Positions 1 to 64,000 of a stretch of 64,000 bases of DNA are shown here, piece after piece. The notes under the pieces are model-generated. The model did not search any database. It was not told the origin of the DNA and worked only from the letters and a program-made list of their open reading frames with translations. The stretch is taken from assembly GCF_900142845.1 (NCBI RefSeq), contig NZ_FSRU01000001.1, positions 3,410,001 to 3,474,000 on the forward strand, read 5' to 3'. This DNA comes from Paraburkholderia phenazinium (GTDB lineage Bacteria; Pseudomonadota; Gammaproteobacteria; Burkholderiales; Burkholderiaceae). A program made the position numbers and the translations under genes. Numbering within the stretch: position 1 is the first letter of the stretch; each line of letters starts with the position of its first letter.

Positions 1-797
1 GAAGTCCTCTGCGTTTCGCGTGGTGCCAGTCGAAGGCTGAATGGAGGCCATAGTTGCGGGCCGATCCTGACGAGCAGGCACAATGCTTTGACCCAGGCTG
101 TCCCGCACCCTTTGCGGAAGCCCTCAGGAACGCATACGCCAGCGCTCATCCAGGGAATCGCGCGCGTTGATGCTCCAAGCCTAGACACTATCCGCATCTG
201 CCGCCCCTCCCTCTATAGCCTGGTATTGGTGCATGCCACGCCACCAGATCTCTCGACGAGGAAGTGCGTAATTACAAGCGTCGTCGGACGATTGCAACAC
301 ATGGAACTCCGGGAAATACCTCATGACGGAACTGGACGATCCGATACGTCACAAGACGATCCGATAAGTCTGAAATCGAACACATCCTTACACTTGCTTC
401 ACATGAGCAGTTGCCGGAAGCGCAGGAGCAGTCGGCAAGCGTTGTCCGAATGATCTAGAACACGAGAGGTCTGTTCCTTCCTCCAATAGATGAAACCAGG
501 AGACGACGTCATGCTCACCCCACAAGAGAACGCAATACAACTCGAAACCATCAGACCGGGATGCGTGAACGCAACCAGCCGATTTTCGCTTTTCGCTGGG
601 TTTGCTTAAGGTTGAGAGGACGCTGACAGCATGGAGATCCAAGCCACGCTACGACCGCCGGACACCAGATTCTCCCGATGTCCACGTACGCACTCGTAAT
701 GCGAAGTGCTGATGTATGGAGTCCATCTTGATGCGTGACGAGCATCCCGCAACGCTGCAATAGCTGACGATTAAATTTCAAACAAGGAGACAAGATC
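1..797. other. Intergenic region without a recognisable gene, upstream of the sugar ABC operon
   Basis: No reading frame here resembles a known protein, and the frames present lack a convincing ribosome site. The stretch holds a pair of direct repeats around 335-370 (separate entry). Its right end carries the AAGGAG ribosome site (784-789) of the binding-protein gene. The promoter of the ABC operon should lie here, but I see no clear -35/-10 pair. Confidence 0.5.
335..370. promoter_or_regulatory. Operator-like tandem direct repeat upstream of the sugar ABC operon
   Basis: The 16-mer GACGATCCGATACGTC at 335-350 is repeated with one change as GACGATCCGATAAGTC at 355-370, a pitch of 20 bp or about two helical turns. 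The ends GACG and CGTC are inverted relative to each other. This is the usual layout of a binding site for a dimeric repressor or activator. It lies about 430 bp before the binding-protein gene, so it may instead control something to its left. Function is inferred. Confidence 0.4.
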
Positions 798-1874
798 GTG
801 ATTTCTCTCAAAACACCTCTTATTTCATTAGTTATACTAATTTCGACGGCAACGGCTGCACAGCCATCGTCCGCGCAGGTCGGCGATCTCAAGGATCCAC
901 AATACAAGCCGACCTCCGCACAACTGACCAAGGCTGGCGCATTCAAGAAAAGCCCTCCCTACAACGTCGTTTTGGCTATGCCTGGTCTTTTTACGACATG
1001 GTTAATCCAGGAAACCGAGGAGGTGCGCCACGAGGCAACGTTGCATCCCGAAATCGGGAAACTCACGGTGATATCGAGTGATTCGAATGCCGCCAGACAG
1101 GCTGCAGACCTCGAAGATCAGATAACGAAGGGCGTCGACGCCATCGTAGTATCGCCGGTTTCCTCGACCGCCATTAATGCGCAGATCGCCAAAGCGGCCG
1201 CGAAAGGGATTCCAGTTGTTACCTTCACGGCCACCGCCAGTTCAGACCAGGTCGCGGTCGCCGTGTTATCCGGCGGGGCTCCTGAAGGAAAGATCATGGC
1301 CGACTGGCTTGCAAAGCAACTGGGTGGCAAAGGTAGCATTTGGGCGTTTCGTGGCATCGCCGGAAACACAGAAGACACTGACCGCTACGCGGGACTCGCT
1401 CAGTCGTTGAAAGTAACCAGGTTGCCGGTCTCTGCCGAAGTCTATGCCGACTGGAACTATGCCAAGGGCAAACAGGCATGTGAAAGCCTGCTCCTTTCAG
1501 GAAAGCCGGTCGACGGCATCTGGGCCTCCGGAGGTGAGATGTCGCGAGGATGCCTGGAGGTTTTCCAGGAAGTCGGAAAAGCTCCAGTTCCTGTGACGGG
1601 TGAGGGCAACAATGGCTTTCTCAGAGCCGCCCAGAAGTCGGGGGGACCGTTTGTAGCATATATCTACCCTCCGTCCCTGGGACCGGTCGCACTTCGAGCG
1701 GCATTGTTGCTCCTTGAAGGTGACCAGATGTATCGAAGCTACTGGAGCGACGGGGGAGAAGTCATCACACGCGAGAACCTGACCAAGTATTACCGTCCCG
1801 ACCTGAACGACTCCTACTGGGTGGGTTCGTTGCTTCCGGATGCAACGCTTAAGCACCTCTATCAAAACAAATAG
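798..1874 (+). CDS. Sugar ABC transporter periplasmic substrate-binding protein (Peripla_BP_4 / ribose type)
   Basis: This 358-residue protein starts with a GTG preceded by AAGGAG at 8 bp. Residues 1 to about 27 form a signal peptide ending near the PSSAQ stretch. The body reads like a type-1 periplasmic binding protein: a segment about GVDAIVVSPVSSTAINAQI, followed by KGIPVVTFTATA, is typical of the RbsB/Peripla_BP_4 fold, where these loops contact the sugar. It would capture the ligand in the periplasm and hand it to the two permeases encoded downstream. Tryptophans and acidic residues in the pocket do not identify the ligand. The ATPase gene follows after 60 bp, so the genes are probably co-transcribed. 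Substrate is unknown; the neighbouring SDR genes suggest a sugar or polyol. Confidence 0.88.
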   Translation: MISLKTPLISLVILISTATAAQPSSAQVGDLKDPQYKPTSAQLTKAGAFKKSPPYNVVLAMPGLFTTWLIQETEEVRHEATLHPEIGKLTVISSDSNAARQAADLEDQITKGVDAIVVSPVSSTAINAQIAKAAAKGIPVVTFTATASSDQVAVAVLSGGAPEGKIMADWLAKQLGGKGSIWAFRGIAGNTEDTDRYAGLAQSLKVTRLPVSAEVYADWNYAKGKQACESLLLSGKPVDGIWASGGEMSRGCLEVFQEVGKAPVPVTGEGNNGFLRAAQKSGGPFVAYIYPPSLGPVALRAALLLLEGDQMYRSYWSDGGEVITRENLTKYYRPDLNDSYWVGSLLPDATLKHLYQNK

Positions 1875-1934
1875 TCTCCAACCCGGCAGGCGTCCCTCCC
1901 ATGTGCATTCTGTCCCTGACACACGGAGTCAAAC

Positions 1935-3497
1935 ATGCTGTATCAAGCTGAAAAAGCCCCGCATCGGAAGGCGTGGCCACCGCTTATCGAAGGCATCGAC
2001 ATTTCCATGAATTTTGGAAATACGCGCGCGGTTTCTCGTGTTTCAATAGCCGGCCACGCTGGCTCCGTTCATGCCGTGACTGGCGAAAATGGTGCTGGCA
2101 AGTCGACCTTCATGAAGATTCTCGCTGGTGTGTATCGGCCGAGCGCCGGCGAATTGCGCATGCATGGCAAAACCATAACGCTGCGCAATCCACGCAGTGC
2201 CCGAGAGCATGGCATTTCCACGATATTCCAGGAATTCACTCTGCTGCCCAATCTGACTATCGCCGAAAACATTTTCATCGGACGCGAGTCTGGCAGGCGC
2301 GGATGGATCAACAGGAAGCAAATGCATGAACGTGCGAGTCGTACATTGAACTCCCTCGGCGTAGACATCGATCCTGGGACGCTCGCAGGCAGCCTTTCCG
2401 TGAGCGAACAGCAACTCGTGGAGATCGCCAAGGGCATCACGACAGATGCGTCGGTATTCATTTTTGATGAACCTACGGCAGCACTAAATGGTCCCGAGGT
2501 GAAAAAGCTTGAGACACTCATCAAGGACCTGCAGGCAAGAGGCAAATCCATCTTCTATATTAGCCACCGACTCGATGAAATCTTTCGATTGTGCGACACC
2601 GTCACCGTGCTGAAGGATGGGCAGCATGTTCTTACGACTCCTTGCAGCGAACTGGATGAACACACACTCGTCACGCTGATGGTCGGTCGCCCTATCGAGG
2701 ACCTCTTCCCGCACAGGTCGTCTGGCCAGCTATCCAGTGCGTTGCGATGTGAACGCCTGAATTCCGGTCCTGGACGCAGCGCCGTGAATTTGAATCTGAA
2801 CCGACGAGAGATTGTCGGACTCGTTGGACTGGAGGGACAAGGGCAGCGGGAAATCATCCGGGCCGCAGCAGGTCTCATGCAAACACCGCATGCGACGATT
2901 GAAAAATTCAATAGCGTCGGCAAAGCCCATCCAGTCGACCCGAGTGCCGGCGTGGCGCGGCGCCTCGCCCACGGGATAGCCTTCGTACCCGGCGACCGCA
3001 AAGCGGAAGGCCTGTACCTGGATCTCTCGGTTGCGGAAAACGTCGTTATAGGCACCTATCGGGATAGTGCGCTATACGGCCACGCTTCAGCCCAATCTTC
3101 GCTTGTAGAAGACGTCATTGCGCGGATCGGTCTCAAGGTAAAGCATCCAAAGCAGTCTGTCACAACCCTTTCTGGCGGGAATCAGCAAAAGGTTCTACTG
3201 GCACGAGCGCTAATCGCTGACATCGACATCCTGCTCATCGAGGAGCCAACCCGCGGCGTAGACGTAGGCGCCAAGGCAGATATCTATCGGCTACTACGCG
3301 GATTTGCCGACGAGGGTGGAGCGGTACTCGTCGGCTCCAGCGAACTGACAGAACTCATCGGGCTGTGTGACCGTATTCTTGTCGTGCGGGCAGGCACTAT
3401 TGTCGCTGAAATTGATGGCACTCAAGCATCAGAAGAAACTGTCATGTCGCACGCGCTCGGCGTCTCACAGCGACAATCAACGGAGAAGACGCAATGA
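1935..3497 (+). CDS. Sugar ABC transporter ATP-binding protein, two ATPase domains (RbsA/MglA/XylG type)
   Basis: At 520 residues it has the usual length of double-domain sugar importer ATPases. The N-terminal domain has a full Walker A (GENGAGKS), a signature region (LSVSEQQLVEIAKG) and Walker B with DEPTAAL. The C-terminal domain has the degenerate Walker A GLEGQGQRE, as is normal for this family, but a good signature (LSGGNQQKVLLARAL) and EEPTRGVDVG. It powers the importer from the cytoplasmic face. The start is supported by GGAG 7 bp upstream. Its stop overlaps the next start by four bases (ATGA), which implies translational coupling to the permease. Confidence 0.95.
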   Translation: MLYQAEKAPHRKAWPPLIEGIDISMNFGNTRAVSRVSIAGHAGSVHAVTGENGAGKSTFMKILAGVYRPSAGELRMHGKTITLRNPRSAREHGISTIFQEFTLLPNLTIAENIFIGRESGRRGWINRKQMHERASRTLNSLGVDIDPGTLAGSLSVSEQQLVEIAKGITTDASVFIFDEPTAALNGPEVKKLETLIKDLQARGKSIFYISHRLDEIFRLCDTVTVLKDGQHVLTTPCSELDEHTLVTLMVGRPIEDLFPHRSSGQLSSALRCERLNSGPGRSAVNLNLNRREIVGLVGLEGQGQREIIRAAAGLMQTPHATIEKFNSVGKAHPVDPSAGVARRLAHGIAFVPGDRKAEGLYLDLSVAENVVIGTYRDSALYGHASAQSSLVEDVIARIGLKVKHPKQSVTTLSGGNQQKVLLARALIADIDILLIEEPTRGVDVGAKADIYRLLRGFADEGGAVLVGSSELTELIGLCDRILVVRAGTIVAEIDGTQASEETVMSHALGVSQRQSTEKTQ

Positions 3498-4423
3498 ACC
3501 CATTCGGTCCCAACTCCCGCTCCGGCCTTAAACCCTACGTCGTGTCGATGCCGATCGCGCTTATCGTTGGGCTTTCCTTTGCCGCCACCGATTTCCTGAA
3601 TCGCGGCAATCTTTCTAATCTCTCGGCCCAGATCGCACCGCTTGCAATTGCTACATTGGGCCAGTTGCTGGTCGCCCTGGTGGGCGGAATCGACCTGTCC
3701 GTTGGTTCAGTAATCAGTCTGACTACCTGCGTCGCCTCCGCTTCTGTCGGGTCAACCGCGGGTATCGCACTCGCTCTTTTATTGGGTTGTGTCATCGGTA
3801 TCGCCAACGGTCTCGCGGTGTCCGTGGCCCGTATGCATCCGATTATCGCCACGCTCAGTTCCATGACGTTCGTCCAGGGACTGGCGTTGTACTGGCTCCC
3901 AACGGCCGGAGGGCTTGCTCCTCCGTTCTTACCGGCCTTCATCAACTCGACTATCGCCGGCCTGCCGGTCAGCATATTGCTGCTACTAGGCTGCGTGATA
4001 GTCGTAGGGTGGCTTCTCGCCCGTACGCGTTTTGGTCTACGCCTTTATGCGGTCGGCGCACACCCGCGCAACGCATCGCTTAACGGCGTAACGGACCGTC
4101 AGATCATCGTTGCAGCGTACGCTGCCGGAGGTCTGTTTGCCGCTTGTGCTGGTGTTGTACTTACAGGTCGAATCGGCGCTGGCGACCCCGTCATAGGAGC
4201 GCAGTTCGCACTCGCAACGATTACAGCCGTCGCGCTTGGCGGAGTCCAATTCTCCGGCGGAATCGGCAGTGCCGTGGGAGCATTTTGCGGCGTTCTCACC
4301 TTGGGCCTGATGCGCAATGGAATGAACCTTGTTGGTATCGACGCGTTCCTGCAATCTGCCGCTACTGGGGTGCTATTGCTCATTGCTATCAGCTTTCAGC
4401 GTCGAACGATCATAGGGTTTTAA
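3494..4423 (+). CDS. Sugar ABC transporter permease (RbsC/BPD_transp_2 family)
   Basis: A 309-residue very hydrophobic protein with eight to ten predicted membrane segments. It carries the family hallmark GGIDLSVGSVISLT near residues 70-85, a conserved loop of ribose/xylose-type permeases, and the later YAVGAHPRNASLNGV segment matching the cytoplasmic loop that meets the ATPase. It forms half of the inner-membrane channel together with the following permease. The start overlaps the ATPase stop by four bases. Confidence 0.94.
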   Translation: MNPFGPNSRSGLKPYVVSMPIALIVGLSFAATDFLNRGNLSNLSAQIAPLAIATLGQLLVALVGGIDLSVGSVISLTTCVASASVGSTAGIALALLLGCVIGIANGLAVSVARMHPIIATLSSMTFVQGLALYWLPTAGGLAPPFLPAFINSTIAGLPVSILLLLGCVIVVGWLLARTRFGLRLYAVGAHPRNASLNGVTDRQIIVAAYAAGGLFAACAGVVLTGRIGAGDPVIGAQFALATITAVALGGVQFSGGIGSAVGAFCGVLTLGLMRNGMNLVGIDAFLQSAATGVLLLIAISFQRRTIIGF

Positions 4424-4427
4424 TACC

Positions 4428-5402
4428 ATGCCAGCAATCACAGTCCAACAAACTCCCGATAGCCAACGCGCCGCTCGCAGACTCTATGGCTTTCTCTCTA
4501 ATCAACCGCCATCCTGGTATGGCCTCGGAATTCTGCTGCTAGTGGCCTGGGCAACGCGCCCGGCCCTGCTCTCCCCGTTGCTGCTTCTTGCAATCCTGAA
4601 GCAGGGTGCGATCCTGGGTGTAGTCACCATAGGACAGTCTCTGGTGGTCCGGAGTCGTTCCATCGACCTTTCAATCAGTGGGGTCGTCGTAGTCGTCATC
4701 TGGATAGTCACCAGCGGGGCAATCCCGCTGCCGGTTCCCGCTCTGGTCTTCCTGGCGCTGCTTTCGGGGGCACTCATCGGAACCATCAACGGCCTGATCA
4801 TCACTCGCCTCCGGGCGTCGGCGGTAGTCGTCACGCTCGCGATGGCCATCGTCCTAACAGGCTCCGTCGTTGCAGCGAGCCAATACCATCAACCCGGCGA
4901 AACACCCGACCTTCTGCGGATCGTGGGTTCGGGTCGCATCGGGTCGCTTCCGATCGCGGCGATTGTGTGGGTCGCAGTGCTCATCCCATTCGCCCTTAGC
5001 TTGCGCACGTGCGTGTTCGGTCGCTATCTAGACGCGGTTGGATCCAACCCGACCGCCGCAACCGTGTCCGGCATACCAAGCCTTCGCGTCATGTCGATTA
5101 CCCATATCTTCTCTGGACTGACAACCGCATTGGCCGCTCTTTTGCTCGTTGGCTCAGTCTCGGTGGGCAACACGAACATCGGTCAGGACATGGTACTTAA
5201 CTCGCTGGCGGCAGTCATTCTCGGTGGCGTGAGTTTCGGCAGCGGTAAGGGACGCATGCTGGGGCCGGCTGTCGGCGCATTCATGCTTACCTACCTTTTT
5301 AGCCTGTTAATCGGTTTTGGACTCGGCGCCGCCGGTCAAGCCATGGTCCAAGGAGCAATTATTGCGCTAGCCGCACTTGTCTTCACATTTCGAAGCCGGT
5401 GA
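4428..5402 (+). CDS. Second sugar ABC transporter permease (RbsC family)
   Basis: This 324-residue membrane protein is a diverged paralogue of the preceding permease. The GGIDLSVG hallmark is altered to SRSIDLSISGVVVV, and the loop DAVGSNPTAATVSGI corresponds to YAVGAHPRNASLNGV of its partner. Importers with two different permeases plus a double ATPase are common in Burkholderiaceae and probably assemble as a heterodimeric channel. It starts four bases after its neighbour. The N-terminal 30 residues before the first membrane segment are polar. Confidence 0.93.
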   Translation: MPAITVQQTPDSQRAARRLYGFLSNQPPSWYGLGILLLVAWATRPALLSPLLLLAILKQGAILGVVTIGQSLVVRSRSIDLSISGVVVVVIWIVTSGAIPLPVPALVFLALLSGALIGTINGLIITRLRASAVVVTLAMAIVLTGSVVAASQYHQPGETPDLLRIVGSGRIGSLPIAAIVWVAVLIPFALSLRTCVFGRYLDAVGSNPTAATVSGIPSLRVMSITHIFSGLTTALAALLLVGSVSVGNTNIGQDMVLNSLAAVILGGVSFGSGKGRMLGPAVGAFMLTYLFSLLIGFGLGAAGQAMVQGAIIALAALVFTFRSR

Positions 5403-5405
5403 TAC

Positions 5406-5425
5406 GTCGCCTTGCGCAAAGCGAC
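5406..5425. repeat. Twenty-base inverted repeat between permease and porin genes
   Basis: The sequence GTCGC-CTTGCGCAAA-GCGAC is self-complementary apart from one C/A mismatch, with TTGCGCAA at its centre. It begins four bases after the permease stop and lies about 70 bp before the porin ribosome site. It could be a small intercistronic hairpin that stabilises the upstream message or a protein-binding palindrome. It has no T-run, so it is not a classical terminator. Confidence 0.45.
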
Positions 5426-5493
5426 ATAGCGCATGAAGTTCGACACGAAGAAGACCTGGCCGCCGCTCGCGGCCTCATTACAAGGAGACAGTA

Positions 5494-6630
5494 GTGAAAA
5501 GAAACACTCTTGCGGCACTGCCGCTGGCGCTCGCAATGGCAGGCGCTCATGCCCAAAGCACCGTCACGCTCTACGGCGTAATCGACGTCGGCATCGATTA
5601 CGCGAACAACGTTGTCAGCGGCTCAAACGGGAACGTTGTGCCCGGCAGCGGTGGCAAGCTCACGCAGATGCAAAGCGGCGTTCCCCTCGGTAGCCGGTGG
5701 GGCCTTCTCGGCACGGAAGACCTTGGTGGTGGCAATCAGGCGATCTTTCGGCTCGAAAGCGGCTTTGACGCGGCGACGGGAGGTTTGGGCGGTGGTCTGG
5801 CGTTTTCCCGTAATGCTTATGTCGGCATCAAGTCCAATCAATACGGTCAGCTAACGTTTGGCAAGCAATGGGATGCATCCGTCGACATCGTCGAGCCGTT
5901 CACGCTGAACGGCCAGTATGGCGGCTGGTACTTCGCACACCCGAACGATATGGACAATCTAGACAACGGATTCCCAATCAACAACTCGGTCAAGTATGTG
6001 AGCCCCAATCTCGTGGGTTTTACGTTCGAGGGTCACTACTCGTTCGGGGGTGTTGCCGGCCAGTTCTCCAACAACTCTTCGTACAGTGCGGCCGCGGGTT
6101 ACTCGCATGGCACGTTCAGTGCGGGCGTCAGCTACCTTCGCATCAACGATCCGATCACGGCGGTCGCCGGCTATGGCAGCGGCGGCGGCTACGTCAACAC
6201 GATCTACGGCGACGCACTCGCGAACGCGCGTTATCAGGGTGCTCTGTCGGCCGGCGCCGCCTACGTGCTTGGTTCGCTCAAGGTCGGGGCCGACTATTCG
6301 AACGTCGATTTTGCCGCGGGCCCTGGAGGACATGACCTGCACTTCCAAAACTATGAGGTATCGGGTATCTACTCGGTCAACTCCGCGTTGATCATCGGGG
6401 CTGGATATACATTCACGACCGGCCTCGAGCATGCAACCGACACGTCGCCGAAGTACCACCAGGTTAACCTGATTGCGCAATACAGTCTCTCGAAGCGCAC
6501 GTCCGTCTACGTAATGGGAATCTACCAACACGCCGCTGGGGCCGCCCAATACGCGCAGATAACGTCCTTCAACCCATCCAGCACGCAAAACCAGGTTGTC
6601 ACTCGCGTCGGCATCACACACTCATTTTGA
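5494..6630 (+). CDS. Outer-membrane porin (Gram-negative porin, Burkholderia OpcP/Omp38 type)
   Basis: A 378-residue porin starting with GTG 5 bases after AAGGAG. Residues 1-20 form a signal peptide ending in AHA, followed by QSTVTLYGVIDVGIDY, the first beta-strand signature of betaproteobacterial trimeric porins. Alternating beta-strand patterns run to the end, and the last residue is phenylalanine (THSF), the outer-membrane assembly signal. It sits 90 bp behind the ABC permease in the same direction, so it probably provides the outer-membrane route for the same sugar. A second porin of the same family lies at 47556-48716. Confidence 0.95.
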   Translation: MKRNTLAALPLALAMAGAHAQSTVTLYGVIDVGIDYANNVVSGSNGNVVPGSGGKLTQMQSGVPLGSRWGLLGTEDLGGGNQAIFRLESGFDAATGGLGGGLAFSRNAYVGIKSNQYGQLTFGKQWDASVDIVEPFTLNGQYGGWYFAHPNDMDNLDNGFPINNSVKYVSPNLVGFTFEGHYSFGGVAGQFSNNSSYSAAAGYSHGTFSAGVSYLRINDPITAVAGYGSGGGYVNTIYGDALANARYQGALSAGAAYVLGSLKVGADYSNVDFAAGPGGHDLHFQNYEVSGIYSVNSALIIGAGYTFTTGLEHATDTSPKYHQVNLIAQYSLSKRTSVYVMGIYQHAAGAAQYAQITSFNPSSTQNQVVTRVGITHSF

Positions 6631-6633
6631 AGG

Positions 6634-6697
6634 CGGCGCCGCGGCAACGTGGTCCGTTTCGTGCCCGCAGTTGTCGCCGCGTCACCCTCAACTTGCC
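6634..6697 (-). repeat. Dispersed repeat A, copy 1
   Basis: Read on the minus strand this 64-bp stretch closely matches plus-strand 9799-9865. Shared blocks include TTGAGGG, GCGRCGACAA, GCGGG, CCACGTTG and CGGCGC. By eye about three quarters of the positions agree. It begins directly after the porin stop. No protein function is suggested; it looks like a degenerate intergenic repeat. Confidence 0.5.
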
Positions 6698-6835
6698 ACC
6701 AACGCGACAACACTACTATGAATGGGAACGGTCGGAGTGTGCCTTTTCCGGTTGCCGGCGGTTCGCCCCGCGCTTTGCAGAACAACCGCCGTCTCCGACC
6801 GGTTTCGAACGCTTTCAGTACGCCGGAATCCGCCG

Positions 6836-7621
6836 TTACAGCACCAGCCAGCCTCCACTAATTTGCAGCGAAATTGAACTGACATACCGGCTCTCGTCTG
6901 AGGCCAGGTAGACCGCCCCCATCGCAACGTCGTGTGGCGTCCCAAGCGCACCGAGCGGAATGAGCGCCGTGAACGTGGCTCGTGCTGCTTCCGGGTCCGA
7001 AAACTCGCCACGACGCGCAGCACCCTTTAAAATCGAATCCATCATGCCGCCGTCACCCGTCTCAATCTGGCCCGGCATGATGCTGTTGCAGCGAATGCCG
7101 AACGGAGCGCCGTGCGCCGCTACAGACCAACTAAGGTGGCGAACCGCTGCTTTGCTCACACCATATGCGACCTCAAACGGCGTTGCGAGTACTGCGGCAA
7201 TCGAGGAGATGTTGACGATGGACCCTCCGCCCGCACGCTTCATTGCAGGAATTACGCTACGGCACCCAAGCATCACCGACTCGACGTTGACCAGTTGGAT
7301 GCGACGGAATTCGTCGACCTGCGTGGTCTCCGGGTTTACGTTCTCCGTGGACCCCAGAATGCCTGCATTGTTCACAAGAACATCGATGCGACCATGCTTC
7401 TTTTCGATTTCATCGATGACCTGCGTCCATTGCTCCTCGCTCGTGACATCCTGAACCACCGACGAACACCCGATTTCTTCAGCGGATTCATCCAACAGAC
7501 GCTCGCTGATATCCGAAATGATGACCGTTGCGCCCTCGTCCTTGAAGGCCTTGGCTGTCGCATGTCCAATCGCTCCTCCCCCGCCGGTAACCAGACACAC
7601 CTTGTTCGAAAGCCTGTTCAT
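6836..7621 (-). CDS. SDR-family NAD(P)-dependent oxidoreductase (classical)
   Basis: A 261-residue short-chain dehydrogenase. The cofactor motif is TGGGGAIG at residues 12-19, NNAG at 84-87, the catalytic Ser140 and the YGVSK motif with Tyr153 and Lys157. The aspartate at the end of strand 2 (IISD) points to NAD rather than NADP. The start chosen is preceded by GGAG; a longer in-frame extension upstream adds 28 residues without a ribosome site. The C-terminus ISGGWLVL is a normal end. It is convergent with the porin gene and probably oxidises an alcohol or sugar taken up by the importer; this is inferred from position. Confidence 0.92.
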   Translation of the reverse strand: MNRLSNKVCLVTGGGGAIGHATAKAFKDEGATVIISDISERLLDESAEEIGCSSVVQDVTSEEQWTQVIDEIEKKHGRIDVLVNNAGILGSTENVNPETTQVDEFRRIQLVNVESVMLGCRSVIPAMKRAGGGSIVNISSIAAVLATPFEVAYGVSKAAVRHLSWSVAAHGAPFGIRCNSIMPGQIETGDGGMMDSILKGAARRGEFSDPEAARATFTALIPLGALGTPHDVAMGAVYLASDESRYVSSISLQISGGWLVL

Positions 7622-7924
7622 AACATATCTCCATTTAAGTATCATTAGCGTCCAGAGCCGTAAGCGGCACCAAGACGCGAAGGTGACTACGTAATTCCTT
7701 CTCAAGACCCACGTGTTTGCTGGCCAGCTCGCCGGTAATGGCGAGCGGACCTAACCCAAAAACAAGACAAAGTCCAATGGACCAGTTAGCGACGATGTAA
7801 GCGAAGCTCAGCCCTCATTCATGCTCGAGAAAGCTCACATCTTGCGTGTTGACTTCACTCAGGGATGTCTCTTTCGTTCGAATGTCCGTTACCTGAGATT
7901 CGGATTGAGGCGTCCCGCGTTTTC
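7622..7924. other. Intergenic region upstream of the SDR gene
   Basis: About 300 bp between the SDR start and the NIPSNAP stop, both on the minus strand. It contains the GGAG ribosome site of the SDR and presumably a promoter. I see no other feature here. Confidence 0.4.
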
Positions 7925-8248
7925 TCATCGCAGCGCGGAAAACGTAGTGGGCGTCAATGTTTTCGCCGAGAACGATTCGACGATCGGGCCGTCACGCTCG
8001 GAACTCAGCTTCGCTTCCAGCCAGCGTGGGTCTTTCAGAAACGCCCCCATCTTTTCGGCGCGTTCGGCCTCGCTGTTCCACTTCAGCAGATAAATCAGTT
8101 CGGACTTACTGTCTGCTTCGGTGGTCCAGAATCCGATTGTCTGGATGCCCAGTTCATGAAAGATACCCAGTACCGGATGTTCGAATCGTTCCGCGACAGC
8201 GTGGAGCCGACCGGGCGTACAGATATAGGTGCGCAGTTCGTAGAACAT
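7925..8248 (-). CDS. NIPSNAP-family protein
   Basis: A 107-residue protein starting MFYELRTY, the hallmark opening of the NIPSNAP ferredoxin-like fold. Further family features are the PGRL turn, an interior IGFWTTE strand and a YLLKWNSEAER segment. The start has GGGAGG about 12 bases upstream; a longer version by 12 residues is possible. NIPSNAP proteins in bacteria usually accompany dehydrogenase or hydrolase operons and their exact activity is not established. It is one residue-poor domain with no signal peptide, so it is cytoplasmic. It lies between two SDR genes on the same strand and is probably part of the same catabolic set. Confidence 0.82.
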   Translation of the reverse strand: MFYELRTYICTPGRLHAVAERFEHPVLGIFHELGIQTIGFWTTEADSKSELIYLLKWNSEAERAEKMGAFLKDPRWLEAKLSSERDGPIVESFSAKTLTPTTFSALR

Positions 8249-8606
8249 CTCAATCAACCTCCCTTCTTCATGTGGAAAACACATTTGGATAACTAATTTT
8301 ATTACGACTGTCAGTGCAGGGATTTTCGCCTTCCTGACTCCACTCTAACGCGGCGTCTACGATCGACGTCCGCCATTGCGAATCAATTACAGATGGGCTG
8401 CCACCACTTCGTCCGCTTCAAACGGATGGGCTACACAGAATCTTTCGCAATAGTCATTTCCTAAATAGTCCTATGTAAGTTGTGGTGATTGATGCATCAA
8501 ACATCCATCGTCGTTAGCTACTTTTCCGTGGATGCCCCCTGTTTCGACTGAGCCGAGCGGCAAGTCACCGCAAAGCCACTCGGTACATTTACATGGCGAC
8601 AATGCC
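8249..8606. other. Intergenic region upstream of the NIPSNAP gene
   Basis: No gene is seen in these 358 bp. A perfect 12-bp palindrome TTGATGCATCAA lies at 8489-8500, in an A+T-richer stretch. It could be an operator for the leftward NIPSNAP-SDR transcript, but nothing else supports that. Confidence 0.35.
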
Positions 8607-9326
8607 TCAGCCTACTGCTAACCCTCCATCGGCTACCACTACCTGACCGGTCGTGAAGCCGCCTCGCATCAGATAGAGGTAAGCTTCGGCGACTTCATGA
8701 GGTTCACCGGCATGCTTAACGAGCAGACTCTGTTCCGCACTTTGGAATATCGCTTCACGGGCGGCCTCGGGAAAGGTATTCCAAAGTTCAGTCTTGACCG
8801 TTCCTGGGCAAACTACATTGACCCGCAGCGGCGCCAGTTCTACTGAAAGGGCACGCGCGAGCGCTTCAACCGCCCCACAGACGCTCGAAACCACCGACAT
8901 GCTCTTAAGAGGGCGTTGCGATGTCATCCCCGAAGTAAGGACGATCGAGCCACCCTCGCGAATTTTTCCTGCACCGTATTTTGTGGCCAGAAAGGCGCCC
9001 CAGTAGCGAACTCCAAAAAACCTTTGCGCTTCCTCAAAGCTCATGTCTTTCTGATTGACCGCTCGCAAAGGATCGCCGGCGGTATACACGAGGTGATCAT
9101 ATGCTCCGATCTTTTCAAAGTATGACTTGATGCTGTCCTCATCCAGCAGGTTGATCACGTGCCCTTCAGCACTCGAGGGGAGCTTGTCCTTCGCCTGCTC
9201 TATCTGCGCCTGACTATTAGATGCAATGACCACGAGTGCACCTTCATCTGCCGCTGCTTTCGCCGTCGCGAAACCGAGTCCCGACGATCCACCGAGAATC
9301 ACAATCCGTTTATCTTTAAGCGACAC
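8607..9326 (-). CDS. Atypical SDR-family protein lacking the catalytic Tyr-Lys pair
   Basis: A 239-residue Rossmann protein with a good cofactor motif GGSSGLG at residues 12-18 and the SDR C-terminal pattern (GQVVVADGGLAVG). The usual NNAG is YTAG. Where classical SDRs have YxxxK the sequence reads SSVCGAVEALARAL, so neither the tyrosine nor the lysine is present. Such divergent SDRs exist in proteobacteria; they may use other residues or be non-catalytic. GAGGAAAC precedes the start by a few bases. It is on the same strand as the NIPSNAP gene, about 360 bp downstream. Confidence 0.85.
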   Translation of the reverse strand: MSLKDKRIVILGGSSGLGFATAKAAADEGALVVIASNSQAQIEQAKDKLPSSAEGHVINLLDEDSIKSYFEKIGAYDHLVYTAGDPLRAVNQKDMSFEEAQRFFGVRYWGAFLATKYGAGKIREGGSIVLTSGMTSQRPLKSMSVVSSVCGAVEALARALSVELAPLRVNVVCPGTVKTELWNTFPEAAREAIFQSAEQSLLVKHAGEPHEVAEAYLYLMRGGFTTGQVVVADGGLAVG

Positions 9327-9682
9327 CGTTTCCTCCGATACGTTAGAAAAATTCCAGTCTGACTTTTTGAATCATTGCCATCACAATAGATTTGTCCATT
9401 CCACATTGCTCCGCACTGTGACGTCAGGCTCCATTACTCTTCGCTTGAGGCTGGCAACAACCGATGGGTTATCGTCTGGTCCCGACTGGAACCGGAGCCG
9501 CGCTCGTTCATATCTGCCCCAAAGGTCCCGAGTTGTACCAGCCGCCGGTATGCGGCCAACCTGACACCACCTCCCAGTTTCATCTAGTAGAAGAAGTCAC
9601 TTCCCTCGGTCTTCGTACTTCGCTTAGATCACATCTGCCCGTGAGCCCTGCGAAGCAACTTTAGGTGTGTAATTGACTACTG

Positions 9683-9751
9683 GCTTATCGTATCGTCTCA
9701 TGGCGTATCGAAGAATCCAGTTGCGTGATCAGGTCTTTCCCGAGGTCCTTT
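9683..9751 (+). repeat. Dispersed repeat B, copy 1
   Basis: The block GCTTATCGTATCGTCT and, further on, CAGGTCTTTCCCGAGGTCC (9730-9748) recur in the same order at 32694-32742 with small changes and a shorter interval. This shared order suggests two decayed copies of one intergenic repeat. No coding sense is seen. Confidence 0.4.
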
Positions 9752-9798
9752 GCAATTCGAACGCTCCGTGGTGCTGCCAGCGATCTTTCAGAGGTATT

Positions 9799-9865
9799 GG
9801 CAGATTGAGGGCGATGCGACGACAATCGCGGGGAAGCAACAACCCACGTTGTCACGGCGCACGCC
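9799..9865 (+). repeat. Dispersed repeat A, copy 2
   Basis: This matches the minus-strand copy at 6634-6697 over nearly its full length (shared blocks TTGAGGG, CGACAA, GCGGG and CCACGTTG). It lies just downstream of repeat B, so both may be parts of one longer degenerate element. Confidence 0.5.
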
Positions 9866-10103
9866 GGATATCGGGTATCGGAAGGCGCATGATGCTAAGG
9901 CGGTGCGCTGGCCTGTCACGAGGAGATCAGGTAGGCGCCGAACGATCTATGGATGGCGCGCAGAGCTTTGCGCAAAAACCTGAAAATGCAAAAAAAATCG
10001 AGGCCGCCAGTCTCAACCAGCGACCTCCGGCACAGAAAACGAGGCGATCAATGTACGGAATGCTCTCAACGTTGATACCGCCGCTGAGGTTAAGGCGGCC
10101 AGA

Positions 10104-11573
10104 TCAGCGCGCCGTAGAGGGGTGTGTTGAGGTCTGGGTCAGCGCAAGTGCATCGCAACGATCACCCCCACAGGCTTCCCACCCTCCGCCGAGTGACTTG
10201 TACAGTGCCACAGCGCGTACGTTAATATCCGACTCGGCCTGCGCCAGATCATCCCCCGCAGCGAGCTCTACCCGCTCGGCATCGAGCAGTTCCAGAAAAC
10301 CTGTCGATCCCTCCCGGTAGCGGACGCGCGCGAGATCAGCTGCGCGGTGACTCTGCGAAAACTGATCGATCAGTTTGCCGACCCGAGCATGAGTTTCGTT
10401 GTAAGACGTGAGCGCGCTGTCAACGTCCTCGATAGCGAGAAGAATGCTTTGCTCGTAAGCGGCTTGCGCAGCGTCCGAGCGGGCTTGCGCCGCATGAAGG
10501 TTTGCACGCACGCGCTGTACATTCAAACCATCCCAGGTAATACCCGGCATGATCGACCATGCCTGCGAACCCGCCGTCAAGAAATCCGTGCCCTGGCTCG
10601 AGAGAAAGCCGAGAAATCCGACCAGTGAAACATGCGGATAGAAGTCGGCCTCCGCAACGCCGATACGCGCGGTCGATGCCGCCAGTCGACGCTCCGCTTC
10701 CTGCACGTCAGGTCGACGCGCAAGCACATCGCCTATTGACCCCATGGGTAGGCTCACGGCGATTGGCTCGGAAGTGCGCGGCGACAAATCGACGTCAAGT
10801 TCGCCGGGGCGCTTGCCAAGCAGCACCGCAAGCCGGAACTGTGCGGTCTGCTCGTCTATCCTGAGATTGGGCAACTGCGCCTCCACTGCACTCAACCGAG
10901 CGCCCGCGCTTGCGACATCCTGCTCCGAGCCCGTGCCAACATTCGCCTGCGCCTGCACGAGACGCAGCGTCTCCTGGAGCGTCTTGATGTCGTTCTGGAC
11001 AATGGCGATTCGTGCCTGTGAACCGCGCATCATGAAGTAATTACGGGCCACTTCGCCAATGACGGAAACCTGGGCGCCGCGCAATGCCGCCTGCCGTGCA
11101 TCGCGTTCATCCTTCGACGATTCCACTTCGCGTCGGATGCCACCGAACAGATCAAGTTCCCAACTGGCATCGAACCCAGCGCGATACTCGTCGTAGCTAA
11201 CCTGGTCCGTGGTTATTCCCGGATACTGACCATAGGTGCGCGCAAAACTGGTCCCAGCCGAAACGGTTGGAATCTCCGCCGACTCCGCGCCGCTTACGAA
11301 GGCCCGCGACTCACGGAGGCGTGCCTGTGCAACGCGTAGATCGAGGTTATCGAGCGCCGCCATCTGTATAAGGGCATCAAGCGTCGGATCTCCAAACTGC
11401 TTCCACCATTGTGCCTGGAAGCTCCCGTTGTTCTCACGCATCGGATCGACGTTGAGCAGCTTCGGTACCGCTGGGGCGGCGGCGTGGTAATCGGGCCCGA
11501 CGGACACGCACCCAGCGAGCGCCAGCGCAGACAGGATTGCTGCAACAGCCGAGAAAGGATTCAGCCTATTCAT
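10104..11573 (-). CDS. RND efflux outer-membrane lipoprotein (NodT/OprM family)
   Basis: A 489-residue TolC-like channel. The start chosen gives a lipoprotein signal peptide with lipobox LAGC, so the cysteine near residue 21 would be acylated. Two OEP repeats follow, each with long amphipathic helices, including EVARNYFMMRGSQARIA and the internal repeat around YREGSTGFLELLDAER, both typical of OprM-like factors. It completes the pump encoded upstream on the same strand; its start lies one base after the stop of the pump gene. It would form the exit duct across the outer membrane. Confidence 0.95.
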   Translation of the reverse strand: MNRLNPFSAVAAILSALALAGCVSVGPDYHAAAPAVPKLLNVDPMRENNGSFQAQWWKQFGDPTLDALIQMAALDNLDLRVAQARLRESRAFVSGAESAEIPTVSAGTSFARTYGQYPGITTDQVSYDEYRAGFDASWELDLFGGIRREVESSKDERDARQAALRGAQVSVIGEVARNYFMMRGSQARIAIVQNDIKTLQETLRLVQAQANVGTGSEQDVASAGARLSAVEAQLPNLRIDEQTAQFRLAVLLGKRPGELDVDLSPRTSEPIAVSLPMGSIGDVLARRPDVQEAERRLAASTARIGVAEADFYPHVSLVGFLGFLSSQGTDFLTAGSQAWSIMPGITWDGLNVQRVRANLHAAQARSDAAQAAYEQSILLAIEDVDSALTSYNETHARVGKLIDQFSQSHRAADLARVRYREGSTGFLELLDAERVELAAGDDLAQAESDINVRAVALYKSLGGGWEACGGDRCDALALTQTSTHPSTAR

Positions 11574-11574
11574 T

Positions 11575-14500
11575 TCAGTGCTCCCCGAGAACCGGCGCGC
11601 TTTGGATAGCCTTACTGCGGCGCGCCTCACGCCGTTCCACGAACCCGCGTACCAACACATAGAAAAGAGGCGTGTACACCAATCCGAACGCCGTCACGCC
11701 TAACATCCCAGCGAACACCGCCACACCGATCGCGTGTCGCATCTCCGCCCCCGCGCCGTGAGCCAACACCAGTGGAACAACACCCATGATGAATGCCACC
11801 GATGTCATCAGGATCGGCCTCAGACGCAGGTGCGCTGCCTGAAGGACTGCCTGCTTGCGATCCATACCGCGTCCTTGTGCGTCGCGTGCAAATTCCACGA
11901 TAAGAATTGCGTTCTTGCACGCGAGGCCTACCAGCACGATCAAACCGATCTGCGTGAATATATTGTTGTCGCCATGTGTGAGCCACACGCCACCAATAGC
12001 TGACAAAAGTACCATCGGTACAATCAGGATGACCGCCAGCGGGAGCGAAACACTCTCATACAGGGAGGCGAGCACGAGGAACACCAGCAGCACGGACAAA
12101 GGAAATACGAGTACAGCCGTATTACCCGCAAGGATCTGCTGGTACGTCAGATCGGTCCATTCGAACGTCATCCCTCTCGGCAGATTCTCGCGCGCAATGC
12201 GCTCCATCGCTTCCTGTGCCTGTCCGGTGCTGTAACCCGGCGCGGCGCCGCCGTTGATTTCCGCCGTGGGATAACCGTTGTAGTGCATCGAACGCTCCGT
12301 CCCGACGGTGCGCTGCACTGACACGAACGAGCCTAGTGGCACCATGACCCCCGAAGAGTTACGGACCTTCAGTTGCCCGATGTTGTCAAGCGTGCGCCTG
12401 AAGTCCGGTTCAGCGGAGAGATTCACCTGGTACGTGCGACCGAAGCGGTTAAAGTCATTCACGTAGAAGGTGCCCGTGAACGCCTGAAGCGTGTCGGCGA
12501 CGTCGGTCATGTCGAGACCCTCAAGCTTCGCCTTCTCGCGGTCTATGTCCACGCGGACTTGCGGTACGCGTGCGTCGAAGCTCGAATAGAGCGGGCTCAA
12601 TGCGGGCTCTTTCGCGCCTAGCGCAATGAGTTTATCAATCTGGCGTTGCATTTCCATCGAACCATAGCCAGCACGGTCTTCAATCTGCATCCGGAACCCG
12701 CCCGTCTCGCCCATGCCGTCCACCGGCGGCGCGGGCACGACGCCAATGCTGGCGCCAGAGATAGCCGCATACTTCTTGTTCAACGCAGCAATGATCGCGT
12801 CGGCCGACAGCGACGGATCCCTCCGTTCCTCAAACGGCTTGAGAAGAAGGAAGATCACACCCGAATCGCTGCTATTCGTGAGGCCATTGATCGACAGACC
12901 CGGAAATGACGCGGAGCGCCAGACGCCAGGCTGATGAGCTGCGATGTCAGTCATCTCGCGCACGACGCCTTCCGTGCGGTCGAGTGACGCGCCGCTCGGT
13001 AACTGGACAAATGCGAGAATGAGTTGCTTGTCGAGCGTCGGCACAAAACCAGTCGGTACTCGCATAAAGCCGACCGCCGCGAGCACAATCAGACCGCCAT
13101 ACACCACAAGCGCAACCGACGAACGGCCCAACACCCGACTCACACCGCCGACGTAACGACCCGCGCCAGTCACGAACAGCCGGTTGAAGGGTCTGAATAA
13201 CCAGCCGAACAGGCGGTCGATCCATACTGTCAGCGCATCTTTAGGCGCGTCGTGAGACTTGAGCAGTATTGCGGCAAGCGCCGGGCTCAGCGTCAGGGAG
13301 TTGAACGCGGAGATCACCGTCGAGATTGCGATCGTTAGCGCGAACTGGCGATAGAACGCGCCGGTGAGCCCACTGATAAAAGCAGCCGGTATGAACACTG
13401 CACACAGTACCAGTGCCGTGGCAACGATTGGGCTAGTGACTTCCCGCATCGCACGTCGGCTCGCCTCCTTCGGACTCTGTCCCAGCTCGATATGCCGCTC
13501 AACGTTTTCAACCACGACGATTGCGTCGTCGACAACAATTCCGATCGCCAGCACGAGCCCGAACAACGACAGCGTATTGAGCGAGAAGCCGACTGCATCC
13601 ATAACAGCGAACGTGCCGATCAGCGACACGGGCACCGCAATAAGTGGAATGATCGATGCACGCCACGTCTGCAGGAAAAGAATAACGACCAGCACCACAA
13701 GCGCAATTGCATCGAAAAGCGTATGAACGACCGCTTCGATGGACGCCCGCTCGAACTGCGTATCGTCGCGGATGATTCGAAAGTCCAGACCCTCCGGAAA
13801 ATTCGCCTTCAGGCGTTTCATTGTCGTCATGACCTCGTTCGACGTCTGGATTGCGTTGCTGCCTGGGCGCTGGAACAACACAATACCAACAGCCGGATCG
13901 TTGTTCAGCAGGCTACGCTGCGCGTACAGGTCCGCGCCGAGTTCGACGCGCGCGACATCGCCAAGATGCACGACACCCGTGTCGCCACTGCTGCGCAAAA
14001 TAATTCGGCGGAACTGGTCTTCGGAAACGAGACGCCCCTGAGTATTCACATTCAATTGAAATGCGTCGTCCGTATGCATCGGGGGAGCGCCAAGCGTGCC
14101 TGCTGCCACCTCAACGTTCTGTTCCCGAATCGCCTTTATAACGTCAGGTGCCGTCAGTCCGCGTTGTGCCATACGTTGCGGATCCAGCCACACGCGCATG
14201 CTGTATTCACCCGCACCGAAGATCTGCACGTCACCGACGCCATCGAGACGAGACAATTCATCGCGAATGTGTGTGCGGGCGTAGTTCGAGAGATAGAGAC
14301 CATCATAGCGATGGTTCGTCGACACCAGATGCACTACCAGTGTGACCTCCGGCGAACTCTTCTGGGTCGTCACGCCGAGGCGCTGAACCTCATCGGGCAG
14401 GCGCGATAACACCTGCGCCACCCGGTTCTGCACTTGAACCTGCGCCGTATCGAGGTTGGTGCCGAGTGCGAAGGTAACTGTCAGCGCAAGCCGTCCGTCA

Positions 14501-14760
14501 CTCGTCGCCTGCGACGATGTGTACAGCATGTGTTCGACGCCGTTGATCTGCTCCTCAAGAGGTGTGGCCACGGTCTGCACAATCGTCTCGGGACTTGCCC
14601 CCGGGTAGTTCGCCTGCACGACAACAGTCGGCGGTACGATGTCCGGATATTGACTGACTGGCAGCATCACTAGCGCAATGGCACCAGCGATCACGAACAG
14701 AACCGACAAAACACCAGCGAAGATCGGTCGGTCGATAAAATAATTAGCTATACCTTTCAT
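11575..14760 (-). CDS. RND multidrug efflux pump, inner-membrane subunit (HAE1 family, MexF/AcrB type)
   Basis: A 1061-residue transporter beginning MKGIANYFIDRPIFAGVLSV, the conserved cytoplasmic helix and first membrane segment of HAE1 pumps. The proton-relay aspartates are visible in membrane segment 4 (AIGIVVDDAIVVVENVER). The porter-domain opening LPVSQYPDIVPPTVVV and the family pattern NYPGASPETI are present. Overall length, two large periplasmic loops and twelve membrane segments fit. An upstream in-frame extension of 20 residues lacks support. The sequence resembles the MexF branch more than AcrB, by eye. The substrate range cannot be read from sequence. Confidence 0.96.
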   Translation of the reverse strand: MKGIANYFIDRPIFAGVLSVLFVIAGAIALVMLPVSQYPDIVPPTVVVQANYPGASPETIVQTVATPLEEQINGVEHMLYTSSQATSDGRLALTVTFALGTNLDTAQVQVQNRVAQVLSRLPDEVQRLGVTTQKSSPEVTLVVHLVSTNHRYDGLYLSNYARTHIRDELSRLDGVGDVQIFGAGEYSMRVWLDPQRMAQRGLTAPDVIKAIREQNVEVAAGTLGAPPMHTDDAFQLNVNTQGRLVSEDQFRRIILRSSGDTGVVHLGDVARVELGADLYAQRSLLNNDPAVGIVLFQRPGSNAIQTSNEVMTTMKRLKANFPEGLDFRIIRDDTQFERASIEAVVHTLFDAIALVVLVVILFLQTWRASIIPLIAVPVSLIGTFAVMDAVGFSLNTLSLFGLVLAIGIVVDDAIVVVENVERHIELGQSPKEASRRAMREVTSPIVATALVLCAVFIPAAFISGLTGAFYRQFALTIAISTVISAFNSLTLSPALAAILLKSHDAPKDALTVWIDRLFGWLFRPFNRLFVTGAGRYVGGVSRVLGRSSVALVVYGGLIVLAAVGFMRVPTGFVPTLDKQLILAFVQLPSGASLDRTEGVVREMTDIAAHQPGVWRSASFPGLSINGLTNSSDSGVIFLLLKPFEERRDPSLSADAIIAALNKKYAAISGASIGVVPAPPVDGMGETGGFRMQIEDRAGYGSMEMQRQIDKLIALGAKEPALSPLYSSFDARVPQVRVDIDREKAKLEGLDMTDVADTLQAFTGTFYVNDFNRFGRTYQVNLSAEPDFRRTLDNIGQLKVRNSSGVMVPLGSFVSVQRTVGTERSMHYNGYPTAEINGGAAPGYSTGQAQEAMERIARENLPRGMTFEWTDLTYQQILAGNTAVLVFPLSVLLVFLVLASLYESVSLPLAVILIVPMVLLSAIGGVWLTHGDNNIFTQIGLIVLVGLACKNAILIVEFARDAQGRGMDRKQAVLQAAHLRLRPILMTSVAFIMGVVPLVLAHGAGAEMRHAIGVAVFAGMLGVTAFGLVYTPLFYVLVRGFVERREARRSKAIQSAPVLGEH

Positions 14761-14782
14761 GACTTGAGTCTCGATGAAGCGG

Positions 14783-16021
14783 CTATCGTGCAGCCAGTGC
14801 GGTTGTGCCAGATCCGGCAACCGGTCTGGTTACACTTGCGAGCTCAGCCTTTTGGCGGTCGTTGAGCTGCGCATCCATTGAGACGGTGATCGGCAGTACC
14901 ACCATGCCCGGTTGAACATGTTGCAGGCCATCAACGACCACCCGCTCGCCTGGCTGAATACCGCTTTCGACGACGCGCAAGCCGGCAAACACCGGACCTG
15001 TCGACACCTTGCGGTAGATGATCTTGCTATCTGGCCCGACCACGTAAACAAACTGATCCCCCAGATCAGTTCCCACTGCCGTGTCCCTCAGGAGGATGCG
15101 CGGCACCGGATGGCTCTCCTGAAGGCGGATCTGTGCATAGAGTCCTGGCGTGTACGCACCTTGCGCGTTGGGAAATACAGCTCGAAGGCGAATGGTTCCC
15201 GAACCAGAGTCGAGTTGATTGTCAACGAAATCCAGATGACCGACGTGCGTGAAGTCGTGCTCGTCCGCGAGGGCCATTGCAACTTCGGGCACGCTATGAC
15301 CGTCATCGCGAAAATGCTGGAGCGTAAGGTAGCTCTGTTCGTCGACGTCGAAATATCCGTAGATGGGGTCGACGCTGACGACGCGGGTCAGGACCGCATC
15401 TGGCGTGACCAGGTTGCCGGCAGTGATCATCGCATAGCTGACCTTCCCGTCGATCGGCGCACGCACGTCTGTGAAGCTGAGATTCAGTTGCGCCGCGTCG
15501 AGCTGGGCGCCGGTCGCAAGCGCCTTCGAATGCGATGTGCTTGCCGCGGTGTCAAGTTGCTCCGACGCTTCGCGCGAAATGGCACTCTGCATCAGCAATC
15601 GCTTACCTCGATCCGAATCGGACCGGGCTTGCACCGCCTCCGCCTGAGCTTGCGCGAGTTCCGCTGTCAGACGGTCTACCTCGGCGCGATAAGGACGCGG
15701 ATCGATCCGGAACAGTACGTCGCCCTTGTGTACCCGGGTGCCCTCCTTGAACAGCACCTCATCCACGTATCCGCTCACTCGTGGTCGTACGTCAATCGTG
15801 TCGACGGCCTGTAATCTGCCGGTGAATACCTGACGGTCATCCACCTGAAACGTACGGGCCTGCGCTACTGTCACCTGAGGTGCTGGCGCGGCGTTCACCG
15901 AATCGGCCGAAGCGGATGCATGCGTTTTAAGCAGCAGACTACTGCCCACGACGACCGCCAGCGTCATTATCTGGAGTACGATTCGCTTTCGTTTAAAGAA
16001 ATGTGTCGTTGGTTGAGACAT
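14783..16021 (-). CDS. RND efflux periplasmic adaptor (membrane-fusion protein, MexE/AcrA type)
   Basis: A 412-residue adaptor with an N-terminal membrane anchor or signal (about residues 13-37), then the lipoyl half-motif RVSGYVDEVLFKEGTRVHKGDVLFRID split around a helical hairpin rich in Ala, Gln and Glu (LTAELAQAQAEAVQAR). The second lipoyl half contains VRAPIDGKVS. It links pump and outer-membrane channel. It is the first gene of the efflux operon, with GAGG upstream of its start and 22 bp to the pump gene. No dedicated regulator is adjacent, so control is unclear. Confidence 0.95.
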   Translation of the reverse strand: MSQPTTHFFKRKRIVLQIMTLAVVVGSSLLLKTHASASADSVNAAPAPQVTVAQARTFQVDDRQVFTGRLQAVDTIDVRPRVSGYVDEVLFKEGTRVHKGDVLFRIDPRPYRAEVDRLTAELAQAQAEAVQARSDSDRGKRLLMQSAISREASEQLDTAASTSHSKALATGAQLDAAQLNLSFTDVRAPIDGKVSYAMITAGNLVTPDAVLTRVVSVDPIYGYFDVDEQSYLTLQHFRDDGHSVPEVAMALADEHDFTHVGHLDFVDNQLDSGSGTIRLRAVFPNAQGAYTPGLYAQIRLQESHPVPRILLRDTAVGTDLGDQFVYVVGPDSKIIYRKVSTGPVFAGLRVVESGIQPGERVVVDGLQHVQPGMVVLPITVSMDAQLNDRQKAELASVTRPVAGSGTTALAAR

Positions 16022-17292
16022 TACTTGACCCTCGTCGATTTGAAAGTATCGCTACTTCGTTTGCCTGATCCTCGGTTCCTGAGACACTGCCCCGCTGCGC
16101 CCCGGTCACCCCGTCTTGTACCTGATGCGTGTAAAGTTTTTCGCTCACATCGAAGTAAAAAAAGCGATTGAATGCCATCACGACATCACACGCATTCTGG
16201 CCCAGCAAGTCCGCTTTTCCGACAGCAAAGATGGCATCTTTCAGATGCAGTTTCGTCATGGCAGCGCCGATGCGCGTCACAAGCCCATGTGCATCTCGTG
16301 CGAAATCAAAATAAAGACGGACGACCGACACGAAAGCTACGCTCGCCTGTCGTCTGGCGAACCGCTCAATGTTTCTGTACAGTCTCTGGCTGAAGAGTCA
16401 CTTCCGATACGCCACGACGTTTATCATTGCGATCTTCAACATCGATACGGCATTCGCTGCGAATGGTATTCGCGTCATCACACCTGGCACCAACGAAGAC
16501 ACCTTCTCGGGATTTAGAATAACAGCGCGAACGTCACATCCGTTCACTAGAGTCGACCGGGCGCCACCGCCTCTTACCTAGTTGACGACTCCAACAACCG
16601 AGAACATAAAGGATCCTATATTGCTAGAGCCGAATCAAATACGGTGTCTAATCATTCTCGTTCTTCTTGCATCAAATTAGGACCCCCGTTTCGTCATGTC
16701 TTTAATAACGGTATGGCATAGCTAACCTCGAACGTGACTTTTTCGAGGTTCAATTTCGACATTTCGCGCAGGCGAGCAAAGAAACGTCTCACGTCAATTC
16801 TGGGTCTGTCACGATCGTTGCCCTTTCCGAAATTCCGTCACTACGCTAGTTGCCACAGTCGCTCCCGCAGTTCTATCCGAAGAGCATCTGGTATTCCCAT
16901 GCCTTCCTCCGAATGGAAACGGAACGGCACACCCTCCAAAGACGCGCCGTCGGTCAACCCCTGGCATTGTCACGTTATCGAACGGCACGCTCTCGAACAC
17001 ACTGTGTATAAAGACGCCGACTCTAATCAGAGTATCGCTACAGCACCGGAGCGCGCGTCACGCTTTCCCACGCCTGGAATGCCTCGGCGCGAAGAGGCCG
17101 CTTCTTTTTGCGTCGGTGTGGTAACGGCAATGCAGGAAGGGATTGGTGAACTGACCGCGTACCGAAGTTAGTGTCCGGTCCTTCATACGACGAACAAGTG
17201 GAGATAATACGTCTGCCAATCTCAAGGCGAACGCAAGCACGGTCACACAAAGGAATGACCACGTAGGCTGCCTCTCTCGCGCTGACGCGCTA
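16022..17292. other. Long region without a supported gene
   Basis: About 1.27 kb lie between the efflux operon start and a small gene. Several open frames exist on both strands but none shows a ribosome site with recognisable protein features. The left end should hold the efflux promoter. The region has a lower and more uneven G+C than the operons and may contain decayed genes. Confidence 0.4.
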
Positions 17293-17499
17293 CTACAGAT
17301 GGAGAGCGTCAAGCCGCGCTTGCGCGATCTCGTCTGGGTATTGGCGCTGGTACGCGTCGAACAACTGTAAACACAGCTGGGCGAGTGAAGCAAGTCCCAA
17401 GGCCTGCTCCGCGTACTCAACCTCGCCCGCGCTTAATACGTCATCGAGAACGGGAGCGAGACGGCGCAGTTGCAAAAACTTGGCGGACTCTAGCTTCAT
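17293..17499 (-). CDS. Small helical protein of unknown function
   Basis: A 68-residue protein starting MKLESAKFLQLRRLAP with GAGG 7 bases upstream. The sequence is almost entirely helix-forming, with leucines at regular spacing (SLAQLCLQLFDAYQRQYP), and has neither signal peptide nor membrane segment. I do not recognise the family. It follows the DUF3331 gene on the same strand, at about 100 bp, and the two may be co-transcribed. Confidence 0.5.
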   Translation of the reverse strand: MKLESAKFLQLRRLAPVLDDVLSAGEVEYAEQALGLASLAQLCLQLFDAYQRQYPDEIAQARLDALHL

Positions 17500-17599
17500 G
17501 CTAAACCTCGTGCGGCCTGATATTGGAGCACACGACTGCAGTGGCAACACCCTGGCAATGCTTCACCAGTAAGCGCGAATCGCCCCTCCCCACAGCGTC

Positions 17600-18136
17600 T
17601 CAAGCGATTGCGCGGTGCGTGGCCAGCTCGCTGGCCAGAATCATGGCGTCGCCGTTGAGTGGCCTCGATGGTCCGCGGCCTCGGGGTCGATAGACGCAAT
17701 CGCCGCGGCCAATACGTTTGCCAGACAAGGCACAACGCCCGGACGAGCGAGCGCGGCACGGCACCCAGACCTGCTCCTCGTAGTTGCAAAGCGTCGGATC
17801 GTGCCAGCACAGGGAGAAGCGCGAATTGGACAATGCCTCCACAACCCTTACCGTATAAGGCCGCACTTCCCCGCGGTCGCTCTTGCGTGGAAGGCGCTGG
17901 CCGCCATCGGACCAGGAACGCCTAGACAAATGCGGAGGCTGTCGCTTCGGATCTGGCGGTGAAGAAAACTCACGGATGGTTGCGAGCATCGAAGTCCAAG
18001 GGTCCGCTGAAGTATGACCGGCTGGCCGATGCGATGATAGGAGGTCGGCCGTTAGCAGCATGGGGCCAATAGACGCATGGTAAGAATCATTGTTTAAGAA
18101 TGTCTCAAGGGGCGAATCGCACTCAGCGTTCAACAT
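17600..18136 (-). CDS. DUF3331 domain-containing protein
   Basis: A 178-residue protein whose second half matches the DUF3331 family as I know it from Burkholderiaceae: SFCW-like core (RFSLCWHDPTLCNYEEQVW), then CALSGKRIGRGDCVYRP and the closing MILASEL. The CxLSGxxIxRGDxVYRP pattern may be a small zinc-like or beta-barrel element, but the function is unknown. The first 80 residues are low in conservation and may be disordered. GAGG lies about 8 bases before the ATG. Confidence 0.75.
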   Translation of the reverse strand: MLNAECDSPLETFLNNDSYHASIGPMLLTADLLSSHRPAGHTSADPWTSMLATIREFSSPPDPKRQPPHLSRRSWSDGGQRLPRKSDRGEVRPYTVRVVEALSNSRFSLCWHDPTLCNYEEQVWVPCRARSSGRCALSGKRIGRGDCVYRPRGRGPSRPLNGDAMILASELATHRAIA

Positions 18137-18569
18137 CGCGTTCCTCTCTTTAGCGACGAGTGAAGATCAATCAAATTTAGCAGTACGGTCGAATGACCAC
18201 TAACTTACGGCTACTGGACACATATTGAGATGACTCTTCGAAGAAGTTAAACGCTCAAACGGGGTGGGCGGCAGTTCCGCAGCAATGTTGGCCCAAGCCG
18301 CGCCGCACGCTTTGCGCTGTCGTAACGGTGTGTGGCCTCAATGTGAGAAGAGTAGCTCTTGCGGAAGAGCGAATCTATTCCCCGGTAGGATATTCTGACG
18401 CCGCATTGAGGTAAGTCGCATATACGAGGGTATAAGCGCGGCAAGGAAGCTTCATGCGCGGCGCCGATCTGCGCAAAGACGAGACTGCCGCAGAGTTGGT
18501 TCGATTCGCATATACGTTCGTATCATGTCGCCGCACATGGTTATAAGCTAATCTGCAGATGAAAAAGAG
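18137..18569. other. Intergenic region between divergent DUF3331 and response-regulator genes
   Basis: These 433 bp carry the divergent upstream regions of the two flanking genes. I see no clear promoter pair and no further gene. Confidence 0.4.
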
Positions 18570-18995
18570 ATGGACTGCACCGGCCTCACGCCGTCCCTTA
18601 AAACGAGAGGTCGAGAGGGCATTTTGCAAATTTCGCCTGTTGTTTCGATTGTCGATGATGACCAAGCGGTTCGTCATGCCCTGGACAGCCTGATCCGGTC
18701 GCTGGGTTGGCAGGTGCGCATGTATAAGTCGGCGGAGGAATTTTTTTCGTCAGGGGAGGCTGCTCACACCGCCTGCCTGATTTCCGATGTTTTAATGCCA
18801 GGGATGTCCGGTATCGAGATGTATGAGCACCTTCGTGCTCAGGGGCATAATCCACCGACCATATTTATCACCGCCTGTCCGAGCGCACCTCTACGGGCGC
18901 AAGTCGTGAGTGCCGGCGCACTCGTGTTGCTGCCGAAACCTTATGACACAGCCACTTTGACTCACTGGCTCTCGGTAGCACTTGGTAGTCCTTAG
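18570..18995 (+). CDS. Stand-alone response-regulator receiver protein (FixJ-type receiver)
   Basis: A 141-residue protein consisting only of a receiver domain. Visible are the acidic cluster at residues 29-31 (VDDD), phospho-acceptor Asp73 in ISDVLMPGMSG, the switch Thr (FITACPS) and the conserved Lys in LPKPYD. There is no DNA-binding domain. The first 20 residues are poorly conserved; an in-frame TTG at 18624 preceded by AGAGGG gives a shorter protein that starts right at the domain and may be the true start. It lies convergent to the FixJ-type regulator and near the giant sensor kinase, so it could act as a phosphate sink or as a competitor. Confidence 0.85.
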   Translation: MDCTGLTPSLKTRGREGILQISPVVSIVDDDQAVRHALDSLIRSLGWQVRMYKSAEEFFSSGEAAHTACLISDVLMPGMSGIEMYEHLRAQGHNPPTIFITACPSAPLRAQVVSAGALVLLPKPYDTATLTHWLSVALGSP

Positions 18996-19044
18996 CGATG
19001 GAACGGCGCTGAGAAGAAGTCCGAATTACCTGACACGATGACGC

Positions 19045-19725
19045 TCAATGATGATCGCCGCGAGGCAGAGAGGGCCCTATACCGAGCGATTCGGCCTTGC
19101 GGACCAGATCCGGCATCGAGCACGCGTTCATTTTACGCATGACGTGTCCACGGTGAACCTTAACCGTGATCGCACTCAGGTTCATCTCATAGGCAATCTG
19201 CTTGTTCAGAAGACCGGAAAGCACAAAGCCCATCACTTCTTTCTCGCGCGGCGAAAGGGACTGGTATAACGCACGCAGATCGGCCAGCGCGGCTTCTGCC
19301 GCGAGCCGCTCGTTGTCTCGCGCCAGAGCCTGAGCAACGGCGTCGAGCATGTCCTGGTCCTTAAACGGTTTCGCAAAGAAGTCCTGCGCGCCGGCCTTCA
19401 TTGCCTTCACGCCCATCTCGATGTCTCCGTGACCGGTCATGAATACAACGGGAATACGCATGCCGCGATTCACGATATCTTCGTGAATCGCCATGCCGCT
19501 CTTTCCGCGGAGTCGCACGTCGAGGATGAGGCAACTTGGTCCGGCGGCGGGCGGGCACCGTAGAAATTCGTCCGGGGATTCGAACGCTTCGACCCGCAGG
19601 CCGACTGAGCGCATAAGGGTGCTAAGGGAAAGCCGGATTCCCTTGTCATCATCGACGATGTAGACGACGGAGCCTTCGGTTGCTGCGGTTTCGGCTGTTT
19701 TACGGGAGTTCGTTCCAGTAGTCAT
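19045..19725 (-). CDS. Two-component response regulator, FixJ/NarL type with LuxR DNA-binding domain
   Basis: A 226-residue regulator. The receiver has VDDD near residues 24-26, the phospho-acceptor in LILDVRLRGKSG near residue 68, FMTGHGDIEM and AKPFKDQ. An alpha-helical linker leads to a C-terminal helix-turn-helix with SPREKEVMGFVLSG and NKQIAYEMNLSAITVKVHRG, which is the LuxR recognition region. GAGG lies 8 bases before the start; a 15-residue upstream extension is less likely. It follows the giant sensor kinase gene on the same strand with about 85 bp between, so it is the probable output partner. Confidence 0.94.
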   Translation of the reverse strand: MTTGTNSRKTAETAATEGSVVYIVDDDKGIRLSLSTLMRSVGLRVEAFESPDEFLRCPPAAGPSCLILDVRLRGKSGMAIHEDIVNRGMRIPVVFMTGHGDIEMGVKAMKAGAQDFFAKPFKDQDMLDAVAQALARDNERLAAEAALADLRALYQSLSPREKEVMGFVLSGLLNKQIAYEMNLSAITVKVHRGHVMRKMNACSMPDLVRKAESLGIGPSLPRGDHH

Positions 19726-19809
19726 TCGGCCACCTCGCGAAACCGGAACGCGGCCGCGTCCCGTTGGCATGCAATTATTCTACGCCCCCGAGCGAAGCAG
19801 GTACCACTT

Positions 19810-22800
19810 CTACTCTCCCCCCCCAGCAGGCAACGTGAACTGAAAGACAGCTCCTCGCGGTTCATTCTTGCAAGCCCACAACCGCCCCCCGTGCGTCTCG
19901 ACGATTGAACGGCAGATCGACAGGCCCATGCCTAGGCCATTCTCCTTCGTCGTGTAGAACGGATCGAAGACGCGACTGAACTCATCCGGAGGGAGCCCCG
20001 GACCAGAATCCCGCACGACGATAGACACGCCATCCGATAAATCTACAGTTGTGCTAATCAGTATCTCACGGGGACTCGTGCTCGTTGAGCCCATCGCCTC
20101 AAGGGCGTTGACGATCAGGTTGAGCATCACCTGTTGCAACTGAACGCGATCACCCAGGACGAGAGGCAAGGCATCGCCGAGTGCCGTCAGCACTGAGACG
20201 TCGTACTTCGCCGCTTCGCCCCGCGTCAGTTCGATCACCTCGACGACCGCCTCGTTAATGTCTACCCGGTCCTTGCGTGGAGGCGCTTTTCTGACCAGGT
20301 CGCGAATCCCGCTAATGATGCCGCCAGCGCGTGTTGCCTCATAGACGATGCCATCGAGCGCCTGCCTGACCTCATTAAGGTTAGCGGGCCTCGCGTCCAG
20401 CCAGCGCGAGGCGGCCGAAGCATAGGTCGCTACCGCAGTGATCGGCTGCCTGACCTCATGGGCAATCGAGGCTGTGAGCTGCCCCATCGTCGCGGCCCGG
20501 TTAGAGTGCGCGAGCGCCATCTGCACTTCACGGTAGCGCTCCTCGCTCTCCCGCACTTCGGCTTCCGCCCGCTTGCACACGGTCAAATCAAGTGCGAAAC
20601 CGACACCTTGGTGCTGCCCTACTTCGAACGTCGCCACGCCGATCAGCACGGGCGCACGGCTGCCATCCTTTCTGAAATATTCCTTCTCAAAGGGCTGTAA
20701 TGTCCCTGTCGTCGTGAGCTCCGCGATTCGCTGGTTGTCGCGCTCGAGCCACTCGGGTGGGGTCATGTCGGTCCAGCACATCCGTCCCGACTCGAGGTCC
20801 TCGCGGTCGTATCCCACGATCCGGAGAAACGCTTCATTGGCCTCGAGAATCTGGCCATCGAGATGGAAAGTGAAAATACCCACAATGTTGGCCTCGACGA
20901 GACGTCGGATCCTTGCTTCGCGTTCCGCCAGATCGCGGTACAGACGAGCGTTCTCGAGGGTAATCGCGGCCTGCGAGGCCAGCAATTCGAGGACGGTTAT
21001 GCGCTCAGGCGTGAACGCCTGGATGGCCAGGTTGTTCTCCAGATACAGCAAGCCGATCAATTCGGAACGGCGCATGAGAGGCAGACACAACACGGACTTC
21101 GGTTGGCGGCGGGTAAGGTATTCGTCTGCCGAAAAGGGGTTCGCTTGCGTCGCATCATCCAGCAGCACCCGCTCCTGGCAGCGCTGGACATAGTTGACGA
21201 TGGAGTCCGGCAACGCCGCTTCGCGCGCGGCTGACTCCGGCGGGGCCGAGCCGTGCGACACGTCGCCCAAGTGCCGCCGGACGTGAACGGTCTGCTGCGC
21301 GACGCTCGCTTCGGCCACGAGTGCCAAGCTGGCATTGTGGGCTAGCAACAGCCGGCCGGTTTGCGCGCCGGCACTTTCGAGCAGGATGTGCATTAGCGTG
21401 TCGACAAGATCGTCAAGCACGATATGGCTAGATATGGCCTGCGAGGCTTTGGCGACCGACAGCAGATCGAGTTGCACCACATTGCCAACAGGCGTGGCGA
21501 GTCGAGACGTTGCCACTTCGCGTATTGGCGATATGCGCGCGTCGAGCTGCCTGACTTTGCCGTGTGCGCCCCAGCGCTCAAAACAGCTGCGCGCTTCGTT
21601 CAGATGGGCGCGGCCGGCGCTCGCCCATCCGCGGGCACGGCAAAATCCGGCGGCCAGTTCATGAGCGATGCCTTCGTTTTGGACAAACCCTTGATCGCTG
21701 GCCGCTTGAATGGCCACTTCGTACAGACACATCGCATCGAGGTTCCGCCCTTCGATCCGGGCGATCTCAGCCGACACCAAGGCGTGCTTGTCCGCGAACG
21801 TAGGCGGATAGGTGTCAGCCCACTCGCGCAATTGCTCCCGGTGCTCGTCGAGGAGGGCGTGCCACGCGACCTGCTCGCCAGCGGACCCGTTCTCATAGAG
21901 TGCAGCCAACGTCAGCGCCGTGTAGTAAAAATAGTCAAGTGACTGAAAGAGGCCGACCAGGACCCACAATTGCGGTTGCGCCCGTTGGGCGGCGTCGAGG
22001 GCCGCTACGTAGTCGCCTGCCAGAAATCTCGCGTGCAGTTTGAAGATCCAGTACGTGCAGACCATCGAGCTCATCCGGTCGTCCGTCAGTTGCGCCTCAA
22101 ACGCCGCTTCGTCGAACTGCGAGTCGCTAAACGTGGATAATTTCGCGGTATGACCCTGCATGGTCGCAATGAAGCGTTGGTTGCACACTATGGCGTCCGC
22201 CGCGTCGAGGTACCCGGCCTTGCGCACGAAGTCGAGGCTCCGCTGCGACTCGCGCCAGACCGTTTCGAGCGGATCGCCCCGCAGTAGAAGGTCGCTGGTG
22301 CAATGGAACGCACTGTAGCAAGCCGTCGTCAGATCGCCCGTCTCGGTCGCGGTGCGAAACGCTGCCCGATGGAAGTCAATCACGGTTTCGATCGGCTGGG
22401 TCCAGAAAGCAACGTGTCCCGTTGCGATATAGACTAATGCCTTATCGACAGGGAAACCGCCCTCGCCGACCAGGTCGCATGCAAGCCTGGCGAAACGGTA
22501 ACCGTCGCGGTAGCGGCGAAACACCGGGCCAAGGATAAACCCGAAGCAGGCGTACGCGGACGCACCACTCGAGCCGTGCAGCAGGCTGATGTTCACCATG
22601 CGGCACAGGTGCAGGCACAACAACTGGAAATCGATAAAGTAGGCGGATTCATACAGGGTCGAGAGAAGACGCATCGCGACCTGCAGTTCCGGATCGGTCA
22701 TCAGCGGCACGTCTATTAAGCTCTCGACCGGGCGACCCGCCAGGTTGCGCCAGACCGCTTCGTATTCGGCCTCGACCTGTTCCTGAGACGGGTGCGCCGG

Positions 22801-25368
22801 GAGATCGATGCCGAACAGGCGCAGGCAGGTGAGCACGCTGTCGACGGCCTGCCGGTTCTCCGACTTGACGATATGCAGCCGCACCTTCATATGGCAGACG
22901 GCCGCATGATCGACTCTCGACACGCATCGCCGCAATAGCTCCTCGATGAGTTGCTCAGCCTTGTCGGCGCGACCTGTCAGATACTCACACTCCGCGCGTT
23001 CGAGCCGCAGACTGAACATCAGGTCACGGTGGCTGACCCAGTTGCCGTCGTCGAGCAGGTCCATGCCGGCCGCCAGGTACACGCACGCAGACGCATAAGC
23101 TGCCGAGGACTTAGCCCGGCGCCCGGCACTCAGGTCGAGCGCCGCGATCTGCACTTTCTCATCATGCCCGGTGAGCAGGGTTGCGCCCCGATTGAACTGG
23201 TTCGCGACATCGAACACATGCTCTGCAAGTTCGTCTGCAGTCAGGTTGGCCAGCAGCACGCGACCGATGCTTAGGTGGACGCCGGCGCGCTCCGCGTCGG
23301 GAATCAGCGCGTAAGCGGCCTGCTGGATCCGATCATGCAGGAACTTGCCGGTGCCGTCGGCAAGCACAATCAGATTTTCGCGCGCCGCGGCCGCGAGGGC
23401 TTGCTCGACCTCGACCTTGACCTCCCTCACGCCTTGCCATGCAGCGAACGCCAAATTGCCGCTGACCAGCGCGACATGGCGAAGGTCGAAAGTGTTGCCG
23501 AGGCATGCCGCCAGTCGCAAGGTTTCCTGTGCCGCGACCCTCAATTGTCGCAACTTACCCACCGTCAGGTCGACGGCGTTGCCGGCAAAATTTTTAGCCC
23601 TGATCTGATCCAGGTTCCACCGCCAGGCCCGGTGTTGCGCATCGTGCCGCAGCAACCCCTCCTGGTGCAGCACATCCAGGAACTGGATAAAGAAGAACGG
23701 ATTGCCCCCTGTGCGCTCGCGAACAAGCCGCGTGAGCGGTTCGCAGGCGGCAGCAGATGGTGCACGGAGCGTGTCGGCCACCAGCCGGTTCAGATCCACG
23801 ACCGACAGCGGCGCGAGCTGAAGCTCGTTCACCGATGTGCCATTCTGGCGGATCCTCTCGACGCTCGTCATCAACGGGTGCGTGGCACTCACTTCGTTAT
23901 CACGAAAAGCACCCACTAGCAGCAGATAGCGTGTGTCCGGGTGTGTGATCAGGTCCTCGACGAGCGTCAGGCTAGCCGGATCGATCCACTGCAGATCGTC
24001 CAGGAAGAGAACCAGAGGATGTGCCTCGCTCGCGAACCCCATGACGAATTGCCGGAACACCACGCGGAACCGGTTTTGTGCCTTGGTCGGCGGCAACGCC
24101 GACACCGGCAATTGCGCGCCGATAATCAACTCGACCTGGGGCAGCACATCGACAATAAGCTGGCCATTGGTGCCGACCGCGGCCTGGATCCGTTGCCGCC
24201 AGCCGGCGACGCGCGCTTCGCTTTCCGCCAGTAGTTGTTGCACCAGTTCGCGAAACGCCTTGATGATGGCAGCATAAGGAAAATAGCGCTGGCCCTGATC
24301 GAACTTGCCCGAAATGAAGTAACCACGGTTCGCCACAATCGGCCTGCGCAACGCCTCGACCAGCGTCGACTTGCCGATGCCGGAGTACCCGGAGACGATC
24401 GCCAGCATGGCCTCGCCGGTGGCCGCCGTCCGCTCGAAGGCGCCTAGCAGCCTCGCTGCTTCGTGGCGCCGCCCGTAGAGCTTGTGCGGGGCATGGAAAC
24501 GTACCGGGATATCTTCCCTGCCGAGCGGGAACGGCTCGATCTGACCCGAGGTCCGCCATTGCACCAGACACCGATCGAGATCGGCCTTCAGGCCTTGCGC
24601 GCTTTGGTAGCGGTCTTCTGGTAGCTTGGCCAGCATCTTCATCACGATATCCGACACCGGCTGTGGCACCTCGGGCGTGATCCCCGTCGGTGGTATCGGC
24701 ATACGGGCGATATGGCAATGCGTCCATTCCAGCGGGTCGTTCGCCTGAAATGGCAGCTGGCCGGTCAGCATCCGATAGAGCATTACACCCATCGAATAGC
24801 AGTCGGTCCGATAATCAACCGGACGATTCATGCGGCCCGTTTGCTCGGGGGACACGTAAGCCCAATCTCCAGCGGGGGCGGTGACCTCCCTCGTCGGGAC
24901 GGTGCTGGCTTCCTTTGCCGTCGCCATACTGAAATCCACCAGTAGAACCCGGCCAGTGCCAGGCTCGACGAGGAGATTGGCGGGTCGGATATCGCGGTGG
25001 ATAACCTGCGCGGCATCGATACCCGCGAACGTATCCGCCAGATGACGGCCGATACGCAGGCAAACAGGCAGGTCCATTCGCGGCGCACGACCCAAAACGG
25101 CTTCGAGCGACTCGCCGGCGAAGTCTTCGAGCACCAGCACCGGGCCGATTCGCTCATCGATTAACGTGAGCGGTTTCGCAATCCCCGCGACGTTTAAAGA
25201 TTGCAGCAGGAGGTGTTCGCGTTTCAGCAGAGCGAATTGGACTGGGTCGGCGTTTTCCGCAGGCAACTTCAACAGTACCGTCGACCCATCCGCGGAGCGT
25301 CCACGGAAGAGGTCGGAGCCCGCTGTCGCGCAGACCCGCTCAAGGATCTGACAGTTCGCGATGGCCAC
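19810..25368 (-). CDS. Giant hybrid sensor: Ser/Thr kinase, AAA ATPase, GAF, PAS and histidine kinase in one chain
   Basis: An 1852-residue cytoplasmic signalling protein with a GTG start and AGGAG 5 bases upstream. Order of domains: a protein kinase at residues 1 to about 270 (HRDIRPAN near 123, but DFS instead of DFG near 146), a STAND/AAA ATPase with Walker A GYSGIGKST near 330 and LVLFLDDLQWID near 456, a long helical repeat region, a GAF domain near 1340-1480, a PAS domain near 1490-1600, then HisKA with phosphorylatable His near 1636 (SIAHEVRQP) and HATPase with DSGPGLPP and GLGMGLSICRS. No membrane segment is seen. This architecture is known from soil proteobacteria, though ligands are mostly unknown. 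It is the likely partner of the response regulator next to it. Confidence 0.95.
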   Translation of the reverse strand: MAIANCQILERVCATAGSDLFRGRSADGSTVLLKLPAENADPVQFALLKREHLLLQSLNVAGIAKPLTLIDERIGPVLVLEDFAGESLEAVLGRAPRMDLPVCLRIGRHLADTFAGIDAAQVIHRDIRPANLLVEPGTGRVLLVDFSMATAKEASTVPTREVTAPAGDWAYVSPEQTGRMNRPVDYRTDCYSMGVMLYRMLTGQLPFQANDPLEWTHCHIARMPIPPTGITPEVPQPVSDIVMKMLAKLPEDRYQSAQGLKADLDRCLVQWRTSGQIEPFPLGREDIPVRFHAPHKLYGRRHEAARLLGAFERTAATGEAMLAIVSGYSGIGKSTLVEALRRPIVANRGYFISGKFDQGQRYFPYAAIIKAFRELVQQLLAESEARVAGWRQRIQAAVGTNGQLIVDVLPQVELIIGAQLPVSALPPTKAQNRFRVVFRQFVMGFASEAHPLVLFLDDLQWIDPASLTLVEDLITHPDTRYLLLVGAFRDNEVSATHPLMTSVERIRQNGTSVNELQLAPLSVVDLNRLVADTLRAPSAAACEPLTRLVRERTGGNPFFFIQFLDVLHQEGLLRHDAQHRAWRWNLDQIRAKNFAGNAVDLTVGKLRQLRVAAQETLRLAACLGNTFDLRHVALVSGNLAFAAWQGVREVKVEVEQALAAAARENLIVLADGTGKFLHDRIQQAAYALIPDAERAGVHLSIGRVLLANLTADELAEHVFDVANQFNRGATLLTGHDEKVQIAALDLSAGRRAKSSAAYASACVYLAAGMDLLDDGNWVSHRDLMFSLRLERAECEYLTGRADKAEQLIEELLRRCVSRVDHAAVCHMKVRLHIVKSENRQAVDSVLTCLRLFGIDLPAHPSQEQVEAEYEAVWRNLAGRPVESLIDVPLMTDPELQVAMRLLSTLYESAYFIDFQLLCLHLCRMVNISLLHGSSGASAYACFGFILGPVFRRYRDGYRFARLACDLVGEGGFPVDKALVYIATGHVAFWTQPIETVIDFHRAAFRTATETGDLTTACYSAFHCTSDLLLRGDPLETVWRESQRSLDFVRKAGYLDAADAIVCNQRFIATMQGHTAKLSTFSDSQFDEAAFEAQLTDDRMSSMVCTYWIFKLHARFLAGDYVAALDAAQRAQPQLWVLVGLFQSLDYFYYTALTLAALYENGSAGEQVAWHALLDEHREQLREWADTYPPTFADKHALVSAEIARIEGRNLDAMCLYEVAIQAASDQGFVQNEGIAHELAAGFCRARGWASAGRAHLNEARSCFERWGAHGKVRQLDARISPIREVATSRLATPVGNVVQLDLLSVAKASQAISSHIVLDDLVDTLMHILLESAGAQTGRLLLAHNASLALVAEASVAQQTVHVRRHLGDVSHGSAPPESAAREAALPDSIVNYVQRCQERVLLDDATQANPFSADEYLTRRQPKSVLCLPLMRRSELIGLLYLENNLAIQAFTPERITVLELLASQAAITLENARLYRDLAEREARIRRLVEANIVGIFTFHLDGQILEANEAFLRIVGYDREDLESGRMCWTDMTPPEWLERDNQRIAELTTTGTLQPFEKEYFRKDGSRAPVLIGVATFEVGQHQGVGFALDLTVCKRAEAEVRESEERYREVQMALAHSNRAATMGQLTASIAHEVRQPITAVATYASAASRWLDARPANLNEVRQALDGIVYEATRAGGIISGIRDLVRKAPPRKDRVDINEAVVEVIELTRGEAAKYDVSVLTALGDALPLVLGDRVQLQQVMLNLIVNALEAMGSTSTSPREILISTTVDLSDGVSIVVRDSGPGLPPDEFSRVFDPFYTTKENGLGMGLSICRSIVETHGGRLWACKNEPRGAVFQFTLPAGGGE

Positions 25369-25649
25369 ACCCTCTCCTTTGTGACGCCAGCGACTTGCCT
25401 ACACCGGTACGTTGCGTTTTCCCTTAGTGCCCGAAACACAGGCACAGAGAAACCAGTGTGAGCATCGTGAGGGGGCCAATCACCCAGGGAGGTGCATAGC
25501 CCAATCGACGCGCGGGTTCGACGTCGACGATGGTAGATTTCTGTGGAAAATTTCTGATCTGCACTAGGGTAACCGGATGACAAAAGCAACAAAAATACTA
25601 TTTAAAAATTGATGCTATGCTTTTGAGGTATAGGGGAACGAGGTCCCTC
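25369..25649. promoter_or_regulatory. Divergent promoter region between sensor kinase and LysR genes
   Basis: This 280-bp region separates two divergently read genes. The right part around 25585-25640 is A+T-rich, as expected for a promoter, with a possible -10 TATGCT near 25615. LysR proteins usually bind their divergent promoter regions, so the LysR could control the sensor gene. That is inference only. Confidence 0.35.
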
Positions 25650-26528
25650 ATGGAATTTCGCCATTTACGATATTTTCTCGCCGTCGCCGAGCATCGCAGC
25701 GTTGCCGAGGCCGCGAGACACTTGCACGTCGTTCAGCCAGCCTTGAGCCGCCAAATCAGGGATCTGGAAGAAGAATTAGGAGCCTTTCTCTTTGTCCGCA
25801 GCATTCGAGGTGTTGAACTCACTGCGGCGGGACGACAGCTTGTCGTAGACGCAACACGCCTGCTTGATGACCTACAGATGGCGACTGAGCGGGTCTCGCG
25901 AATAGCAAGCGGTCAACTTGGCGCTCTCCGAATCGGGGTATCTGCCAGCTACAGTTGGCACCCTTCAATCTTGCGACTACTACGCGAGTTCAGAACGACT
26001 CATCCCAATATAGCCGTTACGCTTGAGCCGGTACTCGCTATGAAACAGATCGAGGAAATTGCTGATGGCAGTCTCGACGGCGGATTTCTCGCGCTTAGGG
26101 ATCGAAGCGATAAAGCATTTTTTGGGCACACCATATTTGGCGGCAGGCTGATGCTCGCGGTGCCGCGCCAAAGCAATCTTGCCCGTAAGCCGCCAGCTAC
26201 ACTTGCCGAACTCAAAGATGAACCCTGTATCTGGTTCGCTCGCGAAAACGCACCGTCGCACTACGATTTTTGGATTGATCAGTGCCAGCGAGCGGGGTTC
26301 GTGCCGCGCCTGGTAGAAGTGGCGGTCGATACTTCCACCATCTTGGGGTTCGTCGCTGCGGGCATGGGATATTCGATTGTGCCGGATGTATCAGAGTACA
26401 GCTGCCCGCCTGATGCTCAACTGATCAGTCATCCAGACCTGTCCAGCACCTATGAAGTTGAATTCGTATGGAGCGCGGACGCTAAAAACCCCGCACTCGA
26501 TCAGTTCATCCAACATTTTAGGCCTTGA
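25650..26528 (+). CDS. LysR-family transcriptional regulator
   Basis: A 292-residue LysR regulator. The helix-turn-helix spans residues 1-60 with MEFRHLRYFLAVAEHRSVAEAARHL in part and QPALSRQIRDLEEELG, followed by the linker helix and a periplasmic-binding-like effector domain. The start chosen has GAGG 7 bases upstream; an 11-residue extension is unsupported. It is read away from the sensor kinase and convergent with an EamA exporter gene. The effector is unknown. Confidence 0.93.
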   Translation: MEFRHLRYFLAVAEHRSVAEAARHLHVVQPALSRQIRDLEEELGAFLFVRSIRGVELTAAGRQLVVDATRLLDDLQMATERVSRIASGQLGALRIGVSASYSWHPSILRLLREFRTTHPNIAVTLEPVLAMKQIEEIADGSLDGGFLALRDRSDKAFFGHTIFGGRLMLAVPRQSNLARKPPATLAELKDEPCIWFARENAPSHYDFWIDQCQRAGFVPRLVEVAVDTSTILGFVAAGMGYSIVPDVSEYSCPPDAQLISHPDLSSTYEVEFVWSADAKNPALDQFIQHFRP

Positions 26529-26592
26529 TATCGCGTCCGGCGATTGCGTGTCCAGCATGCATTCGCGCCAGGTCTACGGATTCCCACTTACC

Positions 26593-27510
26593 TTATTTCG
26601 CTGGCCTGTGAGTCGCGCGGCAGCCGATCAGCAACGGTCGGCGAATCATCTGTGCCAGCAATACGCCCAAAAGAGTGACTCCGCCGCCGAGGAGGTGATA
26701 TGCATGCAAATGCTCTCTGAACCAGCCAACCGCGATGACGGCTGTCGCGACAGGTAGCAGGTTAATAAACATACTGCAGCGGTTAGCGCCTAGATGTTTG
26801 ACTCCCTGCATCCACAAATACGGCAGTACGACGGAAGCAGACATGCCTGCATATACGATCAACGGTACGCTCGCCCGATTCGGGAGCGCCGCGTGCAGCG
26901 GTAGCCGAAATTCGAAAACCAGCATGAAGCCCAGCGCGGCGATTGCCTGCAAATAGGTCGACTGCCATGACGGTAGGCCGACGTTCCAGCGTCGGAGCAA
27001 CACGCCGTACAGTGCGTAAGCAAGAGCCGCAATCAGCATCAGCAGATCACCCACGTGGCCGCAGCCTGAGAGAAGCGCCGCCGGGTTTCCTGAACTGACC
27101 AGGTAGACAAGACCAACCAAGGATAGAAGGCCGCCGCATAGCATGCCCACCGTCGGGGCTTCGCGCAAAAACAGCACAGAGAGAAGCATAGTCAGAAGTG
27201 GCACAAGCGAGGTGATGACCGCCATGCTGGTCGCGGTGGTGGTTTTCGCTGCCTGATATGCCAGGCATTGAAACAGCGCCATGCCGAGAAAACCTAGAAT
27301 CGCAAGTCTTGGCAATTGCGGCACGATCACGGCGCGGCTGCGCCACACCGGCTTCTGAACAAACGTGCTCATCAATGCAACAGCAAAAGCAAGTCGCCAG
27401 AACGTGATAGCCGTCGGATCGATGGCGTTGACCGCCAGCTTCGTAACCATCACGTTACCAGCCCATAGCAGTATCGCGACGAAAGGAAACAGGAAATACG
27501 GGGCAGACAT
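26593..27510 (-). CDS. EamA/DMT-family transporter
   Basis: A 305-residue inner-membrane protein with ten predicted segments in two EamA repeats. The first repeat begins FPFVAILLWAGNVMVTKLA with the conserved polar WAGN turn and later FWRLAFA; the second starts around ALYGVLLRRW. Family members export amino acids, metabolites or drugs. AGGAG lies about 10 bases before the start. The gene is convergent with the LysR and upstream of a GST gene in the same direction. Confidence 0.92.
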   Translation of the reverse strand: MSAPYFLFPFVAILLWAGNVMVTKLAVNAIDPTAITFWRLAFAVALMSTFVQKPVWRSRAVIVPQLPRLAILGFLGMALFQCLAYQAAKTTTATSMAVITSLVPLLTMLLSVLFLREAPTVGMLCGGLLSLVGLVYLVSSGNPAALLSGCGHVGDLLMLIAALAYALYGVLLRRWNVGLPSWQSTYLQAIAALGFMLVFEFRLPLHAALPNRASVPLIVYAGMSASVVLPYLWMQGVKHLGANRCSMFINLLPVATAVIAVGWFREHLHAYHLLGGGVTLLGVLLAQMIRRPLLIGCRATHRPAK

Positions 27511-27644
27511 GGCGGAACGTCTCCTGAAATAAGGAAATTGGAAAATGGTGTCCGCGGCGAACGAGAGCTCGCGAGGCATCGTGACTGTTTAGAATTTCCT
27601 GATGTAGAACCTTGCTGCCATTTTTTATCGGAGACTCGGGAGGG

Positions 27645-28313
27645 CTATTGCGGGGTCTCCGCGGGTCTTGTCAGCACCATGGAAGAACGCTGTGAGAAGT
27701 TTTCATACCAGTACGCAAGGTGGGGAGATGTCGCGCGCCATTGATCGCCTTGATAGCGGAAATCGGAAAACCCGCAAGCAGCGGCAATGGTTATCTGGGC
27801 AAGATCCGGTTCTGGCGCGAAATCCACCGCGTCTTCATTCAGCGCCACGAAGCAGCGCTGTGCCCGGACCTTCATCTTTTCGAGGAAAGCGGCGGATCGT
27901 CCCGCCGGATCGCGGAGCAGTTCCGCGCGCCGGCTGATGTGCGCTTCGAGTATGCCGTTCGCGATGGCGACTTGGGACAGGATGCGCCACCGGCGTTCGC
28001 CTGCCTGAGGAAGCAGCCGGTATTGACCATACTCAGCGTTCAGGTAATCGCAGATCACCATCGAATCCGCGAGGCTCAGCCCTTGATCCGTCACCAGCGC
28101 GGGGATGCGGCCAACCGGTGTAGCCTGGCCGAATTCGGGCGTGAATGGCACGGTGTGCGTTCCCCACGAGTGCGGCCATCGGGTTTGGATCGTGGTGACT
28201 TTGTCCTGGATGCCCAGTTCGATGATGCAAATCATGACCCGGCGGACCCAGGGCGATGCGGGGGTTGCGAATAGCTGCATGATGCCTTGGCGCGAACGAA
28301 ATCGAACACGCAT
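27645..28313 (-). CDS. Glutathione S-transferase family protein
   Basis: A 222-residue GST with an N-terminal thioredoxin-like domain (MQLFATPASPWVRRV from residue 12, the serine of ASPW being the likely glutathione-activating residue), the cis-proline region VGRIPALV and DSMVICDYLN, where the Asp-Ser pair contacts glutathione. An all-helical C-terminal domain follows. GGAG lies before the first ATG; a start at 28280 that removes 11 residues is also possible. It probably conjugates or rearranges a catabolic intermediate, but no substrate can be named. Confidence 0.9.
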   Translation of the reverse strand: MRVRFRSRQGIMQLFATPASPWVRRVMICIIELGIQDKVTTIQTRWPHSWGTHTVPFTPEFGQATPVGRIPALVTDQGLSLADSMVICDYLNAEYGQYRLLPQAGERRWRILSQVAIANGILEAHISRRAELLRDPAGRSAAFLEKMKVRAQRCFVALNEDAVDFAPEPDLAQITIAAACGFSDFRYQGDQWRATSPHLAYWYENFSQRSSMVLTRPAETPQ

Positions 28314-28460
28314 GATGTAGCTCCAGAGGAAAAGTGACTATCAGTATTTTTAAAAGCCCCCGTCAACGCATCCCTAACACGGTGTTAATGCAATCCTGAT
28401 TGCCAGCCGCAGCGACCTGTCCGCACAATGTTCGGGTGTTCAACATACGAGCTGGCTCGA
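28314..28460. promoter_or_regulatory. Divergent upstream region of the GST and amidohydrolase genes
   Basis: About 150 bp between two divergently read genes. It includes an A+T-richer stretch (28335-28395) that presumably holds both promoters. No clear hexamer pair was found. Confidence 0.3.
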
Positions 28461-29366
28461 ATGAAAATCATCGATGCACATTTCCATTTGTGGGATTTGA
28501 AGGAAAACTATTACCCGTGGCTAAACGACGGCAATCGATCTTCGGTCGTGCCGGACTACTGCTCGTTACGGCGTAACTATCTGGTGACGGATTTTCTTTT
28601 GGACTCAGAGGATTTCGAATTGCTTGCTGCGGTGCATATCCAGGCAGAGCACGATCCTTCTGACCATGTCCGCGAAACCCGCTGGCTGCAAGGTGTAGCC
28701 GACGATGTCGTTCGTTCCGGAGGGGTCCCTCAGGTCATCGTGGGCAATGTCGATCTGGCGGCGCCTGATGTGCGTGCAGTCCTCGAAGGCCATCGTGCAT
28801 TCAGGAATACCAGGGGCGTCCGCCAGGCCTTGCATAGGCGGCTCGACGCGTCGCCCGCCTACGACCCACTGCACGACCCGGGATGGCAACGCAATTTTCG
28901 GTTGATCAAGGAATTCGATCTGACCTTCGATCTGCAATTCTTCCCCGAACAGGGAGCAGACGTGGTCCGGCTGGTGCGCGCGCACCCAGACACGCAATTT
29001 ATTCTTACGCACGTCGGCAAGCCCTATGCAAACCAAGCCGAACGCCATGCGCTCTGGCGCAAGAACATGCGGAAGCTGTCCCAGCTACCTAATGTCGCGG
29101 TGAAAATATCCGGGTTCGGCATGTTCGACACCGCATGGACGCTGGATTCGATACGTCCCATTTTGGACTATACCGTTGATCTTTTTGGCTCTGGCCGGTG
29201 TGCGCTTGCCAGCAACTACCCCGTGGAGAGTATCGTCACGCCCTATCGGGAAGTCTGGCAAGACTATGTCCGATATTTCGAAGATTACAGCGCCGACGAG
29301 GTGGAAGGCCTCTTCCGTGGAAACACGCGACGCCTTTATCGGTTGGAACTGAATGGCGACATGTAG
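28461..29366 (+). CDS. Amidohydrolase family protein (Amidohydro_2, lactonase-like TIM barrel)
   Basis: A 301-residue TIM-barrel hydrolase. The opening KIIDAHFHLWDL carries the HxH metal-binding motif, and ENYYPWL is shared with fuconolactonase and pyrone-dicarboxylate lactonase relatives. The later QFILTHVGKP and ASNYPVESI segments correspond to further metal or catalytic positions. It probably opens a lactone or cleaves a C-C or amide bond of an aromatic or sugar-acid intermediate. An 11-residue upstream extension is possible because the chosen start has no strong ribosome site. A LysR gene follows after 36 bp in the same direction. Confidence 0.88.
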   Translation: MKIIDAHFHLWDLKENYYPWLNDGNRSSVVPDYCSLRRNYLVTDFLLDSEDFELLAAVHIQAEHDPSDHVRETRWLQGVADDVVRSGGVPQVIVGNVDLAAPDVRAVLEGHRAFRNTRGVRQALHRRLDASPAYDPLHDPGWQRNFRLIKEFDLTFDLQFFPEQGADVVRLVRAHPDTQFILTHVGKPYANQAERHALWRKNMRKLSQLPNVAVKISGFGMFDTAWTLDSIRPILDYTVDLFGSGRCALASNYPVESIVTPYREVWQDYVRYFEDYSADEVEGLFRGNTRRLYRLELNGDM

Positions 29367-29402
29367 GCGAATGATTCATTCACCGCGGTATCATGACGCG
29401 CC

Positions 29403-30326
29403 ATGAACCTACGTCTGGATCTGTTCGATCTACAACTCTTCATCCATATCGCCGATGCTAGCAGCCTGACTCAAGGTGCCAGCCGCAGCGCCATTTCCGC
29501 CGCCGCCGCGTCCACGCGGATCAGGAACATGGAGGCCACGGTTGGTGCGCGGCTGCTCAATCGCACGCCTCAGGGGGCCACGCTGACTGCGGCTGGCCGG
29601 GCACTGCTTGCGCATGCGCAGCAGATCATGCAGCAGATGGAGCACCTAAGCTTCGACATGCGCGATTTCAGCCGTGGCTTGCGGGGTCAGGTGAAAGTCT
29701 ACGCGCACACGACTTCGATGACCGAATTCATGCCCCAGGCGCTCAGCGGATTCCTAGCGCAGCACCAGGACGTGGAGATCGAGCTCAGAGAGGCACTCAG
29801 CGACGATATCGTACGGGCGGTCGCTGCCGGCGAGGCGGATATCGGCGTCGTGTCCAGTCCGGTCGGAACGGGCGAATTGTGGGCCCGCCCTTTCGGCAGT
29901 AACAGGCTGGTCGTCATCTTGCCGCCTTCTTCCGAACTGGCGCGCGTCTCTTCGATCTCTTTCACCGAGACGCTCAGGCTTTCCTGCATCGCTTTGCCGG
30001 GCGACACAGCCCTACACCGGTTCATGGCGCGCGTGGCAACGCAATCCGGCGGGAATTTCCGGCCTCGAGTGCAGGTCAGCAACTTCGAGGCCGTGTGCCG
30101 CATGGTCGAGGCGGGCGTCGGAATCGGCATCGCGCCGATTTCCTCAGTGGAGCGCTACGTGAAGAGCATGAACATACGTTATATCGCGCTCGAAGATCCC
30201 TGGGCCATACGCGAGGTAAGCCTGGTGACGCAACCGCCCGACACGCTGCCGACGCTGGTGAAAAACTTGTCGGAGCACCTGGTCGGATATGCGAAGGCCA
30301 ATAGTCGAATGCGAGTGGACAGATGA
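29403..30326 (+). CDS. LysR-family transcriptional regulator
   Basis: A 307-residue LysR protein. Residues 1-65 form the helix-turn-helix (DLFDLQLFIHIADASSLTQ, and TRIRNMEATVGARLLNR). The sequence SRSAISAAAASTR replaces the common HxSQPALSR pattern; this variant occurs in a known LysR subgroup. The effector domain continues to the end with a normal C-terminus. It lies directly behind the amidohydrolase gene and convergent with the oxygenase operon, either of which could be its target. Confidence 0.92.
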   Translation: MNLRLDLFDLQLFIHIADASSLTQGASRSAISAAAASTRIRNMEATVGARLLNRTPQGATLTAAGRALLAHAQQIMQQMEHLSFDMRDFSRGLRGQVKVYAHTTSMTEFMPQALSGFLAQHQDVEIELREALSDDIVRAVAAGEADIGVVSSPVGTGELWARPFGSNRLVVILPPSSELARVSSISFTETLRLSCIALPGDTALHRFMARVATQSGGNFRPRVQVSNFEAVCRMVEAGVGIGIAPISSVERYVKSMNIRYIALEDPWAIREVSLVTQPPDTLPTLVKNLSEHLVGYAKANSRMRVDR

Positions 30327-30472
30327 CAATCGGACACGGCTAGCGTCGGCGACGAGGGTCGTGTGGCTCCCATTCCAGTGTGGATTCATGAGACCCGCGC
30401 CGCGTTCATAGCGACGCTGGTTGACGCGTCTGACCATCAATCAATACACCCGATGACGTGCCGGTCCGGTGC

Positions 30473-31441
30473 CTACAAGTCGAGAACGAGTCTCGCGCTT
30501 TTCGAGCGGGAGCAACAGACTGTCATACAGTCGTTGCGAAGATGTTCCGCATCCGTCAAATACACATCCCGATGATCGGGTTCGCCCTGCAACACCCGCG
30601 TCAGACACGTTCCGCAGACCCCCTGCTCGCAGCTGACTTCCAGAGCGACACCGGCTTCGCCCAGAACCTCCACGATACTTCGATCCGCAGGAACCGTGAG
30701 GATCTGCCCCGTGCTGCTTAGTTGTACCTCGAAGGATTCCTCTGCAGACGCGGCGGTTGATGTCGATGCAGCGAAGAACTCTCGATGCAGCCGCGCTTCT
30801 GGCCAACCCCGTTCGCGCGCATTCTCCAGAACATATCCAATGAACGGCGCAGGTCCGCAAACATACACGTGCGCGTCGTCGTCCGAACTCCCCAATGCCT
30901 GCCGGATCTCAAGCCGTTGTTCTGGAAGCCCGTCATCAAAATGAAGATGCACATGAGCCGAAAATGACGATTTCGTCATGCGCCGGACAAAGGCGGCACG
31001 AGCTGCCGTGCGCACGCAATAGTGCAACTCAAAGGGCTTTCCCGAATCACTGAGATGTTCGGCCATGGCCAGTATCGGCGTCACGCCGATTCCGCCTGCA
31101 AACAGGATGTAGCGGCTTGCAGTGGGATCAAGCGCGAAGTGGTTACGCGGCGCTCTGATCCGGATTGTGTGACCGGCCTGAATGCTGTCGTGCACAGCTT
31201 GTGAGCCGCCACGCGATGACGGCTCCCGCAGCACACCGATCACGTAGCGATGGCGCTCGCGCGGACTGTTGCAAAGCGAATATTGTCTTATCAGGTCAGG
31301 TGCGACTTCGACATCGATGTGTGCGCCAGCCGTGAACCCGGGGAGCTCCCCGCCCTCCCTGTCCACCAGCTCAAGACGGACAACGCCATCCGCCTCGAGT
31401 TCCTTGGCCGAAACTTCTACTTCAATCCACGACTCATTCAT
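30473..31441 (-). CDS. Rieske oxygenase reductase (FMN, NAD(P)H and 2Fe-2S; VanB/phthalate dioxygenase reductase type)
   Basis: A 322-residue reductase. Order: FMN domain with RQYSLCN near residues 53-59, NAD(P)H domain with LFAGGIGVTPILAMAEHL and VYVCGPAPFI, and a C-terminal plant-type 2Fe-2S ferredoxin domain with CEQGVCGTCLTRV and a later cysteine in DCMTVCC. This order is that of VanB-like reductases. It passes electrons from NAD(P)H to the oxygenase, whose gene overlaps its start by four bases (ATGA), implying coupling. Confidence 0.95.
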   Translation of the reverse strand: MNESWIEVEVSAKELEADGVVRLELVDREGGELPGFTAGAHIDVEVAPDLIRQYSLCNSPRERHRYVIGVLREPSSRGGSQAVHDSIQAGHTIRIRAPRNHFALDPTASRYILFAGGIGVTPILAMAEHLSDSGKPFELHYCVRTAARAAFVRRMTKSSFSAHVHLHFDDGLPEQRLEIRQALGSSDDDAHVYVCGPAPFIGYVLENARERGWPEARLHREFFAASTSTAASAEESFEVQLSSTGQILTVPADRSIVEVLGEAGVALEVSCEQGVCGTCLTRVLQGEPDHRDVYLTDAEHLRNDCMTVCCSRSKSARLVLDL

Positions 31442-32571
31442 TTACGACGCTCCACCATCCCATCACTATCACTCTTCGCCTCAAGGTCCAGAAGCCGCTC
31501 GCGCGCCCTGCGGACCCGCATTGCAGCTGCGTCACATGTCAGCAGCACCGGCTTCATTTCTTCTAGCGTGCGACCGTCCATATTCCTCTGGACGCTCGCG
31601 ATCATTGGCTCATCCTCCGTGGCGAACGCCTGACGGATAAACTCCGCCAGTTCGTGCGTCATGGCATCATCGTCGCGACGATAGTTACGCAGATGTATAA
31701 AGAAGTAGTAACACCGGTTAGCGCTCGACGGCGTCACTACCTGCAAGGAATCAATCTGAGCTCCGTGATAACGTCCCTGTCCGGCCGGTGCGTGCCCAGA
31801 TGTGAGATAGAAGTTCGCTGGCGCATCCCAACGGATGTCCAGCCAGTAATCTACGACGTCGTCCTTCGAGCACCCACCTGACATCGAAAAGGATGGCGCG
31901 GGCTTTGTGTTTGGCGCCATCCGCATGCTCCATATCGAGTTGCCATCCTCACGTACTTCCGTCTGACCAGGGACGAGCCCATCAGAACCCAAGGTATTCT
32001 TGTGCGTAAAGGCAACGTGACTCAAATCCATCAGGTTGTCTGTCATCAACTCATAATTCAAGGGCATCTCCATCGTTTGCCCACGGGTGTACGTAAACTT
32101 TTCGGGTTGATTCAACTCCGGATAACGAACAATGGTGGACTCATCGGCGAGTTCGGCTGCGCCCATCCAGATCCACACGATCCCGTCGCGCTCCGCCACC
32201 GGGTAGCGCCTGACACAAGCCGCTTTGGGAATGGTCGCACTGTGGGGATTGTGAACACATTGCCCCGAAGGTGCGAATCGCAGACCGTGATAGAGGCATT
32301 CGATGGTGTCGCCAACCACTGTGCCCATGCTAAGCGGAGTAAAGCGGTGCGGGCACACGTTTCGCAGAGCCGCCACCTCACCCTCGGAGGTACGAAACAA
32401 AACGACGGGTTGGTCGATGATGAGCCGTTCGAGAGGCTCTTGCAAGACATCCGCAGACCACGCGGCAAAGTACCAGACGTTCTGCAAAAACCGCGTATTC
32501 GGCTGCCCGTTCTCCTTCGAATCAGAACCGACAACTTCGAGTTGGACAGGGTTCTTTTGTACGGTCGACAT
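31438..32571 (-). CDS. Rieske non-heme iron oxygenase, VanA/demethylase-like
   Basis: A 377-residue oxygenase alpha subunit. The Rieske centre is CPHRFTPLS near residues 71-79 and CLYHGLRF further on, giving the two Cys and two His ligands. The catalytic domain contains NLMDLSHVAFTHKNTLG, in which Asp and the two His residues bind mononuclear iron, as in vanillate O-demethylase. It resembles VanA in length and lack of a beta subunit, but other members of this family act on halogenated or methylated aromatics, so the substrate is uncertain. GGAG lies 8 bases before the start. The neighbouring formaldehyde genes support a demethylating role (inference). Confidence 0.9.
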   Translation of the reverse strand: MSTVQKNPVQLEVVGSDSKENGQPNTRFLQNVWYFAAWSADVLQEPLERLIIDQPVVLFRTSEGEVAALRNVCPHRFTPLSMGTVVGDTIECLYHGLRFAPSGQCVHNPHSATIPKAACVRRYPVAERDGIVWIWMGAAELADESTIVRYPELNQPEKFTYTRGQTMEMPLNYELMTDNLMDLSHVAFTHKNTLGSDGLVPGQTEVREDGNSIWSMRMAPNTKPAPSFSMSGGCSKDDVVDYWLDIRWDAPANFYLTSGHAPAGQGRYHGAQIDSLQVVTPSSANRCYYFFIHLRNYRRDDDAMTHELAEFIRQAFATEDEPMIASVQRNMDGRTLEEMKPVLLTCDAAAMRVRRARERLLDLEAKSDSDGMVERRK

Positions 32572-32900
32572 CACGCTATCTCCTGTATTTGATCTATTCG
32601 TGCGAGGAAGCGCCCCTCGCGTTTCAAGCATTGTCCGGACAAATTTCGCCGGTTAATCCTATGTATCAATACTAGACCTGCGTCCGGCCGAACGCTTATC
32701 GGATCGTCTAACGCGTTGCCCAGGTCTTTCCCGAAGTCCGTTATGTTTTACACCGTGCTCTCCGCATAGGTCTCAGCAACAAACCTGTTAGTCGTCACGA
32801 GCCTGGAGTTTTCACTTACGTCCTTAGAAAGCTGGACGTTGAGATAAAGAAAGACGGTGGCAATACCACATACTCACGCCCAGTATCTAACGGAGGTCAT
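32572..32900. promoter_or_regulatory. Divergent intergenic region between oxygenase operon and frm cluster
   Basis: These 329 bp contain the upstream regions of two divergent units. A degenerate repeat (B, copy 2) sits at 32694-32742. A short inverted repeat GTGG-CAATA-CCAC at 32857-32869 lies 30 bases before frmR and could be its operator; this is a guess from position. No gene is seen. Confidence 0.4.
32694..32742 (+). repeat. Dispersed repeat B, copy 2
   Basis: GCTTATCGGATCGTCT followed by CAGGTCTTTCCCGAAGTCC (32721-32739) repeats the order of blocks found at 9683-9751 with few changes and a deletion between them. It is non-coding. Confidence 0.4.
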
Positions 32901-34354
<1,454 letters not shown>

Positions 34355-34428
34355 GACACGACCGTGCGCAGTCATTGGCGTAGCGTTGTTGCGCCGATTC
34401 CTATTCTGAAAACATTGGAGAATTCAAA

Positions 34429-35004
34429 ATGAGCACTGTGGCAATCCACCCGTCAGTCGATACCGGTATCAAGAAGGGTACACCCGGCTTCGCCGGCGGT
34501 ACCCTCCATTGCAATTGTCAGAAGGACAAAGTCGAAGTCCGGATAACCAGTAACGTGGCACACAACCATGCTTGTGGTTGCACCAAGTGCTGGAAACCCG
34601 CTGGCGCCGCTTTTTCGGTAGTGGGAGTCGTCCCGAGAGACAAGGTCGAAGTCACGGCTCACCCGGAAAAGCTGCAGGTAGTCGACGAGAACGCCGCTAT
34701 CCAGCGCCATGCCTGCAAGGCGTGCGGAACTCACATGTATGGTCGGATCGAGAACCGCGACCATCCTTTCTACGGTCTCGACTTCGTGCACACCGAACTG
34801 TCCAACGACAAAGGTTGGGAGGAGCCACGTTTTGCGGCATTCGTCTCGTCGGTGATCGAAGGTGGCGGCGCAAAGCCGGAACAAATGGATGACGTTCGAG
34901 CCAGACTTACCGAGCTTGGGCTCGCACCGCACGACGCACTCAATCCTCCGCTAATGGACGCGATAGCCGCGCACATCGCAAAGCGCAGTGGTGTGCTGAA
35001 GTAG
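34429..35004 (+). CDS. gfa: S-(hydroxymethyl)glutathione synthase (Gfa, glutathione-dependent formaldehyde-activating enzyme)
   Basis: A 191-residue zinc protein. Cysteine groups are seen at LHCNC near residues 29-31, ACGCTKCW near 51-56 and [12 protein letters not shown] near 100; these are the zinc ligands of the Gfa fold. It speeds up formation of S-hydroxymethylglutathione, the substrate of frmA, upstream by 74 bp. GGAG lies 9 bases before the ATG. Gfa proteins form a large family, but the context makes this role likely. Confidence 0.94.
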
Positions 35005-35015
35005 CAAAAAAGCCA

Positions 35016-35042
35016 GGGCGGATCGTTCATACCGATCCGTCC
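35016..35042. terminator. Hairpin between gfa and frmB
   Basis: GGGCGGATCG (35016-35025) pairs with CGATCCGTCC (35033-35042), with one G-T wobble and a 7-base loop. No T-run follows, so it may weaken or protect the message rather than end it. It sits 11 bases after the gfa stop and shortly before the frmB ribosome site. Confidence 0.4.
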
Positions 35043-35061
35043 GCTATTTATAGGAGTCGCA

Positions 35062-35892
35062 ATGGAACGGATAGAACACCGTGCCTGTTTTGACGGATGG
35101 CAGGACGTATACCGGCATGAGTCGGCCTCGCTCAACTGTTCAATGAACTTCTCTGTGTTTCTCCCGGCGCTGGCATCCAGGAAAAAACTACCCGTACTGT
35201 ACTGGCTCTCCGGTTTGACTTGCACCGAGCAGAATTTCACCACGAAGGCCGGAGCTCAACAATACGCGAGTCGCCATGGCGTCATCATAGTCGCTCCGGA
35301 CACCAGCCCTCGCGGGCAACAGGTTGCTGACGATATGGGTTATGACCTTGGAAAAGGTGCAGGCTTTTACGTCAATGCAACCCAGAAACCTTGGGCAGCC
35401 CACTACCGGATGTACGACTACGTTGTCACGGAACTTCCCGAATTGATCGAATCGGAATTCCCTGCTTCAGAAGCCCGCTCCATAAGCGGACACTCGATGG
35501 GCGGCCATGGTGCAATCGTCGTGGCGCTGCGCAATCCGGGCCGCTATCGCAGCGTTTCGGCATTCTCGCCGATCGTCGCTCCCGCCCAGGTGCCATGGGG
35601 CAAGAAAGCATTCGAGGCGTACCTGGGTCCAGACCGTACAGCATGGAGGCAATACGATGCGTGCGACCTCGTCAGGTCCGCGGCAGAGAAGCTTCCGCTA
35701 CTGGTTGATCAAGGCGCTGCAGATGAATTTCTTGAGACTCAGCTCAAACCTCATCTGTTAAAGGCTTCCTGTGAAGCCGTCGGCCATCCCCTGACACTTA
35801 GGCTCTATCCTGGATTCGATCATAGCTACTACTTCATCACTACCTTCATTGGCAATCATATTGCGTTTCATGCTAAAGCTCTCCATGGATAG
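35062..35892 (+). CDS. frmB: S-formylglutathione hydrolase
   Basis: A 276-residue alpha/beta hydrolase of the esterase D family. The nucleophile is in SGHSMGGHGA, near residue 147, and the catalytic His in PGFDHSYYFI near the C-terminus. It hydrolyses S-formylglutathione to formate and glutathione, the last step of the pathway coded by frmA and gfa. AGGAG lies before the ATG. Length and motifs match FghA/FrmB. Confidence 0.95.
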   Translation: MERIEHRACFDGWQDVYRHESASLNCSMNFSVFLPALASRKKLPVLYWLSGLTCTEQNFTTKAGAQQYASRHGVIIVAPDTSPRGQQVADDMGYDLGKGAGFYVNATQKPWAAHYRMYDYVVTELPELIESEFPASEARSISGHSMGGHGAIVVALRNPGRYRSVSAFSPIVAPAQVPWGKKAFEAYLGPDRTAWRQYDACDLVRSAAEKLPLLVDQGAADEFLETQLKPHLLKASCEAVGHPLTLRLYPGFDHSYYFITTFIGNHIAFHAKALHG

Positions 35893-36259
35893 TCGATTTA
35901 CACCCGCAGAATTGTCGGACGCTGACACATGGAGACGATGCTGGTCGTAGTACGACCCAACACATTATTGACATGTTATGGCACCGATGAGTTACCTTTT
36001 CATCGTGATCCCTCGGTCAAAGTCGCACCGGACTTTTGCGGCGGTCTCATTTCCGATACTTTGAGGCTATAGGTAGTTCAGACGGCATTAAGGCGCGTTT
36101 CACTCGCTCCCGTATCTGCATACCGGCACGTAGTGCAAGCGCGGCACGATATGGCAATGACAACACTTGCGTCTTGTCTCTTGGAATGCGTTATCAATAG
36201 GCCTTCGCTTTTCGCTACCATCGCTGTTGCGAAAAGATACCACCGACAGGAGAAGCCAT
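35893..36259. other. Intergenic region between frmB and a LysR gene
   Basis: About 370 bp without a supported gene. GGAG at the right end belongs to the LysR gene. No terminator hairpin with a T-run was seen. Confidence 0.35.
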
Positions 36260-37174
36260 ATGGCTTTCGACGAGCGAACCCTCAATGGGATGAGCGTACT
36301 TGCTGCAGTGGCCAATAGCGGCAGCTTTGCTGCCGCCGCTGAGGCGCTAAATATGTCGCAGCCCGGCGTCAGCCGTGCGATCGCGCGACTCGAGGGTCGG
36401 CTTGACGCGCGTCTGTTCGACCGTCATCCTCGTTCCGTAACCCTTACGGACGAGGGACGTCGCCTTTACGAACAGGTGGTGCCGCTGCTCACCGCACTGG
36501 AGGAGGCCGCTGAGTCAGCTGCCTGCAGCAAGGAGACCGTGCGTGGACGTCTGCGAGTGAACGTTCACCCTTTCTTCTCAAACCTTATTCTTGGACCACG
36601 CCTAAGCGAGTTCCTCAAAGCCCATCCCGAACTCAAGCTTGACCTGGTCACACGCGACCAACTCGGCGACACCGTCTCTGAGGGCTTCGATCTCGCCATC
36701 CGTTTCGGCGAGCCGAAGTCCTCGTCCATGATAGCTCGCAAGTTGCTCGAAACACGAATACTCACGGTGGCGTCGCCTTCTTACCTGAAAGAGCACGGCC
36801 GCCCGCGTAGCCCCGATGAGTTGCGTGGCTCCTCACATATTTGCCTGAGATATCGGAATCCTGAGACAGGCCTGCCATTTAAATGGGAGTTCCATCGCAA
36901 TGGCACGCAAATGGAGCTTTATCCCGAAGGCCAATTAATGGTTAATGATGCAGGTACGATGCATGCGGTATGTTTGGCTGGATACTGTATCGCCCAGGTC
37001 ATGGAGCTGGGCATTGAAGGCTTGATTGCAAGTGGGCGACTTGTCAATCTGTTCCCCGACTGGTGCGACGAACGCTGGCCTCTCTATGTGCTGTATCCCT
37101 CTCGAAATCATATGCCCGCGAAGACGAATGCGTTCCTCGACTTTATCTCGTCGATCGTCGGTAACCCTCGTTGA
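36260..37174 (+). CDS. LysR-family transcriptional regulator
   Basis: A 304-residue LysR protein with the helix-turn-helix at residues 1-65 (LNGMSVLAAVANSGSFAAAA and SQPGVSRAIARLEGRL) and a full effector domain ending near the stop. The ATG chosen has GGAG 8 bases upstream; an in-frame extension of 31 residues is not supported. The sequence resembles the subgroup with PGVSRAIARLE that often controls neighbouring oxidoreductases. It is convergent with the aminotransferase gene; its target is not evident. Confidence 0.93.
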   Translation: MAFDERTLNGMSVLAAVANSGSFAAAAEALNMSQPGVSRAIARLEGRLDARLFDRHPRSVTLTDEGRRLYEQVVPLLTALEEAAESAACSKETVRGRLRVNVHPFFSNLILGPRLSEFLKAHPELKLDLVTRDQLGDTVSEGFDLAIRFGEPKSSSMIARKLLETRILTVASPSYLKEHGRPRSPDELRGSSHICLRYRNPETGLPFKWEFHRNGTQMELYPEGQLMVNDAGTMHAVCLAGYCIAQVMELGIEGLIASGRLVNLFPDWCDERWPLYVLYPSRNHMPAKTNAFLDFISSIVGNPR

Positions 37175-37295
37175 ACCGCCATGTCTGTACGGCGCTTTGA
37201 GCAGAGCCGCTATCCCTGCCTCACTAACGTCTGCCAGCAGGCTCATTTGTTCCTCGCACTCGGCCAGACCTACGACTACGAGGCTTGCGTGCGTG

Positions 37296-38495
37296 TTAAA
37301 GCGAACCTTCGAAAGCGCGCCTGAGCCGCCGCACCCCCTCCCTGATCAGTACTTCGCCCGGAGCGGCATACGACAAACGCAGTGACGAAATGTCGGGCTG
37401 GTCAGCAAAAAACACCCTTCCTGGAACGTAAACAACGTCATTTGCAATCGCCTTAGAAAGAAGCGCCGAGGTATCACTTCCGGATCGCAAGCGTGCCCAC
37501 AGAAACATTCCGCCCATTGGGCGATCAAAGACGATGCCGTCACTAAATTCCTGCTTTAGTAAGTCACACAGCACATCACACTTCTTCCCGTACTCGTCAG
37601 CAATTTTTTTCAGATGAGGTCTGAGGGCCCCACTTTTTAGATACTCGGCTGCAACGGCCTGCATCCAGGTGGAGCTGCATAGATCGGCGGTCTGCTTCGC
37701 AATGACACATCTGCGCACGATATCAGCCGGTCCGATTGTCCATCCCACCCGCAAGCCTGGCGCCGATATCTTAGACAGACTCCCCAGATGGACCACCCAG
37801 TCTCGAGCACCTTCGACGCGACCGGAGAGACTGAGCAAGGAAGGGATAGGCTCACCATCAAAACGCAACCCGTGATACGGATCATCTTCCACGATTACGA
37901 ACTGATGCTTAACAGCCAGTTCAAGCAGTTCGATCCTTCTCTCCAGGCTCAGCGTAAGTCCGCTTGGATTCGAAAACGAAGGCACGACGTAGAGCAATTT
38001 CGGCTTTGCCTTTAGAGTATCCGATTCGAGGAGTAGTTTTAGCGCAACCGTATCCAGTCCGTCGCTGTCCACAGCGACTCCGGTGACCGAGGCCTGTTGC
38101 AGCCTTAGTGCTTGCAACGTGGCGGGATAGGTACGCTCTTCGACATAAACCACATCACCAGACGACACAAATGCTCGCAACAGGAGATCGAACCCTTGTT
38201 GAGACCCCGTGGTGACTATAACCTCCGAATCGTCGCGTCTAATATCATCTTCTTCCACAAACCGGAGAATTTGTTCCTTTAACGCGGGCATTCCTTCGGT
38301 CGCACCATACTGCAGGCACGCCACTGGATTTTCGAACGCTATTTCACTCGCGCGTTTAAATCCCTGGACGTCGAACAGATCACTCGCTGGAACTCCGCCT
38401 GCAAACGAAATCATTCCCGGTTGGTTCAGATATCTTGAAAGCTCGCGGATGGGGGAACCCGTTGGTTGTTTAAAAACTGGCGCAAAATCGTACAT
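37296..38495 (-). CDS. PLP-dependent aminotransferase (fold I, class I/II; LysN/AroN-like 2-aminoadipate family)
   Basis: A 399-residue aminotransferase. Visible are PGMISFAGGVPASDLF near the N-terminus, the PLP Lys in LGSLSKISAPGLRVGW, the Asp and Tyr of EDDPYHGLRF and the late Arg of LRLSYA. The start is taken 6 codons inside a longer frame, where GAGG stands 7 bases upstream. It would convert an amino acid to a 2-oxo acid, which the thiamine-diphosphate enzyme encoded downstream could decarboxylate (inference). It is read toward the LysR gene and lies about 330 bp after the binding-protein gene on the same strand. Confidence 0.9.
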   Translation of the reverse strand: MYDFAPVFKQPTGSPIRELSRYLNQPGMISFAGGVPASDLFDVQGFKRASEIAFENPVACLQYGATEGMPALKEQILRFVEEDDIRRDDSEVIVTTGSQQGFDLLLRAFVSSGDVVYVEERTYPATLQALRLQQASVTGVAVDSDGLDTVALKLLLESDTLKAKPKLLYVVPSFSNPSGLTLSLERRIELLELAVKHQFVIVEDDPYHGLRFDGEPIPSLLSLSGRVEGARDWVVHLGSLSKISAPGLRVGWTIGPADIVRRCVIAKQTADLCSSTWMQAVAAEYLKSGALRPHLKKIADEYGKKCDVLCDLLKQEFSDGIVFDRPMGGMFLWARLRSGSDTSALLSKAIANDVVYVPGRVFFADQPDISSLRLSYAAPGEVLIREGVRRLRRAFEGSL

Positions 38496-38829
38496 TTTTT
38501 TCCTCGAAGCCATGCAACGCGATCACTGAAGAATGAGATCAAGTTCTTCTCAACGGTTGGCTTGTTGTTCAACACACGTGGCTATCCAGGCGAAGTCAGG
38601 TCCAGTGTTTCAAAACGCCCATTCAAAACCACTTCGCTTATGGCGCGGCCAGGTCTGCAATCTGAGACCACAGCAATACGCGTAACGAGACCTGCACAAG
38701 CAATGGCCGCTGCCCTATCTCAATCACGCGTCCACTACTTGATAGACCGACAGGTTTTCACTGACCTGCTACAGCTCATAAGAAACTGTCCCTTCCAGCC
38801 GCCGGATCATGGCCCCATACTGTTAAATT
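38496..38829. other. Intergenic region between aminotransferase and binding-protein genes
   Basis: These 334 bp hold no gene I can support. Both neighbours are on the minus strand, so a transcript from the operator at 40082 may continue through it. No promoter or terminator was recognised. Confidence 0.35.
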
Positions 38830-39999
38830 TCATACACCTTTGTTGGTTGATGTCACAACGACCCATTGACCTTGCTTCACTTGGTAAAGTGTTGAAATTG
38901 CTGTTTTGATATCGCCATTGGCAAGGAAGGCAATAGGACCGGTGATCCCAGTGAACTGGATTTTCTTGATTGCTGCGTTGATATCGGCCGGCTCCGTCGA
39001 ATTGGCTGCTTCTATGGCGTGAATCAGCACGCTGGCTGCGTCATAGCTAAACGGGCCATAGGGGAGCAGGTCAATATCATAGGTTTTTCGGTATTTCGCA
39101 ACAAACTCTTTGCCGTTCGGCAGCGATTGCAGCGGTAAACCGTAGTCCCAAACAAATGCGCCTTCCGCAGCATCGCCAGCGATCTTGATAAAGTTTGCAT
39201 CTGCGACGCCGCCGCCCGCAACGAACGTCGCCTTCATTCCAAGCTGACGCATGCGCTTTACGACCATGGCAGAAGGCGTGTCACCACTTCCTGCGAAAAA
39301 TAGCAGATCTGCACCTGTACTCTTGATTCTCGTCAACTGGGCGCTGAAATCCACTGCCTTATCGTTTGTGTATTCGCGGCTGACAATCGTTGCGCCGCTA
39401 GCCCGCGCCGCCTTTTCAAACTCGTCAGCTTCCCCAGCCCCGAAGGCAGTGCGGTCGTCCAAGATTGCAATCCGCTTCGCGTTGCCCGCTGTCGCGGCCC
39501 ATCTACCAGCCGTGCCGGCATTTTGTGCATCGGTCGGCATAACCCGATACACCGTCGACAACCCCCCTTGGGTAATGCTCGGGTTAGTCGCAGCTGGCGA
39601 GATCATTGGAATACCAGCCTTTGAGTAGATTCGTGAAGCGGGAAGTGTAGTGTCAGAGGTGAAGTGCCCGATCACAGCAACAACTTTCTCGTCGACCAAT
39701 TGTTGAGCGACCTGAACAGCAATACGAGGATCGCCCTGATCATCAGCGGAGACCAGTTGCAGCTTGATGGGCTTCCCGTTGATCGACAGCTTCTTCGCGT
39801 TGGCTTCGTCGATAGCGAGCCGCGCGGAGTTTTCACAGTCTTTGCCGTAGCCAGCATAGGGGCCTGTCATAGGCGCCACTAACCCGATCTGAACAACCGT
39901 CTCTTGCGCGTTCGCGTAGGCGGACAAAAAGAGAGAATGAGCAAGAAGTGCGGAGCTGGCTGCAAGACACCGCATACGAAATTTTAGCGACTTGAACAT
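38830..39999 (-). CDS. Branched-chain-amino-acid-type ABC substrate-binding protein (LivK/Peripla_BP_6)
   Basis: A 389-residue periplasmic protein with a signal peptide at residues 1-31 (cleavage after ANA). The body begins VQIGLVAPMTGPYAGYG, the family signature, and contains ISPAATNPSITQGG, where a backbone turn holds the ligand's carboxylate. It would bind an amino acid, aromatic acid or amide. No permease or ATPase gene accompanies it, so it must share a transporter elsewhere. The start follows GAGGA 9 bases upstream; it lies 83 bases after operator A. Two truncated copies of its 5-prime region occur at 47339 and 61271. Confidence 0.93.
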   Translation of the reverse strand: MFKSLKFRMRCLAASSALLAHSLFLSAYANAQETVVQIGLVAPMTGPYAGYGKDCENSARLAIDEANAKKLSINGKPIKLQLVSADDQGDPRIAVQVAQQLVDEKVVAVIGHFTSDTTLPASRIYSKAGIPMISPAATNPSITQGGLSTVYRVMPTDAQNAGTAGRWAATAGNAKRIAILDDRTAFGAGEADEFEKAARASGATIVSREYTNDKAVDFSAQLTRIKSTGADLLFFAGSGDTPSAMVVKRMRQLGMKATFVAGGGVADANFIKIAGDAAEGAFVWDYGLPLQSLPNGKEFVAKYRKTYDIDLLPYGPFSYDAASVLIHAIEAANSTEPADINAAIKKIQFTGITGPIAFLANGDIKTAISTLYQVKQGQWVVVTSTNKGV

Positions 40000-40398
40000 T
40001 TTTGCGAGTCCTCGGTGATCCTGAATATGGGAAGTCCGTTTGAGTCTCAGATTGAGCAAACGGGGCTACGGACCCGCTCAAGGTCCCATATGCGACCTTA
40101 GGTTTCATATCGGACGCACAGCCTAATTATAGACCCCGATCTTTTTTAGAAAGAACAAAAATCTGCGTACTTAGCGCAAACCCTAGTGCTGCACCTCGCA
40201 CTGGCCCGGACGTCTCTGCCGTCGACTTAGCATCACGCGTGGCGTTCTCTACGAACCATGGGGCGCACCGAAAGCTTCGACGCAGCGTTTCGGGAGGTAT
40301 TCCATACGGAATCCTGATTGCGTCCTCTTCCGCAATTCCGTCACGGCTCAGCCGTTCCCGTGGAACTCCACCGTCGCGGCAGAACCATGATCGTACTG
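40000..40398. promoter_or_regulatory. Promoter region of the binding-protein gene
   Basis: The left part contains the ribosome site, operator A (40082-40116) and a TATAAT box on the minus strand. The part beyond about 40200 shows no gene. Sequence from 40100 to about 40200 is visibly related to 61395-61490. Confidence 0.6.
40082..40116 (-). promoter_or_regulatory. Operator A: tandem 16-bp palindromes with promoter for the binding-protein gene
   Basis: The elements are GGTCCCATATGCGACC at 40082-40097 and GGTTTCATATCGGACG at 40101-40116, starts 19 bp apart. On the minus strand a TATAAT (40126-40131) stands 9 bases before the operator, so the elements cover the transcription start and early leader. 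That position suits repression. Five other copies share motif and spacing (44067, 45430, 47215, 61376, 62333). Confidence 0.75.
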
Positions 40399-40717
40399 TC
40401 AGACCTTTCGATCATCGTAGCTGCATACATATTCGACAGTCTCAAACAGCGTCCCATCTATCTAGCTCTCGCGTTGAACACTAAATGAACCCCCGGCGCG
40501 ATACTCGCTCCAATCATTTCTACCGACCGCCCTAACCATGCAATGACCAGCCAATACCTCAATTACATCGTCAACAGTCGCCGGAAGCGTCATTAATCCG
40601 GGCAAAAGAACGCCGAGTGTTTTCCTCATTCCATCCGCAAAAAGATAGTGTGAGACATACATTTTTCACCATATTTATTTGCCATTTTTTGATGATTAAT
40701 ACTCCTACGTACTGCAT
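40399..40717 (-). pseudogene. Decayed ppnP-like nucleoside phosphorylase gene
   Basis: Fragments in three frames match the intact ppnP at 52625-52945: start MQYVGVLIIKK, then ANKYGEKCMSHTIF after a frameshift in an A-run, then FADGMRKTLGV after a second shift in a T-run, and finally an in-frame TAG after QRES followed by LFETVEYVCSYDD to the stop. The ORF remaining in the middle is 66 residues. So this copy carries two frameshifts and one nonsense codon and is probably dead. It lies just upstream of the binding-protein promoter region. Confidence 0.75.
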
Positions 40718-40843
40718 ATCATTTTATATTTTCCCCACCTCTCCAGAGCCTCGCCTCACGCCAAAAAATAAGCGACTGCAATCTCACTCGCGACATCACC
40801 AGCGACGATGATATTTTGAAATCTGAAAGCGGTGGACAGATGC

Positions 40844-41200
40844 TTAGGTCAGGTTGCTCCGCTCGCGCCAGTCCACCGGCGCAAGCGCGTAGAAAATGGT
40901 CGCGCCGCGGCCTTCGTAACGAACTGACGTACCTGCGGGAATCCAAAGCACATCGCCCGGTCTTGTCTCATAGGCATGCTCACCGACGCGCAGCGTAAAA
41001 GCCCCGTCAAGCGTAAAAATCAATTCGTCGTAGTGGACCGTCCATTCGACAGAGACATTGTCGAAACGCGCGAGACCCGCACCCATGGTTTTGCTTAGTT
41101 CAGGACCGACCAGGCGTGCGATCGACGCGGATCCGCTACCTTGTTCGCCGAACGGTTCGAAGGACACAGTGTCACGTTGAAAATGAATGACTTCGGACAT
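40844..41200 (-). CDS. Cupin-domain protein (small, EutQ-like)
   Basis: A 118-residue beta-barrel protein. The cupin motif 1 region is HYDELIFTLDGAFTLRVG near residues 60-78 and motif 2 is RPGDVLWIPAGTSVRY. One His and several Glu/Asp residues could hold a metal. Small cupins like this serve as isomerases, lyases or sensors in catabolic operons. The start chosen has GGAG six bases upstream; in-frame ATGs at 41206 and 41212 are alternatives. It lies downstream of the thiamine-diphosphate enzyme gene on the same strand, likely in the same transcript started by operator B. Confidence 0.85.
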   Translation of the reverse strand: MSEVIHFQRDTVSFEPFGEQGSGSASIARLVGPELSKTMGAGLARFDNVSVEWTVHYDELIFTLDGAFTLRVGEHAYETRPGDVLWIPAGTSVRYEGRGATIFYALAPVDWRERSNLT

Positions 41201-41406
41201 GGACATCTCCATCGTTGAGCGGCTGTACACAGTCGCCGAGGGTTTGCAAAAGGACGATTTTTCATCTTCCAGTGGAAGCAAAACAGCCGTGCCGTAATTG
41301 CGAAACGCGAACGGCCTTCATACCTGGGGCTGTTGACGGATAGTGCTCCTGTCATTTCATCCCCTTTGTTGTCGATTCGATGTCTTCTCGCTCTGCGACC
41401 TTGCTT

Positions 41407-43095
41407 TTATTTTGAAGCACCAAGTGCAGCTTCGCGAAATGAGCTAAGAGTTGCGAAAGGAGTAATTGCTTCGGGATCAATCAGACAGTGCAGGATCGCG
41501 GGCTTTCCGGAGGCGTATGCCCGATCCCACGCGCCTTCAAATTCTTCGGTGGTTTCGATGCGTTCGCCATAACCTCCGAAAGCCTGCGCGTATGCGGCGA
41601 AGTCCGGGTTACGTAATGTGGTGGCGACAACCCGGCCAGGATAGTTTTTCTCCTGATGCATCCGAATCGTGCCGTACATGCTGTTATCCACCACGATAAA
41701 AATGATGGGAAGTTCATATTGCACCGCGGTCGCAAATTCTTGCCCGTGCATCAGAAAGCAACCGTCGCCAGCGAATGAAACGACGGTTCTGTTACTGTGA
41801 ACACGTTTCGCAGCGACCGCTGCGGGTACGCCATAGCCCATGGAGCCGCATGTAGGAGCGAGCTGCGTTCCGAACTCGCTGAACCGGTAAAAGCGATGCA
41901 CCCAGATCGAGTAGTTTCCCGCGCCGTTGCAAATAACCGCATCAGCGGGAAGTCTTTTTTGGAGAAACTCGATGATCCGCGCCATTTGGAGTTCACCCGG
42001 AGACTGGATCCTGCTGAGGTCACTCCATCCTTCGTAATTCGTACGCGCAAGCTGCGTGGAAGACGCCCATAACGGCTGCTCAGGGGTGGCCAGCCTTGCA
42101 ACCGCGGCGGCGAAGGACCTCGGCGATGCGTTGATGGAGAGTGTCGGCTGATAAACGCGCCCCAGTTCGTTAGTGTCCGGATGCACGTGAATGACATTTT
42201 GCGCAGGGGTCGGAATTCGTAAAAGCGTATAACCCTGACTCGCTGCTTCGGACAGTCGGGTGCCGATCAGCAATACGAGATCTGCCTCTTCTATCCGGGC
42301 CACCAGCTTTGGATTCGCTCCGAAGCTAAGATCGCCGATGAAATTGGGATGTGTTGCTGGAAAGAGCATCTGCCGACGATACGAAACCGCTACAGGGAGG
42401 CCATATCGTTCGCTAAATCGGACAAAGTTGGACACAGCCTCGGCGTCCCAACCGCTGCCTCCGAGAATCGCGACGGGACGCTCGGCCGCCCGCAAATGTG
42501 CATCGAGCGTGGCAACGTTCGCTTCGCCGATCAACGTCTCGACCGGCGTGAACGGTTGAGGATCTAATGCGATGGCTGTCTCTGCAAGCATATCTTCGGG
42601 CAGCGCGATCACTACAGGTCCGGGCCGACCAGAAGTCGCTACATGGAATGCACGAAGCACAATCTCGGGGATCCGGGAAGGATCGTCGATTTCTGTAGCC
42701 CATTTCGCAAGGTGTCCAAACGTCGCCCGATAATCAACCTCCTGAAAAGCGTCGCGGCCGCGGGTTTTGCGTTCGACCTGGCCGACGAAAAGGATCATCG
42801 GGGTGGAGTCCTGCTGCGCGATATGAACGCCGGCCGCGGCGTTAGTGGCTCCTGGCCCACGTGTAACGAAACAGATTCCGGGTCGTCCCGAAAGTTTTCC
42901 ATGTGCCTCCGCCATCATGGCGGCACCTCCCTCCTGCCGACAAACCGTAACCTCTATGGGCGCGTCATGCAGTGCATCAAGCGCGGCAAGATAGCTTTCG
43001 CCGGGAACGCAAAAAAGGTGTTTGACACCGTGAAGTACCAGCTGATCAATGAGGATTTGCCCGCCAGTTCGCGGCGTTGAAAGAGAACATTGCAT
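41407..43095 (-). CDS. Thiamine-diphosphate-dependent enzyme (acetolactate synthase / 2-oxoacid decarboxylase superfamily)
   Basis: A 562-residue enzyme with the three domains of the POX/ILV family: N-terminal PYR domain with the catalytic Glu55 in RQEGGAAMM, a central TH3 domain, and a C-terminal PP domain whose cofactor motif GDGCFLMHG starts near residue 443 and ends with VVDNSMYGTI. FAD or quinone-specific features are not evident. The exact reaction (decarboxylase, carboligase or lyase) cannot be read from the sequence. The start has no strong ribosome site. It follows the SDR gene by 82 bp, and the two are probably co-transcribed, so the SDR may reduce or oxidise its product. Confidence 0.9.
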   Translation of the reverse strand: MQCSLSTPRTGGQILIDQLVLHGVKHLFCVPGESYLAALDALHDAPIEVTVCRQEGGAAMMAEAHGKLSGRPGICFVTRGPGATNAAAGVHIAQQDSTPMILFVGQVERKTRGRDAFQEVDYRATFGHLAKWATEIDDPSRIPEIVLRAFHVATSGRPGPVVIALPEDMLAETAIALDPQPFTPVETLIGEANVATLDAHLRAAERPVAILGGSGWDAEAVSNFVRFSERYGLPVAVSYRRQMLFPATHPNFIGDLSFGANPKLVARIEEADLVLLIGTRLSEAASQGYTLLRIPTPAQNVIHVHPDTNELGRVYQPTLSINASPRSFAAAVARLATPEQPLWASSTQLARTNYEGWSDLSRIQSPGELQMARIIEFLQKRLPADAVICNGAGNYSIWVHRFYRFSEFGTQLAPTCGSMGYGVPAAVAAKRVHSNRTVVSFAGDGCFLMHGQEFATAVQYELPIIFIVVDNSMYGTIRMHQEKNYPGRVVATTLRNPDFAAYAQAFGGYGERIETTEEFEGAWDRAYASGKPAILHCLIDPEAITPFATLSSFREAALGASK

Positions 43096-43177
43096 GAAAT
43101 GCCGTCCGATACAGTTTGTGTGAGACGCTAGGGATCGTGTTCTGCTTCAGGGTGTTTGAGATCGGGAGTGCGCTGCT

Positions 43178-43948
43178 TCAGCAGGTATAGTTGAGGCCCA
43201 TTCGGCCACCGTCTGCAAAGATGACTTGCCCTGTAATGTACGAAGACTCATTGCTCGCAAGAAATAGAGCAATAGATGCAATTTCCTCTGGCTTGCCAAG
43301 GCGGCCCATCGGTGTGCGAGACATGATTTTTGCCGCGGCGTCCGGGGACGACAGCACCGTGTTTCGCACCAGCTCAGTTTCAATCGTGCCAGGGCCAATC
43401 GCATTCACGCGGATGCCGTGAGACGCGAGCGTAACCGCCATATTTCTGGTCAACTGGTTAATTCCGCCCTTCGAAACGTTATAAGCAAGTAACGAAGGAA
43501 TCGTCATCACGGAATTGACTGATGACATATTGATGATGACACCAGGGCTTTCTCTTGAAAGCAGGTGGCGCGCCACTTCCTGACTCGCGATGAACGCCGA
43601 TTTGAGATTGATGTTCAGGGTGCGGTCGAATACCTCTTCGGTGATTTCGAGCAGATCCTGCGGTGTTGCTACCCCTGCGCTGTTGAGCAAGATGTCAACT
43701 ACGCCCATGGTATCTATCGACGACTGCACCAAGGCCCGCACCTGCTTCGCATCACCCGCATCGGAGGGGAAAAACGTCGCCTTGAAACCTTGTCGCTGCA
43801 ATTCGTTTGCGAGAGCCTCACCAGAATTCTCGTTGATATCTGAAAAGCAGACTTCAGCGCCTGCCAAAGCAAATCGCTCTACGCACGCTCGCGCGATGCC
43901 ATTCGCACCTGCAACTACGAGTGCCTTCTTGCCTTCGAGCTGTTTCAT
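43178..43948 (-). CDS. SDR-family oxidoreductase, paralogue 1 of a near-identical pair
   Basis: A 256-residue classical SDR with catalytic Ser143, Tyr156 and Lys160 (YNVSK) and the substrate-tail pattern GPGTIETELV. The cofactor loop reads AGANGIA at residues 13-19, so the third glycine of TGxxxGIG is replaced; the same change occurs in the partner at 62482. Both proteins end GGRMGLNYTC. I count about 44 differences in 256 residues between them. GGGGAG lies 8 bases before the start. It is the first gene behind operator B, whose promoter is described separately. Confidence 0.93.
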   Translation of the reverse strand: MKQLEGKKALVVAGANGIARACVERFALAGAEVCFSDINENSGEALANELQRQGFKATFFPSDAGDAKQVRALVQSSIDTMGVVDILLNSAGVATPQDLLEITEEVFDRTLNINLKSAFIASQEVARHLLSRESPGVIINMSSVNSVMTIPSLLAYNVSKGGINQLTRNMAVTLASHGIRVNAIGPGTIETELVRNTVLSSPDAAAKIMSRTPMGRLGKPEEIASIALFLASNESSYITGQVIFADGGRMGLNYTC

Positions 43949-44066
43949 TTGCGTACTCCCCGATTCGTGAGAAGTGCTGGCACCCTACGCGCGGACGCTA
44001 CTTAAGATGCAAGCCCACCAATACTAAAGTGACCGCAGCCTACGTTCCGCTACGCCGCCCTGCATT

Positions 44067-44130
44067 GGTCCGATATGGGACATTACGTCCGTATGAAGAC
44101 CATTCTATTGTTCCAACTCTTTGATGTCAA
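44067..44130 (-). promoter_or_regulatory. Operator B with sigma-70 promoter driving SDR paralogue 1
   Basis: Two palindromes, GGTCCGATATGGGACA (44067-44082) and CGTCCGTATGAAGACC (44086-44101), start 19 bp apart. On the minus strand TTGACA (44125-44130), a 17-bp spacer and TAGAAT (44102-44107) form a near-ideal promoter whose -10 directly abuts the second palindrome. The start would fall inside the operator, giving a leader of about 145 bases to the SDR gene. The arrangement matches operators C (leftward) and F. Confidence 0.8.
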
Positions 44131-44197
44131 CGAAACCTGGCTGTGGGGATTGGCCAGCCCACGGTAGTCGTGCGAGGTGGGCGTCCAGGTTTCGTTG
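44128..44197. repeat. Thirteen-base perfect inverted repeat enclosing an inner hairpin
   Basis: CAACGAAACCTGG at 44128-44140 and its exact complement CCAGGTTTCGTTG at 44185-44197 enclose 44 bases that contain a shorter stem (GTGGG with CCCAC). The left arm overlaps the -35 box of the operator B promoter. It could be a miniature mobile element scar, a structured RNA in a rightward transcript, or an overlapping control site. No target-site duplication was identified. Confidence 0.5.
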
Positions 44198-44397
44198 GGT
44201 TATTCAAGTCACCTAATACCGTGAGATGAACGGCAGGTATTTCAGGAGGTGTTAATGAGGGAAGCAGACCCAAGGCGGAACTCGTGTTGAGCGGGTTGGA
44301 GTGCAGTGCCACCTCGTTCACGTTCGTTTGCAACACTTATCGAGAAGTGGCTTTGACGGGGAATGTGTCGCGACCCTTGCCGCTCAGCTGGTTTCAG

Positions 44398-45264
44398 TCA
44401 CGCCGGACGTGGCACAAGCGCGCCGAGAACCGCATCCAGTTCAATCTGACCGCGGATGATTTCATCGGGGTGATTTTCGAAATCAATCCAGTCTTCGTTG
44501 AGTCCATCGAACATGCGTATCCGTGACAGCGGATGCTTCATGCCTTGCGAGCGGAACAGCGCGTCCCAGGTGTCCCGGCCGATGGCTTCGGCGCGTACCG
44601 GGCGGTGAAGCACACGGGCAAAGGCCAAGGCGAGGTCGTTAGGGCTCACTCGGCGTGGACCTTCGAGTTCGACGATACGCACGCCGCTCCATGTTTGCTG
44701 GAGCAGTTCAGCCGCAACGCGGCCTACATCTCTGATGGAGACCATCGGCAAGGGCTTGTCCAGCGGCTGCAGGTAACTGGCGATGACGCCATCGTCACGA
44801 GCAGACGCGACATCCCGCGCGGCGTTTTCCATGAACCAGCACGGTCGCAGGAATGCTACCGGCACAGGCATGGTGCGCAACGCCTGCTCCATCATCGTGT
44901 GTTGTGTGAGCAGATTGCTCTCACTAGCTTGCGCACCGATCGTTGACAGACAAACCACTTTTTCGGGCCGCGCCTTCAGAATCGAGGCGGATACGGCGTC
45001 GCTAACTGCGCGCGCCTCGGGGAACCCCGGTGTGGGGTCGAATTCCGAAGGGGGCAGGATGAAAACGCCAACCGCGCCATCGAACGCGGCGGCGAGCGCG
45101 GTAGCGTCGTCCATGCGGGCAGTGGCAAGCTCGCAACCGCGCTCCGTCCACGAAGCGGCTCGTGCGATGTCACGCACGATCCCTCGCACGGGGAGACCTG
45201 CCGCTATAAGTTCGAGGGCCAGCGCGCTACCGACCTTACCGGTGATTCCCGTGATTGCATACAC
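44398..45264 (-). CDS. NmrA-like NAD(P)-binding protein (atypical SDR)
   Basis: A 288-residue protein opening MYAITGITGKVGSALALELIAAG, with the NADP-binding GxxGxxG pattern of NmrA and quinone-reductase-like atypical SDRs (in parts TGITGKVG). Further family marks are VFILPPSE and LRPCWFMENA. There is no YxxxK, as usual in this group. Members either sense the NADP/NADPH ratio or act as reductases or ring-cleavage helpers. The GTG start has GAGGAGG 9 bases upstream. It is read leftward from the operator C region, divergent from the iclR gene. Confidence 0.88.
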   Translation of the reverse strand: MYAITGITGKVGSALALELIAAGLPVRGIVRDIARAASWTERGCELATARMDDATALAAAFDGAVGVFILPPSEFDPTPGFPEARAVSDAVSASILKARPEKVVCLSTIGAQASESNLLTQHTMMEQALRTMPVPVAFLRPCWFMENAARDVASARDDGVIASYLQPLDKPLPMVSIRDVGRVAAELLQQTWSGVRIVELEGPRRVSPNDLALAFARVLHRPVRAEAIGRDTWDALFRSQGMKHPLSRIRMFDGLNEDWIDFENHPDEIIRGQIELDAVLGALVPRPA

Positions 45265-45683
45265 TGCTCATCCTCCTCGCGTGGATAATCATGATGGAGC
45301 CGCACTGAAGTACAAGCCGTCCGGTGTTCCTTCGCGCCGACGTGGCTCCCCGAAGTGAACCGTGCAAAGATCTGGAGGGCTGGAAGCGTAGTGTCCGAGG
45401 TGAAATACCTGGTTCGTTTTTGTTGACAAGGTCCGATATGTGACCTATAGTCTGAATTGGGACAATTCTATTGCCGCATTCTTTTGATGTCAACGCGAGG
45501 AAGGATTGCATTGGTCATTTAGCGGATAGAGATGTGCTATATGGAAACCGAAACATTCGGATCTCGTCATAAGACTCAACCAGTCTTGAGGCATCCAGAA
45601 GCTTTAGAGGGGCACGGGAAGCGGCGCGGGGCGTTGAACGACAAGACGTCTTCGCTTCCTTGAGGAAACGCGACTTTAGCGGT
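45265..45683. other. Divergent control region between nmrA-like and iclR genes
   Basis: Apart from operator C and its two promoters (45423-45493), the region contains no gene I can support. The leader to the iclR gene is long, about 230 bases, and the true start codon of iclR is not settled. Confidence 0.5.
45423..45493. promoter_or_regulatory. Operator C with two overlapping divergent promoters
   Basis: Palindromes GGTCCGATATGTGACC (45430-45445) and AGTCTGAATTGGGACA (45449-45464), 19 bp apart. Rightward promoter: TTGACA (45423-45428), 17-bp spacer, TATAGT (45446-45451); the first palindrome lies exactly within the spacer. Leftward promoter: TTGACA (complement of 45488-45493), 17-bp spacer, TAGAAT (complement of 45465-45470) abutting the second palindrome. 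Binding here would block both the iclR and the nmrA-like transcripts, a typical autoregulated divergent design. Confidence 0.82.
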
Positions 45684-46550
45684 ATGCCTCCCGATCGGTT
45701 TCAGAGTGCAATGCCAGTATCCACACCAAGTCAAAATTCATTTATCAGCATGAGTAAAGCAACTGGAAGTACCTCGGTGAAGGAGCGTCGCCCGTCACCG
45801 CGAGCTGCCGCGCGGATAGTCCACGTCCTGCGACTCTTGGCCGATTTGCGCGAAGGTGCAAATTTAAGTAAGTTATGCGAACTTACTTCCACCCCCAAGA
45901 CAAGCCTTCTGACGCTGTTGCGGGCTCTTACCGAAAGCGGCTACGTAAAAAACGTCCAGGGAACGTACACTTTAGGTTTGGAAGCGTTCAAGCTTGCATC
46001 AGCGGTTGTCGCTCACCGCCGCTTTCCCGAGGTTGCTCAATCGACAATTGAAGCGCTCGCCGCTGCTTCAGGTGAGACTGTGCTGATCGCTCATTTCACG
46101 CAAGACCGGCAACACATTGTTTATATCGCCAAGGCCGATAGCCCTAAGGAAGTGCGATTTATGGTGTCGGTTGGGGATAGAAGACCACTTTATTCGTCCT
46201 CTGCGGGGCGATTGCTCCTGGCAAATATGGCTCGGGTTGAGCAGGACGCTTACGTAAAGACTGTCCGGATCGACCCCGCCTCGAAATTGGTTACAAGCAA
46301 GTCCATGCTAAAGGACTTACTCGCTAAGGTTATTGAGTCCGGACTCGATACAGCAGACCTCGGCTCCGCCAACGATGTATATGGGATCGCTGCGCCGATC
46401 CTTGAGTCAAGTGGTGAGGTTTTGGCGGCGCTGGTCGTCGGTGGTCCAAACGCTCGAATGCTTGCCGACATACAGAACATCACCAATCTGTTAGTCCAGT
46501 CCGCGAACGAAATTTCCGAGCTTCTTGGCCGTCGCGGCCTTGACGCTTAA
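45684..46550 (+). CDS. IclR-family transcriptional regulator
   Basis: A 288-residue IclR protein as annotated here; the start is uncertain (45711 and 45750 are other ATGs, 45660 a TTG) because none has a clear ribosome site. The winged helix-turn-helix (RAAARIVHVLRLLADL, then TSTPKTSLLTLLRALTESGYV) precedes the larger IclR effector domain with VYIAKADSPKEVRF, SSSAGRLLLA and a hydrophobic pocket near IAAPILESSGEVLAALVVGG. Family members bind DNA as dimer of dimers at palindromic or repeated sites, often at their own promoter. Operator C lies upstream. It is the obvious candidate to bind all six tandem palindromes. Confidence 0.93.
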   Translation: MPPDRFQSAMPVSTPSQNSFISMSKATGSTSVKERRPSPRAAARIVHVLRLLADLREGANLSKLCELTSTPKTSLLTLLRALTESGYVKNVQGTYTLGLEAFKLASAVVAHRRFPEVAQSTIEALAAASGETVLIAHFTQDRQHIVYIAKADSPKEVRFMVSVGDRRPLYSSSAGRLLLANMARVEQDAYVKTVRIDPASKLVTSKSMLKDLLAKVIESGLDTADLGSANDVYGIAAPILESSGEVLAALVVGGPNARMLADIQNITNLLVQSANEISELLGRRGLDA

Positions 46551-47176
46551 GTCGCCCCTTGCGCCGGAAAGCTTCGAGGCATTTAAGTAAACCTGCAATC
46601 CAGATTGAGTCAGATGGGTCCAGTGTCCCTTTAGAGTCGACTTTTTAAGAAATTCGAGCCACGTCGCCCGCGGGCGAATTTTGCTTGGATGCGAGACCTC
46701 TCGGCCCGACCAAGGGCACCCGACTCCGTTTTAGCGCATTGGTGACCATCTGCCTCCTTTACGCCCCCGCCAGAAAGCCGATCAATCTCCAGGCGTGATA
46801 GCACATTAGTCAGCGACAACATCACGTCGGGCCGATCACTTACTAAGTAGTCCGCTATATCAGCGTCAACAATGTCCCGTTTTCCCTCCGTACAGCCGTT
46901 CCTCCACCTTGATTGACGCCCGCTGAGCAGTCCGGTCCAAATTTAAAGCGCACTGCGCAGGTAGAAGATGCTCTTCGAAGATCGGTTCGAGCACTGCCAT
47001 CTCTACCTTCACGCTCATACCAATCGCCCTAACCCCGGTCGACCCGGCAATCCAGTCAGTGCGCTTTGCGCGCGAGATGGGTGCCGAGATTGTGCTCATC
47101 ACCACATATGGCCCCACGCGAAGCTGCATATAAGAGACACCGGCATCAGGGTTTGCGATCAGTTCGACGAAATTAT

Positions 47177-47249
47177 TTGTTTTCACAAAAAACCGATGGC
47201 TATAATCAAGTCAAGGTCTCCTATGGAACGCGTGTTCTGATATCGGACC
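47177..47249 (+). promoter_or_regulatory. Operator D with rightward promoter before the porin
   Basis: Palindromes GGTCTCCTATGGAACG (47215-47230) and GTTCTGATATCGGACC (47234-47249), 19 bp apart. Upstream TTGTTT (47177-47182), 18 bases, TATAAT (47201-47206) and 8 bases to the operator. The same -35, spacer length, -10 and distance occur at operator E. The leader then contains a stub of a binding-protein gene and runs about 300 bases to the porin. Confidence 0.78.
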
Positions 47250-47338
47250 ATGAAATCGAGGCTCCAGGAACAGGCCACCTTGCTAAATGCTCAAGTCACG
47301 GTTCCCGTTCATGGATTGACGTGCGAAGGATTTGCAAA

Positions 47339-47392
47339 ATGTCCGGAGTTTCCCGCATTGCAAGCCGCTCCTCACAATTGGTTACCCGGTGA
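47339..47392 (+). pseudogene. Truncated leader of a binding-protein gene after operator D
   Basis: An ATG preceded by GAAGGATTTGCAAA starts a 17-codon frame (MSGVSRIAS and on) that stops early. The sequence around the start matches the region before the stub at 61271 and the start of the complete binding-protein gene at 39999 (shared pattern GAGG/GAAGG, then GCAAAATG). The downstream gene is missing. It may be a mere scar or may have become a leader peptide. Confidence 0.55.
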
Positions 47393-47555
47393 GGTCTATT
47401 GATATGCAGAATCGACGACATGGACAGGAGGCACCGGGCTTGACGAACAGATGCCGACACGGGGCATTGAAGTCACTGTCCAGTCAGAGTTTTGATTAGT
47501 TATACAAATTAAATCGTCGTTTGAGTGAAAACCAACCATGGAATAGGAGACCGCT

Positions 47556-48716
47556 GTGAGTAATTCTTCAGTCAACTTAAAGATCTCTGCAATTGCGCTC
47601 TCGTGCGCATTCTTCACACTCAGTGCGCAGGCACAGTCCACAGTAACTCTCTATGGCGCACTCGACGAAGGTCTCGACTACGTAACCAACAGCGGAGGGC
47701 ATTCTCTTTGGCGCATGCGAGACGGCACATACGATGGCGTGTACGGCAGCCGATGGGGACTGAAGGGGAGCGAAGACCTCGGCGGAGGGCTCAGCGCCAT
47801 TTTCAAGCTGGAGGCAGGTTTCAGCGTCGAAAATGGCCAGATGCGACAGGGGGGACTGGAATTCGGACGGCAGGCTTACGTCGGATTGTCAGACGACAAA
47901 TACGGCACGCTTACGTTCGGGCGCCAGTACGATCCCGTTGTCGATTTCCTCCAGCCTATGACAGCAGGTGGCCAATTTGGCGGCCCGTTCGTCCATTCGG
48001 GCGATATCGACAATACGGACAACTCGTTCCGTGTAGACAACGCAATCAAATATGCTAGCCCGAAGATCGCTGGCGTAACGTTTGGCGGGATGTATTCGTT
48101 CTCAAACACCAATGCCGTCGGGCGGAGCACGACCGGACTCTGGGGCCTTGGAGCGAGCTACTCTTTCGGTCAATTTAATTTTGGCGGCGCTTACGAATAC
48201 ATCAAGGATCCAGGCGCCCTCCTCACGGACGGTGACTACGTGCCGAATACAACGGGGGCGGGGATCGGTGCGACCGGCCCCTTCAGCTACGTCGGACAGC
48301 CGGCCAGTCAACAAATCGTGGGCGCTGGGGTGTCCTATCTGATCGGTAACACAACGCTCGGCCTGGATTTCAGCGATACGAATTTTAAAGATGCGAACGG
48401 CACGACGAGCTCAGTGCGCTTCGACAATTACGAAGCGTTTGTACGCTACGCGATCAGCCCGGCGTTTTCTGTTGGTGGCGCCTATACGTACACCCACGGC
48501 AAGGTCAACTACAGCGGACAGGTTCCAATCTATCAATCAGTCGGGCTTGCGACGTCTTACGCACTTTCGAAAAGCACATCTCTCTACGCGATGGCCGTAT
48601 GGCAGAAGGCAGTTGGCGGCGCCGGCGTGGCTGATATCCTCGACGGTGCAGTTGGCGATGCATCAACTAACAACCACCAATCGGTGGTCCGAATCGGCAT
48701 TTATCACCTGTTCTAA
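47556..48716 (+). CDS. Outer-membrane porin (Gram-negative porin family), second copy
   Basis: A 386-residue porin with GTG start and AGGAG 8 bases upstream. Signal peptide at residues 1-27 ending AQA, followed by QSTVTLYGALDEGLDYV, and a C-terminal phenylalanine (IYHLF). It has the same fold and family as the porin at 5494 but differs throughout. It lies behind operator D on the same strand with no other gene between, so it is probably expressed with the regulon and admits its substrate through the outer membrane. Confidence 0.95.
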   Translation: MSNSSVNLKISAIALSCAFFTLSAQAQSTVTLYGALDEGLDYVTNSGGHSLWRMRDGTYDGVYGSRWGLKGSEDLGGGLSAIFKLEAGFSVENGQMRQGGLEFGRQAYVGLSDDKYGTLTFGRQYDPVVDFLQPMTAGGQFGGPFVHSGDIDNTDNSFRVDNAIKYASPKIAGVTFGGMYSFSNTNAVGRSTTGLWGLGASYSFGQFNFGGAYEYIKDPGALLTDGDYVPNTTGAGIGATGPFSYVGQPASQQIVGAGVSYLIGNTTLGLDFSDTNFKDANGTTSSVRFDNYEAFVRYAISPAFSVGGAYTYTHGKVNYSGQVPIYQSVGLATSYALSKSTSLYAMAVWQKAVGGAGVADILDGAVGDASTNNHQSVVRIGIYHLF

Positions 48717-49387
48717 CAGACAAAGTTCTCAACTTGAACCCAGCACCGACGTCGCGGATCTGCTTTAGCCTGAGCAGAAGCGACGCCGGCGTTTCGACGC
48801 GAGTCCCTTTAAAGCAGGGTCGCGATGGAGAACCAACCGTTGTCTGTAACGCGGTTCACAGCTGTGTTTAAACAGGTAGATTGGGCACACCGGTGGGCGA
48901 GCTGATCCATCAAACCCTGCACGTTTGACTAACTTTATTATGGATACCAAAGCATGTGCCGTCCGAGCGGTACTGCGTGATGAGGACCATCACGAGACCG
49001 TACAGCAACTGACAGATCATCTCGGTCCCGACAATCTCATCGCGGCTCAATGGCCGGTAGGCCACCCGGTCGATCGGGATCGCGGGCGATAACGCTGAAG
49101 CACGCCGTCGAAATCGCTAACAGGACTCGAAATCAGCAGCGGCAAAACCGCAAAACAGATGCGAAGATAGTGGTCATTCAGTTAGCAGATACGGGTGATG
49201 CCAGTCCATCCAGTCATACCATCCCGTTGTATTGACCCATGCCCACGTCGAACAATATTCCTTGGTAGCCGGCATAGCTACATCCCCTTCTCAGCTCAGT
49301 TGCTCATCTGCCCCTAACCCCGCTCGGCTTTCACCAAGATTCTTTACCGGCATTGTCATTGACTTCCCATTCATAGCCGGACTCCTT
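48717..49387. other. Intergenic region between porin and transhydrogenase operon
   Basis: About 670 bp between convergent genes with no gene I can support. A short frame of about 50 codons near 48940-49092 reads rightward but has no ribosome site. No terminator with a T-run was recognised. Confidence 0.35.
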
Positions 49388-50842
49388 TTAAGCAGCACTC
49401 TTCACCATATCCTCGATCACCTTCTTCGCGTCGCCGAAGACCATCATGGTCTTGTCCATGTAGAACAGATCGTTGTCGAGACCCGCATAACCGGCCGCCA
49501 TCGAACGCTTGTTGACGATCACCGTACGCGCCTTGTACGCCTCGATAATCGGCATGCCCGCAATCGGCGACTTCGGATCGTTCTTCGCCGCCGGATTCAC
49601 CACGTCGTTCGCGCCGAGCACCAGCACCACGTCCACCTGGCCGAACTCGCTGTTGATGTCGTCCATCTCGTAGACCATGTCGTAGGAGACTTCGGCTTCA
49701 GCGAGCAGCACGTTCATGTGCCCCGGCATGCGGCCCGCCACCGGGTGGATCGCGTACCGCACATCAATGCCCTTTTCGGTCAGCTTGTCAGTGAGTTCTT
49801 TCAGCGCGTGCTGTGCGCGGGCCACGGCCAGACCATACCCCGGCACGATCACCACGGTTTCAGCGTTGCCCAGCATGAACGACGCATCCTCGGCCGAACC
49901 CGACTTGACCGGCCGCTGTTCCTGGGCCCCGCCCGCAGTCGCCGCGCCCGCCTCCGCGCCGAAACCGCCCAGCAGCACGTTGAAGAACGAGCGGTTCATC
50001 GCGTGACACATGATGTACGACAGGATCGCACCGGACGACCCCACCAGCGAGCCTGCGATGATCAGCATCGGGTTATTCAGCGAGAACCCGATGCCCGCCG
50101 CCGCCCAGCCCGAATACGAGTTGAGCATCGACACGACCACCGGCATATCCGCGCCGCCGATCGGGATGATGATCAGCACGCCCAGCGCGAACGCGATCAG
50201 CGTCATGATGATGAACGGCAGCCACGCTTGCGTCAGAAAGAAGATCACGCCGAAGCCGATCATGCCGATCGCCAGCATCAGGTTGATCAGATGCTGACCC
50301 GGATACACCACCGGCGCGCCCTGAAACAGGCGGAACTTGTACTTGCCCGAGAGCTTGCCGAACGCAATCACCGAACCGGAAAACGTAATCGCCCCGACGA
50401 AGGTGCCGATAAAGAGCTCAATCCGGTTGCCGTACGGCAGAAACCCCGGGATCGGATTGTCCGGATCCACGAGACCGAACGCCGACGGCTCCGAGACAAC
50501 CGCATAGGCAATGCACACGGCCGCGAGACCGATCAGCGAGTGCATGGCGGCGACCAGTTCAGGCATCTTGGTCATCTCGACGCGCGCGGCGACGAACGCT
50601 CCGATCGCGCCGCCTACCACCAGCGCCGCAAACAGCAGTCCGAGGCCCAGCCCGAGATTCGAGCCGAGTCCGGCCGCCTGCTTGAGGATCAACGCGATGG
50701 TGGTGAGGATCGCGATCGCCATCCCGGCCATACCGAACGTATTGCCGATGCGCGCGGTCTTCGGATTCGAGAGCCCTTTGAGCGCCTGAATGAAGCAGAC
50801 CGAAGCAACCAGATAAAGCAGCGTGACGACGTTCAGACTCAT
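49388..50842 (-). CDS. pntB: NAD(P) transhydrogenase, beta subunit (PntB)
   Basis: A 484-residue membrane protein with about nine membrane segments, then the cytoplasmic NADP-binding domain, marked by [21 protein letters not shown] and [14 protein letters not shown]. It completes the proton-translocating transhydrogenase. Its start overlaps the stop of pntAB (ATGA). The strand is read towards the porin. Base use is markedly more G+C-rich and codon-biased than the genes around it, typical of conserved core genes. Confidence 0.96.
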
Positions 50843-51168
50843 TGCGCCTTCTCCTTTGCCGCTGCGGGGAGCTTCTTCCGCTCTTTCTTCTTGAACATCT
50901 CCAGCATTCGCCGCGTGACGAGAAAGCCGCCGAACACGTTGACCGCTGCCAGCCCGACCGCCAGGGTCCCGAAGAACTTGCCTGTGCCGCCCACCGTCAG
51001 GCCGGCCGCAAGCATCGCGCCCACGATGACGATCGCCGAAATCGCGTTGGTCACGGCCATCAGCGGCGTATGCAGTGCCGGTGTGACGTTCCAGACCACG
51101 TGGTAGCCCACGTAGATCGCCAGGATGAAGATGATCAGGTTGATGACCGTATGGTTGATGACTTCCAT
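50839..51168 (-). CDS. pntAB: NAD(P) transhydrogenase, alpha subunit membrane part (PntAB)
   Basis: A 109-residue protein with three membrane segments and a lysine-rich tail. It corresponds to the membrane portion of the alpha subunit when PntA is split in two, as in many Burkholderiaceae and Rhodospirillum. GGAG precedes the start by 7 bases. It lies between pntAA (12 bp) and pntB. Confidence 0.94.
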
Positions 51169-51180
51169 CGCGGGCTCCAG

Positions 51181-52323
51181 TTATGCCTTGCGCGTGACTT
51201 CGCCGTCACGGGCCAGCAGCGTGGCCGCGACGATGTCGTCCGCGAGATCGATGTTGAGTGCGCCTTCCTTGTTGATGATCAGCTTCAGGAAGTCGAGCAG
51301 GTTGCGTGCGTAGAGCGAGGAGGCGTCGGCGGCCACCATCGAGGCCAGGTTCGTGAAGCCGACGATCTGCACGCCATTTCTGGTCACGATCTTGTCCGCC
51401 ACGGTGAGTGGACAGTTACCGCCGCGCTGGCCTTCGTACTCGGGGCCACGGCCAGCCGCCAGGTCGATCAGCACGGAACCGGGCTTCATGGCCAGCACGG
51501 TTTCGACCGAGATGAGCGTCGGTGCGGGACGGCCGGGGATCAGCGCGGTCGTGATGACGATATCGGCCTGTTTGGCGCGTTCGTGGACCAGAGCGCCCTG
51601 GCGTTGGAGCCAGCTCGGCGGCATGGGCCGAGCATAACCGCCCACGCCCTGTGCGGCCTCGCGCTCCTCGTCGGTCTCATACGGCACGTCGAGAAACTTG
51701 GCGCCGAGCGATTCGATCTGCTCTTTCACCGCCGGACGCACGTCGGAGGCTTCGATCACGGCGCCGAGGCGCTTGGCGGTCGCGATCGCCTGCAGACCCG
51801 CCACACCGGCGCCGAGAATCAGCACGCGCGCCGCTTTCACCGTGCCTGCGGCGGTCATCAGCATCGGCATGAAGCGGGGGTAGAGATCGGCGGCAAGCAG
51901 CACGGCCTTGTAGCCGGCAATGTTGGCCTGCGACGACAGCACGTCGAGGCTCTGCGCACGGGTTGTGCGCGGCGCGGCTTCCAGCGCAAATGCCGTTACA
52001 CCAGCAGTGGCGAGCTTCGCCGCGTTGTCTGCATTGAAAGGATCGAGCATGCCCACCAGCACCGCGCCGCGTTTCAGATGCGGCAGCTCGCTCTCAGTCG
52101 GCGATTGGACCTTGAGGACGAGATCGGCGCCGAAGGCGGTGGCTGCATCGACGATCTCCGCGCCCACCGCGCTGAAAGCCTCGTCAGGAAAGCTGGCGCC
52201 AGTCCCGGCGCCGCTCTGGATCGTGACCCGGTGGCCCTGCGATACGTATTTCTTGACCGTCTCGGGGGTGGCGGCAACGCGTGTTTCATGCGCTCGCGTC
52301 TCGGCTGGCACTCCTATGTGCAT
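51181..52323 (-). CDS. pntAA: NAD(P) transhydrogenase, alpha subunit NAD-binding part (PntAA)
   Basis: A 380-residue soluble subunit starting MHIGVPAETRAHETRVAATP, the alanine-dehydrogenase/transhydrogenase opening. The NAD domain has VLILGAGVAGLQAIATAKRLGA and conserved RPAVKEQIESLGA. With PntAB and PntB it couples proton flow to hydride transfer from NADH to NADP. First gene of the operon, with GAGG upstream of the start. Confidence 0.95.
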   Translation of the reverse strand: MHIGVPAETRAHETRVAATPETVKKYVSQGHRVTIQSGAGTGASFPDEAFSAVGAEIVDAATAFGADLVLKVQSPTESELPHLKRGAVLVGMLDPFNADNAAKLATAGVTAFALEAAPRTTRAQSLDVLSSQANIAGYKAVLLAADLYPRFMPMLMTAAGTVKAARVLILGAGVAGLQAIATAKRLGAVIEASDVRPAVKEQIESLGAKFLDVPYETDEEREAAQGVGGYARPMPPSWLQRQGALVHERAKQADIVITTALIPGRPAPTLISVETVLAMKPGSVLIDLAAGRGPEYEGQRGGNCPLTVADKIVTRNGVQIVGFTNLASMVAADASSLYARNLLDFLKLIINKEGALNIDLADDIVAATLLARDGEVTRKA

Positions 52324-52624
52324 ACATTCCTCTACTCATTGCCTTAAATCGGCGTGCCTGGTCATCGGGCACGTTCCACGTCAACGGCCGTTGCCCGCCT
52401 ACTGGATAGGCCGACGTCCAATTGCACATTAGGGTTTGGGGAAACGTATCTAGGCGGTATGGTGGAACGAAGCCGTAAGACAGCGACCTCGAACCGTCAG
52501 CTCTACAGGCCCTATCATTGACGTTGAGTCGTAACGTCCATCCTTTCTGGTGTCAACACAACGGATCGCCGATGATCAGCGCAGAAGCAGCGACCGCGGT
52601 CCACCTTCAAGCAGAGAGCAACCG
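52324..52624. other. Intergenic region upstream of the transhydrogenase operon
   Basis: About 300 bp between the pntAA start and the ppnP stop, both on the minus strand. It should hold the pnt promoter. None of the tandem palindromes is present here, so pnt seems outside the proposed regulon. Confidence 0.35.
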
Positions 52625-52945
52625 TCAATCACGGAAGCTGCAGATATATTCGACCGTTTCAAATACATTTACCTCGATCGAGCTGTTGCGCGGGACTTCA
52701 AAGAAATCACCCGCACGATATTCGGTCCACTCAGCGCCATTCTTTTGTCGAACCGAACAATGACCAGCCAGGATCTCGAGTTCCTCATCCACTACTGAAG
52801 GAATCGTCAGTTTTCCACGAAGGAATACACCGAGCGTCTTTCTCGTCCCATCTGCAAAGATGACCGTGTGCGAAACGCATTTTTCGCCGAAGACATTCGC
52901 CCGCTTTACTACTGATACTCCTTCGTATTGCTTATCGTCTGGCAT
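52625..52945 (-). CDS. ppnP: Pyrimidine/purine nucleoside phosphorylase PpnP (DUF1255 cupin)
   Basis: A 106-residue small cupin with the DUF1255 signature elements: FADGTRKTLGVFL, LAGHCSVRQ, AGDFFEVPRNSS and a C-terminal VEYICSF. PpnP-like enzymes phosphorolyse several nucleosides. Compared with E. coli PpnP (94 residues) it has a longer N-terminal strand. AAGGA precedes the ATG. A frameshifted, dead relative lies at 40399-40717. The reason for its place beside an SDR gene is not clear. Confidence 0.85.
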   Translation of the reverse strand: MPDDKQYEGVSVVKRANVFGEKCVSHTVIFADGTRKTLGVFLRGKLTIPSVVDEELEILAGHCSVRQKNGAEWTEYRAGDFFEVPRNSSIEVNVFETVEYICSFRD

Positions 52946-53032
52946 TCTGAAATATCCTTATATAACCGGTTTTTACACAGAAGGCTGGCAGGGCGCGCCA
53001 ACCTTTTTCTGAATGTCACGCTGCACGAAATC

Positions 53033-53740
53033 TTACAGGGCTCGAACCAGCGCTCCATCGACACGGATATTTTGTCCGGTGATGTACCCCGCGCCTTCTG
53101 ACAGCAGAAAGGCAACTGTCTTGGCGATTTCCTCGACGGTGCCGAGTCGCCCTGCCGGCAGGCCAGCAACAAATTCTTTCGGGGCGTCCTCCCAACTGTC
53201 AACGTAGCCGGGCAGTACAGAGTTGATACGAATATTCTTCGCCGCGTAACGCTCCGCGTACAGGTGCGTGAACGCACTCAACCCTGCTCGCAGCGTCGAA
53301 GAAACTGGCATGATCTGGAGCGGTGAATCAGCGGCAAAGCTGGAAATATTAACGACCGCGCCGCCTCCTTGTGATTCGAACACCGGTGTAACGCGCCGCA
53401 GCATACGGATGACGTTCAACAAGATGATGTCAAGACCGCTGCGCCACTGGTCATCGGTAAGAGTCAGCAGGTCGCCTTTCGGAGGGTGACCAGTATTGTT
53501 AACAACCGCATCGATTCGTCCGTATTTGTTAAGCGTTTCCCGAACCAGCCGATCAATGTCAGCGTCCTCTGTAACCGAGCCAGATAGACCGAAACCGCCC
53601 AGTTCTTCAGCGAGTTTCGCCGCGCTGCCCGACGGTGACATGAGGGCCACCCGATAACCGCTGGATGCGAGCTCCTGCGCAATCGCCCCCCCCATGCCTT
53701 TACCCGCAGCTGTGACGATAGCAACTTTTTCGGCACTCAT
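53033..53740 (-). CDS. SDR-family protein with altered catalytic site
   Basis: A 235-residue Rossmann protein. Cofactor motif TAAGKGMG near residues 10-17 and NNTG instead of NNAG. Ser is present in NISSFAA, but where YxxxK should stand the sequence is PVSSTLRAG, so tyrosine is replaced by serine and lysine by arginine. Related SDRs with YSxLRAG exist; this one lacks even the tyrosine. AAGGAGG precedes the start; a 12-residue extension is unlikely. It lies just upstream of ppnP on the same strand. Confidence 0.85.
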   Translation of the reverse strand: MSAEKVAIVTAAGKGMGGAIAQELASSGYRVALMSPSGSAAKLAEELGGFGLSGSVTEDADIDRLVRETLNKYGRIDAVVNNTGHPPKGDLLTLTDDQWRSGLDIILLNVIRMLRRVTPVFESQGGGAVVNISSFAADSPLQIMPVSSTLRAGLSAFTHLYAERYAAKNIRINSVLPGYVDSWEDAPKEFVAGLPAGRLGTVEEIAKTVAFLLSEGAGYITGQNIRVDGALVRAL

Positions 53741-53935
53741 ACCACCTCCTTGTAGATAGTTTGGGAATTCACGCACGATGCGCCCGTGGAAGATCGACGT
53801 GTCTCCTTAAGACATGGTTCGGCTTTCAGTGAGGCTGGTAAGGTCAAAATCTTCGTGCAAATTCACAGTCCAAGCTCAACTTGATCATTTGAGATTTCGC
53901 GCTTTGCTGCACACACTCGAATCGCTGTGGGCCGC

Positions 53936-54874
53936 TTACAAATTCAGCTGATTGACGAGCTCGGGGACGTGGTCGAACAAGTCTCCCACCAGACCGTAAT
54001 CGGCGACGCTGAAAATCGGCGCTTCTGGGTCCTTGTTGATCGCCACGATGACCTTCGAGTCCTTCATGCCGGCCAGATGCTGGATCGCACCCGAGATGCC
54101 CACCGCGACGTACAGTTGCGGCGCGACGATCTTGCCCGTCTGGCCCACCTGATAGTCGTTCGGCACAAAGCCCGCGTCCACTGCGGCACGCGAGGCACCT
54201 AGTGCCGCGTTCAGCTTGTCCGCCAGCGGCTCGAGCACCTTCGTATAGTTCTCGCCACTGCCCAGACCCCGGCCACCGGAAACGATGATCGACGCCGACG
54301 TCAGCTCTGGACGGTCCAGCTTCGTGACTTCACGGCTCACGAACTGCGACAGGCCGCTGTCGGCTGCGGCGGCGATCTTCTCGACCGCTGCGCTGCCACC
54401 TTCTGCTGCTACCGGGTCAAAGCCGGTGGAACGCACCGTGATGACCTTGACCGGATCGCTCGACTGCACCGTTGCGATCGCATTACCTGCGTAGATCGGG
54501 CGCTCGAACGTGTCGGCGGAATCCACGGCGGTGATATCGCTGATCTGTGCGACGTCGAGCTTCGCTGCGATACGCGGGGCGATGTTCTTGCCGTACGCGG
54601 TAGCGGGCGCGAGGATATGCGAGTAGTCCTTCGCGATGTTCAGCACCGTCGCTTCGACGTTTTCCGCGAGGCCTGCTTCGAGTTGCGGCGCATCGGCCAG
54701 CAACACCTTGGCGACACCTGCGACCTTCGCTGCAGCGTCGGCCGCGCCCTGCGCGTTGTGACCTGCCACCAGCACGTGCACATCGCCGCCAATCTTGGCT
54801 GCCGCTGCCACCGTGTTCAGCGTCGCAGCCTTCAGCGACGCGTTGTCGTGTTCCGCAATTACCAGAATCGTCAT
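53936..54874 (-). CDS. etfA: Electron transfer flavoprotein, alpha subunit
   Basis: A 312-residue FixB/EtfA protein. The C-terminal FAD domain shows [13 protein letters not shown] and [17 protein letters not shown] with the later [18 protein letters not shown], all signatures of EtfA. It carries electrons from flavin dehydrogenases to the quinone pool. GGAG lies about 10 bases before the start. It follows etfB by 13 bp. Confidence 0.96.
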
Positions 54875-54887
54875 TTCGTCCGTCTCC

Positions 54888-55637
54888 TCACAGCACCTTG
54901 GCTTCGGTCTTGAGCTTCTCGACCAGCGTCTTCACATCGGCGACCTTCACGCCAGCGGAGCGCTTCGGCGGCTCGACAACCTTCAGCGTCTTCAGGCGCG
55001 GGGTCACGTCAACACCGAGGTCTTCCGGCTTGAGCGTCTCCAGCGGCTTCTTCTTCGCCTTCATGATGTTCGGCAGCGTGACGTAACGCGGCTCGTTCAG
55101 GCGCAGATCCGTGGTGACCACAGCCGGCAGCGTCAGCGCCAGCGTTTCCGCACCGCCGTCCACTTCGCGCGATACCGTTGCCTTGCCATCCGCCACGACA
55201 ACCTTCGATGCAAATGTCGCCTGCGGCAACCCTGCCAAGGCAGCCAGCATCTGACCAGTCTGGTTCGAATCGTCGTCGATGGCCTGCTTGCCGAGAATGA
55301 TCAGCGATGGCTGTTCCTTGTCGACCAGCGCCTTGAGCAGCTTGGCGACAGCCAGCGGCTGCAGTTCTTCCGACGACTCGATCAGGATCGCGCGGTCCGC
55401 GCCGATCGCGAGCGCCGTGCGCAACGTTTCCTGCGCCTGCGTCACGCCCGCCGACACAGCGATCACTTCGGTCGCCACGCCCGCTTCCCGCAGACGCACC
55501 GCCTCTTCCACGGCGATCTCGTCGAACGGATTCATCGACATCTTTACATTCGCAATGTCGACGCCCGTGCCATCCGATTTCACCCGGACTTTCACGTTGT
55601 AATCGACCACTCTCTTCACCGGCACCAATACTTTCAT
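54888..55637 (-). CDS. etfB: Electron transfer flavoprotein, beta subunit
   Basis: A 249-residue protein starting [20 protein letters not shown], the standard EtfB opening. The AMP-binding region and the recognition loop [10 protein letters not shown] are seen. An 8-residue extension upstream is possible but GAGAGGA stands before the chosen ATG. Codon use is as biased as in pnt, unlike flanking accessory genes. EtfAB would accept electrons from acyl-CoA or N-methyl-amine dehydrogenases; the flavin oxidase gene upstream may be a donor (inference). Confidence 0.95.
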
Positions 55638-55699
55638 GTATGTCCTCTCATCGCCGCACACGACTGAATCGCAGCGTCGCTCTCCGCAAGTACGCGTCC

Positions 55700-55740
55700 A
55701 GACACGCGCTGACGGCGTTTCGCGCCGTCAGCGCGTGTCT
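55700..55740. terminator. Strong 18-bp hairpin after the hydantoinase-oxidase transcript
   Basis: AGACACGCGCTGACGGCG (55700-55717) and its exact complement (55723-55740) are separated by TTTCG. It lies between the stop of the flavin oxidase gene and the start of etfB, both on the minus strand. No T-run follows on the minus strand; TTCCCCTT follows on the plus strand. It probably ends or insulates the hyuAB-oxidase transcript. Confidence 0.65.
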
Positions 55741-55762
55741 TCCCCTTATATCCGGATGCTTG

Positions 55763-56935
55763 TCACACGACGTTTTTCTCGACAATCGGTTGGTTTTCCA
55801 ACACCCTGGACCAACCGAGAGAAGAAACATCCAACGTTGTATAGCGACCATTTCTGATCAGCTCGCTCACAGCACGTCCCGTTGCAGGTCCATGTTGCAA
55901 ACCATGACCACTGAAACCATTTGCAAAAACGCAATTCTCGACATCGGGGTGGTATCCGATGATGGCGTTTTGATCAAATACGTTGTACTCGTAATAGCCA
56001 GACCAGCAACTCTCGACTCTGAGCGCCTCAAACTGGGGAACCCGTTCTGCGAGTTTGGGCCACACGATCTCGTCGAAAAGTGCGTGATCTACTTCGTGCA
56101 GGGGCAAATCATCATGGTCATTCTCTGGCTTGGGTGCGATACCGCAAAGGTAACCGTTGCCTTCGGGTCGAAACCAGACGCCAGTAGGGTCAATCAGGAG
56201 AGGAGCGCGTTCTAGGACAGCAGGGGATGAAACGTTGAAAATGCTCCGACGGCGCGCGTGCACAGGGAGATCAATATCGAGCATCGCTGCGATGTTTCTA
56301 GCCCACGGCCCGGCTGCATTAACCAACGTGTCACATTCAAACTCCTCGCCGGAGGACGTCGCGACTCCGGTGGCCCGGCGAGCTTGCCTACGCACAGCGA
56401 CAACTTCCAATGGAAAGTAGCGGGCACCTAGCGCCTGGGCCTTTTTCCTTAGTGCTTGAAGCACACCGTAGCTATCGAACCAGCCTTCACCTGAGACCCC
56501 GTACGAACCCGCTTCCAGATCGTCCACGTTCAGCCACGGAAACCGCTCAACCAGGCCCTTGCAATCCAGAAACGCAATGTTGGCTCCAAGACTATTCTGC
56601 ATTGCGCAGTTCTCTCGCAGGACATCGGCCCCCTGCCGACCCGCAAGAAACAGATATCCGCCTTCATGCAGACTGGCCGTCGGTTTCGATCCGTTCACAT
56701 CAAGAAGTTCTGGCATGGACCGAAGAAATTCGAGCCCGAAGCCTGACATCTGAACAGCCACCGCAGTCGAAAACTGCTGGCGAATCCCGGATCCAGAAAG
56801 CGCAGAAGACGAGCGAGCATAGCTCGGATCGCGCTCCAGGACCGTGACGGAGAGGCCGGGTTCATTCGCCAATAGAAAATAGGCCACTGCACTGCCAATC
56901 ACTCCGCCGCCAATGATTACGACTTTCTGAGCCAC
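55763..56935 (-). CDS. FAD-dependent oxidoreductase of the DAO family (glycine/sarcosine oxidase or dehydrogenase-like)
   Basis: A 390-residue flavoprotein. The FAD Rossmann motif is IIGGGVIGSAVAYFL at residues 6-20, followed by VLERD and SGSGIRQQFS near residues 48-57, a pattern seen in sarcosine/dimethylglycine-oxidase and related D-amino-acid oxidase-type enzymes. The C-terminus has NGFSGHGLQHGPATGRAVSELI, which binds FAD. It would oxidise a C-N bond of an N-substituted amino acid. The GTG start has GAGGAAG just upstream. It follows hyuB on the same strand by 115 bp and is the last gene before the strong hairpin. Confidence 0.9.
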   Translation of the reverse strand: MAQKVVIIGGGVIGSAVAYFLLANEPGLSVTVLERDPSYARSSSALSGSGIRQQFSTAVAVQMSGFGLEFLRSMPELLDVNGSKPTASLHEGGYLFLAGRQGADVLRENCAMQNSLGANIAFLDCKGLVERFPWLNVDDLEAGSYGVSGEGWFDSYGVLQALRKKAQALGARYFPLEVVAVRRQARRATGVATSSGEEFECDTLVNAAGPWARNIAAMLDIDLPVHARRRSIFNVSSPAVLERAPLLIDPTGVWFRPEGNGYLCGIAPKPENDHDDLPLHEVDHALFDEIVWPKLAERVPQFEALRVESCWSGYYEYNVFDQNAIIGYHPDVENCVFANGFSGHGLQHGPATGRAVSELIRNGRYTTLDVSSLGWSRVLENQPIVEKNVV

Positions 56936-57050
56936 TTTCGCTTCCTCCTATTGCTAACTAAGTGGTGATTCCGGATTACGTGGGCGATTGCGATCAGCCG
57001 TCCCCTATTGCGCAGGAGACAGCGAGTCGCCGACTCGTCTACCAAGGCCA

Positions 57051-58679
57051 CTACCGGATCACGAGATCGTTTTCAACGTCGAGCCGTTCTGCGGTTTTGT
57101 CCCGCAACTTCGGGTTTCCAATGCCCCCGCCACCCGGCGTGCGTAATTGAATAACCTCGCCGGGCTGGATGACCTGCGTTCCCTTTCCTGCCATCACCCT
57201 GTCAGAGTCACGCATGCCAAGGTATCCGCTTGCACCGTCCTGACCTTCGTTACGGCCACGAGGAGGATGTTCTATCCGGTCAAAAGCAGCCAGAAGTTCT
57301 ATAGGGCTGGAAGAAATATTCTCGATTTCGATATCGAGGCCGTTACCGCCGCGCCATTGACCTGCCCCCCCGGAACCGGGTCGCAGCTCTTTCTTCCAGA
57401 ACATCAACGGCGTCGTGGTTTCCACAATCTCGATCGGCGTGCCTTTAACGCCGCTTGGGTACGCAGTCGCACTTAGCCCGTCTTTACCCGGACGCGCGCC
57501 GACGCCACCGTTTGTCACAATGCTACTGGCGAAAGCGCCGTTGCTACCGCCGTCGCGTCCACGGAAAGTCATAAGGTAAATGCACGATGTTCCTTCAGCG
57601 GGAACGCGGTCGGGAATCGCCTGGTGCAAACAGCCGAACACGACATCAGGAAGCATCTGGCCAACAATGTGCCGTGACGCTACGGGTGAAGGTTTCAGCG
57701 CATTAACAATAGAACCTTCTGGCGCAACTACGTCAAACAAGGATAGTGAGCCCGCGTTGTTAGGTATATGCGGCGCAACCGCGCAAGACAGTCCAAAAAT
57801 TGCATAAGCTTTGGTATAGGACATCGGGCAGTTGATGCCCTTTCCCGATGCTGGCGAGGAGCCGGCAAAGTCAACAGCAATTCCCGATTCCGTGATCGTC
57901 GTCCTCGCAGTCAACGTAACAGGCTCGCTGTACCCGTCGATCGTCATGGAGCTTGTCCATGACCCCTTCGGCAGCTCCTTGACTGCGGCCAGCACCGCGG
58001 CACGCGAGCTTTCGAGAATATGTCGGCCGAGTTCGTCAAGGCTGTCCAGGTTGAACTCCCGCATCATGTCCGAAAGCCGCCGCGCACCGATTGCATTGCA
58101 ATTCACAAGGGAATAGATATCTCCCTCCGTGTCGACCGGTGTACGTGTGTTGGCTTTGAAAATAGCCATCAACGTCTCGTTGAGCACACCCGCGTCAAAA
58201 AGCTTCATGAATGGCACTGCAAGCCCTTCCATGAAGACATCTGTCCCGTCTGGAACCGTCCCGATTCCCCCAATGTCCATCAGATGGCTTGTCGACGCGA
58301 ACAATGCGACTAAGGTGCCGTCGTGGAAGGCTGGCGTCACCACCACGAGATCATTCAGGTGGCCCGTTCCCTTCCATGGATCGTTCGTACAATATACGTC
58401 CCCTGCCTTCATGCTATCTGCGGGGAACGCCTTGAGGAAGTGGCCAACCGATTCGGCCATTGAGTTGACGTGGCCAGGGGTACCCGTCACAGCCTGCGCC
58501 AGCATGCGTCCTTGAAGATCAAATACGCCTGCCGAGAGGTCTCCTGACTCGCGCACAATCGTACTGAACGCAGTTCGCAGCAGCGTCTGCGCCTGCTCTT
58601 CGACGACCGCCAGCAGTCTGTTCCACATGATCTGACGGCGGATCTCGTACAGTCCACCTTGCCTGACTTCCGATTTCAT
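57051..58679 (-). CDS. hyuB: Hydantoinase B / oxoprolinase family protein
   Basis: A 542-residue subunit. Features of the family: ESGDLSAGVFDLQGRMLAQ near residue 45, PGHVNSMAESV, then a segment GDVYCTNDPWKGTGHLNDLVVVTP, and late in the protein PGSGGAGQWRGGNG and TPGGGGIGNPK (quoted in parts). HyuB pairs with HyuA for ATP-dependent hydrolysis of hydantoins, oxoproline or for carboxylation of ketones. Its start overlaps the hyuA stop by four bases. The substrate is not identifiable. Confidence 0.92.
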   Translation of the reverse strand: MKSEVRQGGLYEIRRQIMWNRLLAVVEEQAQTLLRTAFSTIVRESGDLSAGVFDLQGRMLAQAVTGTPGHVNSMAESVGHFLKAFPADSMKAGDVYCTNDPWKGTGHLNDLVVVTPAFHDGTLVALFASTSHLMDIGGIGTVPDGTDVFMEGLAVPFMKLFDAGVLNETLMAIFKANTRTPVDTEGDIYSLVNCNAIGARRLSDMMREFNLDSLDELGRHILESSRAAVLAAVKELPKGSWTSSMTIDGYSEPVTLTARTTITESGIAVDFAGSSPASGKGINCPMSYTKAYAIFGLSCAVAPHIPNNAGSLSLFDVVAPEGSIVNALKPSPVASRHIVGQMLPDVVFGCLHQAIPDRVPAEGTSCIYLMTFRGRDGGSNGAFASSIVTNGGVGARPGKDGLSATAYPSGVKGTPIEIVETTTPLMFWKKELRPGSGGAGQWRGGNGLDIEIENISSSPIELLAAFDRIEHPPRGRNEGQDGASGYLGMRDSDRVMAGKGTQVIQPGEVIQLRTPGGGGIGNPKLRDKTAERLDVENDLVIR

Positions 58680-60787
58680 CTTGACTCTCCCTGGGAGACG
58701 CTCTTCTCGAGCACAATGCAGAGTCGATCGTTGACGGACGCGCTAAAGGTCGCTGGCACGAACGTCGTCGTCTCATATTCAGCGATAATGGCCGGCCCAG
58801 TAAGCGTGTTGCCGACTTCCATCTGTTCTCGCGCATAGACCGGAACGGTGATCGATTTGTCCGAGTCCGGGTCGAACAGGGTTCGTTCACCGACCGGTGT
58901 TGCCTCTGTCGCCGTCACCGGTCCCCTTCGCGTGATATCGGGCTTTTCCGCTATCGTGCTAACCGAAAACGTCCAAGTCAGTATTTCGACAATTGCGTGT
59001 GGAATTGCACGCGAGAACAATGCGATATATTCCTTTTCGAAAGCATCTCTAAGCGACTCCGCATCGCCTGCCGTCAACTCGCGCGCCGGCACACGCACCA
59101 CGATCTCGTGTCCTTGGCCCTTGTAGCGCATGAATGCTTCGCATACTTCCACAAGTTCGCTGTCGCCCGCACCGGCGCGCACAACTGCACTGGCCTCCTG
59201 ACGCATCTGGTCGATGAGTCGATTGGCCTGACCCGCATCGAATGTCGACAACGTCATGTAGCGGCTTCGTACGACCTCGAAAGCAATCGGCGCCCGGAGA
59301 AACCCGACCGCAGATCCCACACCGGCGTTTGCCGGGATGATCACCCTTCTCATTCCCAGCTTCTCGGCAAGACGAGCCGCGTGCAGGGGTGCCGCACCGC
59401 CGAAGGCAATCATCGTATGTGTCGCGATGTCTTTGCCGCGTTCCACAGAGTGCACTCGTGCAGCATTGGCCATGTTTTCATCGACCATTTCAAGGACACC
59501 GTAGGCCGAGTGGTGCACGGAAAGGTCGAGCTTCTGCCCGATGGCTCGTGTCAGGGCGGCTGCCGAGCGGTCCGGATAGAGCTTCATCTTGCCGCCAGCA
59601 AAACGATCGGGATCGATTCGACCGATGCAAAGATTCGAATCCGTGACCGTTGGCTCTTCTCCACCGCGACCATAACAGGCGGGCCCCGGCTCGGAGCCTG
59701 CGCTCTCGGGCCCGACCGCAATGCGCTTCAATGTGTCGACATGGGCAATGGACCCCCCCCCTGCACCGATCTCTATCATTTCGATCACGGGAATGCGCAA
59801 CGGCAGTCCACTACCACGCAGGAATCGCGCTGCGCGGTCGACTTCGAAGGTGCGGGACGATTGAGGTTTCTGATCTTCGATGAGACAGATCTTCGCCGTG
59901 GTACCACCCATGTCGAACGAGACGACCTTGTGCTCGTCACATTGGGCCGCAACGTACGACGCAAGGATGGCACCGCCCGCCGGACCGCTCTCCACCAGGC
60001 GGATCGGGAAACGTGCGGCAGTCTCAAGGGTCGTCAGGCCGCCACCCGACGTCATCAGGTACACCGGGCAATCGAAACCACGTGTTACGAGCTCCTTTCC
60101 GAGCCGCTGCAGATACCCCGCCATCAGCGGCTGCACATAGGCGTTTGCAACTGCTGTCGAGGTCCGTTCGTATTCGCGCACTTCGGGACAAACTTCGTAC
60201 GAGAGAGTGACGGCAATGTCGGGACACTGTTCTGCAAGGATTTCCCGAACGCGCTGTTCGTGCTGCGGGTTGGCATACGAATGCAGCAACGCAACCGCGA
60301 CGCTCTTGATCCCCATACGCCTGAGCTCGGGAGCCAATGCGTGAACCGACTTGTCGTCAAGTGGCAATACGACGTCGCCGCGCGCGTTGACACGCTCAAT
60401 CACTGTGAATCGACGCGACCGCGGAATCAGCGCCGCGGGTTTGTCGATGAAAATGTCGTATTGATCAAAGCGTCCTTCGTCGGCGATGTCCAGGGTGTCC
60501 CTGAAACCTTCCGTGCCGATAACAGCGGTCAATGCACCCTTGCGCTCGATAATCGCATTGGTCGCGAGTGTCGTTCCGTGAATGAAAAGATCGACGTCAG
60601 ACGGGGAGATTTCATGCTCCGCGAGCAAGGAAAGTGTGCCGTCGATCACTGCTCGCTCCGGCTCGCCAGGCGTCGTCAGCACCTTGCTTGTGAGTCGCTC
60701 GCCATCACGCTCCACTACGATGTCTGTAAAAGTACCGCCTATATCAGATGACAATCTCACGCGAGATTTTCTGTCTTTCGTGCTCAT
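58676..60787 (-). CDS. hyuA: Hydantoinase A / oxoprolinase family protein (ASKHA ATPase)
   Basis: A 703-residue protein with two actin-like ATP-binding signatures, SDIGGTFTDIVVERDG at the start and VVSFDMGGTTAKICLIE in the middle. The family marker FIHGTTLATNAIIERKGA appears near residues 68-85. With HyuB it forms an ATP-dependent amidohydrolase or related carboxylase. The upstream small gene and operator E are on the same strand, about 590 bp away, so this may be a regulon transcript. The start has only a weak AAGGC upstream. Confidence 0.93.
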   Translation of the reverse strand: MSTKDRKSRVRLSSDIGGTFTDIVVERDGERLTSKVLTTPGEPERAVIDGTLSLLAEHEISPSDVDLFIHGTTLATNAIIERKGALTAVIGTEGFRDTLDIADEGRFDQYDIFIDKPAALIPRSRRFTVIERVNARGDVVLPLDDKSVHALAPELRRMGIKSVAVALLHSYANPQHEQRVREILAEQCPDIAVTLSYEVCPEVREYERTSTAVANAYVQPLMAGYLQRLGKELVTRGFDCPVYLMTSGGGLTTLETAARFPIRLVESGPAGGAILASYVAAQCDEHKVVSFDMGGTTAKICLIEDQKPQSSRTFEVDRAARFLRGSGLPLRIPVIEMIEIGAGGGSIAHVDTLKRIAVGPESAGSEPGPACYGRGGEEPTVTDSNLCIGRIDPDRFAGGKMKLYPDRSAAALTRAIGQKLDLSVHHSAYGVLEMVDENMANAARVHSVERGKDIATHTMIAFGGAAPLHAARLAEKLGMRRVIIPANAGVGSAVGFLRAPIAFEVVRSRYMTLSTFDAGQANRLIDQMRQEASAVVRAGAGDSELVEVCEAFMRYKGQGHEIVVRVPARELTAGDAESLRDAFEKEYIALFSRAIPHAIVEILTWTFSVSTIAEKPDITRRGPVTATEATPVGERTLFDPDSDKSITVPVYAREQMEVGNTLTGPAIIAEYETTTFVPATFSASVNDRLCIVLEKSVSQGESR

Positions 60788-60912
60788 GTAATGCCCTTAA
60801 TAGGTTGGCTGACTCTCAAAAGCTCGCGATTGAAGCGCATGTACTCACGTCAATACTGGCTTCGAGAACCACCACGCGAATGCATGTCGTACAGTCACCG
60901 CTACCGGATAGC

Positions 60913-61152
60913 TCATGGCGCCGAGCGCATCGCCACGCGTCCGGTCTCAGGCGGGAACACACACCATGCGCCGTCGTCGTGCCTGAAAAAAAAGAGTCCA
61001 ACCGAGCCTGCAGGTCGGAGTATTTCGACACGCACATAGCACCTCTGATTCGAGCGCGTGCGACTGAATCGGGTCACCCGAACCGGTGTCGAAAGAGTCG
61101 GCACAAGCCATTTCTCGACCTGCAAACGCAATGATCTCGCTGCTACATTCAC
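60913..61152 (-). CDS. Small conserved hypothetical protein between operator E and hyuA
   Basis: A 79-residue protein with GTG start and AAGGAG 6 bases upstream, which is a better start than an in-frame TTG five codons earlier. It is rich in Arg and beta-strand pattern: VEKWLVP, PVRVTRFSRTR, RPAGSVGLFFFRHDDGAWCVFPPE. I remember similar uncharacterised proteins in Burkholderiaceae, but no function. It lies on the presumed operator E transcript, 125 bp before hyuA. Length and composition support a real gene, not a remnant. Confidence 0.6.
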   Translation of the reverse strand: MNVAARSLRLQVEKWLVPTLSTPVRVTRFSRTRSNQRCYVRVEILRPAGSVGLFFFRHDDGAWCVFPPETGRVAMRSAP

Positions 61153-61196
61153 CTTCGTCTCCTTCAACTGCCAATTTCCAACTCGGGGCAGGAAAC

Positions 61197-61271
61197 TTAC
61201 GTATCGGAGTGCGCTGATAACGCGACGCCAACGACCAAAAGTCGCCTGCGGAATTGCGAGAACTCGGACAT
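61197..61271 (-). pseudogene. Truncated start of a binding-protein gene after operator E
   Basis: A 24-codon frame, beginning MSEFSQFRRRLLVVGVALSA, matches the signal peptide of the complete binding protein at 38830-39999 (pattern xFRxRxLxxxxALxAHS, same position relative to the start). Immediately before the ATG both share CGAGGRNTYGCAAA. The frame then stops and no mature part follows. This is the remains of a second binding-protein gene or a copied promoter module. Confidence 0.7.
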
Positions 61272-61375
61272 TTTGCGAATCCCTCGAATAGCCTGATGGT
61301 CAATGGAAAGCGCGGGCTCAAGCTCAAGCTCAAGCTCGGAACGATGCGGCCTACCTCGTGAGTACCGACGATGAT

Positions 61376-61424
61376 GTTCCGTATTCGGACCATAAGTTTC
61401 ATATCGGACCACAATTCAATTATA
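61376..61424 (-). promoter_or_regulatory. Operator E with leftward promoter
   Basis: Palindromes GTTCCGTATTCGGACC (61376-61391) and AGTTTCATATCGGACC (61395-61410), 19 bp apart. On the minus strand TTGTTT, 18 bases, TATAAT (61419-61424) and 8 bases lead to the operator, exactly as at operator D. Sequence up to about 61490 is related to the region upstream of operator A. Transcription would run through the binding-protein stub, the small protein, hyuA, hyuB and the oxidase. Confidence 0.78.
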
Positions 61425-62303
61425 GGCGGGGAATTTTTCTGAAAACAACTAAATTCTGTAAAGGTCAGCGCAAACCCTAACGTTGTGACGATATGGCCTC
61501 GCGGTAGATACAGCGTCAGGGGGATACCCCTAGAATACGACTCGAGCGCACATAGATGCGCCGCTCGTGACAGCGTTGTGGCTGGCACGCTACCCCGGCG
61601 GGCCGATTCGACTGACAAAACAAGGCACCAATGCCCGGAGATCCGGACAGTCCTGGTCTGGCTTTTGTTAGGGGCCGCGGTGGGGTTGTCGGACTGGCGC
61701 CAGAGTCCCGTCTAAAACGACTTTCGGCAACCTATATGCGCGTGGCATTTATAGAGGAGTGCGAAATAATAATTCAAGATGCCGATAAATTTCATGATAT
61801 GAAATCCCCAATCCTGAACGCATCCAAACCACTCCCACCGAAAGACATCGCCGTCGGGTGTCAACCACACCAATCGCCGCCTAGGGCAAAGGCACTGCAT
61901 CGCTAGAGCCACATCGCGGCAAGAGGTGTCGGAAACCGCGATCTACGCCTGGTTAGCGACGGGTACGCGCATCCATCGCGGGTTGCGCGACTTCCGGACA
62001 CCGTCGGTGGGCAACGACGGCAGACGCCAGCTTGAATCCTTCAAAACCGAGTGTTTATATTCCTTGGACATTCCTTACGTATCCGCTTCCTTCAGGACAC
62101 GCTGGCTTTGGATATGCCCTAGCGGTGCGTCAACAGCTACCCCGCTACCGCTTTTTCCGCTATCAGACTCCCGCGCCTGCGGTTTACCCGCCCTGGTAAT
62201 GACCCTGCCCCACGGTCTCGTCGTGGTCCTTTGTCTCGCACTCCTCCCCACCATACATCGGGTGCCCGCGTTTCCCGCGTCGACGCCGCACATTTCTTGC
62301 GCG

Positions 62304-62367
62304 TTGACATCCCTGATTGGGTGAAATAGACTGTTCTCCATTCAGACCATTAGTCTCGCATGAGAAC
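62304..62367 (+). promoter_or_regulatory. Operator F with promoter driving SDR paralogue 2
   Basis: TTGACA (62304-62309), 17 bases, TAGACT (62327-62332) and then directly the palindromes GTTCTCCATTCAGACC (62333-62348) and AGTCTCGCATGAGAAC (62352-62367), 19 bp apart. The upstream CGTTGACATC is shared with operators B and C. The SDR gene starts 115 bases further on. Confidence 0.78.
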
Positions 62368-62481
62368 AAATTCATTGCGAAATATTCTCTGCCAGAAACT
62401 TTCGCGACAACGACTCCGAGAACCTCCAGTCGAGTCGTCGCGGCCCGCGACAGGAAAATTCACCGAATCGGGAGCACGAAG

Positions 62482-63252
62482 ATGAAATCCCTCGAAGGTA
62501 GAAAGGCACTCGTGGTTGCGGGTGCGAAGGGCATTGCCAAGGCGTGTGTAGAACGATTTGCCGCTGCTGGAGCAGAAGTCTGTTTCTCCGATATCAACGC
62601 CCAGGCCGGCTTTGCGCTCGCTGAAAAACTTCAGGAGGCCGGCTATAAGGCAAGCTTCTTCGTGTCAGATGCGGGTGATTCGAAACAGGTCCGGGAACTG
62701 GTGAAGTCGGCTATTGACACGATGGGCACCATCGATGTTCTGCTTAACAGTGCAGGCGTGGCAACGCCGCAGGATCTGCTTGACATCACCGAAGAGGAAT
62801 ATGACCGGACGCTCAACGTCAATCTGAAATCGGCATTTGTGGCGAGTCAGGAAGTGGCACGCCACCTTCTGGCCAATAAGAGCACGGGGGTGATCATCAA
62901 CATGTCCTCGGTCAATTCCGTCATGACGATTCCCAGCATCCTGGTCTACAACGTCTCGAAGGGCGGCATCAACCAGCTGACGAGAAACATGGCGGTCACG
63001 CTAGCTCCTCATGGCATCCGCGTGAATGCAATCGGTCCTGGCACCATCGAAACTGAGCTCGTGCGATCGACCGTGTTGTCGTCCGAAGAAGCCATGGCGA
63101 AGATCATGTCACGCACACCGATGGGTAGGCTCGGCCAACCGGAGGAAATGGCCTCGATCGCCGTGTTCCTCGCGAGTGATGAGTCATCCTATATCACCGG
63201 ACAAATCATCTTCGCAGATGGCGGCCGTATGGGTCTCAACTACACCTGCTGA
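62482..63252 (+). CDS. SDR-family oxidoreductase, paralogue 2
   Basis: A 256-residue classical SDR nearly identical to the one at 43178-43948, with the same AGAKGIA cofactor loop variant, Ser143, Tyr156 and Lys160 (YNVSK), and the same C-terminus GGRMGLNYTC. GGGAG stands about 9 bases before the ATG; a longer in-frame 5-prime extension overlaps operator F and is not coding. It is followed by a CoA-transferase gene in the same direction, 153 bp away. Confidence 0.93.
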   Translation: MKSLEGRKALVVAGAKGIAKACVERFAAAGAEVCFSDINAQAGFALAEKLQEAGYKASFFVSDAGDSKQVRELVKSAIDTMGTIDVLLNSAGVATPQDLLDITEEEYDRTLNVNLKSAFVASQEVARHLLANKSTGVIINMSSVNSVMTIPSILVYNVSKGGINQLTRNMAVTLAPHGIRVNAIGPGTIETELVRSTVLSSEEAMAKIMSRTPMGRLGQPEEMASIAVFLASDESSYITGQIIFADGGRMGLNYTC

Positions 63253-63405
63253 CAGTGGCTAGACACTGTCGTCTGACACGCATGTTGACGTGACGGTCTG
63301 CCGACAGGAAGGGAGCGTCACCACGATGTCCGAAGCCACGCAACAGGTAGCTCGCAGCCAAAGCAGAAAATTTCAATACTGAGTATGAAGGACGGAGGAG
63401 ACAAA
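63253..63405. other. Intergenic region between SDR and CoA-transferase genes
   Basis: A 153-bp gap with GGAGGAG just before the next ATG. The spacing permits co-transcription from operator F. No operator or terminator seen. Confidence 0.3.
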
Positions 63406-64000
63406 ATGGCCAGTGCATTGGCTGAGATCAGAGTATTAGACCTGTCGCGCGTGTTGGCGGGTCCATGGGCGGCTCAGACGCTTGGAGACATGGGTGCAGA
63501 AGTCATCAAAGTTGAGCGTCCCAATACTGGTGATGACACGCGCACTTGGGGGCCGCCTTACGTGAAGGACGCAAACGGCGAACTAACCCGAGAGTCGGCC
63601 TATTTCATGTGCACGAATCGCAACAAGAAGTCCGTCACTATCGACTTCACCCGCCCCGAAGGTCAGGAGCTTGTGAGGCAACTAGCAGCGAAATCGGACA
63701 TTGTTATCGAGAACTTCAAGGTAGGTGGCCTCAAGCAGTACGGTCTCGACTACGCGTCCCTAAGCGCTATTAATCCACGTCTCATCTATTGCTCGATTAC
63801 TGGCTTTGGACAAACTGGCCCCTACGCGCCTCGGCCAGGCTATGACTTTCTGATCCAGGCCATGGGTGGCCTGATGAGCATCACCGGTCATGGCGATAGC
63901 GAGCCGGGTGGTGGCCCGATGAAGGTCGGCGTGGCTTTGACGGATGTTATGACCGGGCTATATGCAGCCATCGCAATCTTGGGTGCACTTGCCGCCCGGA
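63406..64000 (+). CDS. CaiB/BaiF-family CoA-transferase (class III), cut by the window end
   Basis: The first 198 codons of a class III CoA-transferase. The opening [29 protein letters not shown] is spread over residues 9-37 in standard form; later come [25 protein letters not shown] and [11 protein letters not shown], whose Asp is the family's catalytic residue carrying the CoA ester. The family moves CoA between carboxylic acids. GGAGGAG lies 6 bases before the ATG. It lies downstream of the regulon SDR, so a CoA-activated intermediate is plausible in the pathway. Confidence 0.93.

Follow-up and report, generated by a model that had tools for sequence, protein, structure and literature searches.

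Genetic Organization of the Probable Catabolic Region

The window analyzed in this study is a stretch of 64,000 nucleotides from Paraburkholderia phenazinium, in which we identified a region probably serving the breakdown of some carbon compound, six tandem-palindrome sites and a gene for an IclR-family regulator. Genes on the minus strand encode a LivK-type substrate-binding protein (38830-39999; PF13458, 1.4e-64), a TPP-dependent enzyme (41407-43095; NF006052, 887 bits against a cut-off of 539), SDR dehydrogenase 1 (43178-43948; PF13561, 4.6e-66), an NmrA-like NAD(P)-binding protein (44398-45264; PF05368, 3e-17), and a row of six genes, all assigned by Pfam, for hydantoinase/oxoprolinase A and B (HyuA and HyuB), an FAD oxidoreductase (DAO), EtfB, EtfA, and an SDR (53033-60787), which would form a single operon, judging from direction and spacing. 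A Gram-negative porin (47556-48716; PF13609, 8.8e-50) is encoded on the plus strand, as is SDR dehydrogenase 2 (62482-63252), the first gene of a row that continues beyond the window with a family III CoA-transferase, two acyl-CoA dehydrogenases, an enoyl-CoA hydratase, and an aldehyde dehydrogenase. The genes for the binding protein, the TPP-dependent enzyme, SDR dehydrogenase 1, the NmrA-like protein, IclR, and the porin, as well as the row at 53033-60787 and the row headed by SDR dehydrogenase 2, are probable targets of the sites described below; operon limits throughout the region are putative.

The likely binder of the sites is the IclR-family regulator encoded on the plus strand at 45750-46550 (PF01614, 9e-27; PF09339, 3.8e-8). 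Its ORF opens at 45660, and the start at 45750 was deduced from an alignment with a 78% homologue (P0002). Both domains place the protein in the IclR family (PF09339, 33.4 bits with a cut-off of 22; PF01614, 94.2 bits with a cut-off of 24), and the best-scoring named subfamily models were BhcR and PcaR/PcaU/PobR, with scores of 107.6 and 105.4 bits that fall far below the curated NCBIfam cut-offs of 350 and 284.75, respectively. Among the proteins scanned between 36 and 63 kb, which represent part of the ORFs, the only regulators were this IclR protein and a LysR at 36167.

Layout and Statistics of the Proposed Operators

An earlier note on this DNA had described six paired sites, and all 12 elements were found where it had placed them, with a pitch of exactly 19 bp in 6/6 cases. 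Each operator is 35 bp long and consists of two 16-bp imperfect palindromes whose starts are 19 bp apart. The element consensus, read on both strands over all elements, is approximately GGTCYSATATSRGACC, with a 3-bp spacer between elements, so that each site carries four boxes in the order GGTC-8-GACC-3-GGTC-8-GACC; pairwise, the operators share 15-26 of 35 letters, boxes and pitch being kept. The pitch had also been equated with two helical turns, a description that needs correction, since B-DNA has 10.5 bp per turn and 19 bp amounts to about 1.8 turns, not exactly two.

A symmetric 16-bp matrix was built with pseudocounts from the 24 half-sites and applied in leave-one-out form, the tested site being kept out of training. 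Every site ranked in the top 7 of about 64,000 window positions, and what ranked above a held-out site was other true sites and, for 62333, additionally one overlapping register of site 40082. Among the 57 window elements scoring at least 6, counted over pitches of 8 to 59, a pitch of 19 bp gave six pairs and any other pitch at most one. The held-out pair scores were 32.8, 25.6, 32.2, 33.0, 31.1, and 20.0. In one simulated genome of 8.5 Mb, generated by a first-order model of 172 kb of the source genome, the highest pair stayed below the held-out score in all six tests; site 62333 is the weakest of the six, with its 20.0 against a simulated maximum of 19.0. The sites are real and non-random. 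Simpler descriptions discriminated less: the single 16-mer proposed in the earlier note, allowed three mismatches, was unspecific (79 + 82 matches versus 77 + 72 for the reversed control), and the bare box pattern had weak specificity, about twofold over its control (103 versus 53 per strand).

A sequence profile made from all six sites on both strands (R1) was used to search the 8.5-Mb genome. An equal frequency of the paired motif at unrelated places had been named as the case against the proposed regulon, and what R1 returned was 12 strand matches, all at the six sites (E 3.8e-5 to 0.12; 150 of the 662 first-look candidates scored). Since R1 was trained on the same six sites, this result supports exclusivity and is not an independent discovery; on the evidence of this profile, the twin site appears to be exclusive to the catabolic region. 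When the profile was built from three sites instead (R2), one held-out site out of three was picked up, with a weak score (E 3.75; 150 of 160 candidates scored), and 47215 and 62333 were missed. Elsewhere in the genome, the best outside pair among the loci scanned was C1:2007324, which scored 20.2 with the full matrix, as high as the held-out 62333. This pair overlaps the 3' end of an SDR-type ORF converging with another ORF, for which reason it was rejected as a promoter site, and it is absent from the R1 matches.

Position of the Proposed Operators Relative to Predicted Promoters

Promoters were taken as the best sigma-70-like match in the direction of the gene, their starts being predicted and not mapped; for comparison, 91 of 500 stretches drawn at random from this region reached a score of 8 out of 12, 18 reached 9, 2 reached 10, and none 11. 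The operator at 44067-44101 (minus strand), upstream of SDR dehydrogenase 1 and the TPP-dependent enzyme, is abutted by a predicted promoter TTGACA-17-TAGAAT (11/12). The operator at 45430-45464 lies over a divergent promoter pair, in which the leftward promoter (minus strand) of the NmrA-like gene, TTGACA-17-TAGAAT, abuts the operator (11/12), and the rightward promoter (plus strand) of iclR, TTGACA-17-TATAGT, has its -10 box inside the operator (11/12). On the plus strand, the operator at 62333-62367, upstream of the SDR dehydrogenase 2 gene with its likely ATG at 62482, is abutted by TTGACA-17-TAGACT (10/12), and the one at 47215-47249, upstream of the porin gene, follows TTGTTT-18-TATAAT, which ends 8 bp before it (9/12). 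TTGTTT-18-TATAAT also ends 8 bp before the minus-strand operator at 61376-61410 (9/12), which is located 589 bp upstream of the HyuA-HyuB-DAO-EtfB-EtfA-SDR row and has a second promoter candidate, tied at 9, 22 bp before it. Lastly, the binding-protein gene, whose likely ATG is at 39999, is preceded at a distance of about 83 bp by the minus-strand operator at 40082-40116; the -10 box TATAAT ends 9 bp before this operator in a promoter scoring 8/12, which is not above background.

The distance between the end of the -10 box and the operator is 0, 0, 0, 8, 8, and 9 bp for six promoters, and in the seventh, the rightward one at 45430, the box is inside the operator. An overlap with the -10 box or the start, as in a repressor operator, is predicted at five of the six sites, with promoter scores of 9-11 of 12. 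If the predicted starts are used, these five operators are predicted to be in repressor position, and the assignment is weak for 40082. The statement of the earlier note that all sites lie at promoters is supported by these predictions, weakly for 40082, where the promoter score remains at background level.

Distribution of the Regulator and of the Sites

Among 144 Paraburkholderia genomes searched at E<=1e-36, the IclR protein was present at 100% identity in two, the source genome and G030; eight further genomes encode homologues at 44-47% and another three at 36-37%. The class-wide protein search at the same threshold returned the source genome alone (1/369), and the 1132 plasmid records matching IclR all had less than 60% identity, revealing no close carrier. 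Six-site sets were detected with R1, under stricter filters and with 48 candidates scored per genome, in 2/144 genomes, the same two that encode the identical IclR protein; the other 142 gave one weak match each in two genomes (E 0.84 and 0.98) and none in 140. G030 shares at least 115.7 kb with the source region at 99.68% identity, whereas one unrelated 3-kb piece is 80-84% identical between the two genomes, so that the G030 region looks like a recent copy. As a near-identical copy, it provides no independent support for the link between IclR and the sites.

Further evidence came from loci of the same genus encoding IclR homologues with 45-47% identity, where tandem palindromes occur nearby at 19- and 20-bp pitch. 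In L064-L068 (Paraburkholderia), three palindromes with a pitch of 19 and then 20 lie between divergent genes, together with a second pair at pitch 19; their edges are mostly GTTC in place of GGTC, and the array of L064 is GTTCCGATTCTAGAAT-3-GTTTCGATATCGGCAA-4-GTTCGAATATCGGAAC. P. xenovorans (L069) has retained the first pair alone. When the 16-bp matrix of the window was applied at pitch 19 or 20, the best pair beat all 100 simulations in five of the six Paraburkholderia loci (L064-L068), which count as one case because they are orthologous. The result was not significant for L069, where 3 of 100 simulations reached the observed score, nor at this pitch for L070, L071, and L072 (8, 4, and 3 of 100, respectively). 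L072 carries a good element, GGTCCGATATCAGAAC, and a second one at 29 bp, near a divergent promoter, which together form a candidate pair. The gene content of the six Paraburkholderia loci (L064-L069) is related to the row behind 62333: the CoA-transferase has 52-59% matches, the first acyl-CoA dehydrogenase 65-66% matches, and the second 39-44% matches in 6/6 loci, and the other window genes tested there, besides IclR, gave weak matches or none.

A profile of the homologue sites (R3), trained on the six Paraburkholderia loci, of which at least two and perhaps all come from genomes that it matches, was found in 9/144 genomes, comprising 8/8 with an IclR of 44-47% and, weakly, 1/136 others (E 0.049). 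R3 finds none of the six window sites, either in the genome search (150 of 2446 candidates scored) or in the window alone, and R1 finds no homologue sites at E<=1 (48 candidates scored per genome). The full profiles are not interchangeable, and the link to the homologues rests on the shorter 16-bp matrix at pitch 19 or 20; as far as the sequences indicate, the two kinds of operator have architecture and core in common, and not their full letters.

Discussion

Taken together, these observations make it very likely that the six sites are operators of the IclR protein encoded at 45750-46550, which would bind them as a tetramer, repress seven promoters and be released by an effector. Most likely, two IclR dimers would sit side by side on the four boxes of each 35-bp site, where the bound protein would cover the -10 region and the transcription start. 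The promoters repressed in this manner would belong to the genes for the binding protein, the pair of SDR and TPP enzyme, the NmrA-like protein, IclR, and the porin, and to the HyuAB/Etf and SDR/CoA-transferase rows. Binding of a pathway compound to the C-terminal domain would cause the repressor to dissociate and switch the set on. Repression, as opposed to activation, is deduced from the position of the sites at the predicted promoters, and tetramer formation and effector release are suggested by analogy with the IclR family. The role of IclR as the binder is well supported and strongly inferred. The probable IclR regulon of the earlier note gains support from the co-occurrence of the sites and an identical IclR in 2/144 genomes, one of them the near-identical copy, and also from the IclR homologues, at whose loci tandem palindromes with this pitch lie close to related genes.

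It is extremely improbable that the sites are merely copies of a promoter cassette or of a mobile repeat sharing no common regulator, although the flanking sequences do hold signs of copying. The upstream flanks of 44067, 45430 leftward, and 62333 are identical at 28-32 of 60 positions, and those of 47215 and 61376 at 33 of 60, in comparison with random pairs of which 99% reach at most 24 of 60, with a maximum of 30; upstream flanks are hence alike within two promoter groups, and the two SDR genes that follow 44067 and 62333 are paralogues with 83% identity. The likeness of the flanks is partly due to shared promoter letters at the same distance, and in some cases promoter and operator may have been copied as a unit. 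Because upstream flanks are more alike than chance, the six sites are perhaps not all independent. However, the downstream flanks share 9-20 of 60 positions, within the range of random pairs, and the operators themselves have diverged to the extent given above while keeping boxes and pitch. Moreover, every site lies upstream of genes, and no further profile match was found in 8.5 Mb among the first-look candidates scored (150 of 662).

A common regulator being favored, its identity and its mode of action are the points on which other readings differ. That IclR is a bystander, and that another regulator, encoded elsewhere or the LysR at 36167, binds the sites, seems very unlikely; the LysR gene is close by, and the whole region travels together, so that co-occurrence does not single out IclR, but the motif is similar to the group-1 type published for IclR proteins, arrays of this kind are present at the IclR homologue loci, and LysR has one weak match in those loci (31% over 130 aa, in L067). 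It is somewhat less improbable, but still unlikely, that IclR binds the same sites and activates, or acts both ways, at some of them. PcaU and PobR act as activators or both ways, and the PcaR/PcaU/PobR model is among the nearest named subfamily models; furthermore, the 45430 operator serves two divergent promoters, an arrangement at which dual action is common. Activator sites are nevertheless usually located upstream of the -35 box, whereas here the -10 box is followed by the operator after 0-9 bp at six of the seven promoters and contains it at the seventh, which is where a repressor would sit. Repression by IclR is the best reading on account of this position.

The present system offers a testable regulon, with one regulator, six operators, and seven predicted promoters, and the inducer of IclR, once found, would point to the substrate of the catabolic region. 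In addition, the homologues with three palindromes allow operators with two and with three palindromes to be compared in natural examples from a single subfamily. Knowledge of how IclR proteins bind DNA is unchanged by the present sites.

Comparison With Published IclR Operators

The earlier note had suggested that the sites may be a new operator class for this IclR subfamily, a claim that fails because both the motif type and the tandem spacing of about 19 nt were published in 2021 (Suvorova & Gelfand, 2021; PMC8222616). In the sections of that article considered here, two IclR motif types are described, GKTYCRYW3-4RYGRAMC and TGRAACAN1-2TGTTYCA, together with tandem palindromes in 94 orthologous groups, with centers 18-22 nt (mainly 19-21) apart; such spacing is read there as binding by tetramers whose dimers lie on the same side of the DNA, in line with the tetramer on one face of the helix suggested in the earlier note, and dehydrogenases and Liv transport proteins are frequent in the regulons. 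The operator would thus be a fresh instance of a described IclR class, as judged from its letters and spacing. Its centers are 19 nt apart in 6/6 sites, inside the published range, and it shares with the group-1 motif the inverted edge boxes GKTY / RAMC and an A/T-rich center. No paper on the present regulator or site was found in the literature searches made, and groups with the same 16-bp form are possible in the supplement of PMC8222616; a literature search with the letters GGTCCGATAT gave papers that were, by their titles, all on other subjects.

In our 24 half-sites, with pseudocounts, the outer letters GKTY / RAMC are well represented (G 63%, G or T 96%, T 94%, C 83%), whereas the inner letters C R Y are not (position 5, C 48% / T 40%; position 6, C 48% / G 44%; position 7, A 71%), a box such as GGTCCGA fitting only the C and the R. 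All 12 elements fit 16 bp, and the published subgroups, in the portion of PMC8222616 considered, measure 17 bp, or 18 bp if an N is counted at either end. Relative to GKTYCRYW3-4RYGRAMC, our elements fall 1-2 bp short when the boxes (GKTYC) are aligned; alignment by the center makes them as long as the core of subgroup (iv), GTYCRAW4TYGRAC, from which they differ at letters 2, 5, and 6. Even-length motifs are associated in the same source with a preference in the HTH for Ser at 30 (strong), Ala at 2 (weak), and Ala or Asn at 33 (strong). In a hand alignment to the TtgV numbering, with gaps unchecked, Ser74 (at 30) and Ala41 (at 2) of the present IclR fit, and Thr77 (at 33) is not a preferred residue.

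In each operator, the two inner boxes, GACC-N3-GGTC, are spaced as in the published group-2 IclR motif, and the outer pairs correspond roughly to group 1 as given in PMC8222616. Alternating boxes are also described there for PcaR/PcaU/PobR and BhcR, PcaU having three boxes where the operators here have four, and the homologue arrays run to six boxes, with pitch 19 and then 20. It is conceivable, albeit doubtful, that these operators are all pieces of one alternating-box lattice, in which both IclR types and the three-box sites would represent the lattice cut to 2, 3, 4, or 6 boxes, the number of boxes determining whether a dimer, a tetramer, or a hexamer binds and how strong the repression is.

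Among individual regulators, TtgV of Pseudomonas putida (PDB 2XRO), whose DNA-bound structure is cited in PMC8222616 for tetramer binding, is likewise a member of the IclR family, and differs in being an efflux regulator with only 28 bits of sequence similarity to the present IclR. PheR of Sphingobium, as described in the part of its report considered here (PMC13273656), is an IclR repressor of a catabolic operon with a 44-bp footprint across the transcription start, from +23 to -21. Its core GCAACG and its substrate differ from those of the present system, and the two are alike in what is proposed here, an IclR repressor of catabolic genes placed over the start.

Sequence comparison of the source genome (G000 C1:3398270-3514000) with contig C2 of a second genome of the genus (G030) revealed 99.68% identity over at least 115.7 kb, a lower bound, since the shared block continues to both edges of the compared span, and thus covers at least the window, 11.7 kb before it and 50 kb beyond its end. 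In contrast, a single unrelated 3-kb locus presented 80-84% identity between the same genomes. A large block was thus probably exchanged recently between two species of the genus.

Within the window, the SDR genes located behind the tandem-palindrome operators 44067 (43178-43948) and 62333 (62482-63252) are paralogues sharing 83% identity, and their promoters likewise resemble each other. Additionally, long open frames were identified at 49232-51106, 50842-52347, and 58997-60751, antisense to PntB-, PntA-, and HyuA-like genes; these open frames are probably shadow frames rather than genes.

In the orthologous loci of named Paraburkholderia species (L064-L068), a conserved AGGGTATACGCCAGGC block was observed between the two palindrome arrays, outside the arrays proper, and may represent a promoter or a site for a different regulator. 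A near-perfect candidate element, GGTCCGATATCAGAAC, was further detected in Variovorax sp. KK3 (L072:14673-14717), with a second candidate element at 29 bp distance; this pair lies near a divergent ORF pair, in a locus encoding a 37% IclR homologue. Finally, the pair TGTTCGATATAAGATC-3-TGTTCGTATAAAGAAC (L044:2532-2566; pitch of 19 bp), adjoining a 28% IclR homologue, is likely an ordinary tandem IclR site belonging to another regulator.
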